DNA from: Antitrichia curtipendula
Taxonomy: Eukaryota; Streptophyta; Bryopsida; Hypnales; Leucodontaceae
Assembly (NCBI GenBank): GCA_951230915.1
Contig: OX579640.1
Coordinates: forward strand, 7,832,981 to 7,896,980
Length of the DNA: 64,000 bases
Direction: 5' to 3'
The translations under genes were made by a program, and so were the position numbers. Positions within the stretch are counted from its first letter, which is position 1, and every line of letters starts with the position of its first letter. The notes under the pieces are model-generated. The model made no database searches and had not been told where the DNA came from. It worked only from the letters and a program-made list of their open reading frames with translations. Below are positions 1-64,000 of this stretch, one piece after another.

Positions 1-815
1 GCCATTGAAAATTTAAACATGCAAGTGTTAATTTGGAGTTATTTGTGATCTTTATTTATTAAAAAAAATGCATTATAACAATCGCAAGGTGGATTGTGTT
101 ATGAATGTGATAGCTTTTCATGTGAAATTAAGTTTTTTGAAAGGGCATTTTAGTGTGCTAACACTATTTGTAGTTGTACATATCACCTCCAATCCCAAAA
201 AACTTTTATGTGCAAATTTCTGAAACATTGTGGGGGAGGGTAGTATACTAAAAATAAAAAACATACATTTCTCTTGTTATAATCTCGCAAATAATATGCA
301 ATTTTGCTCTCAAAATTGGTATGCATACTAATGAGCAAGATCTTGAAACATCTATATGGTTAGATTTTGAAAAAAATCCATTTACTTTATTGGAGATAAC
401 TATAAGTCCATGTTCATTTTTCATAGGAAAAATACACTTCAAAAGGCTTGGGCATTTAGGGGTTAACTGAAAGTCCCTCTTATGTATCTGGCACAACATA
501 ATACCTTCCCAACATAGGGAGGACCATTGCTTGGTTGTACAATGTTATGTGGATTACATCTAGTCACTTTTGTGAGTCACATCAATTTATTTATTTAGAC
601 TCCTATGCCTATAATGCAATTTTCACAACTAAGGCTAAGATCACATACAATCTTGTATATTCAAGATGCGCAAACTCCTTTGCTAATTCTAAGACTAAAA
701 AACCACATTTACAACTAAATGTAAAGATGGTTAGTCAAAAATCCAAAAAATTCATTGAGCCAAATACCTATCTTTCATTGACCACCCACCATTAACTCTT
801 ACATGATGGGCTCAT
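1..815. other. AT-rich intergenic flank
   Basis: No supportable gene. The sequence is AT-rich with short chance reading frames only. A phrase close to the ends of the repeat family described at 8386-9315 (AGGGGTTAAC) occurs near 458, so a relict repeat end may be present. Confidence 0.5.
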
Positions 816-1212
816 AACCATGGAAATCATCTATTTTGACACCATGTGAATTATTGGATTAAAATAATGCAAAAGCACTCATTAGAAGACAAACTGTTGT
901 AGATGATCTTCTTTCCTACAAAATTTGGAAAATGAATAGTTGCACTTTTGTCCTATACAAGAGATTCTCTTGTCATTTGTTGGCCGCAAAACGTCTGCCT
1001 CAACATTTAAGGATTAAACATTGACACTGATGCCAAACATTTGATGGATGATAGGAAATCATTGTAGTAAGACAAAAGTGCAACTATTCATCCTCAGAAT
1101 TTTGTTGTGAAAAGGGAAGGTCTTCTATAGTAATTTGACTTGCAATGAGTGCTTTTGCTATTTCTTAAGCCAATGATTTACACAGTAATGAAAAGGGATG
1201 ATTTCCAAGGTC
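816..1212. repeat. Foldback (MITE-like) inverted repeat
   Basis: Two arms of about 140 bp face each other around a loop of about 115 bp. The left arm (about 816-955) contains GGAAATCATC, then GCAAAAGCACTCATT, then GTTGCACTTTTGTC. The right arm (about 1072-1212) contains the complements in reverse order: GACAAAAGTGCAAC, AATGAGTGCTTTTGC, GATGATTTCC. This is the layout of a foldback or MITE-type non-autonomous element. I see no clear target duplication. Confidence 0.75.
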
Positions 1213-3668
1213 AACCCCTTGTCCTTTAAGGATTAAGAATACTTTTGATGGAGAAATGTAGGAATTACTTCTTTGACTTCTAGGGAGGGAAAAAGAAGTT
1301 GATTTTATAATGCTATCCATTGTACGTCATGAACGCTCAAAAGGTATGGGGTAATTTGAAGATGAGAGCTTGATCAATCATTATCAAAATGTATAAATTG
1401 TCTTCAAACCTTATTTTAGTATAGTAGAGTAATTTTTTTTAGAAAACTTTTGGACTATAAAAAGTTGATAATTCAATCTTAATTCAATATTTAGGAATCC
1501 ATTTAAAATTTAGAATCTCCAATCAAAAGTTATGGACAAAATTCAAAGAAGATGTTTGAAAATGTCAAAAAAAAATGTCCCTTCCAACCCCTCACTAAAC
1601 TTTATCCATAACTTTTGATTGGAGACTTGAAATCTCAAATGTTTTTTCTTGAGATGAAAGTTAGATTGATTTTACACATTAACTTAGTTCAAAGTTTTTT
1701 GGAAAAAATTATTCTTCTATGCCTAAATGAGGTCTAAAATTCTACTTTGAACACAATTCTTGCTATTGACTTAACTTTGTGCAGTTGAGCTCCTATTAAT
1801 CCTAATTTACGTATCCCTCATGCATTGTTTTACCTTCTACAGCCCCACTTGTATAAAGAGTTTGTTTTCTCATCTCTATGTTGGCGAGACAATAAGTGTC
1901 TTTTTGAAGCTATGTGATGTAATTGCCGAATCTTTTGATTATTTTAGATATTAATGTTGAATTTTCTTAAATTATATTTGTAAATGTGTTGAAGTTCATT
2001 TTGACTTAAATTAAATATTTGGCACCAAAGTGTCAAACCTACTATCCGATTATAGTGTCATGTAAGTTATATACCTACCAAATTTTAAAATTATAGAAGT
2101 TTTGCACATGCTGCCTAGAGCTACCCAAGATGCCCCAAAAGTTTAGGGTAGCATAACTTTTAATCCGGGTATACAATCAGAGAAAAAACTATAATCCCAC
2201 TAAAGGAATACATATTCACACCTTGTGTCAAAATTTCATGAACATCTAATCCAAATTGATTTCCTACCGGAGATTTCTACCCGAGATTTCTACCCGAGAT
2301 TTCTTTCGTACATTGAATGGACACTTGATCCTTTAGGGGTTAAAGTTGGAAAAAGTGCTTCAACATATGCTTGGAAAAAGAAATATTATGCAATATTCGG
2401 GGGTTTTCCATCCACAAAAGAATTTGAAAACATTGCCTCTCCAAAATCCAGAATATTATGAAATTATTTTTTTGTTGGCCCGAACTATAGGCAATAATAA
2501 AGATATTGTAAGGTAAAATAAAAATGTTGTACTTCCTCATGCTCACATACATAATGTCAAACCATGTAAGCAATTACCATTGGTCAATCAGGCATTGCTT
2601 GAATGGGTAACCCCTAAAGGACGGAGTCCATGATCATGTAGTCAAATTTGCGTACGTTGAATAGACACTTGGTCCTTTAGGGGGTTAATATTTTAGTGTC
2701 TACCTAAAAGATTTTTTAAAGTATATTTTGAAATCTCATATCTAGTTTCCAACAATATTTATTTTCAAAAAATATTTCTACTACTCAAAGCTATAAGTTA
2801 TATTTCCTTCTTTAAACTATTACACTTGATTGCCTACCCAAAAAAATCCTCAAAGATTCATTGGTTCTAGACCCAAGGAGATCAAAGGAGGCAATCGCCA
2901 AGAAGCTATCACAAGGTGATGTTGCCTGCATGGACATGATAGCCTCTTGTAGTGTAGCTGCTTGTTTCAACTCGCAAAGATCGAAATGAAACCAACCAAT
3001 TTTGGTTTAAAATTTTAAAACAATAAATAAAGGTTAAGCAAAGTCAAGGGCAATCAGCTTTATCAAAGATTTTTTCGAGCAATTGTTGCTTCTTTTTTTT
3101 CTCTTTTTTTTTTCTTTTTTTCTACAATTATATTGTGATGTCAACTTCCCGTCACCACACATAGAACTGAAGCTCCGCACAATTATCATTCATGGAGATG
3201 GCCGCAGATCGGTGCCTTGGCGGTGCACATCTTGACCTGACAGTGACTTGACTTATTAGATGGTGCCATTCAAATCTGATGTCCAACTGCACTTTTTTTT
3301 TTTTTTTTCCAGGTACAATCCGGACTCACCAGGACTGTACATCCCATGTTGGGCTGTACATCGTATTAAGGCCTTCCAATTGATTTTTAATCAATCTTTT
3401 GTTCGTTGTGCTGTCCGAGTGTCCGGGGAAGCCAAATGAAGTTCATAGTCATAGTCAATGCAACAATCATGTACGGAGAATATGCACTCCAATATAGAAC
3501 AAAATGGTAAGGCAGGGAATTAACCGGTACAACCCCAAGGCCTTTTTTTTCCCGTCAAAAAACTACTGAAAACTGCCGGTTTTAGTGCATTGGCTCAAGA
3601 AAACATGAAAAATGAAAACTTTGAGTCTTTGATTGTAGGATCTTATAACTAAAAGGGGGGGGGGGGGG
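1213..3668. other. AT-rich intergenic DNA with relict repeat ends
   Basis: No gene seen. Fragments resembling the TTAACCCCTAAAGG repeat ends occur near 2331-2343, 2606-2620 and 2667-2690. This suggests small broken copies of the repeat family seen at 8386-9315. The stretch ends in a 14-base G run at 3655-3668. Confidence 0.45.
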
Positions 3669-4155
3669 AAATTGGTGAGAAAGCACTAGTGTTCAACCTC
3701 TAATGGAGTTCAAAAAGCATTTTCACTTTAGGTTTCAAACTTCATTGAGGAATATTAATTAAGGTGAACTGTCTAGTGTATTACCGCCACCCTTCTCAAT
3801 TCTGCCTTCATGTACCCATAGGGTACACGTTAGAAGGGAAATGTACACTTCACGTATATGAGGGTGGAATTGAGAATGGTGATGGTAATGGACTGGTTCA
3901 CCTTATAATGAAAAATTGGTGAGAAAGCACTAATGTTCAACCTCTAATGAAGTTCAAAAAGAATTTTCACTTTAGGTTTCAAACTTCATTGAGAAATATT
4001 GATTAAGGTGAATTAGTGTATTATTGGCGCCCTTCTCAATTCTGTCCTCATGTATCCATGGAGTACATGTTAGAAGGAAAAAGTACACTTCACATATATG
4101 AGGGTGGAATTGAAAATGGTGATGGTAATGGGTTGGTTCACCTCATAATGAAAGA
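3669..4155. repeat. Two tandem copies of a 244-bp unit with internal inverted repeat
   Basis: The sequence from 3671 (ATTGGTGAGAAAGCACTA) recurs from 3915, a period of about 244 bp, at high identity. Inside each copy, AAGGTGAAC...CCCTTCTCAATTC is answered about 90 bp later by GAATTGAGAA...GGTTCACCTT, so each unit can fold into a hairpin with arms of about 50 bp. This looks like a tandemly duplicated MITE-like element. Confidence 0.75.
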
Positions 4156-6034
4156 ATTGGGATCAAATGTATGTAACTAGTTCATTCCACGTGTTTGTCT
4201 ATTTAAAAATTATAAACTCCTCAAAGGCTCCATCAACAATCATAGTCTTATATGTGGATACAATAGCAAACTAATTAATGATCATGACAATGTACTGAAG
4301 TAAAACCTAAGAGGTCCTTGAAAAGTGATAAGAGTGGTCAAATTCACTAAATTCCAAGTTGATGGGATACATTGTAAGATATGCCATCAATATAAACAAT
4401 GCTTTTGCAAAAATGTAGGTCCCAATATACAAGTAGGTCTTCAATGGGTGATGTTAGGGAAACTTGAATTCTTTTCAAAGAAATGAGAAGTAGTAGCCAT
4501 AATGGGTGATTGGAGGAAACATGTGTCAATTTTATTGCATTTTGATATGGTGTACTATGAATTTTTGGAAACAATTTTTTAAAATTAAGAAAATTATAGA
4601 AGAGCAGTTAAATATGAGAATAATGTACTCTAAAAATTTTAAGCCTAAAAATGAGTTGCATGATCCTTGGACTAATAGAAATAAAATACACTTTAAATAC
4701 ATGGATAAGATGGAGATATATTATTTTCTCAAATCATTTAATAAATTGATATAAACCTTGTAGACAACCTTAGGGTTTGCAATTTTTAGCTTCAAATTTG
4801 GTTTGTAATATATATATCTTCTAAATAGTAATGGTGACATCCAATAGGGTGCTCTTTACAAATAAAAATAAAAAATTATTTTTGAGAAATATGAAAAAGT
4901 CACTCAAGGTGTAAAATAGCCATATGTACATTGTTTATGAATCTTGGATCTTTAAAAGGTACAATGCAATAATAATGATCAAAAATCATATCACCCAACA
5001 ACGTGAGACAAAAAATCAAACAAGATTCTTTTTTGCAATTGCCTTGCTATGAAACTATTCAAAGGGGCAAAAACTAAAGTAAAAGATAACATTGTATGCA
5101 AAGTTATTTTCGAAGTAAAAGATAAAATAGTGAAGGAAATGGTTGTTAATATAAAAGGAAATGTCAAAATAAAAAAGACAAATGTTAAACCTAAAAGTTG
5201 GTAACTTCACTATCTATAAATAAATGGGGTTTCTTTTGGTTTCAGCTCACATTTCTCACTCCTCTCTTTTTCCACTCCATTCTCTCAAATCTTCAGTAAT
5301 TTCCTTCACATACATCTTTTTCTCTCTTGTTTCTTTCATCCCAAAACCTTACAAGCATCTTTGCAAGAAAGACTAGTACTAATTTTTGTCACACTTCACG
5401 TGTCGGACTTGTTATCGGCTATAACTTTTGAAGGATGAATCCAATTAACTTAAAAAATTTCTTGGAGATGGCTAACCTGATCTTGTTTAGATCCCTTATT
5501 TTTCAAAAAAATTTAAAAATCATTTTATATTTAAATTTCAATTTAGCTAATTTGTCACACTTTGCAATTTAGGGTTTTTTAGTACTAGGGGAGTATCAAA
5601 ACTTAATGATCTAGATCTGAAATTTCTATGGTCTATTTCCATATTAGGAAGTCATGTTTATACCAAAGGAAATTTAAAAATATTTTATTTTATACCCTCC
5701 ACATACGTGCGAACAGGGCTCCCTTGCGCGCGCAGTTCTGAACATTCAAAATTGTTTCAAGATCATTTTTTTGGTGAAATCTCTTTCCTATAAAGTCCTC
5801 CCAAATGTAAAATTTTTAGTTTCCATAAAAATTGTTTTTCCTATTTTTTACAAATTAAAATGTGAAAGTACCTATTTTCATGAGATTTTGCACTTTTCTA
5901 GTTCTCCTACTTAGAGAATTTTTCTATGCTTTTCCTTCCTAGGGTAACTTCTTCTTAAAGGTGTATACATTGAACATATTTTTCAGATTTTCTTAAAATT
6001 GTTTTTCTAATTATACAGTACTCCCAAAAAAAAC
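4156..6034. other. AT-rich intergenic DNA
   Basis: No gene is supportable. A pyrimidine-rich stretch at about 5245-5340 (TCTCACTCC, TTTCTCTCTTG) looks like a plant 5' leader and precedes the small secreted-peptide frame at 6035, so it may contain that gene's promoter or leader. Confidence 0.35.
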
Positions 6035-6547
6035 ATGAGTATTGTGGAGAACGCTACGCTTTTTGGTTGGTCTTTCTTGCATTCACCCACAATGACATTC
6101 AAAAACTTTCTTGAATTTGTCTTTGTTCTTGTTTTGTTCATTGCTTTGCCATTCACTTTTACAATGGTGACTGAAAGCAATGAACTTGAGCGCAATGTTG
6201 CTCTGGTCCCATTGTGCTCTTGAAAATATTTCCCTTTAAAACCCCAACTACTTCCATTGCTTGCACCAATTGCCATTCCACCTGTAGCACCAACAAGCTC
6301 TAATATGTTTGAATCAAAAAATGATGTTCTCAAGGCCCTACTTAACTTAGACAAACATGGCCAATTCCCTCATCCATTTCCTCACCCATTAAATCATCCA
6401 TTTCCAATCCCAAATTGTGATCCATCAAGTGAATCAAATTGTTCATTTCTATTACCAATACCACATCCAATCTCGGATTGTAATCCATCATCTGATGATG
6501 ATTGTCCTTGCCTACTTTGGCAAAATTGTATAATTGCAAATCCATAG
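6035..6547 (+). pseudogene. Small secreted Pro/Cys-rich protein, interrupted by a TGA
   Basis: I do not recognise this gene. The reading frame opens at ATG 6035. It has a hydrophobic stretch (residues about 25-45, EFVFVLVLFIALPF) that looks like a signal peptide, then a TGA at 6221-6223. The same frame continues open to a TAG at 6545. The downstream part holds two imperfect modules, each a Pro/His-rich run followed by C-[DN]-P-S-S-x-x-[ND]-C and then Leu-Leu, ending in a Trp-Gln-Asn-Cys segment. Repeated Cys modules after a signal peptide suggest a small secreted peptide precursor. The lone in-frame TGA means either a recent pseudogene or an unrecognised intron. The frames on the opposite strand look like shadows. 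Confidence 0.4.
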
Positions 6548-7311
6548 CTGTGGATGCCAATGCGGATTTAGCATTGATGTAAGTGAAATGAAGCTAGATT
6601 TAAATTTTGTTAGTAAAATATATAAATTGTAGAAAGAACTTCTTGGGATATTAAAATTTCAAATATAATGTAGATGCAAAACAACATGGATTTTGTTAGA
6701 TTAAAATTGTAAGTACATGAGTTAAATATAGCATCAAATTTGTCAAATGTTTACTTTATTATAAATCATTTTTTTCATCACCATTTCATTCACAATTGGA
6801 TTTTCATGCAAGTTGATAAGATTCCAATCAACATGCTTAATAAGATATTTGATATTATATGAGGGTCTTTACCTATAATTTTTCATTTGGAATGCTTCTT
6901 CCATGTTTGTTGTATGGTGTTTTTTGGTATTTAAAATCTACTTATTATTTCACAAAAACAAAAGTGCACTATATTGTAGACAAAAAAAATTTAAAATAAA
7001 AATTGTTTGTAATCCTCTTCACTTCCAATTTGCTAGCTTCTAAAAATTAATGTCTTAACCACAAAATGACTTCACCATTTCCAAAACATTTTAGAAAAGT
7101 TGGAACAAATTCAAAACTACAATACTACAACAACATTGCAAAGGATCTCCATTTTCCATGCATTCAAACTACACAAGCACTAAGGTAGAGAAACCAAATG
7201 ACCAATAGAACAAAGAAAAAACAACTCTTAAGTATTAGGAATGTCAACACAAAATCACAAATCCAATGTAATGAATGCTTACAATGGTATGCACACTTTT
7301 AACTGCTACAA
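6548..7311. other. AT-rich intergenic DNA
   Basis: Nothing recognisable. Short frames only. Confidence 0.4.
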
Positions 7312-7897
7312 ATTGTACAACATATAGGAAAAAAATAGTAAGTAGAAAGAAGTAGAGAATGATTGAAAATAAAAATATCGTTAAGAATTTAGTTATGGAA
7401 TTGAAAAATGTCAGTCCCAATGGTTGCAATGTTTTAATAAACAATCTATATCCTATGATTTTAATTTTTTTTTTAAATATTTAAAAATTAAGTAAAATAA
7501 AGGACTTCAAAGTTTATTTTAGAGTAGAGAATCCAGTCAATTGAGAATTTCCTACAAACTAAAACTCCTCATAACTTTTGAATCATTGATCAAAATGGAA
7601 TGATAAAAATCTTTCTATGTATATATAACTTTAGAAAACCAATTAAAAAATTTTGTTTGTGAAAAAGTGATTTTTTTGTCTACCCGGACTGCCCATTTAC
7701 AGAAAAAATAACATATTAGGCCATAACTTTTGATTCATATTTTCAAATGTCATGAAATTTATTGCACATGAAATATATTCCTTGTTCCCACCTTCTATTA
7801 AAATTGTAACCTAAAATATGCAAATCTCCAGTCACACATACTTGCCCAAAATTTCTATGTTGCCAAAAAACAACATGTTGGTCCTTTGGAGGTTAAA
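7312..7897 (+). repeat. Truncated copy of the 0.93-kb TTAACCCC repeat
   Basis: From TTGTACAACATATAGG at 7312 to GTCCTTTGGAGGTTAAA at 7897 this matches the 3' two-thirds of the repeat at 8386-9315, including TTAGGCCATAACTTTTGA and CCCAAAATTTCTATG. The 5' part is missing. Confidence 0.75.
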
Positions 7898-8385
7898 TAA
7901 TAATAATTGTTTCTATTAGGTCAAATTAGTGAATGAAAGAGGATTCTAACATACTTTACAACGCAATATTTGGACATTTTAAGAATGAATTATGAATTTT
8001 CTAAGGCTAGTGATCAAGTGTGTGATAAACCAACATAAAGCTATAATATTTAGAGCTTGTACATCCTCAAAATTAACGTCTTCATTCTAGGCATGAATCT
8101 AGATGTGATTGTTTTAGAATAATGATGATTTTGTGCTTCCTTTACAAGAACAAGTAGAAAGTTTAGTGCTAAATAGTGTGAAACATGTGAAACTTTGCAT
8201 TGAAACTATAGCTAAAGTAAGCATATCCATTATGTATTGCAACCTAATTTGGAGCTCTACTTTTGGATCCAATTTACTAATGTTACATTCTAATGTAGTT
8301 TTCTTAATTCCATCGGGTGTGCAATTGGGACTTGAAGTTTTGGAATTAGAAATGAAAGGGCAGGAATGGGTTGAAAGGTCATCAT
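7898..8385. other. Intergenic DNA between repeat copies
   Basis: There is a short open frame of 87 codons (8133-8396) without recognisable features. I do not support it as a gene. Confidence 0.35.
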
Positions 8386-9315
8386 TTAACCCCTAAAGTT
8401 CCATGACTATGTTTTCACCAAAAACACTCAAGAACTGCCATTTTTAGTACAAGTACCAAAATTTTGAAAATAAAATTTTGACACATGTAACCGTAGGATC
8501 TTGTAGTGTGTTGACTTGAGAACATGTGGTAAAAATTTCAGAAATTTCCACCACGTGGATTGCAAGTTATAAGCATTCAAATTCATTAAAATCATTTTTT
8601 GGGCCCTGCAAAAAACCGGGCAGCTGCACTTCACAAGCTCACTTTTCTATGAAAAAATGTTCAAAATGGTGGTGCTTCTTTGGATTCATTTTCCTAGACA
8701 AGTTGGCTACATGCTTGAAAATTTTCACATCATTTGGAGTTGTACAACATATAGGAAAAAAATAGTAAGTAGAAAGAAGTAGAGAATGATTCAAAATACA
8801 AAATTGTTAAGAATTTAATTATGAAATTGAAAAATGCCAATCCCAATGGTTGAAATGTTGTAATAAACAATCTTCATCCTATGATTATACTTTATTTCAA
8901 AATATTGAAAATTGAGTAAGATAAAGGATTTCAAAGTTTATTTTAGAGTAGAGATTCCATAACTGCCCGCAAACTAAAATTCCTTATAACTTTTGACGCA
9001 TTTGTCAAAATGGAATTGATTCAAAGCTTTTCACATCTATATAACACTAGAAAACCAATTTCAAATTTTTGTTTCTGAAAAAATTGATTTTTTCTGATCT
9101 GCCCTTACTGCCCGGCCAGGGAAAAAAGTAACATATTAGGCCATAACTTTTGACTCATATTTTCAAATGTCATGAAACTTAGTGCATATGAAAGATATTC
9201 CTTGCGCACAACTTCTATTAAAATTCCAGCCAAAAATATGAAAATCTCTAGTCACAGGTACCTGCCCAAAATTTCTATTTTACCAAAAAACGCATGTTGG
9301 TCCTTTAAGGGTTAA
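8386..9315 (+). repeat. Full-length 0.93-kb non-autonomous repeat with TTAA ends
   Basis: This is the reference copy of a dispersed family. It begins TTAACCCCTAAAG and ends CCTTTAAGGGTTAA, so the ends are imperfect inverted repeats with TTAA at both tips. Internal landmarks are GACTATGTTTTCACC, GGGCAGCTGCACTTCAC, CAACATATAGGAAAAA and TAGGCCATAACTTTTGA. There is no coding capacity. Other copies lie at 7312-7897 (truncated), 9647-10275 (inverted) and 23621-24570 (inside Element A). TTAA tips would fit a piggyBac-like target, but without an autonomous partner this is only a suggestion. Confidence 0.75.
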
Positions 9316-9646
9316 TGAATTCAATGAACTCACTATGCACCTTCTACAAACAACAAAAGATTTATTCATTGTTTCCTTGTATAAAGGGGTACTTTTGGAT
9401 TTCTATTGAAACCATGTAGGAAATTAAGATAGTTGCATTCAAATCCAAAAGGGCAAGAATAGCCCCCCTAGTACCGACAATAGGAAGCTATATGTTTTTG
9501 TTTTGATTGCCTAAAATGTATCATTTGACTAAAATACATGTGAAATAAACTTTGATTTATTATTTTTAGGCAAAAAAAAATTGTAAATTCAATAAATGTA
9601 TATTTATATAGTGAACAAACAATCTACAAGGTCAAGGCTTCCTACC
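9316..9646. other. Short spacer between repeat copies
   Basis: AT-rich, no recognisable feature. Confidence 0.4.
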
Positions 9647-10275
9647 TTAACCCCTAAAAGACCAACATGTGTTTTTTGGCAGTAAAGAAATTTTGGGCAA
9701 GTACCTGTGATTGGAGATTTTCATATTGTTGGCTTAGGTTTTAATAGAACTTGCATGAGAGGAATATCTTTCATATGCACTAAATTTCATGACATTTAGA
9801 AATACGAGTCAAAAGTTATGGCCTAATATATTAAAAATTAATATATTCATAGGACTTAGACTTAAATAAATTCATAGGACTTAGATTTTTAATTACAACA
9901 ATGAAACCATTGGGATTGGCGTTTTTCAATTCCATAACCAAATTCTTAGCATTTTGTATTTTGAGTCATTCTCTATTTTTTTCTACTTACTATTTTTTTC
10001 CTATATGATGTGAAAATTTTCAAGCATGTAGACAACTTCTCTAGAAAATGAATCCAAAGAAGCACCACCATTTTGGACATATTTCATAGGAAAGTGAACT
10101 TGTGAAGTGCAACTGCCCATTTTTTTGCAAGCCCTAAAAAATAAGTTTAATGAATTTTAATGCTTATATCTTGCAATCCATGTGGTAGAAATTTCTGAAA
10201 CTTTTACCACATTTTCTTAAGTCAACATACTATAAGATCCTATAATTATGTAGACAATTTGATTTTAAATTTTTA
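9647..10275 (-). repeat. Inverted, internally deleted copy of the 0.93-kb repeat
   Basis: It starts TTAACCCCTAAAAGACC and runs in the opposite orientation to 8386-9315. It contains the complements of TAGGCCATAACTTTTGA, CCTATATG and the GGGCAGTTGCACTTCAC landmark. A central part is deleted or replaced by a short ATTCATAGGACTTAGA direct duplication at about 9845-9890. Confidence 0.7.
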
Positions 10276-12020
10276 GTCTAATAGCCTTTCTAAGTGTGAA
10301 TGAGGTAGTTTAATTCACCTATTTCCATTAGCCTAAGCAAAATTGTGCTAATTGATAAATCAAACAGATTGCAACCGGTTCGAATTGATAAGATTTGAGA
10401 AGTGTTAAACTTGAACTCACATTTTCAAATTTAACAGTTGTCACCTTCCAAAAGTGTATAACTAATTTCCTTCCTTTCTTGAAGCTATCAAATGGAGCAT
10501 TAATTTTTCTCTTTGTGCGAATTTTACAAACTTATGAACTCCTTCACAGCTTTTAATATGAATATAAATTCTATTTTGCAATTCGGCTTTGTGTGAGATT
10601 GTGAGTGCTGGATGTGTTTGTTGAGTTGCTATATTCTTGGTGATTGGTTCGGCAGTAAGCGGATCAACTTGAGGCTGTGGCTATGATTGAATTTCACATC
10701 GACTAATTGAGCAGGGAGTATCTTTGAAGATGTTTATGTAATGCAAATATAAAATCAACAGTGTGTAATGGATTGATTCTGGATGATTGTAATTTTGTAT
10801 GAGCATTTATAACTTGTGTGTAGCTAATTGATATCTCACAGTGTGATTTATTTGAGATTGAATTGTCCTTAGTATGTGCTGTATGAATATAGTCTGCTGG
10901 ATCTAATTGGCATTGACAGACAAAACTTAAATTTAAATTGATTGATCAAGCAATCAGAGAGTCTAGGGCTGTATGTGTTGTAGTGGATGCGATGCATGTC
11001 TGGATACTTTGAGTATGTGAGAAGTTGATTTGTAAAATTGTTAAGTTGCTTATTAACTAAATTAATTGACCATCAATTTGATTTGATTTTAATCTCACAT
11101 GATGGATATTGAGTTTAATTGGGAGTTGGAAGGATATCAACAATCCCTGGGTAGTTGAATGATAGAATTGAGAATTTAATCAAATTGACTAAAAGCATCC
11201 AGTTCTATTTGTTGCATAATTGAATGACATCATACTGATGGAAATGAATTGATTAATATTTGTATGTGTATGTTGGTGAGTGAAATGAATTTGATAAAGG
11301 TCTGATCAAATAGAGATTAAATATTATTTAAATTATTTAAATAAATAAATAAACATACCAACCACATGTGTTGATGAATTTTATTATTAAATCAGGATGT
11401 CATGAAAATTATTTAATCTTCATAGTTAAATTAGGTGAGGAATCAAATTAAGTCTGATCGATAAGAGATTAGAAGAATAAATATGAACCGTGGATTGTTT
11501 TGTGATTTATTTGGAAGATTGGAATTAAAGTTAATCAATCAAAGTAGTGAGTAATTCAATTATTCATCTCAACTACTAATTGAGTTGATATTAATAAATT
11601 GAAAATACTGCCTATTGGTCTTACAGTCAAATTAACCAAGGCATGAATGTACTAATTATTGTTGATCTTATATGTCAAAATTGGAACATTGATTAGTCAT
11701 TGCGTGGGTTGTTGGGTAAATTATAGAGAATATAGTTTCGTCAAATCATATCAACTTGTGGCAAGATCCTTTACAAATTGAAATCCTTGATTTGACCTAA
11801 TTTGTCTAACTTTGAGACTAATACAAATTTAAGGTCTGTTAGCTAATAGTCAAATTGAACTACAACCATCCCGACATGTTAATACAAATTAAATTATAGA
11901 AGTTTAATATTTGGATATGTGAGAATCACGGCGGGTTGTAGCAATTACAAATAGAAACAGACGATCTAATAATGCAAGTTGAAATTCAAAGGAGCTGAAT
12001 GGATAAAGAACGGACGATGC
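10276..12020. other. AT-rich intergenic DNA left of Element D
   Basis: No gene or clear repeat seen over about 1.7 kb. It is AT-rich with GAATTGATT-like word repetition. Confidence 0.4.
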
Positions 12021-12180
12021 TATTTTGCGTGCGGTGAGCGTAGAGCATAAAGCGGTGAGCATACTTTTGCAAGCCTTGTGACCACCAAAATGGACATATT
12101 CTATAAAAGTAAAAGTAGAAGATAAAATCTAAGGAAAAAAACAAGTAAAAATAGAAAAAAAAGTGAAATAGTAGGGCCCT
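12021..12180. repeat. Candidate left terminus of Element D (TIR core plus subterminal repeats)
   Basis: Contains GCGGTGAGCGTAGAGC and a second GCGGTGAGC, matching the GTGAGCG-rich TIRs of Element B, then a run of AAAAGTAGAAG / AAAAATAGAAA words. It lies about 1.1 kb beyond the 3' end of the methyltransferase gene, as in B, where the gap is 1.28 kb. Confidence 0.5.
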
Positions 12181-13170
12181 ATTTCCGTGAAGTAGGTCGA
12201 TTGTGTGAGAAAAAATTGATCACAATAATAGGCAACACAAGGCGGTTAAATGACAAACACAGATGATTCATGGAATAAATTGAGTAGGTATCCTATAGCC
12301 GTGGAAATCCTATGACCGTTGTCATCCACTAGCCGTTGATATCCTATGCCCGTGTTACACAATGGCCACGGAAAGAGGGCTAAGGTGAGTCGGAACCCTC
12401 ATTCTAGGGACGAACACTCGAATCTTTTATTTAAAATACACCACAAAATTTTAGGAATTCTAGATTCATTTGTGCAAGCAAAGGCCCCAAATTAACTAGG
12501 AGTGATGAAAAAATACCCAAAAAGCATGTCTAAAAATAGGGAGCAATTTTTCTAACTTATCCCTGGTTGGAACAATGAGGGGGTGAATTCTCCCTTTCCA
12601 CGGTGAGAGTTCCTTAAAATAAACTAAGGTACCTTTGAATATTATCACAATGTTAATCCGAATAGAACCATTTGATATTCTTAAAAAATATGCAGACATA
12701 AATGTGTATCCAGCAGATGAAGGAAAAATTCGAAATTATCGTGAATTTATTCACGTAAGTACTGAAGAGAAAAGAAATGTACTCCGAGAACATCCATTCA
12801 TAATAGATATATTCTCAATGCATTAACCAAAGATAAAGCAAACAAACTGTGCAACAAATTTATAAACGAAGTGAAGATTGAAATCATATAGACTTCAAAT
12901 GAAGAACTTCCTTAAATTTTGGACAATTTGAGTTGAAATGTAGTGTTGAGGGAAAAGTATCTGTAAATATTTGAGAGAGTTGCTAACCCAGAATGACTTT
13001 AATAAATGGATATACTGCAGGCAAACAACCAAATTCAATTTGCACTATGAATGGATGCTAAGATGAACCAATACAACAACATAAACAAACGCAGAACATT
13101 ACAAATGGAAGCACAAAATGTATGTGAGTGAAATGAATTCAAAGACTAAATCCGTGTGACATTGAAATTA
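12181..13170. other. Element D 3' flank of the methyltransferase gene
   Basis: No gene supported. Contains two short opposing frames (about 12496-12826) without recognisable features. Confidence 0.4.
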
Positions 13171-16100
13171 TCAGAATGAAAAATCCGAGGAACTGTCATC
13201 AGATGCTGAACTTGGTCCCAAATCAATGTCTGCCTCGTCATCAATAAAAAGATGACCGCGTCTATCAAAACCTCTATCACTGGGCATGGAGATCGGAGAT
13301 GATTCCGCTGTCTGCAACTCAGTGACTCGTGCGTCCCACGGTGCCATAAAATAATCTTTTGCCGGAGAAATAAGTAGGGCGATCACTCTGAGCCAAACAA
13401 GTTCGTGTTAGTGAATTTATCAAGAACAAAAGAATGAAGGATAATAGGTCCAAGCAAGAGACGTACTTACTAAATCTGTTCTTCTTAGTGACATGCCGAA
13501 TAGGAACATCCAGTGCAATCTCTGATGGAGACTCGGAAGCGTCGAGTTGAATGGGAGGTGTAGCTTCCACGTGGTGGAACTGCTGCAACTTAGCCTGGAA
13601 TACCACGATGTCGTCTTCGAGGGCCGCAATGTGACGTCCAATAACATTGCAAGCTTGAACATAATTACTTGGATCTCAAAGAGGGAAATCAATATTGTAC
13701 ATGACCAAAAAACCGGAGAAATTCATGTCAAGAGGATAGACTACTCACCAAGAGAAGCAAATGCATCGAGGATGATGGACCCCGACTTGGTGAAAGCCCC
13801 AATCAGCATTTGAAGGAAAACTGGATCCTTCTCACGGGCGCCTCTCCACGGAATAGATCCATTCATGGATTGAGTGGCCGCAGTAGTAAAATTGAAAAGC
13901 ACATCGGACTCAGCAACTTCCATCCCAAACTCTACCAGTGATTCATCAGCCGCTATCACAAATTCGCTAGAATCCATCGCACTGTGAATAAAGAGCTGAA
14001 TCCGGAATCCTCTGCTTTGGAAATGAAGATTCGGATGATAATTAATTAGAACAGACAGAAAGTAAAGTACAATCTAATGACTAAAACAATTAATCTGAGA
14101 AAATAGTTACCTTATTATTTGAGTTGTAATACGACGCAAAAGGAAGGTCATTGATTCCCCACCACTCCCGATGCAGAATGAAGCTGTAGCACTTTGCATA
14201 AGACAGTACATCAGTCCTGATCTTTGGAACATCTGGGACAAACAATAGAACAGCCCCCGCACCATGAAGGAAATGTTCCGCAAACTCAAAAACACTTTCA
14301 GTTTGTTGCTCAGAGTACTCATTCCAGGCAAGAACATCGTCAGGATTCACCGAAATGGACGGCACCCAAAGTCCATCCTTAATATCGCCGAGAATCAAAT
14401 CAAAGCCACTATGCGGACAAGACATATTCAAAGCCTTTCCACTGTCTTCTTTCTTGACTTGGAGATTTCAACAGATGGAATTCATTAGTCCAAAAAGACA
14501 TAACAAACATGACTGAAAAAAGCTTTGTGCACCGAAAGCGAAGGACTGCGGTTTTAGGCAACAATGAATCACGAAGTGCCGACATCGGCATAGATTCTAA
14601 AACGTAAAATGCCAAGGCATAATCACAACAATAAATCACAACGTAGCAGCCTTCAGTCCAGGAAAACATAAGTTTAAATGGTGATTGAGATGACGAACCT
14701 TAAGAACAAACTTGTTGAGCGTCTCCAGGCAAGTGTGTACCTGAGGAAGAGCTTCCACAATCTGAGTGAGGCTAGAATTTAGAACACAAACAGATGATCT
14801 ACGGGAAGACCCAGACGACGAAGCTGCATTTCGAGAAGCAATTTTGGTCTTCAGCTCCTGAGTGACAAATGACAACGGGCTCGATACCCCACTCAGATCA
14901 GAAACTTGTGGTTTTCGAGCACCACCTTGCGTAAGATGCAGAGCTGTAGGCTGAACCACCTTCAACACTTCCATGTCCGTGTCCACATCCGCGGAGCAAA
15001 ATGCAGGTGGTCCCGCAGCTTTCTAGGCACTCCCGACAGCGATTACATCACTCTCTTCTGCGGTCGCAGCATTTGATGCAGCCTTCTTCTTTGCATCTTC
15101 CTCGGCCTTTCTCTTTGAGCCCCTAGTCTTCTTACCAGCTGCCCCCTTTTGCACTATGTCATGAACTGTCCTCAGCAAAGCCAAATCAGGTTGAACCTTG
15201 TTCCTCAAATCAATCTCAAACGGAGGAGGATTGTTGAGAGGGCAGTCCACATACCAACCACAGACTTCCCAGTGCTCCTTCTTCCACTTCTTGGCAATCT
15301 CATCCAAAATCATGCAATTCTCGGCACGTCTGTCCAAGTAGCTAGGAAAGAAGGACGGCGTCTTCGATGTGGCATTCCGTGCATGCAGCACGAACTTGAA
15401 GTATCGGTAGAGAACCCTGGCCACAGCCTTATCTAGGCCGATCTAAAACTCAGGAAGATGATTCTTGTGAACTCCTTTGCCATCGAACTCATGAGAAAAT
15501 GCAGTATCCCAAAGCTGAATACGATTCTGCTCTACATAATCAGCAATCCCGGGAATTGGACTCTCATCAAGAGGTTGATAATTGATCGCAACATCCAACT
15601 CAGAGAGCGTCGCATCAAACAGTTCCTGCACAGCACTTGCCAACTGCAACAAGAAATGAGTAACAAATTTGACAAGGCCAGATCACAATCAAACAGTTGA
15701 AGAAAAGCTCAGTACGGTACCTGAGCCCACCAGGTGGCCTTATAAAGCCAATCCGGAAAAGCGTGATCAGGAAACCTAGTCTTTGGAAACCTCATCGCTT
15801 CTCGAAGCGATGAGGGTTTGTTCCACCGCTCAAGCCATTTCACTTTCATTGCCGCGTCCATGACTGAGGTTGAAAGGTACCACAACTTCTCTTGGGACAT
15901 CTCTGGGTCGTCTTCCCGGTTCTCATAGTGGATGCAAACTTGCTCCAAAAATTGTGGTGTTTGCCGCGGATCTGCAATGGGAAGTTGTTTCTTTACATCG
16001 GATGACATATCCTTCTTCACCTTATCCACTGCCTTCCCAATGACATCATACAGCTTCCCCGTATTCCACTCACTTGACTTCTCCGGATATTTCTCCTTGA

Positions 16101-18190
16101 ATTTCCTGGTCGCGTGAGCTACTGCCTCCCCCAACTCTTGCTGCCACACAAACAACAAAGCAAAAGAAACAGTTGTCATTTTGGAAAATACAATCCATGG
16201 ATAGAAGCCAGGAAGTTCCCAAACCGAAATACAAGAATCAATAGAGGGGGGTTCTGGACATTGGCAACACATTGAGAGTGACAAAATTGGAGCGCCGACA
16301 TCGGCACCCTCCACAGTAGTGACTAAATTAGTTGAGTGTCCGGGATGGCCAAAGGAGGTGCCGGTATCGACTGTGAATCCGAACGATAGATGAACCCAAG
16401 CAACAAGTATAATATAAAATCACACCAAAACATCGAGCCAGTAAACGGTCCGTACCTAGTAGAGAACACTGATTAACCCGTCTAGTGTCAAAGTGTACCA
16501 AGTGCAAGTCTTGGACTTTTGCTTCTTCTCAGCGTCAGCTAGTTCTTCTTTGGTAACTAGATTCTCGTAATATGATAGGGGTTGGCCAGCAATACTCTGG
16601 AGCCGATAGAGTTTGTGTACAAGGTTTAGCTTTACGTGACAGGTCTGGTTCCTCCTGTTTCAGCAAATCAATGTTAGCAATGAATAAGAATCATCCATCA
16701 GAGTAAAACAGCTCAAGAAAAGGTCTCCGACAGGTGGATTACCAATTGACTTGGTGCAAGGCGGTTAGAAGTGGTCCGATCTGGCCCTCAACCTCCAAGA
16801 TAATCGATTCAATGGTATAATGCCAGGCCGGGTCATCCCCATGGTCTCTGTTAATTATTGGCAGCCAAGCCGAGAGCCGATGGTTGCCGTCCCAAACAAA
16901 AAACATCTTCCCTGAGAATTGCTTCCAAGCATCTTCCTTCTGCAGCTCCCGTTCGAAGATCTCATTCGCAGCAACCCATTAAGGACTCCAACTGTCCACA
17001 TTATTGTCGGTGACGTCATGCGTCTTGCCCTCGTTGTCTTGCAGAGCAACATAGAAGACACCATGCCCGTCCATATATCCGGTACTCACAAAATGTGTTC
17101 CCAGTGCCATGACGTCGTTTTTCAGGTACGGGCGGACTGCAGCCAAAGCTTTCATTCGGCAAAGCGGGATGTTCAGCTTCCACTTCTCTCTTGGACGGAA
17201 ACGGAGCTTGTCCAAGACAACATTGGTGTTCACGGACTCCTGCACGACCATCTTGTCCATTTCCTTACCCAGCTCTTCGGCAGACATCACTGACGCTGCT
17301 TGGTTTGCCTCCTCAACATCTTGTGAAGTCTCAACACCGTTGTCACCAACTTCCTCTGCGTCAAAAATATCGTTAGGAAAAGGACAACAAACAACGGAAC
17401 AAGCAGAAACGAGGTCAAATATATGCACCGGATTCAAGAATGTTGGGTTGAGATGACGACTGCATTCCATCTTTTAACGCATCTCTTCCTGGATCTGTCA
17501 TATCTTCCGATTGACCTAAAAGTAGACAAAAGAACAAAGTATTTCAAGACAATAAACAAAAAAAATGATAGAAATGATGAGTTCCAAACCTTAAGCTCTC
17601 CATTAGAGGGGGTGTCGACAGCGGCACCCCCTCTAAGGGGGAGCTGTGTGCGGTGATGAGCTCCCCTTTAGAGGGGGTGCCGACAGCGACATCCCCTCTA
17701 AAGGGGAGCTGTGAATTCGATCAGCTCCCCCTTAGAGGGGGTGCCGTTGTCAGCACCCCTTCTAAGGGGGAGCTGTGTGCGGTGATGAGCTCCCCCTTAG
17801 AGGGGGTGTCGACAGCGGCACCCCCTCTAAGGGGGAGCTGTGAATTCGATCAGCTCTCCCTTAGAGGGGGTGCCAATAGCGGCATCCTCTCTAAGGGGGA
17901 GCTGTTTACATGTACGAGGGGCTTCGTGGCCTGGAGATGGTACTGCACCTGTGGAGATGCAAAATACAATTGACAGCGTAGAAGGAAGGCAATTGAACAT
18001 AAGGGCAGGGCAACGATTAAATACCTCCTGTAGTATTCGTTGTCTCCTCTAGACTGCCCTTGTCCCCGCGCTCCATTTTTTCTTCCTCCGTTGTATTCAG
18101 GGATGCATTTTCCTCCTCTGCCTCCACGCCCGTATTGTCGACGCTTAGCATGGTTCCGGATGTTTGTTGCTCTTCCCCAGCACCTGTAGG
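13171..18190 (-). pseudogene. Element D ParB-like / beta-class DNA methyltransferase-like gene
   Basis: Spliced gene aligned exon by exon with Element B's copy (46974-56260). Minus-strand exons: a candidate acidic 5' exon at about 18019-18185, then 17429-17515, 16743-17355, 16456-16654, 15721-16140, 14699-15643, about 14111-14450, 13749-13981, 13471-13674 and 13171-13385. The 16743-17355 exon holds the ParB-like domain (IPLCRM..., then WDGNHRLSAW). The 14111-14450 exon has FDLILGDIKDG at the motif IV position. 13749-13981 has SIPWRG (motif X-like), then SIILDAFAS (motif I). This order, IV then X then I, is the beta-class amino-methyltransferase order. In-frame stops at 16979 (TAA), 15443 (TAG) and 15023 (TAG) indicate a pseudogene. 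Two introns present in B's copy are absent here. A Lys/Glu-rich linker (about 15040-15150) is shared. Confidence 0.75.
17594..17903. repeat. Array of five 52-bp palindromes in an intron
   Basis: Five near-perfect hairpins at 17594-17645, 17659-17710, 17723-17774, 17788-17839 and 17852-17903, with a 64-65 bp period. Each has arms of about 24 bp (AGCTCCCCCTTAGAGGGGG... / ...CCCCCTCTAAGGGGGAGCT) around a loop of about 4 bases. Spacers alternate strictly between GTGTGCGGTGATG and GTGAATTCGATC, giving a 129-bp higher-order unit. The array lies in the intron between the candidate first exon and the 17429-17515 exon of the Element D methyltransferase gene. Confidence 0.9.
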
Positions 18191-18639
18191 GAAATTCCAG
18201 GATTCGGAACTCTGTCAATGCGTAAGTCAGAAGAAATTCTCTCGCCGCACTTGAGTTTCTTAATCTAAAATGCAAGCCTCGCGGGTGAGGAGGACATCTC
18301 GTCAATAACCTCACTTCTCGTAATCCCAGAGATCGGACGTAACCCTCAAGGCCATTGCTGCTCTCAGAACACTAAAATCAAAACCCTAAGCCCCACGAAT
18401 TGGTGTTGGTGTAGAAAGTGAAGGTCGGAATTCCTGAGCTCGCGGGCCCTCTTGTCCGGCATGCAGTCCTCCTTCTCGAGATCACCGTGGGGTTTCTTCG
18501 TGGTTCAGCTTCTCTCTCTCGTGGTTCCCCCACTTCTTCCCCAAGCTTGCTGGTCCTTCACCTCGGTGTTCGTGGTCTCCTTCCTCGAGACTGGGGGCGG
18601 CTTTGTGGAGCTTTAGATTTGCTCCCTTGACCTCCGTGT

Positions 18640-19230
18640 CCGCTCCTCGAATTCACTTTCCGCACCCTCGACGTCACTGCACTCTCCCTCATGCACTCCG
18701 TCCGCTCCATCGAGCAACCCGTTCGCTCCCTTGAGCACTGTGTCCCCTCCCTCCCTCAACCTCACGTTCTACACCTTCAGCTCCCTCTCCGCACCCTCGA
18801 GGTCAGTTTCTGCTCTCTCGATCACTCCTTCCGCTTCCTCGAGCACTCCGTCCCCTCCAACGTACACCCAGTTCTCTCCCTTGAGCCGTGCGTCTGCTCT
18901 CCCGCGTTCGGGTTTCGCTCCGTGAGCCCTAAAACCGCACCTTTGGGCTCACTATCCGCTTCTCAAGCTCTCTGTCTGGTCCCTCGGGCTCACGTTCCAT
19001 TCCTCGAGCACTGTGTCCGCTCCATCAAGCACGCCGGTTGCTCCCTCAAGCACACCGCCCGCTTTCTCATGGTCACTGTCCGCACTCTCGCTCTCGTGGT
19101 CACTGTTCGCACTGTCAGCACGCCGCTCGCTCCCTCAAGCACTCTGCCCGCTCCCTTGAGCACTCCACCCGCTCCCTCGAGGACTCCGTCCGCTCCCTCG
19201 AGCTCTGTGTCCGCTCTCTCTAACGGTCGG
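18640..19230. repeat. Degenerate 24-bp minisatellite (CCGCTCCCTCGAGCACTC type)
   Basis: C/T-rich tandem repeat with a 24-bp period, clearest at 19110-19230 (GCTCCCTCAAGCACTC, then CCGCTCCCTTGAGCACTC, then CCGCTCCCTCGAGGACTC). Because 24 is divisible by 3, several frames stay open and give 8-residue periodic peptides. I read these as artefacts. It lies upstream of the Element D methyltransferase gene. Confidence 0.75.
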
Positions 19231-19843
19231 TCCGAGGTCCTCAGATCACCGTCCGTTCCTCAGTCTCGCGGTCCCGATTGTTAGGACAGGCAGTTCCACG
19301 AGCTCGCGGTCCGGTTATTTGGGCTCCCGTCGCCTTCCACTCAGGATCTTGAGATTTCCGGAACCGCTCACTTTCCGATTAACATACCTCCTTGTAATTC
19401 CAACTCTCACAATGTTCTCGCTGTGGTTCTATGGCTTGCCGACGCGGAAAATGGGATCTTGGTTACCCTGGGTCCTGCCTCTCGGTAACTCCTCTCTCAT
19501 CTTTACTGCATGACTCAAGGAAAACAATCCTACCCCAGAAACTTTGCCTAGTTCAATGAACCAAAATGTATCTTAGAAATCAATCTTGCCCTTGTTTGTG
19601 CTTCGAGATTGATTGCCACAAAAGTCACTAATTCGTCACGCGCTGTCCTCTTGTAAATTTGTTCATAGTATAAAAACATATTATAATATGTATTGTTGAG
19701 TAGCTTCATGGTGACGCTATTTTGTTGAATAATTTCAAGATGACGTTTTGTGGAGGTACATGTCATCTATTTAAAAGGACGGCTTTGCTTTAGAGTTTCA
19801 TTGAAGTCCATTAGTGATATTAGTTTTCCACTTTATAGTCAGA

Positions 19844-20302
19844 ATGTCGAACTGGAGGGTTTTTTCAGAGTTCCAAGAGGAAGAAATAGAATCGGAGCCT
19901 GCATTTGAATTTTCATTGTCACAACTACCGGATCAACCTCTTCTGCCACTAAGTCTTGCGCCGCCGCATGAGCGTCCACAAGAAGAAACTGGGCCTTCTC
20001 GTCCGCCAAAGCAACCTCGTGTGGAGCGGCGATGGCACGGGAATCTTCAACGTGACGCTCGGGCACTGGAGATTTTGTTGCAGGTTGGATGTGTTGAGCC
20101 TGGCAGTCGAGATATGACATTTGAAGGATGTTTCGAAGGTCTCAACGTTGATCAATATTACTGCATGATGAAGCCTATTGAAGGAAGTCGTGGTCACCAT
20201 CGTTGGTTAGAAGGGCCAGTGAATCCTTTAACGAAGGCGGGTCGTGTTCATTACATCGCTGCGACTATCAAGCGCATTCTCAAGTTCTTGCAGATGGAGT
20301 AA
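19844..20302 (+). CDS. Hypothetical 152-residue protein in Element D
   Basis: Not recognised. It opens at ATG 19844 and ends with TAA at 20300-20302. The first half is acidic and Pro-rich (LPLSLAPPHERPQEETGPSRPP). The second half looks folded, with Cys (QVGCVEP, EGCFEG) and a basic tail. A TTTAAAAGG TATA-like word lies about 75 bp upstream of the start. It sits between the methyltransferase gene and the Element A insertion. Element B has no equivalent, so it may be extra cargo of D or a captured fragment. Codon content is reasonable, but a chance frame is possible. Confidence 0.45.
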   Translation: MSNWRVFSEFQEEEIESEPAFEFSLSQLPDQPLLPLSLAPPHERPQEETGPSRPPKQPRVERRWHGNLQRDARALEILLQVGCVEPGSRDMTFEGCFEGLNVDQYYCMMKPIEGSRGHHRWLEGPVNPLTKAGRVHYIAATIKRILKFLQME

Positions 20303-21631
20303 AATTAGTCTTGGAATTCTAGTTTTTTACCTCTAATAGGCATTGGTTTAATGTTAGTACTTCAATCCATATTTGAAGTATTTTGTTGAAACTATTTTGT
20401 TTGGTTATAGTTGTAGAAGGAAAGAATGGAAATAGTTTGGACTTTGAAGTGATTTTCCTTCTAAGTTAAAAATAAAGATATAGATGTGGGGCCAAATATG
20501 AAGGCCATTAGGTGTAAGTTGAATTTAAGAGGGAGTTAAGGGCTGATGTACACTTGTTTAGGTGGGGCAAAAGGTGTTGGAAAAGGGGAGGAAAAGATGG
20601 ACACTATTCATCTTCTCTCCCAATGTTGTTTTGGGGGAACCGAGTGTTTGGAAGCTCATTGTGTATTGGGTTTTTGGAATTTGGTAATGAAAACTGGAGG
20701 AGTTGTTTATCATACTGTTAGCTTTCCAAATTGTTCTCTCTTGCTTTATTTGAAGTTGTGAGTTGAGATTTGTGCTTGTTTGAGTGGAGGGAGGTCTGCT
20801 GCCTCCTATGAAGAGGGGCTGAGACTTCGACCGACCATAGAAAACAAACAGGTCCTTTGTTTAAAATGAAACTTTGATGGAGTGTAGTACATGTTGTTAG
20901 CTTTCTATAAAGCTATCATTCATTCAATTTGGAGCATTTATGAGTGAGTTGTGAGTGTGGGAAGGTGAGAGAATCTCTTGTTTTTACCATATATGGACCG
21001 AAACTTTGAGAGGTCATAGAAGTTTGACAGAGTTTTGGAATGACTTGAAAGTTGTAGGAGTGATAGGAAATTTTGTTAGCTCTCAGAAACGCTATCAATC
21101 TTTTAATTTGAAGAAGAAATGCAAAAGTTATGAGTATGGAAGCATAGGAAGGTCTGCTGCCTTCTTTTTTTGAGTGGAGTTTAGGTACTTTGAGGGTGAA
21201 GTTGGAGTTCTTTTAGAGTTTTGAAGATATTTTTGAAGATGTGAAGGCTTAAAGACTTGAAGATGAAGATTTGAAGAGCTTTGAGGGTCTCCAGTGTGTT
21301 GTGGCTTGTGGTTCTTTTTCATTTCTGTTATTCCTAGCCGGATTTGGAGGCTAGTTGCAATTCAATTTCTACATTGTAAACCTGTTGCAAGCCGTGGTTA
21401 TCCAGTAAGTGCTCTTTTTTGTATTTGTGGTGACGAAGTGGGGTTAATGGCCCACATGGTCGATCTTATTTGTTGTTCCCACCGGTGAAAGGCGCTTCCT
21501 GGTCACCGTGGGTTTGATTTTAGGAGCCAATCTTTCGGACGGCCAACTTGTGGTTTGGTCGTCCCGTTTTACCCGTCCGAGGCCTTGTTTCTTATAACAC
21601 ACCCTTACCTTTGGCCCTATAGAACCACCTC
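20303..21631. other. Element D interior, degenerate repeats, no gene
   Basis: Contains two or three diverged copies of a motif block (GTTAGCTTTC, AATTTGGAG, GGTCTGCTGCC) around 20720-20830, 20880-20960 and 21070-21165. No supported coding sequence. It ends at the target duplication of Element A. Confidence 0.45.
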
Positions 21632-21639
21632 AGGATAGG
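21632..21639. repeat. Element A left target-site duplication
   Basis: AGGATAGG, identical to 37777-37784. Eight base pairs is the hAT superfamily standard. Confidence 0.93.
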
Positions 21640-21649
21640 CAGGGTTGAC
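21640..21649 (+). repeat. Element A left terminal inverted repeat
   Basis: CAGGGTTGAC, perfectly inverted at 37767-37776. Confidence 0.93.
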
Positions 21650-21970
21650 AGGACGTCCGGACGTCTGCGTCCACGTCCGGCGGACGTGGACGCTGACCTC
21701 CGGACGTCTTTTGACATCCCTGGACGGGCCGTCCGCGCGGTCGGGAGGCTCGTGGACGGGCCTTCGGGCGGACAGGGCGGACGGCGGACGGACGCGATCA
21801 AGCGGACGAGATCGCGCGGACGGATCTTGCGGACGGGATCGTGCGGACGCGATCGTGCGGACGGGCACGTGCGGACAGGACGTCCGCCCGATCCCGTCCG
21901 CACGATCTGCCCGTCCGATTCGCACGTACGCGTCCGCATTGCCTGGTCCGCCTTCGGACGCCATAAATAG
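21650..21970. repeat. Left subterminal GGACGT/GGACGG cluster of Element A
   Basis: Dense iteration of GGACGTCCGGACG and CGGACGGGC-type words directly inside the left TIR, on both strands, in otherwise AT-rich DNA. It lies about 275 bp upstream of the plus-strand gene at 22245. hAT transposases are known to bind short iterated subterminal motifs, so these are candidate transposase-binding sites that may also act as promoter elements. Confidence 0.8.
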
Positions 21971-22244
21971 CGCGGCGGACGGCTCATTCCTCACAATCGT
22001 TTCCCTTGCGGAGTGGGTGATCTAGTGCCTCTTAGTGGCTCTGCGCGCCCCTTTCGTTTTGGTGCGTGAACGATTGTGCTCGGATACTGAATTGCACCAA
22101 TTTATTTTGGTGATTACTTGGTTTTGAAGGCCTTGTTAACAACTTCACCTCGTTTCATTGGCAAGTGTCAAACATTTTGTTAAGTTGTTCTAAAGTTTCA
22201 TGTGAACTTTGTCATCAAATCATTTCATTTTAATCAAGGTTATC

Positions 22245-23342
22245 ATGCCTCGCAATAGTAGTTCAAGGTCCAGTAACAAAGGCAAATTCCATGACATGAA
22301 CTGGGGAGATTAGGCAAATCCAATGTGTGTAGCTGAACCTGGATGGGAAGAAGAGCCCAAGAAGGTTTGGGACTGCACAATGTGCAAAAAGTACGTCAAA
22401 ATGACGCACCTCTCCAAAATGTGGTCATAAGAAAGAGCAGACAAACAAGTTCGACGCTGGGAAGGACAAATTTCCACGTGCGAGAGCCAACACTTTGTGC
22501 ACCGATACGAGGAAGTAACGCGGTGCGCTGAGCTGCCTGACTCCAAACCAAATGTTATGAATTATTCTAACATGGCCATGGTTTGGGCAGAGATTGTACT
22601 CCACAAAGATGTAGATTGGCGCACAATTTACGGGAAAAATGTTGACAATATGAAGCGCACTGACGTTGTTATTTATACGAGTTGGACTCAACCAAGCGAT
22701 TGTATGCGAATGTGGTCCAATCGAAGGCAGTTTGGATTTCCGCTGGTTGTATTGCCGGATGCTGAGGATGAATGGTCGGACGACGATGATGTAGAAGACA
22801 ATCCAGCACCCGTAATATTTACAGTGGGACATGAGCGTCAAGAAGCTCGGGAAGACATCGAGTTCAATCAACAAATGCAAAAAGCTATGCGTAGGAGCAT
22901 GGAGGATCGGGGTCAACAACACGGGCATGACAGGTCCTACCAACATGATCGTACTACATCTGGTTCACAAGATGGTCAAAGGGTCTTACACTACGCTAAC
23001 GACCCCCGAGGTACTTATTACAACCCAGAAAGAAGCCATGGAACCACACATGATTTTGGATCTAGCCAAGGAGGCTCCCAATACTTGTCCGGATCTACTA
23101 CGGGTGGTTCATATGAGCGTTACACAGGCTCTCGTCATGTCGAACCAAGGCAAGGAAGGTCTCAGCACCGTGATGTAGTTCCTCCTCCAACTTTTGGAGG
23201 TCCTTACTATGGAAATCCCAATCAAAGAGCTACGCCAAGCGACTATGAATGCACTTGGGGCGGAGGACCATATCTTGGCACTTATGGATCCGGTTCCACA
23301 CCACCAAAACGTAGAGATGACATCCATTCAGATTCCGAGTAA
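22245..23342 (+). pseudogene. Element A cargo: novel-domain protein with Gly/Tyr/Ser-rich tail
   Basis: Family unknown. From ATG 22245 one frame runs to TAA at 23340, broken by TAG at 22311 and TAA at 22428. The N-terminal part (residues about 20-130) is homologous to the region upstream of the RING frame (36962-37381). Shared features are CK-[KR]-YVKM, C-x3-HFVHR, NYS...MV-[WY]-AE and a VDW motif. Then come an acidic stretch (DDDDVEDN) and a low-complexity tail of about 150 residues rich in Gly, Tyr, Ser, His and Gln, ending in PPKRRDD. Such tails are typical of intrinsically disordered nucleic-acid-binding proteins. The conserved Cys/His residues could bind metal. The two nonsense codons suggest an inactive copy, or translation only from internal Met codons. 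Confidence 0.6.
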
Positions 23343-23620
23343 AGTAGGTAGAGCTATTTTAGTCGTTATCTCACAATCGAGTGGGCCTTGGAATCTTTTG
23401 TTATTGGATTATAGAGTGTGGCAATCATAGTACAAACATATCGGCATCTCGGCGAATAGCATTTACGATTTTACGTACTAAAATATTTTGATGTAAATAT
23501 ATTGTATTAAAATGTATTTGGAGGTTGGTACTTGGTATCATCATAGCGGTATTGTTCAAGTATCAACTGTATTGCTTTTCAATATAAAAAATATTTGCGC
23601 ATGACCAAATTCTATTATCA

Positions 23621-24570
23621 TTATCCCCTAATCGTTTTTGACTATGTTTTCACCAAAAACGTTCCAAAACTGCCATTTCTAATACTAGTGTCAAATTTTA
23701 GAAAAAAAACATTCTTGGACACATGTAACCATAGGATCTTGTAGTAAACTTGTTTAAAAAGATGTGGAAAAAATTTCAGAATTTTCCACCATGTGGATTG
23801 CAAGATAATAGTGTTTGAATTGACAAAAATCCTTTTTTTGTCCCTGCGAAAAAACGGGCAGCTGCCCTTCACAAGGTCACATTCATATGAAAAAATGTCC
23901 AAAATGGTGGTTACTCTTTGGATTTATTCTTGAAGGCAAGTTGGCTACATGCTTGAAAATTTTCAGATCATTTGGAATTGTACAACATATAGGAAAAAAA
24001 TAGTAAGTAGGAAGAGGTAGAGAATGATTCAAAACACTAAATTGTGAAGAATTTATTTATGGAATTGAAAAATGCCAATCCAACGGTTGTAATGTTGTAA
24101 TAAACAATCTACACCCAATGTTTTTATTTTTTTTCAAAAATATTGAAAATTGAGTTAAATAAAAGACTTCAAGTCTTCAAAGTTTATTTTAGAGTTGAAA
24201 TTCCATAACTACCCTTAAACTAAGAATCCTCATAACTTTTGACTCATAGATCTAAATGGAATGATTCAAAGCTTCCCATGTACATATAAATCTAAAGAAC
24301 CAATTGGAAATTTTTATTTTCTTAAAAAGTGATTTTTGAAGAAGTTTTTTTCGCTGCCCATGCTGCCCGCCAAGGACTGAAAATGACATATCATGCAATA
24401 ACTTTTTAACCATGTAGTCTAAATGTATGAAAATTGTTGGGCCTTAAAGCTACTCCTCGGGCACGTGTTGTATGAAAATTTCAAAGAAAAAAAATATAAA
24501 TTTCATTTGTAGTGAGCTGCCCAAAATCGCTATGTTGCCAAAAAAATCACTTTGGTCTTTTAGGGGTTAT
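23621..24570 (+). repeat. 0.95-kb TTAACCCC-family repeat inserted in Element A
   Basis: Same family as 8386-9315. It begins TTATCCCCTAATCG, passes GACTATGTTTTCACC, GGGCAGCTGCCCTTCAC and CAACATATAGGAAAAA, and ends CTTTTAGGGGTTAT. It lies between the 22-kb gene and the kinase, so the family was still moving after Element A acquired its present structure, or was carried in as part of it. Confidence 0.8.
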
Positions 24571-24915
24571 ATGTGTTCAACATTGATTATACAATTTTGA
24601 ACCCAACCAGATTAAGCTAACATCCATCAACAATAATTGTTGCATTGCACTTCTCATTCAAGGATTTCAAGCAAAACATATGATGAATGCATAAATAGAT
24701 GGTAGACATTGGACATTAGAAGTTTCAAAACACACAAACATTTCAAAACTTTATATGAATTATAAGGGTGCATATATATTGGCATACATTGATGGTGCAT
24801 ATATATACTAGAAAATCCTTGCACACAATCATGCAAATTTATGTACTCGCCTCTACATTTACCTAATACTTTTATAGTTCTATCACTTCTATGTCGTCCA
24901 CTAACACCATAGACA

Positions 24916-26408
24916 CTAATATGAGTGGTAGAAGTGTTCATCCGGAATAGGCCAGTTGTAATTATTGGTAAATCGATGGATGATTTCGGACAAGCTACCG
25001 CGAGAATCAATCACCGAATCACAAAGGCGCTCCAAGTAAAGGTGAAAAATCCTTGCCAAATCCTCATGGCTAAATCTTGTATGTCCTTCATTTTCCCGAT
25101 GTAAGCTCACGTAGTCCGTCGACATGCAACCATTGTTGATGGCTTGAGCTATTCGACCAACCGCATATTCCTCCGATTTACGTGATAAATCCGGTATCAT
25201 TGACACATCCGCGTCTCTTTGGTGCAAGTATGCAATAGAAGGGTCCACCCACCACCTCTTTTTCAAGGTCTCAGTCCGCTCACTCTGAGAGGTGAACGTG
25301 TACAAGGACTTCATTGGTTCATTACGTAAAGTAGTCATGCCCCAATCGCAAACTCCAATGTAAACACGTGACTCATCATTGGGAAAGTGAAACATAATGT
25401 TGTCCAGTGAAAGATCATTGTGCAAATGTCCAGCGCTGTGCACTGCATTCATGAGGTGCACCAATGCCCATGCAAGCTCCGTGCGCTTCTTCCTCCAACG
25501 ACCAAGAAAAAATCAAAAAAAGCTTTCGTCACCTCTTTCGGGGTCGGTTGAGAATAAGCCAACCGAATGCCAATGTTATCGGGATATTCCTTATCCAATT
25601 TTAACATTTGCTTCAATGTTCCGCCATTCCACCAATACGAGTACCCTTCATTTTGCGTTGCATGAACAGCAAAAAACCGGATAACTCCATCATGTGGAAT
25701 TCTCACTGCCATTGACTCGTTTTGGTGTTCCAACCTTGCGAGCGGAGGTCGTATGCGTTGTTGATGAGATACCTTCGCTGCGAACTCCCAAAATGTGGGT
25801 ATCTCACGACATCCTTCAATTTGGACCCTTCGAATTGTTGCGTATCCACCCCTCAGGATTTGATCATCTTGTAGAATCACCCTTGCTGTTTCCAGAAGCG
25901 CTAAGAGATGTCGTCGCCCACGTTGCAACTCCACAACTCCTTCATCACTATTCCACCAACCCATTGAACCTCGCCTATTTCGATTCTTTGCAAAAGGGGC
26001 GCATTGGCGAACAAACAAGTCTGCCCTCAAAATGACCTGTTCAAAAGCGCCATCACCTACGCGGTGTTGCTTCCCGTACTTCTCTAAGATCACCTTTGCA
26101 TTCCACAATGCATCATGGACCTTGTTCTTCAAAAATTGTTGAAAGCCCTTCTTCTCCATTTCATAAATCCAGTAGAGTACGTTTAAAGCATCCGTGAACT
26201 CTTGTGCCATATCTCCCTTGAATTTAGCTGGACACTCGTCTTCATACCTCGCATATTTGGTATACAACGACGCAGTGGTTTCCGACTCATAAAAATTGAC
26301 AATGCATTCAATGAGAAATGCTTTGCAAGCGAGAGAAGGAGCGTCCATACTCGCCTCACTGTCCGACTTCACTCGTTTATCCTTCGCAGCCTTCTTTGAT
26401 CTCGGCAT
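24916..26408 (-). pseudogene. Element A cargo: protein-kinase-domain gene with one frameshift
   Basis: Start ATG at 26408 (MPRSKKAAKDKR, a basic N-terminus that may be a nuclear signal). After about 190 residues of helical N-terminal region a kinase fold begins. It has a glycine loop (ILRGGYATIRRV), the beta3 lysine (AAKVS), a catalytic loop of the form HNDLSLDN (HRD-like with Asp and Asn kept), and DWG in place of DFG. The frame breaks at about 25505-25515 in a run of six T (minus strand); an upstream frame ends at 25449 and the catalytic-loop half continues in another frame to TAG at 24916. A one-base loss would explain it. The key residues survive, so inactivation looks recent. A GGACGG cluster lies 220-420 bp upstream. 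Substrate unknown. Kinase genes are not normal hAT components. Confidence 0.75.
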
Positions 26409-26629
26409 CGTGATGAAATCACGTTTAGAAGTGCACTTGCAATTTGTAATCCACAAGGCAATATACGATTTGCCAAATGACCATACGCGAAATGTAGAAA
26501 AAAAAAGCAACAAGTATCCCCTAGAAATCACACTCTTATCTTCCCTTAGAAAGGAGCCAATGGAGGATAAACCACCAAGCTCTCCGCTTTCTCTTGCATG
26601 ACACAAGGGGGAAGATAAAAGTGAGGAGC

Positions 26630-26830
26630 AGACGGGTCGTCCGACTCTTTTATGCAAGGCGGACGCCACCCGTCCGACACATCGGACGGCCCCGGTGAAT
26701 CGGACGGCCGCCGTCCGCTTTGGGCCGTCCGACCTGGGCAATTCGCCTGATCGGACAGCCCCTCTCAAGTGGAGATCAAATTGAAAGATTTTTCGAGGTC
26801 GTCCGACCAGGCGGACGGCTGCATCATCTG
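26630..26830. promoter_or_regulatory. GGACGG cluster upstream of the kinase gene
   Basis: About ten GGACGG/CCGTCC words in 200 bp (for example CATCGGACGGCC, GCCGTCCGCTTTGGGCCGTCC), immediately 5' of the minus-strand kinase gene. The same word class is found at the element ends and upstream of the other Element A genes, which suggests a shared control site, possibly bound by the transposase. Confidence 0.6.
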
Positions 26831-26977
26831 ACTCCTAAAACGACCTCGACCAGCAAATAATGACAAGGATGGGAAAGACAAAAATCTCATCGACATTCAC
26901 TTTCTTACTTAAAGAACTTGAATCATTAAATAGAACTCCAGCGTTTTTTAATGCAAAGATCTTCAATTTTATACACT

Positions 26978-27063
26978 AAGTCCTACATCCTAAACCCTAT
27001 ATCCTAAATCCTATACCCTAAATCCTATACCCTAAACCCTATACCCTAAAACCTAAATCCTAA
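26978..27063. repeat. Degenerate CCCTAAA-type telomere-like tract
   Basis: About ten tandem 7- to 8-base words of the form CCTAAAC / CCCTATA / CCTAAAT. These are variants of the plant-type telomere repeat CCCTAAA. Too degenerate to be a functional telomere; interstitial telomere-like repeats are common in plant genomes. Confidence 0.65.
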
Positions 27064-29070
27064 ATTGTACTCTAAAGTTACAAATGTAAGAAATCATAAC
27101 TAATTAAAAATATGAAAACAAATGCAAATTAAGTTCCTCAAGAAATATATGGACCATCTTCAATTAAGAACTTAACTTGAGGATTCTTGATTGGGTTTAG
27201 GTGTTTCTTGAATTCATAGCATGCACAAGTTCGCAAATAAAGCTTTGAAGTCAATTTTTTAATTTCTTATGTGAATATATTTTGTTAAACAAATTCAACA
27301 ATAGACATTTTATGTAACTTTATCAACACCATTGTCCCACATTAGTTGCATGAATTTATACCTCAAAGAATTCACCAATGTGCAATTGTGCATGGAATTT
27401 AAAAATTAAATGTTTACTTCTCTAGCTTTTCTAAATTGGGATGTTTGGTCATTCAACCCTTTGAGGAATATTCACGTACGTCTTTCACCTTGTGCATTTT
27501 AGCCAAAATTTAGGCAATTGAGTTATGAATAAATGATTAAATGTGAAATGTTTAACCGCTACTTTTTAGGCACCTTGGCACCTTGCTTAACTACATTTTT
27601 TTGCGATGAACCTTTTTAACTAAAAAAGGCTACTCTAGTGATGGTGAATGTCTAATTTTATATGATAAACAATTGAGTTGAGAATCTAAAAAAAAGATTT
27701 TAAAAAAGAAACACTTAGTTTTCACTCATTAAAAAATTGTTAGGTAGAAGTAGATTCAAGATCGAAGGAAAAATTAAATCATTAATAGCTCTAAGATAGT
27801 AAGATAGAATTGAAATATACTAATTTCCACTCTGAGATTATTCTAGCAAGGAATGTAGACCTCATGAATTTTTATTTTTTATTTTAACTCTTAGAATTCA
27901 ATTCAAAAATGAATACTTCAAGTTATTTATTCTAAAAGATACCAAAAAAACTCAGAAATTTACAAAAACTATTGAGGCCATAGGAGCCTGCCCAAAAATC
28001 TTACATCCATTTTGTCCCCCGATGGGACAATGGGACTTGAGAGAATTAGAGGTTAAACTCAAAAGAACTATACATTCATTTTTTAAAATTTGTGAAGTAG
28101 AAATTGATGCACTATTAAATGAAAAATAATACGCTAATAACTTTTGGAAGAATTGAAGAATTGTTAATCCCAATGAAAAAAATATTCTAATAGACAATTA
28201 ATATTCTTTGATATCAATTTTGAATAAAGAACTTTGAATTCTAGAGACATAAGACAACTCTATATGCTTTTTCTAACTTCATGATTTGCACTCCGCAAGA
28301 CCGCAAGTCCGCAACATATAAGTTATATAACTCCAAATGATTTTTGACAACATTATTTGACATTGAATGGGGCAATTTCTTATATGTAGGTAATTACTAA
28401 TTAGGTATCAATCTATACTATCATGACCAAAATGATTTTTTAATATTACATCAAAATATTATCACACATCCATTTTCAAAATACACTTCTAATTTGGACA
28501 ACATTTATATGAATGACATGAACCCGCAATCCTAAATCCTAAATCCTATATTAGAACTTTGCATACAAATATCTTAGAAGATCGTGACTTTGATGCAATA
28601 GTATTATATAAGTACATAGCAATTGTTTTTAGTTTCATGACATTAAGTCGGGTTTCGCTTACTTCGACAAATTTCTTTATAAAAATAATTATTTTAAAAT
28701 TGAGATGTCTTACAGTATATAGTAATATATGATTAAAATCCAAATAAATTTTTGAATATAATTAAATCTACGATCTATCATCAAAAATTTAGAAAAAAAA
28801 ATTTAGAACTATAGGTAGCATTTCATTTTGATCTTTCAAGATGGTCATTTCAAAATATCATTGAGATGTTTAATTTCAAGATTGCACCTAAAAATATGAT
28901 GTGCACATTGAAGAATGAAGTTTGATGTCGGTGTCATGAGGAGTTCAATGTCTTTGAAGTATTCACATTGGATGCTTGTTGTCATGAAGGCACACTCTTT
29001 GGAGATGACCTGGCCATTTCAGGAATCCTATGCTGCACTAAATGAGAAAAAAACATGCACTGCCATGGTC
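27064..29070. other. Two-kilobase gene-free AT-rich interior of Element A
   Basis: No coding sequence or repeat recognised. Base composition is like the 1-12 kb flank rather than the coding parts of Element A, so this may be captured or inserted host DNA. Confidence 0.45.
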
Positions 29071-29071
29071 C

Positions 29072-29462
29072 GATGGGCGGTCGGAGGTGACCAAGGCGCG
29101 GACGGGACACCAGGCAGACAGGCGGTCGGACCGTCCGCCCGTCGGACGGAGGTGATCAAGGCGCGGACGGGACACCAGGCGGACAGGCGGTCGGACCGTC
29201 CGCCCGTCGGATGGAGGTGACCAAGGCGCGGACAGGACACCATACGGGCAGGCGGTCGGACCGTCCGCCCGTCGGACAGAGGTGATCAAGGCGCGGACGG
29301 AGACCAGGCGGACAGGCGGTCGGACCGTCCGCTCGTCAGACGAAGGTGCCCAAGGCGCGGACGGGAGACCAGGCGGACAGGCGGTCGGACTGTCCGCCCA
29401 TCGGACGGAAGTGACCAAGGTGCAGACGGGCCACGAGGCGGACGGGCGGACAGACGGTCTTC
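29072..29462. repeat. Internal GGACGG cluster: six tandem units of about 65 bp
   Basis: Units begin GGAGGTGACCAAGGCGCGGACG and contain CGGTCGGACCGTCCGCCCG. Starts are at about 29084, 29149, 29213, 29278, 29341 and 29407. It is the most regular of the Element A clusters. It sits beyond the 3' end of the 29628-30527 frame, and I see no gene reading away from it. Confidence 0.8.
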
Positions 29463-29627
29463 GCTAGTTTTAAGGTATTTGAAAAAACAAAATTTTGATG
29501 GTGTGCACAACATGAATGAGCAAATTTGTATTACAAACTTAAAGTTCGAACAATGAATTGTCATAACATAATGTGTTTAGGGTAAAAAACTAAACACTCA
29601 AGTTTACATCTTCTCAATCTTTATAAA

Positions 29628-30527
29628 CTATGGTTGATAGTCACTATCTCCTTTGACTTCAGCCCCGCTACTATGACCTGTTGTATCCCATCCGGAATCA
29701 TCGTCACTGGATGAATTTTGCATACTATCTGATGAAGATTGTACAATCTTTCCTCTTTCTTCTTGTACTTGTTTCGATGTGCTTGATCTCACTGGTCTAC
29801 CTAACTTATGATCCCTTTTGACTTTTAGTAGAGACTTTCCAATACCTCCCTTAAGATCGTGGATTGGTTTCACCTTTCGCTTGGTTAGAGGCAGACTTGC
29901 ATCAAGGGGGGTTCTACCTACATTTTGTTTTTTCAATGGAGAGATTGCAAAAGGCTCCATTATTCTTTTCCTCTTAGCTTTTTTAGACTCCTTCACCGCG
30001 GGTGGACGTGCTTCCGAACCTCCTGGAATGTTTGTCTTCTCTGCGGACAAAGCTTCCACTGTAAGGTTTGAAAATTTGATCGGAGAATGCTTTGCATGGC
30101 TAGAAAATCGACAAAACATAGACTCCAATGTTTGCACATCATCATTGTCTGATGAAACGGATGGATTGGGATTGGCTCCAATATGCAATTCCTTCAAATT
30201 GCTCAAATGTTGTTCTTTGAACCGTGAGTCTCCAGGACCATTCAAAGTCGTGCTACCGCTTGTATATAGTGCATGTCGAGGACCGCTACGTGATGGTAAT
30301 TGAGGATCTCGCACGAGGTGCTTCATGTCTTTGGCGTTGCGGTGTGGCATTGGGCACATGGACTCCAATACACATGGATCTTGACTTCCCTCTATTCGAG
30401 GTGCTTGGGCATTTTGAATGCCGAAAAGTCCAATAGTTTCACTTGTCAATGCCCTTGGTAATTCAATATTTTGGTTGATCACATTTGTGTGGGACTTCAC
30501 CCCACACTCTGTCTTTGTGTTGATCAT
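29628..30527 (-). CDS. Basic/Ser-rich nuclear-type frame overlapping the transposase 3' end
   Basis: 299-residue frame opening at ATG 30527 and overlapping the last 65 bp of the transposase frame. No domain recognised. The middle has clustered Lys/Arg (KESKKAKRKRIMEP, LTKRKVKP) like a nuclear localisation signal. The C-terminus is Ser/Asp-rich (SSSDSMQNSSSDDDSG). It could be a C-terminal exon joined to the transposase by alternative splicing, or a separate protein. A good donor-like ACG|GTAGGAG lies near 30548, but I could not settle an acceptor. Confidence 0.45.
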   Translation of the reverse strand: MINTKTECGVKSHTNVINQNIELPRALTSETIGLFGIQNAQAPRIEGSQDPCVLESMCPMPHRNAKDMKHLVRDPQLPSRSGPRHALYTSGSTTLNGPGDSRFKEQHLSNLKELHIGANPNPSVSSDNDDVQTLESMFCRFSSHAKHSPIKFSNLTVEALSAEKTNIPGGSEARPPAVKESKKAKRKRIMEPFAISPLKKQNVGRTPLDASLPLTKRKVKPIHDLKGGIGKSLLKVKRDHKLGRPVRSSTSKQVQEERGKIVQSSSDSMQNSSSDDDSGWDTTGHSSGAEVKGDSDYQP

Positions 30528-32940
30528 TTTCTTCCGCTCCTACCGTTGTCATGGATGGACACTCGGGAATTCGAATCACTTCATCCATTTGGGGAGTTTC
30601 ATCACCTATAACCATTTCCTCATCTTCCTCCGCTATCTTCGCATGAGTATTTTCCCTATTTGCTAGAAGGTTTTCACTACGCAACAATCCGGTTCCATCT
30701 AAGTATTTAGCTATGGAAGGTCCACCTTCGTCATATTCACAGTCGTCCTCATCCAACGGAAACTTGTAAGGGTCTTCACAATGATCTCCGATGTCTGCAT
30801 CATAATGAGGTGGGCTTCGAAGCGGTTCATCATCGAAATTGCGGATGCCGTGGTCATCTTCATCGTCCATGAGGGGATCAACTTCTTCACCGGATTCACC
30901 ACCCTCGTCTTCTGATGAAGACAAGGCCGAATCCTCTGACTCGAGGTTCTCATCGTACCACTTCTTCTCGTCATTTTGCTTTGATGCACCGAGGACTTTG
31001 GAATTGGTATACACATATACCAAATCCTGTGCTCTTTGTGGCTTCAACTTGTTCCGATATTTGTTGTGAACAAAAGAATAGCTACTCCAATTTCGTTCAC
31101 ATGAAGACGATGATACCGGTTGGGCCAAAATCCTCTTGGCAATTGGAGCAATGAGCTTCCCGCACGCGCCCTCAAAATCCCACCAAGCATGCGCTGACAA
31201 TTGTTGTTCACCCGGATCCAACATGTTGTGGAACGGAGGTTCCCTATGGTGGAAGGCTACAAATTCCTTCACCACCTTCGCATACTCTGAAGGTGTACAT
31301 ATTTGCATCAAAACGCGCTTGCATGCAGCCATGGCATCGGTGTCGTCGGCTAGTTCTTTGTCTTCAAGAAGGTAGGGATTCAAAAGTGCTCCTGCATAAT
31401 GTAAATCGGTCTTCACCATATCACGTCGTTCGTAGAACGCCTTTACCAACGGGATGGCTTTATCCAAAGCCAAACAAAAAGGCTCTTTGTCTAAAGCGAG
31501 GACGTGCTTCTCTAGTTTCCTCATAATATGTAACACCTTGCCCATGCATGTTGTCTTCGCATCCAAATCACGAAGAGCACTGACAATTGGAGCTGTCACA
31601 TCTTCAAAATTTTGACAACGATGCCAAAAATGACCATTTAGAATGGTCTTCTTCACCCATTCGGATTCTAAACAAGTTTTGGATTTTCGCGAGTGCTTTC
31701 TAGCATATTCCTCCCATTGCGGGTCCGTCACAGTTTGTTGCAATTGTGCTTTCACCTTGAGCATACGTGCAACCATGTTGTAATTCGAGGCAAATCTTGT
31801 TTCCACCGCCAACAACAAGTTGTACTGCGTCGAATATTTCCGAAGTATCGCAAGCGGCATGTGCCTCTTCTTGAAGAATTTGACTATCTTTCGGGAATCT
31901 TTCACGACGTCATCAATCCATTGTTCGTTTGCCCAATCTTTTAGCAACAAATTCAAGGCATGCACCATGCAACCTTGGAAAAAAATGTGGGGATAGGTAG
32001 TAGATACCAAACTCCATGCTGCTGGATTTACAGCCGCATTATCTGTACTCACCTGCACTACGTTTGCAGGGCCCACTTGTTCTATAAAACTCTCTAATAT
32101 AGAAGCCAAATATGGAGCATCTTTCGTTTTCCCAGTTGTATCCACCGATCCTAGGAATTGCTCACCCGCGGATGACACAAGCATGGCATTTATCAATGGC
32201 CGATTCAAAACCGAGGTCCACCCATCAATAGACAATGTGGCTCCAAACTTCTTGATACTGGTTTCTGTCCGCTTACGGAGATTGACCTCTAAGTCTACCT
32301 TAGCTTGGTCAAGCAATTTATGACGTAGATCATGGTATGATGGTGGGCTATAAGGTTGGTGAAACTCCGCCGTTTTCTTCACTGCTTCTTTGAAGGCTGG
32401 ATTTCGGGCTACAGCAAATGGTATATTTGCCGCATAAAAGAAATTGGCCCACATTGCATTCAAAATGCGTTTATTTGCTTCGTCGAATCCCTCTACTAGC
32501 CTACTCTGTCTTTGAGGCCTACTACTTGATGTTCGCTGAGTTCCACGTCCACCTGATGCTTGTGTACTTGGATTTCCTTGGGAAGAACCACCAACATATT
32601 CCTCTGGTGCCGTGCATGAGTCTTCTTCAGTAGAGTTCACAGTGTCTCTCGCATTTGACATAGCACGAACAACCATAGGCATAGGTGTGTCGTTGCCATC
32701 CACATTGTGTAGAGTACCTCTTTGTGGAATCACTCCATTGCAACGAATAAATAGACCTCGAACTTTAGATGTCATTTGAGTACAAAGGCTGATTCCTTTG
32801 TTACGACTCCCTGATGTGCCTGCATATCCCAAATGACTAAACATACGGACCGGCTTCTTGGCAAATACCAATTTGCAAGCCTGGCATTGTACTTTTCCAT
32901 TTGATAGGGTTTCGTACCAAGAAGACCAATCCTTGGTCAT
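30463..32940 (-). CDS. hAT transposase of Element A
   Basis: 825 residues, uninterrupted. I chose ATG 32940 because its context is GCCACCATGA; the frame is open a little further upstream without an ATG. A BED-type zinc finger lies at the N-terminus (C19, C22, H36 and probably C53). A DUF659-type catalytic core holds SIDGW (D at about 239), VSTDNAA (D at about 300) and SSCERNW (E at about 615), a plausible DDE triad. A C-terminal hAT dimerisation region follows (WSSYSFVHNKYRNKL...DLVYVYTN). An acidic tail comes after that. It should cut and paste Element A, matching the 8-bp duplication and CAGGG ends. The GGACGG cluster at 33230-33475 lies about 300 bp upstream. This is the only full-length intact transposase in the window. 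Confidence 0.92.
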   Translation of the reverse strand: MTKDWSSWYETLSNGKVQCQACKLVFAKKPVRMFSHLGYAGTSGSRNKGISLCTQMTSKVRGLFIRCNGVIPQRGTLHNVDGNDTPMPMVVRAMSNARDTVNSTEEDSCTAPEEYVGGSSQGNPSTQASGGRGTQRTSSSRPQRQSRLVEGFDEANKRILNAMWANFFYAANIPFAVARNPAFKEAVKKTAEFHQPYSPPSYHDLRHKLLDQAKVDLEVNLRKRTETSIKKFGATLSIDGWTSVLNRPLINAMLVSSAGEQFLGSVDTTGKTKDAPYLASILESFIEQVGPANVVQVSTDNAAVNPAAWSLVSTTYPHIFFQGCMVHALNLLLKDWANEQWIDDVVKDSRKIVKFFKKRHMPLAILRKYSTQYNLLLAVETRFASNYNMVARMLKVKAQLQQTVTDPQWEEYARKHSRKSKTCLESEWVKKTILNGHFWHRCQNFEDVTAPIVSALRDLDAKTTCMGKVLHIMRKLEKHVLALDKEPFCLALDKAIPLVKAFYERRDMVKTDLHYAGALLNPYLLEDKELADDTDAMAACKRVLMQICTPSEYAKVVKEFVAFHHREPPFHNMLDPGEQQLSAHAWWDFEGACGKLIAPIAKRILAQPVSSSSCERNWSSYSFVHNKYRNKLKPQRAQDLVYVYTNSKVLGASKQNDEKKWYDENLESEDSALSSSEDEGGESGEEVDPLMDDEDDHGIRNFDDEPLRSPPHYDADIGDHCEDPYKFPLDEDDCEYDEGGPSIAKYLDGTGLLRSENLLANRENTHAKIAEEDEEMVIGDETPQMDEVIRIPECPSMTTVGAEENDQHKDRVWGEVPHKCDQPKY

Positions 32941-33229
32941 GGTGGCTGTTTTAGGCTCTGTATATTGAAACTCTAAATTCAAAACGTAATGATAACAATT
33001 GGGTAAAATCGTTCAAATGTTTATGCACAAAGCCTTGGAAAACAAGGCCCCCCTTTCCACTGAACTATGCATTACCAAGCAAGGGACACAAAAAATTGCA
33101 GCGCCTAGCCCTTGGAAATCTTAACGTTCAGTTTCTTAGGAGTGTTTGCAAATGTCAATTTCAGAACTCTTATAGTCTTCATCTGTATGTGACCGTTGAA
33201 TATGGGAAAAAAAAAATCCTCCCACAACG

Positions 33230-33475
33230 GTCACGCGGACGGCGGACGGCCAGTTGGGCCGTCGGAACAGCGGACGGCGGACGGCCAACTGGGCCGTTGG
33301 AACAGCGGACGACGGACGGCGGAAGGGAATCTGGGCCGTCCAAACAACGGACGGGCGGACGGCGGACGGGAATCTAAGCTGTCGGATCAGCCGATGAGCC
33401 GACGAGCCGACGGAAATCTGGACCGTCGATTCAGCGGACGGGCGGACCGCGGACGGGCCGACCTAAAACCTGTTG
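33230..33475. promoter_or_regulatory. GGACGG cluster upstream of the hAT transposase
   Basis: About six imperfect units of 36-44 bp built on CGGACGGCGGACGG and TGGGCCGTCGGAACAG. Placed 290-535 bp 5' of the transposase start, so transposase binding here could autoregulate its own gene. Confidence 0.65.
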
Positions 33476-33931
33476 GGCGAACAGGCGGTTCTTACAATTT
33501 CGGTAAGATGTTTGAAGTGTGCAGACAGGCAGACAAGTGGATTACACGAATAGAAATGTATGTGCAAATGAAAATGGGTGATTTGTAGGCATGGGATTAT
33601 AGAAGATAACATAACAATAACTTAAAATGATTTTGTACAAATGTACAATAGGTATGATCTTCTGCAATAGGTACGCAAAAGAAACATATTTGACAAATAA
33701 AGAAGGCAAAATTTACCATTATGAAAAAACAAATCCAAACATATTTGTATTGCATAAATATTTATACATTAATTAAAAGCAACTCATGACATACCATGAG
33801 TGTTGTGCATTACTAATATTGAATTCTCATGAGATTCAAATAAGTACAAAACAAATTTCATTGGTTAACCCCCTAATACAAACACTATTTTGTATCATCG
33901 CTACCGTTTGCAGAAATATGAGAGGCACCCT
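33476..33931. other. AT-rich spacer between RING gene and transposase promoter
   Basis: About 450 bp with no gene seen. It must hold the 3' end signals of the minus-strand RING gene. Confidence 0.4.
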
Positions 33932-36565
33932 CTAACCCTCTTGTTCCTTAAGTCTTCGACTTGCTCTACGAGTTTGAGGACCACCCGACCCGGAGGCTGT
34001 GCCCCCTCCTGATCGGACTTCCATGTCCACGGCGATGAATTGTCGTTTGATTTCTGGAGAGTAGTCATCTTCGTCTTCCATCTTCCGTTTATTTTTCCTT
34101 GTGGGAGACAAATCTACTTCTTGTGCCTTTAACGCTCTCAAAGCCGAATAAATCTTTTCTATCATAGCATTTACCGCTTTGTCATCATCTCGAGGGGTCA
34201 ACGAGATCGCTTGCCCTGTGCCATGTAGAAAAGTCCTCCACGTCGTTATAATGTCGGTGATCCTCTTATCAAATGCACTTGCCACCTCCACGAGTGCATG
34301 TTCTGTGCTTGATAGCCCATCTACATTAAAAACGGCACGAACTTGCGCAGCTTCTTCCAATTTTGATAAGAAGAGGGCCCTCCCTATTAAGCTGTGATTG
34401 TATGCTCCGTACTGCTCATTGAACTCTTGGGATGGTTGCACTTCTATCCAGACGCCATCTTCTCCTTTCCGCACTTCCTTTTCAGGAAATCGGAAGAACT
34501 TTTGATGTGAGATGCTCCAGTGTCCCCGCATGCTATGACAAAACAATTCTCGAGCCTCCAAGTCTTCAATACCCCTGGCCCGCAACTCCACCTCTCTATT
34601 GCGCATCATCCAGTCAAAGTCATCCAATTCGTCATTGTAGTTCTCACAAACATCATGCATGAGTTTTTCCGCATTCCAAATTAGAGGTCGCCCCCAATGA
34701 ATGTAATTTTGGAATAGAAATGGCTTTTGGTCAAGTGGAAGGATCCATCGATTGTGTTCGTGGCTAGGGGGCATGCTCTCCTCGTGCCCAACCATTTCGT
34801 AAAACCTAGGGCTCAAAGGAGAACGACACTCGGGACAAACCGAACGAACAAGGGATGATTTCACCATGCACGTGATATGGTAAGTGTGGCGACATTGGCC
34901 CATGATTAAGGCGCCCTCAGGACCAAAATGATCTAGACAAAGGCTGCATTTACCCTCCAATAGTTCCGTATTTGAACTTTCACCATGCACTACTATCTTG
35001 TCCGCCTCTTTGATGTGCGCTGAATGCGAGTTGTAAGGGGCCCAACCTTCTTCTACTTCCAAGGTCCAATTCATGGACTTTGACGCAATCTTTTGCGCGT
35101 CATTCAATCGCTCAAACATTGCCGACATGTCCCCCCAATATGCGACGTCAATTGAACCCCAATGATGTACCTCAAACATCCTTCTAATAGATAAGAGGTC
35201 AGAGGAAATGGCATCGCATTGCTCCTTCGACTTCATGGTTAATTTGAGAAGTCCCTTCATTGCTCGGGTTACTACAGACGGTTTGTCTTGTAGTTTTTGA
35301 ACCCACGTCAACCAATGAGTGTCGGAACTGCTCTTTGGCAAGCATTTATCTAGCTCCATTACTTGCATCATTTTCTGATATTGTGCCTCCAAATAGATGT
35401 TTTGTTGAGTTACCAACTCTAGTTCATGCTTCACCTCTTCAAACTCGTGGCCTTTCGTTTGCATGGACGTGTCTTGGAATGTGGGAGGAGGATTATCCAT
35501 GGCGGTTTCGGATATTACTTCCTTTTGGTTGTTTTCCTCAACCGCTTCTATAGGCACAGCTCCGCCGGTCTTTGGAAGAACATATCCTCCATCCTTCAAA
35601 TTCTTTTGCTTGAGCGCTACAATTTCGTACTCCAATTTCTCGATCAATTCCCTTTGAGAAACTAGAGTGTCATATCGGGAATCCTGTGCGTTCGCAAATC
35701 TTTCATAATTAGCGCACACTCCTTTGAATGCATCCTTCAATTGCTTGTGGTCTTCTTTCAATTTCTCGTGCTCTATCTTCAAAGCCTTATATTTCTCATT
35801 TTCTTCAGCGAAGATGAGCAGCTTACGATTATTTTCGACCCGCTCCTCCAATAATGGTTTCATAGACGTGACGAAATTCCAAAACGACAAGGCACCTTCT
35901 ACCAACTCGGGCCCGGATTTGGTGAATATCTGAGCAACTTCCATAAGTTTGGGGGCAATGCTAGCTACAAATTGAGCTGTAATCGACAATCTTTTTGAGG
36001 TGATCACAAAATTGGGCCATTGATCACTGTATTCGGCGAAGGGATTACTCGGTCCGGCCTCGTTTGCGGTTTCAGTTAAGCCCGCCTTGTTTGCGGGGTT
36101 ACTAGGACCGGCCTCATTTGTCTCGATTACTTGCTTTGGTTGAAGAGAGATGTCTTGTTGATGTGCCCTAAACAAATAAGAAGCTTCCAACAAGCTTTCC
36201 AATTTCCTCGCCATTGGCAAATGACAAAGATCCTCCAATTGTGCCGTATTTTGAGTTGACAAATGCGGATAGCTCTTATCCAATGGGTTGTCATCAATGG
36301 ACACATTTTGCACCATGCCATCGAGTTGCTTTCCATTTTTTGGAAACATCTGCCCTTCAACTCTTGGGCTCGATACGGGGCCGAACATAGGGCTTGATAC
36401 GGGGCCCAATACGGTGCCCAATACGGGGCTCGATACGGGGTCCAATACGGGACTCAATACGGGGCTCGGTGTGGTTGGCAAGTCTTGATTGCAAGGTACT
36501 TGTGTCATAAAATTCGTAGCATCGCTCGCTATGATATTATCAATTGATGCAATGGCCCTTGCCAT
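33932..36565 (-). CDS. Element A cargo: coiled-coil RING-H2 protein
   Basis: 877 residues from ATG 36565 to TAG 33932. Residues 34-67 are a Pro/Val/Ser repeat encoded by a 12-bp DNA repeat. About 235-320 is a heptad-rich coiled coil (EENEKYKALKIEHEKLKEDH). About 540-580 is a RING-H2 finger with CSLC, QCRHTYH, C and CPEC. The C-terminus is basic (RKNKRKMEDEDD, RRASRRLKEQE). RING fingers usually act as E3 ubiquitin ligases; here the target is unknown. The same frame is open upstream beyond one TAA at 36596 and one TAG at 36962, so the original protein was probably longer (next entry). The GGACG cluster at the right end of Element A lies upstream. Confidence 0.75.
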   Translation of the reverse strand: MARAIASIDNIIASDATNFMTQVPCNQDLPTTPSPVLSPVLDPVSSPVLGTVLGPVSSPMFGPVSSPRVEGQMFPKNGKQLDGMVQNVSIDDNPLDKSYPHLSTQNTAQLEDLCHLPMARKLESLLEASYLFRAHQQDISLQPKQVIETNEAGPSNPANKAGLTETANEAGPSNPFAEYSDQWPNFVITSKRLSITAQFVASIAPKLMEVAQIFTKSGPELVEGALSFWNFVTSMKPLLEERVENNRKLLIFAEENEKYKALKIEHEKLKEDHKQLKDAFKGVCANYERFANAQDSRYDTLVSQRELIEKLEYEIVALKQKNLKDGGYVLPKTGGAVPIEAVEENNQKEVISETAMDNPPPTFQDTSMQTKGHEFEEVKHELELVTQQNIYLEAQYQKMMQVMELDKCLPKSSSDTHWLTWVQKLQDKPSVVTRAMKGLLKLTMKSKEQCDAISSDLLSIRRMFEVHHWGSIDVAYWGDMSAMFERLNDAQKIASKSMNWTLEVEEGWAPYNSHSAHIKEADKIVVHGESSNTELLEGKCSLCLDHFGPEGALIMGQCRHTYHITCMVKSSLVRSVCPECRSPLSPRFYEMVGHEESMPPSHEHNRWILPLDQKPFLFQNYIHWGRPLIWNAEKLMHDVCENYNDELDDFDWMMRNREVELRARGIEDLEARELFCHSMRGHWSISHQKFFRFPEKEVRKGEDGVWIEVQPSQEFNEQYGAYNHSLIGRALFLSKLEEAAQVRAVFNVDGLSSTEHALVEVASAFDKRITDIITTWRTFLHGTGQAISLTPRDDDKAVNAMIEKIYSALRALKAQEVDLSPTRKNKRKMEDEDDYSPEIKRQFIAVDMEVRSGGGTASGSGGPQTRRASRRLKEQEG
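36365..36475. repeat. 12-bp coding minisatellite (CGATACGGGGCC type)
   Basis: About nine copies of a 12-bp word (GATACGGGGCC / AATACGGGGCTC) encoding the Pro-Val-Ser/Leu repeats at the N-terminus of the RING protein. Confidence 0.7.
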
Positions 36566-36595
36566 TTGTTCGGGACGAACCTCTTCCCGATGTTT

Positions 36596-37381
36596 TTATG
36601 GTGCAGACGGGGTCACCGGTTCCTCCTTCACGGGCCGCATGCTTAAAGCACCACTTTGTTCACCCACGGATGTAAAATTGCGTGTGCATATCCAATCCGC
36701 CCGAGGAGTTGAAAACACCTCTCCGTCAACACCTTCCACCGTGGCATTTGACATTGTAGTTGGAATCTTCGTAGAATCCAAATGTACTCCAATATTTCCC
36801 CCCTCCATGATCTCTTTTTTAACCTGCATTAAAGCATGTTTTTGTCGCTTCTGTGATTTTGGTGCCTCACTTGGACTTGCCTTTGGATCATACAAATCGG
36901 GAATATCTTTTTGCCCTTTTGTAAGCAAAAGCGGAGCCGTAGTTGTCGTTGGATATGTGCTCTAGTCCACCTTCCGAGCCAATATGAGCTCAGCATACAC
37001 CATAGAGGCCACGCTGTAGTTTATGAGACCCTTACTCATTGATTTGTCCCCGAAGAGGGCCCGCCAAACCTCAAGTGATCGATGGACAAAATGTCCATCC
37101 TTGCAATTCGATGGCCTGTAATAGAACCCTCGTGTGTGAATAATGTGGAACTCACGAGGCCACAACTTGTCGATGTGATACATTTTCACATATCTTTTGC
37201 AGATTTTGGAGGTCCAATAAGTTTCTTCTTCCTTCTCCCATTCGTTCTCCGCTTTGATATTCGGATCATCTAAAATGTCCCAGTGAAGCTCGTGGGCAGT
37301 CCCCTTTGATTTTGTCTTTGCGCTCTTGCCACCTCTTGAAGTCATCGCTACAGTACCCTTGCTCGTACCTTCCGTTGTCAT
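36596..37381 (-). pseudogene. N-terminal extension of the RING gene, cut off by two stops
   Basis: In frame with the RING protein. ATG 37381 (MTTEGTSKG) leads into the domain shared with the 22245 gene: CKRYVKM, C-x3-HFVHR, NYS...MVYAELILARKVD. A TAG at 36962 stands where the paralogue has Trp (VDW), so TGG became TAG. The frame resumes with a Lys-rich segment (KSQKRQKHALMQVKKE) to a TAA at 36596, then joins the RING frame at 36565. Two nonsense codons in one otherwise open frame of about 1,150 codons suggest pseudogenisation, with the downstream RING part possibly still translatable on its own. Confidence 0.65.
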
Positions 37382-37589
37382 GGCTGACGACAAGTGATAT
37401 CAAAAAATAATTGACCTCACTCTCCACCCGTATAGGAGCAACTAGCACAATGAAGCAACAGTTGTAACGTCCGACACGGGTTCCACCTCTAAATGGAGAG
37501 AAGAAGTGAGGAAAAATGGAAGGGCCGTCCGCCTTTATACCCGTTCGCCACCAAACCTAAAGTAGGTCCGGCTGCGAACGCCCTCCCAA

Positions 37590-37766
37590 ACCTCCCGTCG
37601 ACTGACCGTCGTCTGCCCGTCCGCCCCGTCTGCCCGTCCCGTGGTCTGCATCCAGCAGATGGTGGCCACTACGTCCGCTGCGTCCGCAACAGCGTCCGCG
37701 GACGCTGCGTTCGAACGTCCGGACGTTCGATTTTTGGACGTAATTTGCCCCCGGACGTTCCAATTC
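37590..37766. repeat. Right subterminal GGACG cluster of Element A
   Basis: Iterated CCGTC/ACGTCC words (CGTCCGCGGACGCTGCG, CGTCCGGACGTTCG) just inside the right TIR and about 210 bp upstream of ATG 37381. It mirrors the left cluster, so it can serve as both a transposition end and a promoter-proximal site. Confidence 0.8.
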
Positions 37767-37776
37767 GTCAACCCTG
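37767..37776 (-). repeat. Element A right terminal inverted repeat
   Basis: GTCAACCCTG, the exact complement of the left TIR. Confidence 0.93.
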
Positions 37777-37784
37777 AGGATAGG
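37777..37784. repeat. Element A right target-site duplication
   Basis: AGGATAGG, identical to 21632-21639. Confidence 0.93.
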
Positions 37785-38139
37785 TCAACGGAAGATTGAA
37801 GTGAAGATCAAGCGAAGATTGAAGAGAAGATTAAGTGAAGATTCAAGTTTTGTTACTTACCTTTCATCTACACTCCCAACTTGCAGCCAGACACCTCGTG
37901 TGTTCCCTAAGCGCGCTCCTCTCTACCCGACATTTGGTGCTCCCGACAGTTTCTTCGAACTATTACACTAAAGTCTCGCAAGTCCGGTGGCGCTCTTCCA
38001 ACTTCTAGAGGGGGCAATTTGGCATGGAGACTCTTGTTCTAGTAACTCATGGGACAACATTAGTATCCTCCCTGAGTTTCACCTTTCCTGCAACGAGAAC
38101 CCTTTCGCGGTCTCTGATGTTTTCAGTGCTAATCAGACC

Positions 38140-39123
38140 CAGGACTCCATATAACGCTTACGCTGTCTCTAGTGCTGCTAAAAGCCATTGGACAACAAGC
38201 CTCGTAAGAGTCAATCATGCCCTCGTGGGTCATTCCTATGTCAATCTGGCGGGAGCTTTGGAAATGTGTCACTCGCTGTTCCGGGAGATCTGACGGTGAA
38301 AGTGTTACGAGCTTCGGCTAATTACTCACGACATCCCAGCTGCTCAAATTGGCTATTGGACATGAAGCCTCATAAAATTCTCACGCGCTCAAACTGTGAA
38401 GCACACGTTCACTATAACTCTCAACAATAACATGCGCCTTAATTTCCACTTTCATAGATTACTCGCTCAGCTAGTAGAAGCATTTCAAATGAGAAGTTAG
38501 TTCTGCGGCAAACATCAATAGTGTGAGCTCCTAGGAAGTTGTAAAACACTCCTAATTTTCCATTGTACTCCAGGTGAGGCGCTAGCTGTCTTCCCGACGT
38601 TGTGGAACCTCTTGCAAGTTTTGCCAGTAATGAATTTGCAGCGTGATGAGAAAAAACGCGCTGCCTTGATCATTACATGAACCTAAGATGACGGATTACT
38701 ATTCATACTCAATGTAGAAGGTACTAATGAAAACACCTTCGACAACACAAACAATGATAGTAGGAGACGAGCCAAAAGTTTGGTCATCACATTACCTCGC
38801 TTTGGAGTGGTCTCTCTACTCGACCCTTCTGCAGGATCTCCAGCACACTTGTTGGGTGTACTTCCACTTTCGCTTCTACCAGGGGACGAATTCACTGGAA
38901 TTCCTCGGCCCTTCGTGTCCTTCGCAATTTCTGAGAGGCTACATGAAGGAACACCCTACATTCCGCCAGCTGATGGTTCTCCTCCAGAAAATTCTAGGAC
39001 TCTTACAGTTTCTCTGGCATCAGCTATTCTAGCCTTTGATCGCAACTCCCTCATAATCCTAGACTTCTTCAGACGCTTCGGATTTGTGAAATACAGAGCT
39101 TGTCGCTTTCGTCTCTTTGGCAT
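38140..39123 (-). pseudogene. Candidate spliced gene in Element D, function unknown
   Basis: Minus strand, opening at ATG 39123 with a very basic start (MPKRRKRQALYFTNPKRLKK). The frame stays open to a donor-like GCGAG|GTAATG at 38796, except for a TAG at 38956. Further open stretches follow at about 38675-38463 (contains KFITGKTCKRFHNVGK and VFYNFLGAHTIDV) and 38292-38140. It is read away from the Element D transposase, the position that the methyltransferase gene's first exon holds in Element B. It may therefore be the true 5' end of the D methyltransferase gene, now separated from it by Element A, or an extra gene. Exon joins are not settled. Confidence 0.35.
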
Positions 39124-40009
39124 TCTAATGGACATAGATATTCATTGTCATTTCAACCTTAAACAATACTAATTACCCTAATCTTATTTATGTAACGTAA
39201 AAGCTATTCAGATCTCACTACGTATTGTTTTAAGTGCTTCCGCCGTAAAGACTTAGTTACGCAGCCCATTGGGGTGTTAAACCCTTTAGACATGCCAACT
39301 ACCACGTGTGATTACAGGTGTACAGCTCAAGTTAGAATGAGTAATGACATCATTCCATTCTGGTGGAACGACGGTGACAATTGGCAGGTCAGTCCTTTCG
39401 ACGCCGTGGCGCCGTTACGACCTCATTTAACATGGAGCTGAGTGTCATGGAGCCTCATTATGTAGAATCAATTTGTCCTTCAATTTCCGAGTTTGAATAT
39501 TCTGACACTTCAGTTGACGTTTTGTCTTAAGGCAGTTCAAGGAATTGAAGAATAACTAGTTATGGACCTAAGGGCTCCTCGTTCTATCCAGAATAGGTGA
39601 AGCTTTATAATTTGTGGTACTCATTACTAGAAAATGAGATGCGGGTTTCGGGGTCTTGCAACCCCTCATAATTTTAGTATCTGGTTTTGTGTAATTACAG
39701 TAAGTCAGGCAGCTTCTATAATTCTTTCTGGTTTCAACTGGCTGGCGATTTGACAGTGTTAATTTTAAGTGGGAACGGATACTAATTGAATGGAACATGT
39801 ACCACCGAGTTTTGTTCAGTACTACATTGTCATGAAGAATTACTAAACGGCGGCATGTCTTTAGTTATGATATGAGAAAATTGTATAGAGGTACTCCTAC
39901 AACCCTTCCTTATTTATTTATGTCCTCTGATAGGCAGATTTTATCTATTCCTTGTTTTACACTAAAGTTACGTGTTTTTTGTATTGCCTTCGTATGAGTT
40001 CGGGTTGTC
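39124..40009. promoter_or_regulatory. Divergent promoter region of Element D
   Basis: About 0.9 kb without a gene, between the minus-strand gene at 39123 and the plus-strand transposase at 40010. It must contain the D transposase promoter. No specific box is convincing. Confidence 0.4.
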
Positions 40010-40669
40010 ATGTCTAACATAGAGGATGCCATCTCGAATACGGCTCTAATTCGAGGAGATGGAGCAGCAGTACCTGTTTCCTTCATCATGGGGGAGGATG
40101 GCTTTGCTATAGTTCGTTATTCTCGTTTGGCTTCTAGGCTTCGGATTATGGAAGGTACTTTGGATTTGGATGTTGTTAACCATGTCTCGGGGCTGGTCTC
40201 TCACACTGTAGCGCAGATGTCCTGTGAATCTCCTGGCGGTGAGGTCTGGTCTTTGTCACCCGGAAACTATTGCGTATATGGAATGAAGGAGATTCCAGTC
40301 AATTCTACAGCTAGACGTTCTTCTGCAATATCGGAGGTCACCCCAATGCTTCGGAACGTTAAATTAGAACATGTCGATGGACCAATCCTTGTTCTCAGTG
40401 ATGATTCTGATAGTGACTGCATCCTTTCCAAACTTGACTTTAGTGCTCCAGACCCTGTAATCCCCCCGGTCGTGCACGCACCTTCTGTTCATGTCTTCAT
40501 GAATCAGGGCTCTCCCGCCGATCAGGTCCATCTACGTCTAAGCCTCCCTTGCCGCCTGCTGAGAGTATCGTCAACTGCCTACGTCAGTTGAAGACTAGCA
40601 AGGGAGCTAGGTCAATTCTTAGCAAGTTAGATTACAATTCAATTGCAATAGAGAAGGTGGAGTATCTGC
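40010..40669 (+). pseudogene. Element D MULE/SWIM transposase, 5' part
   Basis: ATG 40010 opens a frame homologous to the N-terminus of Element B's transposase (MSEF... at 45344). Shared landmarks are GDGAAVPVSF, VSHTVAQ, WSLSPGNYCVYG and an acidic VLSDDSDSD. A one-base frameshift lies near 40520-40530; the second frame continues with SIVNCLRQLK and SKLDYNS to the Element B insertion point after GAGTATCTGC. Across the insertion the coding sequence resumes in register at 57552. Thus this gene was split by Element B, and the frameshift is an additional lesion. Confidence 0.85.
40660..40669. repeat. Element B left target-site duplication
   Basis: GAGTATCTGC, identical to 57542-57551. Bases immediately outside and inside differ, so the duplication is exactly 10 bp, within the MULE range of about 8-11 bp. 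Confidence 0.92.
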
Positions 40670-40740
40670 GAGCGTTGCTAGCGCGTGAGCGGGGAGCGGA
40701 GAGCGGGGAGCAGGAAGTGGTGAGCGGGGAGGGTAAATTT
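40670..40740 (+). repeat. Element B left terminal inverted repeat
   Basis: GC-rich, GAGCGTTGCTAGCGCG followed by repeated GAGCGGGGAGC words. It is imperfectly inverted at 57470-57541. Confidence 0.8.
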
Positions 40741-40764
40741 TAATTATTAAAAAGAAATTCTTCA

Positions 40765-41010
40765 AAATAAGAAAATAAAGTTGAATGAACACGAATAAAA
40801 AATATGATGTAAACTGATGGAAATGGATGAAAAAAAATCCAGATGTACGTAGAAATGGACGAAGCACGGGGCGGACAATAGATGAAATTGGATGAAAAAA
40901 GTAGATGAAAAGTGGATCCAAAAAGTAGATGAAAAGTGGACCAAAAAGTAGATGAAAAACTTGGATGACAAATGGGTAGCAAAGTAGATGAAAGTGGATG
41001 AAGAAATTGG
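40765..41010. repeat. Element B left subterminal repeats
   Basis: At least eight copies of an AGTAGATGAAAAGTGGA-like word, diverging outward as AATGGATGAAAA. The same word class appears inverted at 57200-57385, so these are likely transposase-binding sites. Confidence 0.8.
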
Positions 41011-41673
41011 ATGGGAAAGGTGGGTGACAATAAATGGGACAGCTTCACAACATCAGAGCTTCAGAAATTGGAACTCGCTCATGAAAATGGATAACTACCC
41101 GAATGACAAACTCATCAAAATCCAAATGACTAACTGATGACAAGGATTTGCTAAAAAATATTGCCTTTTACGAGAACGACGACACTACATTTACAAAAGA
41201 GGGTTCAGCTAATTGAGGACCTAAGACCGCGTAATAACAATGCTTTATAACCGTGGAAGACAATAGATCAGTGTTATAGAGAACTAATGTTTTGAAGTGG
41301 CTGCATGGTTAATGAACCTAGTTAATGAACCTAGTTAACTGTGCATTCCTTCGTTGTACAGTTCGGAATCATAAAACATTTACACAGAATTGTAGCATTT
41401 CACTTGTACGCCAAAACTCAGAAGGTTCCATTGCTTTATGCGGTGTACTGAAATTAAATGTGGAAATTCATACAATGCTAATTGAAAACACAAAACATAA
41501 TGTCTGAATCTAAAAAAGCAATACAGAAAACTCCAGTACATTTTTTTGATATGATGGCCTACTCCTACAAGGTTCAGAAAATGCAAGTAGTGACCCTTCT
41601 GGTCTCACTACTACTTCATTAATAACACTTGTAGTCACATGAAGATCTCTGGGAATGTATAAGCACTTTCTCT
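41011..41673. other. Element B 3' flank of its transposase
   Basis: About 660 bp without a supported gene, containing the transposase 3' untranslated region. A short direct duplication (GTTAATGAACCTA, twice) lies near 41310-41335. Confidence 0.4.
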
Positions 41674-44600
41674 CTAATTAGGGTCTAAGTGGTTAAGTAT
41701 CCCACTAAGAAGTATTAGCTTCACCTCATTGAAACTAAAACTGGGAGCATGAATGAAGCCATATACTGGGGATTGCAGGTTACAGATGACGATAAGAAGG
41801 AAATAAAGGTGCTTACAGTTTGACCACTGACCGCGCTTTCCTAAGGCCTTTGTCTTCATCTCTTTGAAATAAGGACACGTAAACTCTGGAAACGATGAAA
41901 TCGTAAGCATATATTGCTCAGTCCGCGGTTCTACTCCAGAAGTTAAACAAACTATGCATCCAAATCCAGGGTGAGGAACCATAGTCACTCTATGAATTTG
42001 TGCATTCAATATCATAGCTAAAGCGGTATTGTTTGCATGTTTCCCTGTAGGTGCCTTGAGGTTCCGACGAATGATTTTTCCTGATCGTAATTTAGGATGT
42101 TCGTCAGGTGCCAATGGAATGGGATAAGCATTGACCAAGTCAACCCCACACTCTCCCCCAAACAACCTGCGAGGTGAAATTACTTCACGTTGAGGAAGTC
42201 TGAAGCCAGCTGATTCTAAGGCTAAAATCTCTTGCTTTGACAAGGCAGTGCCCCTTTTAACAGGCCAAATGTCAGGAACGGGGGGTTTAGACAACACCCA
42301 CTTCCGCTTCGTCCCCTTCATACAACGTTCTATATCATCATTGCAAAAATAGAACTCCATACGCTCGTTTTTATTTTTCTTGTAATTCACCATCATACCT
42401 GTATATGTTGGTGCTGCTGTGTTGACGCTATTGGAGACAATTCTTGTTGTGCATTTCTTCTTTGTATTCGCTTGAAGGGCAAATCATGCCTTTGCAGATG
42501 TTTGGGGAAGTCTTGCAATGTGCTAGGTCAGGACATCACAGTCGGTCTCTTGGATACATGATACATGGAAGGAAGGACCTTGAGTACGGCACTGGGATTC
42601 CTGCCGCGTTTCAATAAACAAGGGTACGTCTACTTCCACAGTTGGGCACACATCCTCTACAATTGGGGTTAGAGAAGGAGCACTTGTAGAAGCCTTCCAC
42701 GATCTTGTCTGTACTCGGGGATGTGAGAAGTTCACTTTATCCGGTCTATGTGAATCATGCTCGCATCCCAAAGGGTGGTCCGCCTTTTGTTTCTGTGATC
42801 CAAATACTTCTTCACCTTCAAAATGAGGCTGTCTACTAAGAAATTCTTGAACTGATGGAAGGCTTGAAATAGCTTCAGTGAGCACCTTCGGATTCCCGCT
42901 TCGTTGAGCTGATCGTTGGGCAACGCGGAGTAGTAATTCTTCCTTTCTAGGACCCGTCCCCGCATCTCCGCCTTTAAGGTATTGGTAATACCTTACCATC
43001 TGCATAAACGCTCTGACAAAATCATCAACAGTGGCAATGTATAAATCGTTCCCATGATTTCCAGACTGTTGAAGCCACTTATTGTGTACAGTCTCGGCGA
43101 GGTTGCACGAGGGCATCTCGGCCTTCTCCGTGTCAAACAGATCCTGAAGACATCGGAAGCATGTCAAATTAGTATAAACGACTAACATCATTAATTCACT
43201 TGCCACTTGTCAAAACAAAAAAATAAGACTTGCTGAAGAAATACACTTACCAGTTGCATGAACCCCCCCCATTGCCGATAACGAAAGTGCCAAAATGAGA
43301 GCCAAAGTTCCAAACGATGTAGGCCGTCTTCAGTTGTGGCACCGGATGAGGTCCACCATACTTTAATCGCAAGGTAACGTTCTTCAGATTGTTCCGTTGA
43401 AATGGCATTTTTGTACTGTTTGCATAGAAGTCGGTGTTGATCTTGTAAGTCCGCCCGTATATCAGCCTTTGTATGCTTTTCCATGGATTGGGTCCAATGA
43501 AAAAGGCAAGTCTGCTCTCGATTCTCCATGGGTACACTAGTGTCACCTGATCCGTAGATAATTCGTACCGCATTCCAATTTGCTTGGGCACTATCTGCCA
43601 TGAACCCTTTGAACTGAGTTTTAGGGACCCCATGTCTCTGCAGAACTGAATTTAGGTTTGTCCAGAATATGACTTGTGCAATACAGTCTTCTGATTGCAT
43701 GTCGCACATGGCAATGATCATTACTCGACAGCATACACTGTCATAAACGTGGCATGCCATGGTAGTCCATCCTTTTACCCGTTTCACATGATCAAACATC
43801 ATCCAAGCATCCTGGAGGTCACCACCACTTTGCATACGCTTGACCAAGTCTACTCCACTGCCTGGACCTACTTCCGACATTTTGAAGACAAATACCTTGT
43901 CCTTGTCAGAGCCTTGACCTGGGAATTTGCTCTCTTGAACAAATGCCCAAGTACTTGCCCCCCGCAACTTTGTTATGCTATCCATAATTCCAAACCTCCT
44001 CAGGTACTTGAAAGAAGCGACCTCGTTACGAATACTGGGTGAACTGAAATACTTACATTTATCCATGACAGGTACGAGTTCTTCAATATTCAAAGTCTTC
44101 TGCAATTCTCCATCAGGGCGTAGAAGAAGTTCACCCAACAGTTCTTTTGTGGCCTCCAAAACAATGGCTGAATTTCTGCCAATTGGTGTCTTCTCCATTT
44201 GATCTCCTATTAGGCTTCGAGTCCTCTCCTTCATATCGCGAAGCTCACCATCCTTGACGGGATGCTGATGATCGCCGAGATGAACAAATGCATGAGTTAT
44301 AAGCGGATTCCCCAAGACGTAATACACCCTCACAGCGCAACGAGATATACAACTTGGCGCTTCCTTACAAATCTTGCAGACAAGGGTAGAGCCAGTTGGA
44401 TGCGGTACTCCAATATCAAGCGGGCTAGGAGAGAAGCCTTCCCACTCCAACTCGTTTACTGGATTTGTTCTTTGCACTCGACCTAAGTACTCGCAATTCC
44501 CGTTCTCGCATCTGAGATGACCAACACATACGGAGGTACAAAACAACAAGCCATGACTGTTTGTTATATTTGTAGTAATCGTTTTCATCCACACATGACC

Positions 44601-45344
44601 ATCGTACCTCTTATCCATACCAATCATTTGTTCCGCATATGATGGAGCCTCCAACGAATCAACGGCTGGTAATTCAAAAATAACGTCGCCATTGAAATTC
44701 GGAGGAAGCACTGTAACCTTGTGTGTTGTAATTGTGTCGTAATCTATTTTAGACATAGCATTTCTACATCCCTTCCGTCCACGAAGTCCTTTCAAACAAT
44801 CAATTACCGATGCTACAGAAGCACTTTTGGTACTGGGAATCACAGTAACAGTCTGCTCTCCCAAATTAGAACTAGGGACTGGAATATCTGACGAGCGGTC
44901 CCATGCTTTCAAAGTTGGTTCCGTGTTCTCAATGTCAGAGTCATCGCTGAGAAGGGTTACTGTGAAGACACCAGGCTCAACTTTAGGAACCTTCATAGGT
45001 GGCGTCTGAAATGACGAAGAAGAAAAACGCGGATCAGGCACTAAGTCTGCGGATTCCGACCGATCAGAATTACTTACTCCATAGGCCCTATATTTCCCAG
45101 CTTTCAAGTGCCACAATCTATTCACGCCTTCCAAAATAGATACTTGACCGATAGTGTGAGTTAGGACTTTCGTCTCTACGTCAAATATTTCTTCATCGAT
45201 ATGCAGAGAGTCCGCATGTAAGTTAAATCTAATACCCAATCGAAAGGTGGACACCACAGCGACACCATCAAGGTCCAGTGGAAACAGTATAGGAACCCCA
45301 TCAGCGGCGCCATTCACGATCACCATATCTAGAAACTCTGACAT
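41674..45344 (-). pseudogene. Element B MULE/SWIM transposase with two nonsense codons
   Basis: Two exons, 45344-43251 and 43143-41674; the intron (43250-43144, GTAAGT...CAG) is conserved in Element D's copy. Start ATG 45344 matches D's start. About 1,190 residues. The N-terminal third has an acidic Ser/Asp patch. The catalytic core contains FKGFMADSAQANWNAVR then TCLFHW, the MULE pattern of a second catalytic Asp followed by C-x2-H. The C-terminal SWIM finger reads FTC...CKH, where D has CDC...CKH, so the first metal-binding Cys is lost. Nonsense codons at 42523 (TAG, Trp in D) and 42484 (TGA, Cys in D) cut off the C-terminal third. Likely inactive. Confidence 0.85.
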
Positions 45345-46973
45345 TGCAAAATGTTCCAATTCACAGCATGGACACAAACAATCTCACGATCACCATGTGA
45401 CGCTCTCTAACACGTAAACTACGAACTCATAGTCCAGGGAGGTACATGAAATAACACAGCAAGCAAATAAACTGAATCCTGCATACCGGACGATGCAGAG
45501 GATGATAATTTATCTATAATTCAATGAAACCAATATTAGGAACGCCTCATTATACAACTTTGGCGTTACGGCCGTCATTATATATAATGAAATTTATAAT
45601 TAATTTTTTACCTCACTAGAAGTAACAACGGAGTTGGTTAAGAGGATTTCGGCCGTCCTACAAAACTAAGAATATAGACTCCTCCAACGTTAACATGTAA
45701 GCACATCGTATGCAATAAAATATAACCGGAACATTTGTAATAAAGACCAAATTCTATGACAAGGCAACCTTCCGAAGAGGCATTGCGATTGGAAAATGGA
45801 TATCCCGCCCACTAATTAGGACGGTAGGCATTAACTTTTGTTCCTACAGTGATGGTACGAAGCTAATTAGGTAACAAAATACAATAAATGTCTGACAATA
45901 ATTAAATACAATGTCAACTTCCTCCAGCCAATCATTCAACAATCAGTTACTTCACAAGATGTATTTAAAGTGATAAACAAGGGAATCCTGACGGCTATGC
46001 GTCAAGATACACAGGCACGGAAGGAACATGAATTACTAATATCCAGCGTCATGAAGATGCATATTATGTGATACACTATATTATTTGCTACTAATAACAA
46101 AACTGTGACATTACCGTTTGAGATGAATACAGTTCGATCATTCGTATCAACAACGACCCAGGAGTATTTAACGTGTATGAGTAATCATTATATAACATTC
46201 TGAAATAACCCAACATTATTTGACTAAACGTGGGGGACCCTGAAGGCCATACCCTTTGAACAACTACTACTGTACATCAAAGGAATCTGGATCAGAAACA
46301 AACGTAACAGCATAAATGCCAATATCCATGAGTGTAATCGTGTTGAGTATGTTCGACACTGTCTATGCGTGTCCACCAGGGCTGATAAGGATTTCATCAC
46401 TGCTGTAAGAGACCATTACGTAGAACTTCATATTAGAATTTGAGAATACAGAAAATACTATTAAGTGACTCTATCAACTGATGATTAAGGCTACTAACAT
46501 TAATGAACTTGTAAACTCCCAACGTCATAATCGTTTTATAAATTATACTAATCGAATCACTGACACACTATCGACAAAATTTATCCCCCCAGACAGAAGG
46601 CACAAGATATATGGATTATCCATTACCTTAGGAAACAACGGATGGGGAATTTCATGACTGAGAAATATTGAAACACCGTCAGAGAAATCCAAGGTAAAGT
46701 CCATCCAAAGGACTAATGACGCACCAGTTCTCCCAGGAAGTCAAGGTCGGCAAGAAAGGATGGGGAGACCGAGAAGTGTGTGACGGCGGGGATCCAGCTG
46801 GCGTGTCGGAGACAACACGAGCGGTAAGGAACCGCAGGGAAGAGAAGGGCAGCGAGGAAGCCCGGATTGGCGCAGCGGTGCATTCCCTTGGACAAAATTG
46901 TTCTCTTTGCGTTTCTGATTTTCGACGTCGTTGGAGCGTGGACTATTTGAAGTTGGTTGTGAGCGAAGCAAAG
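45345..46973. promoter_or_regulatory. Divergent promoter region of Element B
   Basis: About 1.6 kb between the two divergent genes, AT-rich until about 46.7 kb and GC-richer before the methyltransferase start. No coding sequence supported. It must drive both genes. I cannot point to specific boxes. Confidence 0.45.
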
Positions 46974-49900
46974 ATGGATGGGGTTCACAACTTACGGCCA
47001 AGGGCGGGGAGGTCGAACGCAATCCCAGGACCTTCGGCAAACTCGGCACAAGCAATAGTGCGTCCGGAAGAAGCCTCTCCTCAGAACCAGGTAAGGGTTT
47101 TGAACACTCAACTTCTCATCCTGTCTCGAAAGCATGACTCAGTACGTGTTGCCCACGGCCGGAATGGCTGAATCCAGAGCCAGGTTTTATTAGGGTTTAA
47201 GGCAAGCCCAATCCGCTCCGCTCAAGGCAGTTGGTCACCTCAGCGAGCGGGGGCCAAACCTGCCAAGCGTGTTCATATTATTTTTTTGCTTTCGTCTGCG
47301 TGCTAGGGTCACATTCTTGTCAGCTTAATATTAGCGTTGCATGGCCTGGTCATGGCGGAGCTCGTCTCGGCCCCGAGAGATTTTCCAGGGTCACGGGGAC
47401 ATGCATAACTTCTTCTGATCGTTTTGGTTTCGGGACGGAGCTCAGTCCCTTTCGAGAACACCACCCGCTCCCCGTGACCATCTGGTCACCGCACCAGAGG
47501 TTGGACAAGCCAGACAGTCCCTTTTGCATATATTTTTTTTTTGTTTCTCCAGTTGGGTCTCACGTCACGTTCTCTTCAGTTTCGCATTCTCCTGCATGGC
47601 TTGGTCTCATGGGAGCTCATCTCGGCCCCAAGAGAAGTCCCAGGGTCACGGGGTCATGCATAACTTCTTGTGATCGTTCTGGTTTCGGGATGGAGCTCAG
47701 TCCCTTTCGGGAACACCACCCGCTCCGCTGTAACCATCTAAGCACCGCACCAGAGGTTGGACAAGCCAGACAGTCCCTTTTGCATATATTTTTTTTTGTT
47801 TCTCCAATTGGGTCTCAAGTCACGTTCTCTTCAGTTTCGCATTCTGTTGCATGGCTTGGTCGCGGCGGAGCTCGTCTCGGCCCCGAGAAAAGTCCCATGG
47901 TCACGGGGTCATGCATAACTTATTTCAGTCGTTTTTGTTCTCGTGACGGAGCTCAGTCCCTCTCGGGAAGACAACACGCGCCCTGTGACCATTTGGTCAC
48001 CGCACCACAGGCCGGACTAGCCAGCCAGTCCCTTTTGCATATATTTTATTTTTGTTTCTCCAGTTGGGTCTCACGTCACGTTCTCTTCAGTTTCGCATTC
48101 TCCTGCATGGCTTGGTCTCATGGGAGCTCATCTCGGCCCCAAGAGAAGTCCCAGGGTCACGGGGTCATGCATAACTTCTTTCGATCGTTCTGGTTTCGAG
48201 ACGGAGCTCAGTCCCTTTCGGGAACACCACCTACTCCCCGTGACCATCTGGTCACCGCACTAGAGGTTGGACAAGCCAGCCAGTCCCTTTTGGATATATT
48301 TTTTTTTTGTTTCTCCAGTTGGGTCTCACGTCACGTTCTCTTCAGTTTCGCATTCTGCTGCATGGCTTGGTCGCGGCGGAGCTCATCTCGGCCCCGAGAG
48401 AAGTCCTAGGGTCACGGGGTCATGCATAACTTATTTCAGTCGTTCTTGTTCTCATGACGGAGCTCAGTCCCTCTCGGGAAGACAACACGCGCCCTGTGAC
48501 CATTTGGTCACCGCACCACAGGCCGGACTAGCCAGCCAGTCCCTTTTGGATATATTTTATTTTTGTTTCTCCAGTTGGGTCTCACGTCACGTTCTCTTCA
48601 GTTTCGCATTCTCTTGCATGGCTTGGTCATGTGGGAGCTCGTCTCGGCCCCGAGAGAAGTCCCAGGGTCACGAGGTCATGCATAACTTCTTGTGATCGTT
48701 TTGGTTTCGGGACGGAACTCAGTCTTTCTCGAGGAAACCACCCGCTCCGCTGTGACCATCTGGTCACCGCAGCTGAGGCCGGACAAGCCAGCCAGTCCTT
48801 TTTGGATATATTTTTTTTTTTATTCTCCAGTTGGGTCTCACGTCACGTTCTCTTCAGTTTCGCATTCTGCTGCATGGCTTGGTCACGTGGGGTCTCGTCT
48901 CGGCCCCGAGAGAAGTCGATTGGTCACGGGGTCATGCATAACTTATTTCAGTCGTTCTTGTTCTCGTGACAGAGCTCAGTCCCTCTCGGGAAGACCACCT
49001 GCGCCCTGTGACCATTTGGTCACCGCACTAGAGGCTAGACAAACCAGCCAGTCCCTTTTGGATATATTTTTTTTTTGTTTCTCCAGTTGGGTCTCACGTC
49101 ACGTTCTCTTCAATTTCGCATTCTGCTGCATGGCTTGGTCACGGCGGAGCTCGTCTCGGCCCCGAGAGAAGTCTCATGGTCACGGGATCATGCATAACTT
49201 ATTTCGATCGTTCTTGTTCTCGTGACGGAGCTCAGTCCCTCTCGGGAAGACAACACGTGCCCTGTGACCATTTGGTCACCGCACTAGAGGTTGGACAAGC
49301 TAGACAGTCCCTTTTGGATATTTTTTTTTTGTTTCTGCAGTTGGGTCTCACGTCACGTTCTCTTCAGTTTCGCATTCTCCTGCATGGCTTGGTCATGGCG
49401 GAGCTCGTCTCGGCCCCGAGAAAAGTGCCATGGTCACGGGGTCATGCATAACTTATTTCGATCGTTCTGGTTTCGGGACGGAGCTCAGTCCCTTTCGAGA
49501 ACACCACCCGCTCCCCGTGACCATCTGGTCACCGCATCTGAGGCCAGACTAGCCAGCCAATCCCTTTTGGATATATTTTATTTTTGTTTCTCCAGTTGGG
49601 TCTCACGTCACGTTCTCTTCAATTTCGCATTCTGCTGCATGGCTTGGTCACGGCGGAGCTCGTCTTGGCCCCGAGAGAAGTCTCATGGTCACGGGATCAT
49701 GCATAACTTCTTTCGATCGTTGTGGTTTCGGGATGGAGCTCAGTCCCTCTCGGGAGGACAACACGCGCCCTGTGACCATTTGGTCACCGCACCAGAGGCC
49801 GGACTAGCCAGCGAGTCCTTTTTGGATATATTTTATTTTTGTTTCTCCAGTGGGGTCTCACAACACGTTCTCTTCAGTTTCGCATTCTGCTGCATGGCTT

Positions 49901-52900
49901 GGTCGCGGCGGAGCTCGTCTTGGCCCCGAGAGAAGTCCTAGGGTCACGGGGTCATGCATAACTTATTTCAGTCGTTCTTGTTCTCGTGACGGAGCTCAGT
50001 CCCTCTCGGGAAGACAACACGCGCCTTGTGACCATCTGGTCACCGCAGCTGAGGCCGGACAAGCCAGCCAGTCCCTTTTGGATATATATTTTTTTTTATT
50101 CTCCAGTTGGGTCTCACGTCACGTTCTCTTCAGTTTCGCATTCTGCTGCATGGCTTGGTCACGTGGGGTCTCGTCTCGGCCCCAAAAGAAGTCCCAGGGT
50201 CACGGGGTCATGCATAACTTATTTCAATCGTTCTTGTTTTCGTGACGGAGCTCAGTCCCTCTCGGGAAGACAACACGCGCCTTGTGACCATTTGGTCACC
50301 GCACTAGAGGCCAGACAAGCCAGCCAGTCCCTTTTGGATATTTTTTTTTTTGTTTCTCCAGTTGGGTCTCACGTCACGTTCTCTTCAATTTCGGATTCTG
50401 CTGCATGGCTTGGTCACGGCGGAGCTCGTCTCGGCCCTGAGAGAAGTCTCATGGTCACGGGATCATGCATAAGTTCTTTCGATTGTTCTGGTTTCGGGAC
50501 GGAGCTCAGTCCCTTTCGGGAAGACTACCCGCTCCCCGTGACCATCTGGTCACCGCACCAGAGGTTGGACAAGCTAGACAGTCCCTTTTGCATATATTTT
50601 TTTTTGTTTCTCCAGTTGGGTCTCATGTCATGTTCTCTTCAGTTTCGCATTCTGCTGCATGGCTTGGTCACGTGGGGTCTCGTCTCGGCCCCGAGAGAAG
50701 TCCCAAGGTCACGGGGTTATGCATAACTTCTTGTGATCGTTCTGGTTTCGGGACGGAGCTCAGTCCCTCTCGAGGAAACCACCCGCTCCGCTGTGACCAT
50801 CTGGTCACCGCACCAGAGGCTGGACTAGCCAGCCAATCCTTTTTGGATTTTGTTTTGTTTTGTTTCTCCAGTTGGGTCTCACGTCACGTTCTCTTCAGTT
50901 TCGCATTCTGCTGCATGGCTTGGTCACGGCGGAGCTCGTCTCGGCCCCGAGAGAAGTCCCAGGGTCACGGGGTCATGTATAACTTATTTCAATCGTTCTT
51001 GTTCTCGTGACGGAGCTCAGTCCCGTTCGGGAAGACAACATGCACCTTGTGACCATCTGGTCAAAGGGTCACGGGGTCATGCACATATTTCCTTGACTGG
51101 TATGCGTCCAACTGACGGAGCTAAGCCTTGATCGGGAGTTCTCACCCGATCCTCTGTGTTCTGGTGGTCACCGCACCAGGGAGCCGGCCATGCCTGCCAA
51201 GCATGTTCGCTTTTTGTTTTTTCCATTGGTCGATTTGTTATAGTCACGACCTCTTATATTCGGTCTTTCTATGCTGCTTGGCTTGATCACCGGGAACTTT
51301 ATGCTGGCCCCGAGAGGGGCTCTGGATGCATGTGCTCATGGGTCAAATATAGTATCATTTTATTCTTATGTCCGACATACGTGCTTGTTCTACACAGTTT
51401 TGTCCGTTTTTTTAACCGTGTACTAATTGTGTGGTCTTCTCTATTCTCTATATTGCTAGCAGGTGCGGGCTTCTGAAGATTTAATGCAAGAGGATACTGG
51501 ACCGGTTGGTGTTACAGTTGTCCATTCAGCCGGCGCAGAAGTTGGTGTCCCTGAGCTTCCTGAGGAGGTTCCCATGGCAGTGGTAAACCTTGACAATCTA
51601 TTACGTGACCTAGATCAAGCACTGGATGATATGTATAGGGATGGTCGCATGCCCCCTCCTGAGTCTACTTGTACTTCACTGGGATCCAATGATGTTGAGG
51701 TTCATGACTTCTGTACATGTAATCATCAAGATGATGAAGTTACCTCTGCAGTAGATGGAGACAAGGACATTTATATCTTGTGCTGTGGAAACTACAGATC
51801 CTTAGCAGAGAAATGCATATGTGGCATTTAGTTTGTTTTATTGGAGGGCCGTGGTTGAATCTCCTGGATTGTTCAATCCAGTAAGTTCATTCTCTTGAGG
51901 ATATAAACAAGGTTTATCATTGGCTCACACACCCATAAGTCTACCATTCATTGATTGGAGTAATATCAGTATTTATTAATTTTCTGTTTCATGTGTGTGG
52001 CTAATAGTGGAAGGAACCATATGATTGCTCCACCGACGAGGTCATCGAGGTTGACGAGCTGGAGGATGATAGAATTCAGGGAATTGAACCCCACTACATG
52101 GAAGATGACATTCGGCGATCCCAGACGATGGACACAGTTTCTATCATTTCCAGTCTGAGGCTCACTTTCTCTGATCAGTCTTGTATGAAGATACCTCTAT
52201 GTAGGATGGTTCCAATGCCAATGGTACGACCAACCCTGGAATGTGACCTTACATTGTTAGAGAATCAATTTAGTCGTGGATACGACAAAGGCGCAAGAGT
52301 ATTCTACGTCTCTACATCTAATGAGCAGGGACAATCAGCTGTATTTTCAGATGCTGAGAAAACTGAATGGGGACCACATTGGAATGCGGCGAATGACAAG
52401 TTCAACGTATTCTTGAAGTCGCAGACATCGTTGAAGCATTTGCTGGATTACAAGTTTTATGTCTGTGATGGTAATCACAGACAAATTGCTTGGATGAAGC
52501 ACATCCAGAGGCTTCACAGCACCGAGGCGGCTTGGCATGTCAGTGTTGATGCTATTGTCCTCGACACTAAGAATCGAATTGGAGTAGCTATGCAGGCAAT
52601 GCACGACATAAACAAGTAAGCGAGGTCATGCTGGGTTCATTCATGTGTTGGAGTTTCTATAATTTTGGTATTGATTCAATTCATTCATGTTTCTAGTGAT
52701 ATTTGATGTTCTTGTCATTCTCTGGTTCAGGCAGACGGAGAATTCTCATATTAAAACGAACCTCGTACATACCCTATATCGGGTCCAGAAGTACGGGGTC
52801 ATGGGACTTGAGAAATTCCATGAGCTCCTTAGTCCAGAAGAAGCACACACTTGTAGCCAAAATTCTCGCAAGACTTGGTACAGTATGCCGCTTGAGATCT

Positions 52901-55900
52901 TTACGTCGTTCATATTCAAGGTATGAAGTTCTGTCTATTTGATGATATTGCATGCTTTGTATGAGTGAAGGATCACTTCGTTGTACTCTAAAATGGTGCT
53001 ACCGTGTTGAGGTCCGAAATCGATTTTCTCTTTCTTCAGCAAGACATTGCGTCGGCTGCTGATGCCGCAGTCAGGAAGTATAACGAAGACACTCCACCTA
53101 GTAAAGCTACGAAGGAGGGAGTGGCAACGGCCATGCGAGTTTCCATTAAAGATTCTACGGAGAAGCTCTACAAGAAACTGTCAAAGATTGTTGCGGTTGC
53201 GAATTCCGCGCTTGGTTTTGAGTGGTTGAAGGAGGTATTTTGTCTTCCTTTATTCAATTATGTAAAGTCAGATGTTTCCATTTCGATTCTTCTCACTCTC
53301 TTTTCATTGACTGTCTGCAGATTGAGAGGCATTGGAGCTTATATTCGGTCCCCGAATTGACATTGGAGAAGTTACAAATGATTGCGACATGCAATACGAG
53401 TCCATCATTCAAAGTGAGGTGGCTGAAATGGATGAATTCCTCCGGCCCCTCACGAGAGGCACGTAGATTTCCGGCCAGACCAATCAACGAGGAGAGGTTA
53501 TTATAGTTTCTTGCAAAGGCATGTTGATATGCTGGGGTAAGCATTGGAATTGTCTTGTTTGGTGCTTTTTGAATAATCCATCTATTGTATTTCTTCAATG
53601 TGTAGGATATTTTGATGGTGCATGAGACCCTTAATATTTTGTCACATTATCCTGTGCCCAGATCGAGGACTCTGCTTCTAAAATGTTTGATGCAATCATT
53701 CGATCTGATAACATTTCTATCGATCTCACTGTCGCTATGGAGCCGAAGACTCTGTTAGAATATATCGAGAATTGGCGCATGAAGCTCTGGGAACATGCCT
53801 ACACGGGGGTGTTCAAGGGTGCTGATGCATACAAGAAGTCTGAGTCGTTCAAAGATTACAGAGGGTCTATTCTGGCTGTCAAGCGAGTTATATACCGGTA
53901 CAGTGTTTTTGCCCTTTCCTTGTTGGTCAGGTCATTGTGTATCGGACAGTATACTTTAATTGATTCACTTTATAAGTTCTGTCAATAGCCTTGAATTCAA
54001 AGTGGACCTCGGGCCCAATGGAAGACGGGCTAGCAGGCGTCATTGCACCCTCCACTTTTCCCTTCCTGATACTATGTGTTTTCGGGGTGATGTAGGTACT
54101 TCAAGTTTGAGTTGTACATCAAGAAGGCCATCTCCAAAGAAGATCTACCGCCGTTCCTTACGACATGGTTGGATCGCTCTTCTCCAGACTGCATGTTTTC
54201 TCCTATGCAGTTGAAGAATTGGACCAGTGCTCACCTGCAAGCCTGCCCGTGGTACCTTGAGTGCAACTTCGGCACTACTCCACCCGAAGAGGAAGCACTC
54301 TTTGACACTTTGAATGACACTGGGATTGTGGATCTAGAGTTCGATGAGTTCGCTGGTCTGGATCCCGATGCTCAAGCAAAGGCCATAAAACGACGAGATA
54401 TATTAGACAAGAAGAAACTGGAGAAGCTGGAGGAGGCTAAGAAGAAGGCCGAGGACAGCAAGATGAAGAGATTGGCCGCTCAGGCTGAGAAGGACCAGGA
54501 GAAGTCGAAGAAGAGAGGGACAAAGAGGAAAGCCTACACTCCGGATCCCCAACCTGCCACAAGTGCAGCTGACGTTAGGGAAGGGTCATCTGGCTTCTCC
54601 TTTACTCAAGAGAGACTTGTACATGGACTGACACCAACGGTTCAAACTCTTCCTGCCGTTCCAGACATTGATGAGTGCATACTGAACTTGTCAGTGGGTT
54701 CCTTACCTACAGATGAAAAGGCCTTCGATGACATCCTCGCCTTTCTAGACATGGTTAGTCATGTTAACATTTATTTGTTCGTGCATTATTAGAACATGGA
54801 TAGAATACATGTCAATTGAAGGTCTTTAGAACATGTTCGTTCTGGCAATGGTGTGATGCTCCAATTGCATGTTTAGATGAATTAACTGACACCTCTTTGT
54901 ACTCTGCAGCACTGTACTGATAAGGACAGGTACTTCGATGGTATATTGAGTACTCAAGAGGCAGTGGATCTCATCTTTGTGGATGTTCCTGAAGGTCTAC
55001 ATGTGCCGACTGTGTCTGCTCCGCCTGCCTCGATTCCCGACTGGAATGAGTTCAAGAAAGGGTTCCTAGTTCCCGTTTTTGACTTTGCGAAAGAGTACCT
55101 CCACGACAAGGGCGCCTTATTGGTGATGTATCCAGCGCCCTCCACTCGACACAAGAGTCACCTTCTCGGATGTTGCAAGACGTACAATTTTAGAATTCTT
55201 CTTACGTGGTTCGGCATGAACCACCTACATCTCACATCGCCAGTTGATCAAACCAAAACGGTAATTACATTTCTTTATTTTTATATTTTGTCAAATCTTG
55301 TGATTCTTTGATCTATTGTATGTTAACCTCTCCATTGTTTGCAGACCATGCGATTCTCAATCTCTCTTTTAGTGAAGGAGTCGGGACCCAAAACCGAATC
55401 GGAGTTTCCATTCCAGTTTGTTCCATCCCATCAAGAGGTGGGTGTGGATGTGGCTAGGGACGATATACTCCAGAATTTCTGCAACAAAGAAGATGTCACC
55501 ATGAATGGTTCCATTCCATGGAGAGGTCCTCGAGAGAAGGCGCGACAATTCATGCAAATGCTTGTCGAGGCGTTATCGGAACCAGGGGACGTCGTGGTAG
55601 ACTGCACAGCAGCGACAGGTAACAAATCTTCTCTAATTCATTGATTTTTTTAACCAAGACCAAACTGAAAGGGATTTTCAGAAGTAATTTTTTTTATTCG
55701 CATGGATGTTTTCAGGATCAAGCATTCAAGCATGCCGTGCATCGCGCCGGCACGTCTTGGCATTTGAGGAGGATAAGGAGATTTTTGACGCTCTGATTGC
55801 ACCGGTTCTACGCATGGATGGGTATTTTCGACCAGCACCGGCACAGAATATTCCAGAAATTCAGGATGTGGATGAAGAGGACATGGAGCCTGAGCATGTT

Positions 55901-56260
55901 GTGAAGACATCTCGATTCAGTAAGTAAGTTTAACTCGAAAATCTATTCTTTACATTGTCTATTCTCATTCCACTAAGCATTCAGTCTAATTATCTCTTCA
56001 TTCCATTATCCAGGCAAGCCAAGAAAGTGAGGTCTCTGACACATGTGCCGTTCTTTGGGAGGCCTGAGTTCTTTCCAAGCCCCCCTAAACCATTTAGGCT
56101 ACCTGTATATGCTGAGTCCAACGCTGGAGAGTTTATTGCCCTTGAGCTAAAGCCAAGCTCTCGAGCTCGGTGGGTAGATCCTCGTGTTCTAGACTTCGTG
56201 GATGACTGTGTTGTTGAGTCACAGTCAGAAACGTCAAACAGTGAGGGTAGTACAATATGA
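46974..56260 (+). pseudogene. Element B ParB-like / beta-class DNA methyltransferase-like gene
   Basis: Twelve exons with GT-AG borders: 46974-47090, 51463 to about 51883, 52008-52615, 52731-52920, 53040-53234, 53321 to about 53536, 53662-53897, 54096-54753, 54910-55260, 55345-55618, 55716-55923 and 56014-56260. All junctions checked keep the frame except around exons 2 and 6. Exon 3 encodes a ParB-like domain (IPLCRMVPMPMVRP, then VCDGNHRQIAW). Exon 8 is a Lys/Glu-rich linker. Exon 9 has DLIFVDVPEG at the motif IV position. Exons 10-11 have SIPWRG then VVDCTAATGSS...FEED (motif I). IV-X-I is the beta-class N6-adenine/N4-cytosine methyltransferase order, and ParB fused to such an enzyme is a known prokaryote/phage design. 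Exon 6 has TAG at 53503 and TGA at 53524, and exon 2 hits TAG at 51829, so this copy may be broken or use alternative splice sites. Confidence 0.78.
47270..51345. repeat. Satellite array, about 15 units of 255 bp, in intron 1
   Basis: The landmark ATGCATAACTT recurs at about 47401, 47656, 47911, 48167, 48421, 48678, 48933, 49190, 49443, 49699, 49953, 50209, 50465, 50720 and 50975, a period of 255-256 bp. Two unit subtypes are interleaved irregularly: GATCGTTCTGGTTTCGGGAC and CAGTCGTTCTTGTTCTCGTG. Diverged units flank the uniform core (about 47170-47390 and 51070-51345), as expected of an array homogenised from within. Because 255 is 85 codons, several frames stay open; I take these as artefacts. 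The array fills the 4.4-kb first intron of the methyltransferase gene. Confidence 0.92.
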
Positions 56261-57199
56261 GATCTCTCTATATCCTAAACTTCCAAACCCTACTTTTATA
56301 TCTTCTGTATATGCTTATGTCCCTAAATCGGGAATTATTTTCTCTACATTGTTGCCGGTCCTATATTTATTTTTGCTGAATGCATTGTCTACTTTTTGCC
56401 ATCTTCCTGCGATATTGTGCTTGTCGTATCATCCCTTGTCCTTCGTATTACATATCATTCTCTTGATGTGCCCTTCGAGGACCGTAATGTTTCCATTTTT
56501 ATTACTGTGTCTAGAACTTACTTATATTCAAATCATATATATAATTTCGTTAACCGCGTATTGAACTTGGTATTTGTGTTTTGGTACCTCTGAACCTGAT
56601 AGTCCCGTGTTGCATGAGCCCTAAACCCTAAACGCATCTCTTGGTGTCGAGACGGGACTATATTAATTTTATTCATTCATTAAACCACGTGTTTGATTTC
56701 ATAAAATACTTATCATTGTGAACTATATTTCCCAAAAATTTGTCATACTTGTTCGAAGAAGCCAATACTCCCGAAGTCTTCTTGGGCCGAAGACATGGAC
56801 CTTGAAGACCTCTTGCCCATGCACATGCCTTGGGTTGGACTGTCCGTTCCGCATTTGTCTTCCTTTGCGTAATCTGCCACTCTTTTTTGTCTTCGGTTGT
56901 ACACATTAGTTTAGGATTTGAAATTGCATTGTTATCCAAGCATTAATGTTAGAGGATTATTTTGTCCAGATTATCTCGCGGAGCTTTTTACACTGCGAAA
57001 TACGAACACCCCCTCCGTGTCAGTCGTCGTGCACTTCTTTCAGCCATGTCGTGTAATTGTCTACTAACCACTTTGAAGTACTACACTATATACTCGACTA
57101 ATCACAACATGTAGAGGCTTTGTTTTCCAAAAACCGCACATGCTACAAAATTGCCTTCGCCAGCTATTGTCACATTCTAAATGAACTAGGATACGAGTT
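56261..57199. other. Element B 3' flank of the methyltransferase gene
   Basis: About 0.9 kb without a supported gene. It holds a CCCTAAACCCTAAACG telomere-like word pair at about 56617-56633. Confidence 0.45.
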
Positions 57200-57390
57200 C
57201 TTCATCAGTTTGCATCCAATTTTTTATCCACTTTTTCATCTACTTTTTCATCCATTTTTTCATTTAATTTATCATCCACTTTTCATCCACTTTTCATCCA
57301 CTTTTCATCCACTTTTCATCACCTTTTCATCCACTTTTCATCACCTTTTCATCCACTTTTCATCCACTTTTCATCCAATAGCATCAAGTC
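57200..57390. repeat. Element B right subterminal repeats
   Basis: About ten copies of CATCCACTTTT, the inverse of the left-end GATGAAAAGTGG words. The regular 11-bp stretch at about 57270-57375 is the purest part. Confidence 0.85.
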
Positions 57391-57469
57391 CTCCCTCAAT
57401 TTTTTCCCAAACTTTAATCTATTTTCAAATTTCTCACTTTCCAAAAATTATATTATAGTTCTAATATTG

Positions 57470-57541
57470 TGGCTTCCCGCTCACCAATTCCCGCTTCCCG
57501 CTCGCTACTCGCCGCTCCACGCTCACATACCAACATTCCCC
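57470..57541 (-). repeat. Element B right terminal inverted repeat
   Basis: CTTCCCGCTCACC, CCGCTTCCCGCTCG, CGCCGCTCCACGCTCAC and a terminal CATTCCCC. Imperfect inverse of 40670-40740. Confidence 0.8.
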
Positions 57542-57551
57542 GAGTATCTGC
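57542..57551. repeat. Element B right target-site duplication
   Basis: GAGTATCTGC, identical to 40660-40669. Joining the two flanks with one copy restores an uninterrupted reading frame that matches the uninterrupted paralogue. Confidence 0.92.
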
Positions 57552-60500
57552 CACCACATTTTAATGGTGATATTATCTTTGAGCTCCCTCCAATGAGGAA
57601 GTACCCACTGTCCACCAAGGCCGGACAGCTCTATGGCATGGATAAAAAGGATGATGGACACGCTTGGACTCGAACAGCTATTACGCATATCCAATCAGCA
57701 TCTCAACTTTCTTTCAGATTGTCTAATTGCTTGGGACATCTACGATGCACGAATACCGATTGCGAATATGTAAGTCGGCCTAACCATTTGTCTACGTCAA
57801 ATGAAACTGAGTGGGACGGTCTTGCTTCCTCAGCCTTTGTTCCCGGATCTAATCCCCCCTCTAATTCTACTGTTTTTTGTGCCCTCTGCCTGTTGAAGCC
57901 TACTTGCCTAGATAGTTGCCCTGCCAAGATATATTATGTTTATGGCCCAAGTTACATGACCCGTGCATATATCCATTTTGGATTTCATTCACATCCTGTG
58001 AAACAAGGTAATTATCGAGAGTCAGGTGCCAAACTGCGTACTCTTATTGGCGAACATGTAAAAAGGACTCCATCAGCGACAAACTCTGCCATTGTCCTTG
58101 AGGCGACAAAGGAGTATCTTAGCGAACTACTTTTATGTCCTGATGGTGTGCCTCAAAAGACTCTAGTAATTGATGAATTAATCCCTGTCCTCGACAAGGT
58201 TAAGCAAATGTCGTCTCCGAGTATTCGAAACAAGGTCACCACTTTCCAATACCTACGTTGTTTTGGAGTCTTGGACAGCATCACCAAACTGAGGGGATCT
58301 AGCAATTGGGCTTTCATCCAAGAAAATAGATTTCCGGGACAAGGAAAGGACTCCGACAAGGTATTCATTTTCAAGATGGCGGAGTTGGGCTCCGGAAGTG
58401 GGGTCGACTTGGTGAGGCGTATGCAACCCGGAGGTGACTTGGAAAACGCCTGGATGATGTTTGACCATGTCAAACGGGTGAAGTTTTGGACCACAATGGC
58501 TTGTCATGTTTATGACTCCACGTATTGCCGCGTCATGACTGTTGCTGTTTGCGATATGCAATCTGAAGATGTGGCAGCTCAACTAGTGTTCTGGAAAAAT
58601 CTGAATGCTATATCTTCTAAGCATAATATTACTAATCCAAATTTCAAAGGATTCATGGCTGACAGTGCACATGCAAACTGGAATGCTGTACGTATTGTCT
58701 ATGGTGATGGGGACCCAACAATCCCCATGGTCAACCGCGAGAGGACTTGCCTCTTCCATTGGAGCCAATCACTCGAGAAGCACACCAAGGTAGATATCAG
58801 AGCAGACTTGCAAGATCAACATCGACGCCTCTGTAAAGAATACAAGAATTCTATATCACTGGAAGAGGCTCAAAGTAGGTATTTGTCCATCCGTGCATGG
58901 TGGTTATCATCCGGAGCTTCAACTGATGAAGGACTTCCAAGACTCGACTTATGGCTTGCATTCTGGCATTTTCGATACCGTCAATGGGGGGGATTCATGG
59001 AACTAGTAAGTGCAAGCTTCAATTGATTCTTCTTTTTGTTTCACCCACCATGCACTTGTCATGCCAATATCGGCACTACTTCTAGGTAGTGGCAGTTCCT
59101 GCATGTCTTCCTGTTCTTTGCTCCATGTTTTGTATTCTTGTAATTCGTTCCAGCACTCATAACATAGGATTGTGTGCAGGATCTATCACTACTCGAATTG
59201 GCCGAGATGCCGTCATGTAATTTGGCCGAGTCTGTCCACAACAAGTGGTTGCAACAATCAGGCAAAAGAGGGAATGATTTGTACGTTGCTTCCGTCAATG
59301 ACATGGTTAAAGCATTCATGCAAGTGGTTGCCTACTACCAGTTCCTGAAGGGTGAAAAGCCAGGTACTGGTCCTGGGAAAGAAGAACTCTGTCTTCGTAC
59401 AGCTCAACGCACCGCTCAGCGCTCCGAGAATTCAAAGGTTTTTCATGCCGCTCTCGCCAATATGCCTGGTGTTGGCGTCTTCTGCACACGTGATCCTCAT
59501 CTGGAAGGGGAGGAAGTTTTTGTTTCCTTGAAGCAAAAGGTAGATCTCCCTCCGGGATCAAAATTCGACTTGCACCGCCCTAACAAGATCAGTGTCTCTC
59601 GACCGAGGCGAAAAGCCCAACGGCTCAACCCAGAGATTGTTGATCTCACTACCGAGGACCCCGAATCGGAATTCGAACTTCGACCAAGAGAAGGCACTGC
59701 TCCCCCGCTGAAGTCACCATTGACTACCTCTCCGGCAAAGCATGTCAAATCAGTTCAAGAGACTGTCTGCGATGAGCGGCAGTGGCATATTGCAAGACTC
59801 CCGAGGATGTCTGCAAAAGCTTGCTTTGCTCTGCAAGTCAAGACGAAGAAGAAATGCGTGGCAAGGATTGTGCAAGACAATCGAAGTACAGCTGCCCCAA
59901 CTTATGCAGGCTTGATGGACAATTACAAGAAGGTCAGATTAGAGAAAATGCAGTTCTTCTTCTGCAATGATGACATCAATTGCTGTGTCAATGGAACTCG
60001 GCGGAAATGGGTAGTTTCTAAACCTATTGTCCCTGATGTATGGCCCATTAAAATGGGCACAAACTTGACGAAGAAAGAGATTCTGACTCTCGAAAACGCC
60101 GGATTCCACCTTATGGAGCGCGTCGAGTTATCCCCTCGGAAGTTGTTTGCGGAAAGCTTTTCTGTAAAACTTAGCGACTATCCTCCTCCTCCAAACCCTT
60201 TTGATCACCCCACCAAGAGATATGGAAAGAACATTCGAAGAAACCCTGCCGCTCCAACAACGAAGCACCACAACAACTGCGCTTCTGCTCTGTCCATTGT
60301 CGGAGAGATCTGCAGTATTTTAATGGTTCCTCTTCCAGCTCTCGGCTGCATTGTTACATTAGAGTCTAGAAATATTTCTAAGCTATCTAGGTATTTGCTG
60401 ACGGTTGGCCAGTTCCCAAGTTGTGACTGCCCTTCGTTCAAAGACATGTCACAAAAATCACTTGGCAAGCGAGGAGCATGGACGTATTGTAAGCACTTGT

Positions 60501-60628
60501 ACTACATATTCGTCATTGTTTGTGTGCTAGATCCGGAGGTAAATCTCTTTATGCACGCTCCTAGTTTTAGCTGGAATGAGATAAAACAGGTTCTACAGAT
60601 CCTGCTACTTAAACACTACGGTGTATAG
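57552..60628 (+). pseudogene. Element D MULE/SWIM transposase, 3' part
   Basis: Continues the gene begun at 40010. Exons 57552-59005 and 59180-60628 with a GT-AG intron at the same place as in Element B (after GGFMEL). The core has FKGFMADSAHANWNAVR and TCLFHW, the MULE second Asp and C-x2-H. The C-terminus keeps a complete SWIM zinc finger (CDC, then CKH about 26 residues later), which Element B's copy has lost. It ends with a TAG at 60626-60628. No internal stop is seen in this half, so the C-terminal two-thirds is better preserved than in B. The gene as a whole is inactivated by the Element B insertion. Confidence 0.87.
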
Positions 60629-61466
60629 TGAGCATGAATAGTCCCAATACAACAATGTGATCCTGTCCCCCTACTTTCAACAAAAGGCAGTGATACTGGA
60701 AGGGCCACCGCCATAGTCTGTGCATGCAGATTTTGTTGTTTTCAACTTGCTCCATAATCAAATCCTAAAGAAGTTATTGGAGTATTTCCCCCTCATCATG
60801 TAAGTTCATAATACTCTGAACTTTGGAACTATCCTATTGTCCATTAGTCGGTCTCTCTTCTTAAACTGTAGCTGTCTACTCTTTCACTTACAATCATGTA
60901 TCTCTCTTCTTAAACTGTAGCTGTCTACTCTTTCACTTACGCTCCTGTATCTCTCTTCCTGCATCTTGATTCTCCTTCGAACTACCCTAAATCCTAAATC
61001 TATCATCTCTGAGCACTTTAAACCATTTGCCTCTGCCTTCTAAACCCTAAACATACGCTAAATCGTGAGAAAACATGTTCCCCTACCACCACGGTAGTTG
61101 CTCTTCCTCACTCCTCCGTGCCCCTTCAACATCACGGACTCTCTCTAACTTTAGTAGTCCCCTCAACAAAACACCTTCACTCCCACTCGGCTTCCCTTCC
61201 GCTCTTCTTCTTGCTTCAATTCAGAACCACACATATTATATCTCCTAAACCTCAAATAACCCTTGTCACCACGGTCATAGGACCTTCTAACCGGTACTTG
61301 CAACTTTTGTCTTCTTCATTGTACGTGTACTGCCAACCATAAATTGATCTACACCATACTTCTGCAACCTACTCCATGGTCATAGGTCCATTATTATTAT
61401 AAATTTCAGGAGCATCAACTCTTAAAATATTTTATAACTTTTACTTTATTGCCCGTGTCGCACGCG
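60629..61466. other. Right terminal region of Element D
   Basis: About 0.84 kb after the transposase stop, without a gene. It includes a 49-bp tandem duplication (next entry), CCCTAAA-like words (60987-61060) and, at its end, TTATAACTTTTACTTTATT then GCCCGTGTCGCACGCG. That end mirrors the left terminus words AAAGTAAAAGTAGAAG and GCGTGCGG. Confidence 0.45.
60852..60949. repeat. 49-bp tandem duplication
   Basis: TCTCTCTTCTTAAACTGTAG...CACTTAC repeated at 60852 and 60901 with near identity, plus the start of a third copy at 60950. Confidence 0.85.
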
Positions 61467-61477
61467 TAGTTAGCGTG

Positions 61478-62573
61478 TAAGCATCTTTACTTCTAAAATA
61501 GGGTAAAATGACAAAAGTTATCGTCCCAAGGAATTCAACTATATTGCTGCGAATTTTAACTATCCGAATCTTCTTGTTCTCTTAAACAAAACCCCAAGCA
61601 ACCCGTACACTATATTATTTACATTCCGGAACTAATACTTTCCGGAATTCTATCCGGATTACTTCAATCCGGATTCCGTATCTCTTGATTCAAAGATCTG
61701 GTTTTTGGTACCCCTGTTTTATCCTCAGGGGGTCCGTTGTTGGTCTTTAGAGGGGTAGGGACGCACCACTCTTTAACTCACATTCCTAAATAAAAAAAAA
61801 AACATACAATCAGACACTTGTATTACTTTGTACTAATAGTGACGGAAGAGATATGATCCTCACAACTTCCCAAGGTAGCTAATCCGGAAAGAAGGTCACT
61901 CAGAACCACACTCTATCACTCCCACTACAACGACAGATCAAGGCAAACCGGAACTGAATCTAAGGTTAGGTTACTGGATAACAAGGCTCACGTTTAGTTG
62001 GCAGGCCTTCCGCTGGGTCGAGGAACATTCCACTGACGGAAGCTTATCTCCGTACGGAACCCTTCCTGAGTTCCGGACTTGCGCCCCCTCTTCCCAACCG
62101 GATTACTATTTTAGTTCTTTTAAAGGCACAGTGCTCTACCTATTCTATGAACCCAGAATCCGCTCTTCACACAGTCCTATCAATCAGATTCTGATCACTT
62201 AAAATCTGGACTCCTCCTCACCCGACCTTCTTCCACATTACCCCTGCATGAAAAACTGATATATCCGTACTCATAGGTAAAAACAAGAGAAATCCACGAA
62301 GTGGCTTGGAATTAAAGAAAGCTTCAAGAAACATAAACTAATGTACTCAAAAATGGGCTTGGAGAGAATGTCTTTGCCACAGACTTGTCTCCTTTAAAAA
62401 CTACAACAAAAAGGCAAAAAAAAAAGGGCACCAGAAATCTAGGCAGCCAACCAATGACATTCCAAAATACCCGGAACGCCAAGGGCAGTTACTCCTAAAA
62501 GTCCGGAACCGGGTCCCACACACGGAAAATCCGTTCCGAAACAAAAATTCAAATTCAAACTTCAAATCACTAA
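61478..62573. other. TCCGGA-rich non-coding region right of Element D
   Basis: No gene supported. It has frequent CCGGA words (for example 61625-61680, 61880-61950, 62060-62105, 62465-62510). It lies downstream of the minus-strand frame at 62574 and could be its 3' untranslated region or a retroelement end. I found no repeat pair to prove an LTR. Confidence 0.4.
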
Positions 62574-64000
62574 CTATTTACCGCGGCGTGGCTTCTTGGA
62601 ACTACTACCGCCTTGGTTCGATGTACCCTTGGGGTTTGCTTTGACTGGTGTCGAACGAAGAGCTGCACGAGTTTGGATTTTCCGCAAAGGGGGCGGAGAA
62701 TCCTCATCGGTCTCCGTTGCCGATCCGGTTTCAAACTCCTCATCTTCCGAATCTTCAATGCACTCCACATTCGTCGTCTTTCCAAGATCCGTCTCCTCCA
62801 GGTCGACCATTACACTATCCCTGTTCGGCGTCGTCTGCTGCATGTGTGAAAAATCCGCCGGGTGGGTACGAGCCGGATTCGTTAAGCCCCCGATCCGGTC
62901 AATTAGGTCCCGACGAGTCTTCCGACTTGCCAAGGAAATTGATCCCGCCACATTCGATGGAGTTGGTGATACGTTCCGGATAACAACAACTTCCGGTTGT
63001 ACCGGAATCGTTTTCGCCGTAGCTTCTCTTTTGGCTTCAACAGGAGAGAAAACAGTCGTAGTCGTTGCTTCCACTTGGGTTGCGGAAACTCCTCCAGTTG
63101 GTCTTAGAAGGGATCTCAGACCTTCGGACTGAGACTGTGTCAATCCGGTGGTGACGTTCTTCACTGGGGTTGTCATAAACACTGATGTCGGAACTTCCGG
63201 AAACTGTGAGAAATCCATCGCCTTTTCCGGATCCAGATGCCCCAACAACTTGTTCATCTCCCTCAGTACTCCCTCCATTTTGGACTGAAAGTCGACCAAG
63301 ATGGTTACCACCTTGGATCCGGTGATGTGTCCTTCCTTCATCAGTCGATCACTGAAAAGGTGGGATCGTACTACGATTTCCGCCGGTTGTGTGACTAGTC
63401 CGGAAAGATTCCGGACCAGTTGAAGCGCCTCTGCCTCCTTTTGCCTTGCAACTCCCAGTTCTCCTTCCATCCAATTGAACCGAGTCCGCAGATCGTCTCG
63501 CTCCTTCTCCAAGTTCCGGATCTGCTCGTCCTTTGCACGTAGAACTTCCGGACTAGGTCGTTTCTTGATCTCCTCGACGAGTTTATCCGGCTCGACCTTG
63601 ACCTCGTCCATGATCTCGATAATCAGATCGGACATGTTATCATGCAGATCGCGGGCCTGTCGCATCCAGGTCATTCCGGCTTCATAGAACTTGGATGTTC
63701 CTTCTCCTTTCGGAGCCAACGGAGGCTCTCCTTCCTCTGGAAGCGGAAGCTTTCCTCTCGATCCCGGATCAGTCGACTTCCGTCGCCTTTCTTTCCGTTC
63801 CGGTTGTTCCGCCCTGTCTTCCGGAACATCTTCCTCCTCAGAATCCAGATGGACTTCTTCTACCTCTCCTGTCAGGCCATACTTTAAAAGAGTCGCTCCT
63901 GTATCGTACGCGACCATCTCCTGACTGCTTAGGACTTCTCTCTGATGGTAAAGGTGAAAAAGATACGGGCTGATGAGACTATGTTTCCCCTTTGCTACAT
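62574..64000 (-). CDS. Partial coiled-coil protein frame, 5' end off the window
   Basis: The minus-strand frame is open from the right edge to a stop at 62574, at least 474 codons. ATG 63917 is internal: the frame continues upstream (SLISPYLFHLYHQREVLSSQEM) to the window end. It has an acidic patch (HLDSEEEDVPEDR), a charged helix (about 63420-63600: AKDEQIRNLEKERDDLRTRFNW) likely to be a coiled coil, a Thr/Val-rich low-complexity stretch, and a basic C-terminus (KKPRRGK). No catalytic domain. It resembles the coiled-coil accessory proteins of plant retroelements and plant mobile domain proteins, but I cannot assign it. Confidence 0.6.
   Translation of the reverse strand, partial: VAKGKHSLISPYLFHLYHQREVLSSQEMVAYDTGATLLKYGLTGEVEEVHLDSEEEDVPEDRAEQPERKERRRKSTDPGSRGKLPLPEEGEPPLAPKGEGTSKFYEAGMTWMRQARDLHDNMSDLIIEIMDEVKVEPDKLVEEIKKRPSPEVLRAKDEQIRNLEKERDDLRTRFNWMEGELGVARQKEAEALQLVRNLSGLVTQPAEIVVRSHLFSDRLMKEGHITGSKVVTILVDFQSKMEGVLREMNKLLGHLDPEKAMDFSQFPEVPTSVFMTTPVKNVTTGLTQSQSEGLRSLLRPTGGVSATQVEATTTTVFSPVEAKREATAKTIPVQPEVVVIRNVSPTPSNVAGSISLASRKTRRDLIDRIGGLTNPARTHPADFSHMQQTTPNRDSVMVDLEETDLGKTTNVECIEDSEDEEFETGSATETDEDSPPPLRKIQTRAALRSTPVKANPKGTSNQGGSSSKKPRRGK

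Follow-up and report, generated by a model that had tools for sequence, protein, structure and literature searches.

Architecture of the locus

The window, by which we mean the whole 64,000-nucleotide stretch analysed, holds a giant element, D, a relative of it, B, a giant hAT element, A, and three further inserts, E, F and G, as follows.

12012..65096 (the window ends at 64000): Element D with its inserts; termini found in 7 of 10 retrieved copies
12002-12011 and 65097-65106 (the latter outside the window): target-site duplication of D, GATAAAGAAC, 10 of 10 bases identical
13171..17473, minus strand: D gene 2, with a ParB-like exon (16742-17356), middle exons and methyltransferase-like exons (about 13468-14461); outer bounds taken from open reading frames
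19649..21631: insert E, left part, an abundant LTR-like repeat
21632-21639 and 37777-37784: target-site duplication of A, AGGATAGG, perfect over 8 bp
21640..37776: Element A, a giant hAT of 16,137 bp with termini CAGGGTTGAC
23624..24566: Element F, 943 bp, inside A, with ends TCCCCTAA...TTAGGGG and a TTA duplication
30463..32982, minus strand: A transposase ORF, 839 aa, with DUF659 (E 1.4e-33) and the hAT dimerisation domain PF05699 (E 2.1e-10)
33932..36565, minus strand: second ORF of A, 877 aa, with a RING-H2-like finger; all Pfam matches fall under curated cut-offs
37785..37940: insert E, right part, from genomic alignments
40010..40669, plus strand: D gene 1 (putative transposase), the part of the first exon that precedes the B insertion
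40660-40669 and 57542-57551: target-site duplication of B, GAGTATCTGC, perfect over 10 bp
40670..57541: Element B, giant and MULE-like, 16,872 bp, lodged in one of the coding exons of D gene 1
41674..45377, minus strand: B gene 1 (putative transposase), two exons, with 2 in-frame stops in the second
47200..51200: tandem array in B, about 15 copies of a 255-bp repeat
51460..56261, plus strand: B gene 2, with a ParB-like exon (52008-52616) and, starting near 54910, methyltransferase-like exons; outer bounds taken from open reading frames
57552..60628, plus strand: D gene 1, remainder, with one exon to 59005 and another from 59180; splice sites read by eye
61456..64994 (the window ends at 64000): insert G, 3,539 bp, LTR-like, with ends TGTCG...CGACA and the duplication GCCCG

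Comparison with genomic copies indicates that the nest is real, and that it is larger than, and bounded otherwise than in, the first description. The whole segment is very probably a stack of insertions, with E, B and G in D, A in E, and F in A. The initial annotation had proposed three large nested DNA transposons, a proposal that stands as to the three elements, although the inserts E, F and G and the limits of D had been missed.

In genomic alignments, D copies elsewhere begin at window position 12012, not at 12032 as first placed, and continue beyond 61458. The right end originally set at 61466 is in fact the junction with G, and D ends at 65096, 1,096 bases outside the window, where GATAAAGAAC follows; this right-hand duplication was predicted before the sequence beyond the window was retrieved, and was then found there, perfect. 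Because 61466 is the junction with G, the "9 of 11" duplication formerly assigned to D is spurious and gives no age. The real one is a perfect 10 bp, leaving no decay from which an insertion order could be read, and an age order on that basis is thereby ruled out. With its inserts D spans 53,085 bp, of which about 14.4 kb (rather than the earlier estimate of about 16.4 kb) is its own sequence once the inserts are subtracted. Among eight D elements, the two sides of the 10-bp duplication agree perfectly in 6 and at 9 of 10 bases in the remaining 2. Both ends and both genes are held by 7 of the 10 retrieved copies, such that the two genes indeed occur as a single unit.

The extent of A and its perfect 8-bp duplication had been given exactly, and its assignment to hAT is borne out by the DUF659 and dimerisation domains. 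E copies supply its empty sites: when the E flanks of A are joined with one copy of the duplication, they match at 96-98% across 296-300 of the 300 bases in each of the 40 places scored among 325 candidates. Direct insertion of A into D is excluded by these flanks; the statement that A and B both lie inside D thus holds directly for B, whereas A lies in E and E in D. The inverted termini of A agree at 10 of the first 10 bases and 11 of the first 20, and are short terminal inverted repeats of the CAG type known from hAT. Its left end begins at base 1 in 31 of the 40 scored places, and its right end extends to base 598-600 of 600 in 38 of 40. With the window included, 10 of the 12 pairs of left and right ends enclose 16.1-16.8 kb, and 12 of the 15 left-transposase pairs are collinear at 9.2-10.5 kb; of the other three, one is spaced by 6.2 kb and two by 35-40 kb.

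The other insertions likewise have empty counterparts. For E the evidence consists of contiguous alignments, and all five D copies alignable on both sides run through without it. Most scored E copies lose their match at 37932 (...CCCGACA); the shared part terminates in ...CGACA, and only TCC is repeated at the ends, as against the TG...CA and 4-6 bp duplication of the LTR criterion. For B, whose length and perfect 10-bp duplication had also been described exactly, the joined site is present in 10 of 10 retrieved D copies with 0-7 mismatches in 40, compared with 16-19 for a shuffled pattern, and a relative of B is likewise flanked by a perfect duplication. In a left-end survey, the first 800 bases of B were matched whole at 28 places (87-100%, window included), 27 of them from base 1. 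G is missing from all 10 retrieved D copies, with 0-11 mismatches in 43 at the joined site, a count made without a shuffled control.

An 8-bp insertion, missing from 4 of 4 close copies aligned, breaks the frame of the first exon of D gene 1, and three in-frame stops lie among the exons of D gene 2 examined. Being broken, the D and B copies of the window would need proteins from other copies.

Copy number and a second nest

All three families are multicopy, and A and B have recently amplified. Besides the window, A occupies at least 39 places at 97-99% identity, B at least 24 at 96-99% over the whole segment, and D at least 39 at 87-97%, at least 5 of these at 96-97%. DNA transposons of 14-17 kb are thus multicopy here, and the many places held by A and B at 96-99% identity argue that size did not keep them from spreading. 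The genome amounts to about 400 million bases with at least 10 large contigs, and telomere-like CCCTAAA repeats are present.

A second nest, of D, an A-like and a B-like element, lies on another chromosome at C2:43.2 Mb. Its A-like copy retains the left end of A, has lost the right end together with 173 bp of D, and provides the empty site of F. Given these copy numbers and the second nest, the view that three such elements in one locus are unusual fails within this genome, and nesting is probably a product of abundance. One could suppose instead that the families target each other, D carrying or being a preferred target, as might be suggested by independent nesting of these families at two places and by the position of B and of an A relative in or near D gene 1; we consider this unlikely, as chance nesting is likely among elements with so many copies and the sample consists of 10 D copies picked by identity rank.

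Gene 1 and the affiliation of B and D

MULEs are characterized by duplications of 8-11 bp, an IS256-type core (IS256 and MuDR being related), a WRKY/GCM-like zinc fold, a C-terminal CxC...CxH cluster and a second gene; KDZ and Sola1 elements make 8-bp duplications. The structure nearest to the predicted core of B gene 1 is the IS256-type ISCth4, and a candidate WRKY/GCM-like zinc fold appears in the predicted structure of gene 1. A CxCx(n)CxH (SWIM-type) pattern, without a profile match, is present in D exon 2 and in a B relative, and lacks its first Cys in B. A Pfam profile search matched gene 1 to no family, and B gene 1 compared with PDB sequences gave one weak TetR match only (E 0.33). On their 10-bp duplications and the predicted fold, B and D look MULE-like, and we keep that original label in spite of the Pfam result. 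The gene 1 product would be a transposase of IS256/MuDR type, moderately supported as to fold and presumptive as to activity.

It is improbable that B and D belong instead to KDZ/Zisupton or Sola1, superfamilies that also reach such size: the 10-bp duplications of both elements and the ISCth4-like predicted core with its candidate zinc fold speak against an assignment for which the missing Pfam family would leave room, and which could appeal to the divergent ParB-methyltransferase gene of Ectocarpus Sola1-1 and the often giant size of KDZ elements, as described in PMC12477816.

Gene 2, a ParB-like and methyltransferase-like protein under selection

B and D are relatives, each with the two genes in matching divergent layout. 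In both, gene 2 combines a ParB-like with an N6/N4 methyltransferase-like domain. In a structure comparison made on the B exon only, the predicted fold of the ParB-like exon ranked ParB/Noc/PadC/Srx chains first (five best with probability 0.95-0.99, E 0.028-0.11 and TM about 0.3); a Pfam profile search with this exon gave nothing, and the D-type ParB exon had no match among PDB sequences. PF01555 was recovered in 5 of 5 gene 2 members (best E 1.1e-6), one of them reaching 21 bits against a cut-off of 26.7, and a gene 2 profile aligned with DpnA at E 0.0022 and with CcrM at E 0.0068. Purifying selection acts on the methyltransferase-like part, with dN/dS of 0.08-0.20.

Motif IV of active N6/N4 DNA methyltransferases reads (D/N/S)PP(Y/F/W), a pattern that none of the 17 B-type and none of the 8 D-type sequences shows. 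In gene 2 the corresponding DPPY motif reads DVPE or DIKD; its fourth position is never aromatic, with E in all 17 B-type sequences and D in all 8 D-type copies. Motif I reads DAFASLG or DCTAATG in the five aligned, though DCTAGTG in one relative. Both motifs weigh against gene 2 as an active DNA methyltransferase marking its element's DNA, a reading that we strongly doubt even though the selection on this part would suit it, as would an architecture equal to that of proteins proposed, in PMC12477816, to bind the transposon that encodes them and to modify it.

The gene 2 protein, with its predicted ParB fold and methyltransferase fold, most likely no longer methylates, as judged from its motifs. 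It probably binds the DNA or chromatin of its own element, acting as an anti-silencing factor or as a cofactor of transposition. We put forward, tentatively and as one possibility among several, that a MULE-like lineage captured a bacterial ParB-methyltransferase gene, now a pseudo-methyltransferase under purifying selection that probably binds its own DNA as such a factor; this non-enzymatic counterpart of the methylating passengers proposed for algal elements would help large elements reach high copy number. If so, a transposon that uses a bacterial DNA-recognition module without writing the mark becomes testable, and loss of gene 2 should alter the mobility or silencing of the element, not methylation.

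Insertion history

The order of events follows solely from host and guest relations: E, B and G came after D, and A after E. The giant D entered the flanking DNA, making its 10-bp duplication; the LTR-like E landed between the two divergent D genes, and A within E, making an 8-bp duplication. B went into a coding exon of the D transposase gene, where it made a 10-bp duplication, and the LTR-like G inserted close to the D end. An assembly artefact or a chimaera of repeat copies is very hard to credit as the source of the nest: the DNA-transposon junctions carry exact duplications, independent copies show the empty sites, and the predicted far end of D was found 1,096 bases beyond the window. 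In favour of such an artefact stands that every part of the nest, as analysed in the assembled sequence, is a repeat. Target-site duplications read in a single copy can mislead, and here comparison with other copies fixed the boundaries.

Comparison with known systems

hAT elements with DUF659 have 8-bp duplications, CAGGG-type ends, and DUF659 with a dimerisation domain. A resembles them in all of these, and differs in its size of about 16 kb (10 of 12 left-right pairs) and its additional RING-H2-like ORF. B and D resemble MuDR and other MULEs in their 10-bp duplications and possession of a second gene, and may also share with them a core predicted to be of IS256 type, a candidate WRKY/GCM-like zinc fold and a candidate CxC...CxH cluster close to the C-terminus. 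They differ in lacking a Pfam match, in their size of 14-17 kb, in their short imperfect inverted ends, and in a second gene of ParB and methyltransferase-like type, where MULEs carry mudrB, VANC or ULP1. Gene 2 in turn shares a predicted fold with bacterial ParB/Noc, and its motif I-II segment aligns with the methylases DpnA and CcrM; unlike all of these bacterial proteins, it has introns, sits in a eukaryotic transposon and has lost DPPY.

ParB-methyltransferase passengers are already published for the Ectocarpus Sola1 element: PMC12477816 describes Sola1-1_Ec32 (21.5 kb) as carrying a gene for ParB-like plus N4/N6 methyltransferase domains in opposite orientation to the transposase, calls the protein predicted to modify DNA, reports nested inserts as common in algal giant transposons, and cites two papers for the algal ParB-methyltransferases. 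In the literature on MULE-like ParB/methyltransferase carriers and giant plant DNA transposons, consulted in part and mostly outside subscription journals, we found neither the MULE-like setting nor selection on a predicted pseudoenzyme. The Ectocarpus element is like B and D in being giant, in bearing a ParB and methyltransferase gene opposite the transposase strand and in its nested inserts, and unlike them in that it is a Sola1 whereas B and D look MULE-like, and in that motif IV has been lost in B and D.

Length and empty site of the hAT element A

The window lies at C8:7832981-7896980 of the 400.19-Mb assembly (303 contigs) that we searched. A search for inverted termini bounded by duplications recovered A, a giant hAT transposon, as the initial annotation had described it: 16,137 bp with AGGATAGG on each side, its initial ten bases (CAGGGTTGAC) recurring inverted at the other end. 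Its transposase gene is:

30463-32982, minus strand: transposase ORF of A, with DUF659 and hAT dimerisation domain

A segment of this transposase is present at at least 39 further genome places with 97-99% identity (best 40 of 459 candidates scored). Base 1 of A is the start in 31 of 40 scored places, the final bases are reached in 38 of 40, and 10 of 12 left-right pairs (window counted) span 16.1-16.8 kb, the remaining two spanning 20.9 and 42.3 kb; on the basis of these end surveys and pair spans, 16 kb is the length of the family and not a peculiarity of the window copy. A relative at C2:43.2 Mb (93% identity, identical terminal start base) lacks F, a 943-bp insert in A. Within A, degenerate CCCTAAA-type telomere-like repeats (26960-27060) border an AT-rich 2-kb block, and a GC-rich (about 70%) array of 65-bp repeats occupies 29040-29524; an F-related, AT-rich repeat is found at 7300-10300 as three related copies of 0.6-1 kb in both orientations.

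In all five copies of D, the giant MULE-like element around A, that are alignable on both sides, window 19648 is joined directly to 37941, the DNA extra to D being A plus about 2.1 kb (E). When 150 bases of E per side were joined by a single AGGATAGG, this query matched over 296-300 of 300 bases (96-98%) in 40 of 40 scored places (best 40 of 325 candidates), which identifies the empty site of A. The same matches prove that E is an abundant repeat, provisionally LTR-like.

Revised boundaries of element D

Ten D copies (ranks 2 to 11 among 40 scored genome places) start at window 12012 and extend beyond 61458, so that the right end initially placed at 61466 must be moved; the true terminus precedes 65097. 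Both ends lie within 20 kb in 7 of 10 copies, 13.3-16.7 kb apart with 10-bp duplications, of which six of eight (window counted) are perfect and two agree at 9 of 10 bases. GATAAAGAAC, predicted beyond the right end, was then found in the downstream sequence at 65097-65106, directly after the conserved terminus. The right part of D contains:

61456-64994: G, an LTR-like insert within D, absent from 10 of 10 D copies

D's own sequence is about 14.4 kb (53,085 minus 18,292, 16,882 and 3,544). G holds a 447-aa ORF (62574-63917, minus strand) with no significant match in a Pfam search, and upstream of D gene 2 (17590-17905) a 65-bp repeat of strong inverted symmetry occurs five times.

Element B and a second nest

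B, a relative of D, is 16,872 bp bounded by GAGTATCTGC and is inserted in a coding exon of gene 1, the transposase gene of D. Its empty site, with a single duplication, is seen in 10 of 10 D copies at 0-7 mismatches in 40 (16-19 for a shuffled pattern). The B transposase segment (1,557 bases) has at least 24 other full-length places at 96-99% (best 40 of 925 candidates scored), and the first 800 bases match fully at 28 places, 27 of them from base 1, window counted.

At C2:43.2 Mb, a 13,915-bp B relative with a perfect 10-bp duplication lies in an A relative, itself in a D copy; this nest, the second made of these families, is independent of the one in the window. An additional B left end adjoining it (C2:43221726-43222494) is possibly a further layer. 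The divergent genes of B have 4 kb of an arrayed 255-bp repeat (47200-51200) between them; we note beside it the lengths of B (16.9 kb) and its C2 relative (13.9 kb).

A maintained gene pair in decayed copies

Across 28 non-independent comparisons, with stop codons skipped and some gene 1 alignments incomplete, gene 1 gives dN/dS values of 0.14-0.20 and parts of gene 2 give 0.08-0.18. These low values indicate that both genes are maintained at the protein level family-wide, though individual copies have stops. When other assemblies were searched at the protein level, contigs sized 555475, 156924 and 559682 recurred for both genes, which suggests, but does not prove, that the pair is linked in other genomes too.

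The window copies of D and B do not look autonomous at present. D gene 2 has three stops within the exons examined, and exon 2 of B gene 1 has two. In D gene 1 (40438-40470), an 8-bp insertion repeating TTCATG, absent from all four close copies, causes a frameshift independent of B, which also interrupts this gene; the 8-bp insertion resembles the footprint of an excised hAT element.

The ParB-like exon of B gene 2 (52008-52616) has 36 relatives. The closest matches to its predicted structure (pLDDT 78.0, pTM 0.71) are Noc, ParB, PadC and Srx (top five: probability 0.95-0.99, E 0.028-0.11, TM about 0.3). N6_N4_Mtase is matched by the later exons of all five members (best E 1.1e-6), and five PHROG methyltransferase families by those of four or five of them; as a profile, these exons also match DpnA (E 0.0022) and CcrM (E 0.0068). 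At the fourth position of motif IV, all 17 B-type sequences have residue E and all 8 D-type copies residue D, and none has an aromatic residue; motif I reads DAFASLG in 4 of 4 D-type rows, DCTAATG in B and DCTAGTG in the C2:43.2 relative.

Comparison with known elements

In the literature searched, we found no report of a ParB-methyltransferase passenger in a MULE-like element, or of selection on a version lacking the catalytic motif. One publication (PMC12477816, section 5) describes Ectocarpus Sola1-1, a giant DNA transposon with a ParB-methyltransferase gene on the opposite strand, and cites similar giant transposons with such genes for green and red algae. The ParB-methyltransferase-type passenger is common to both systems; the carrier here is MULE-like.
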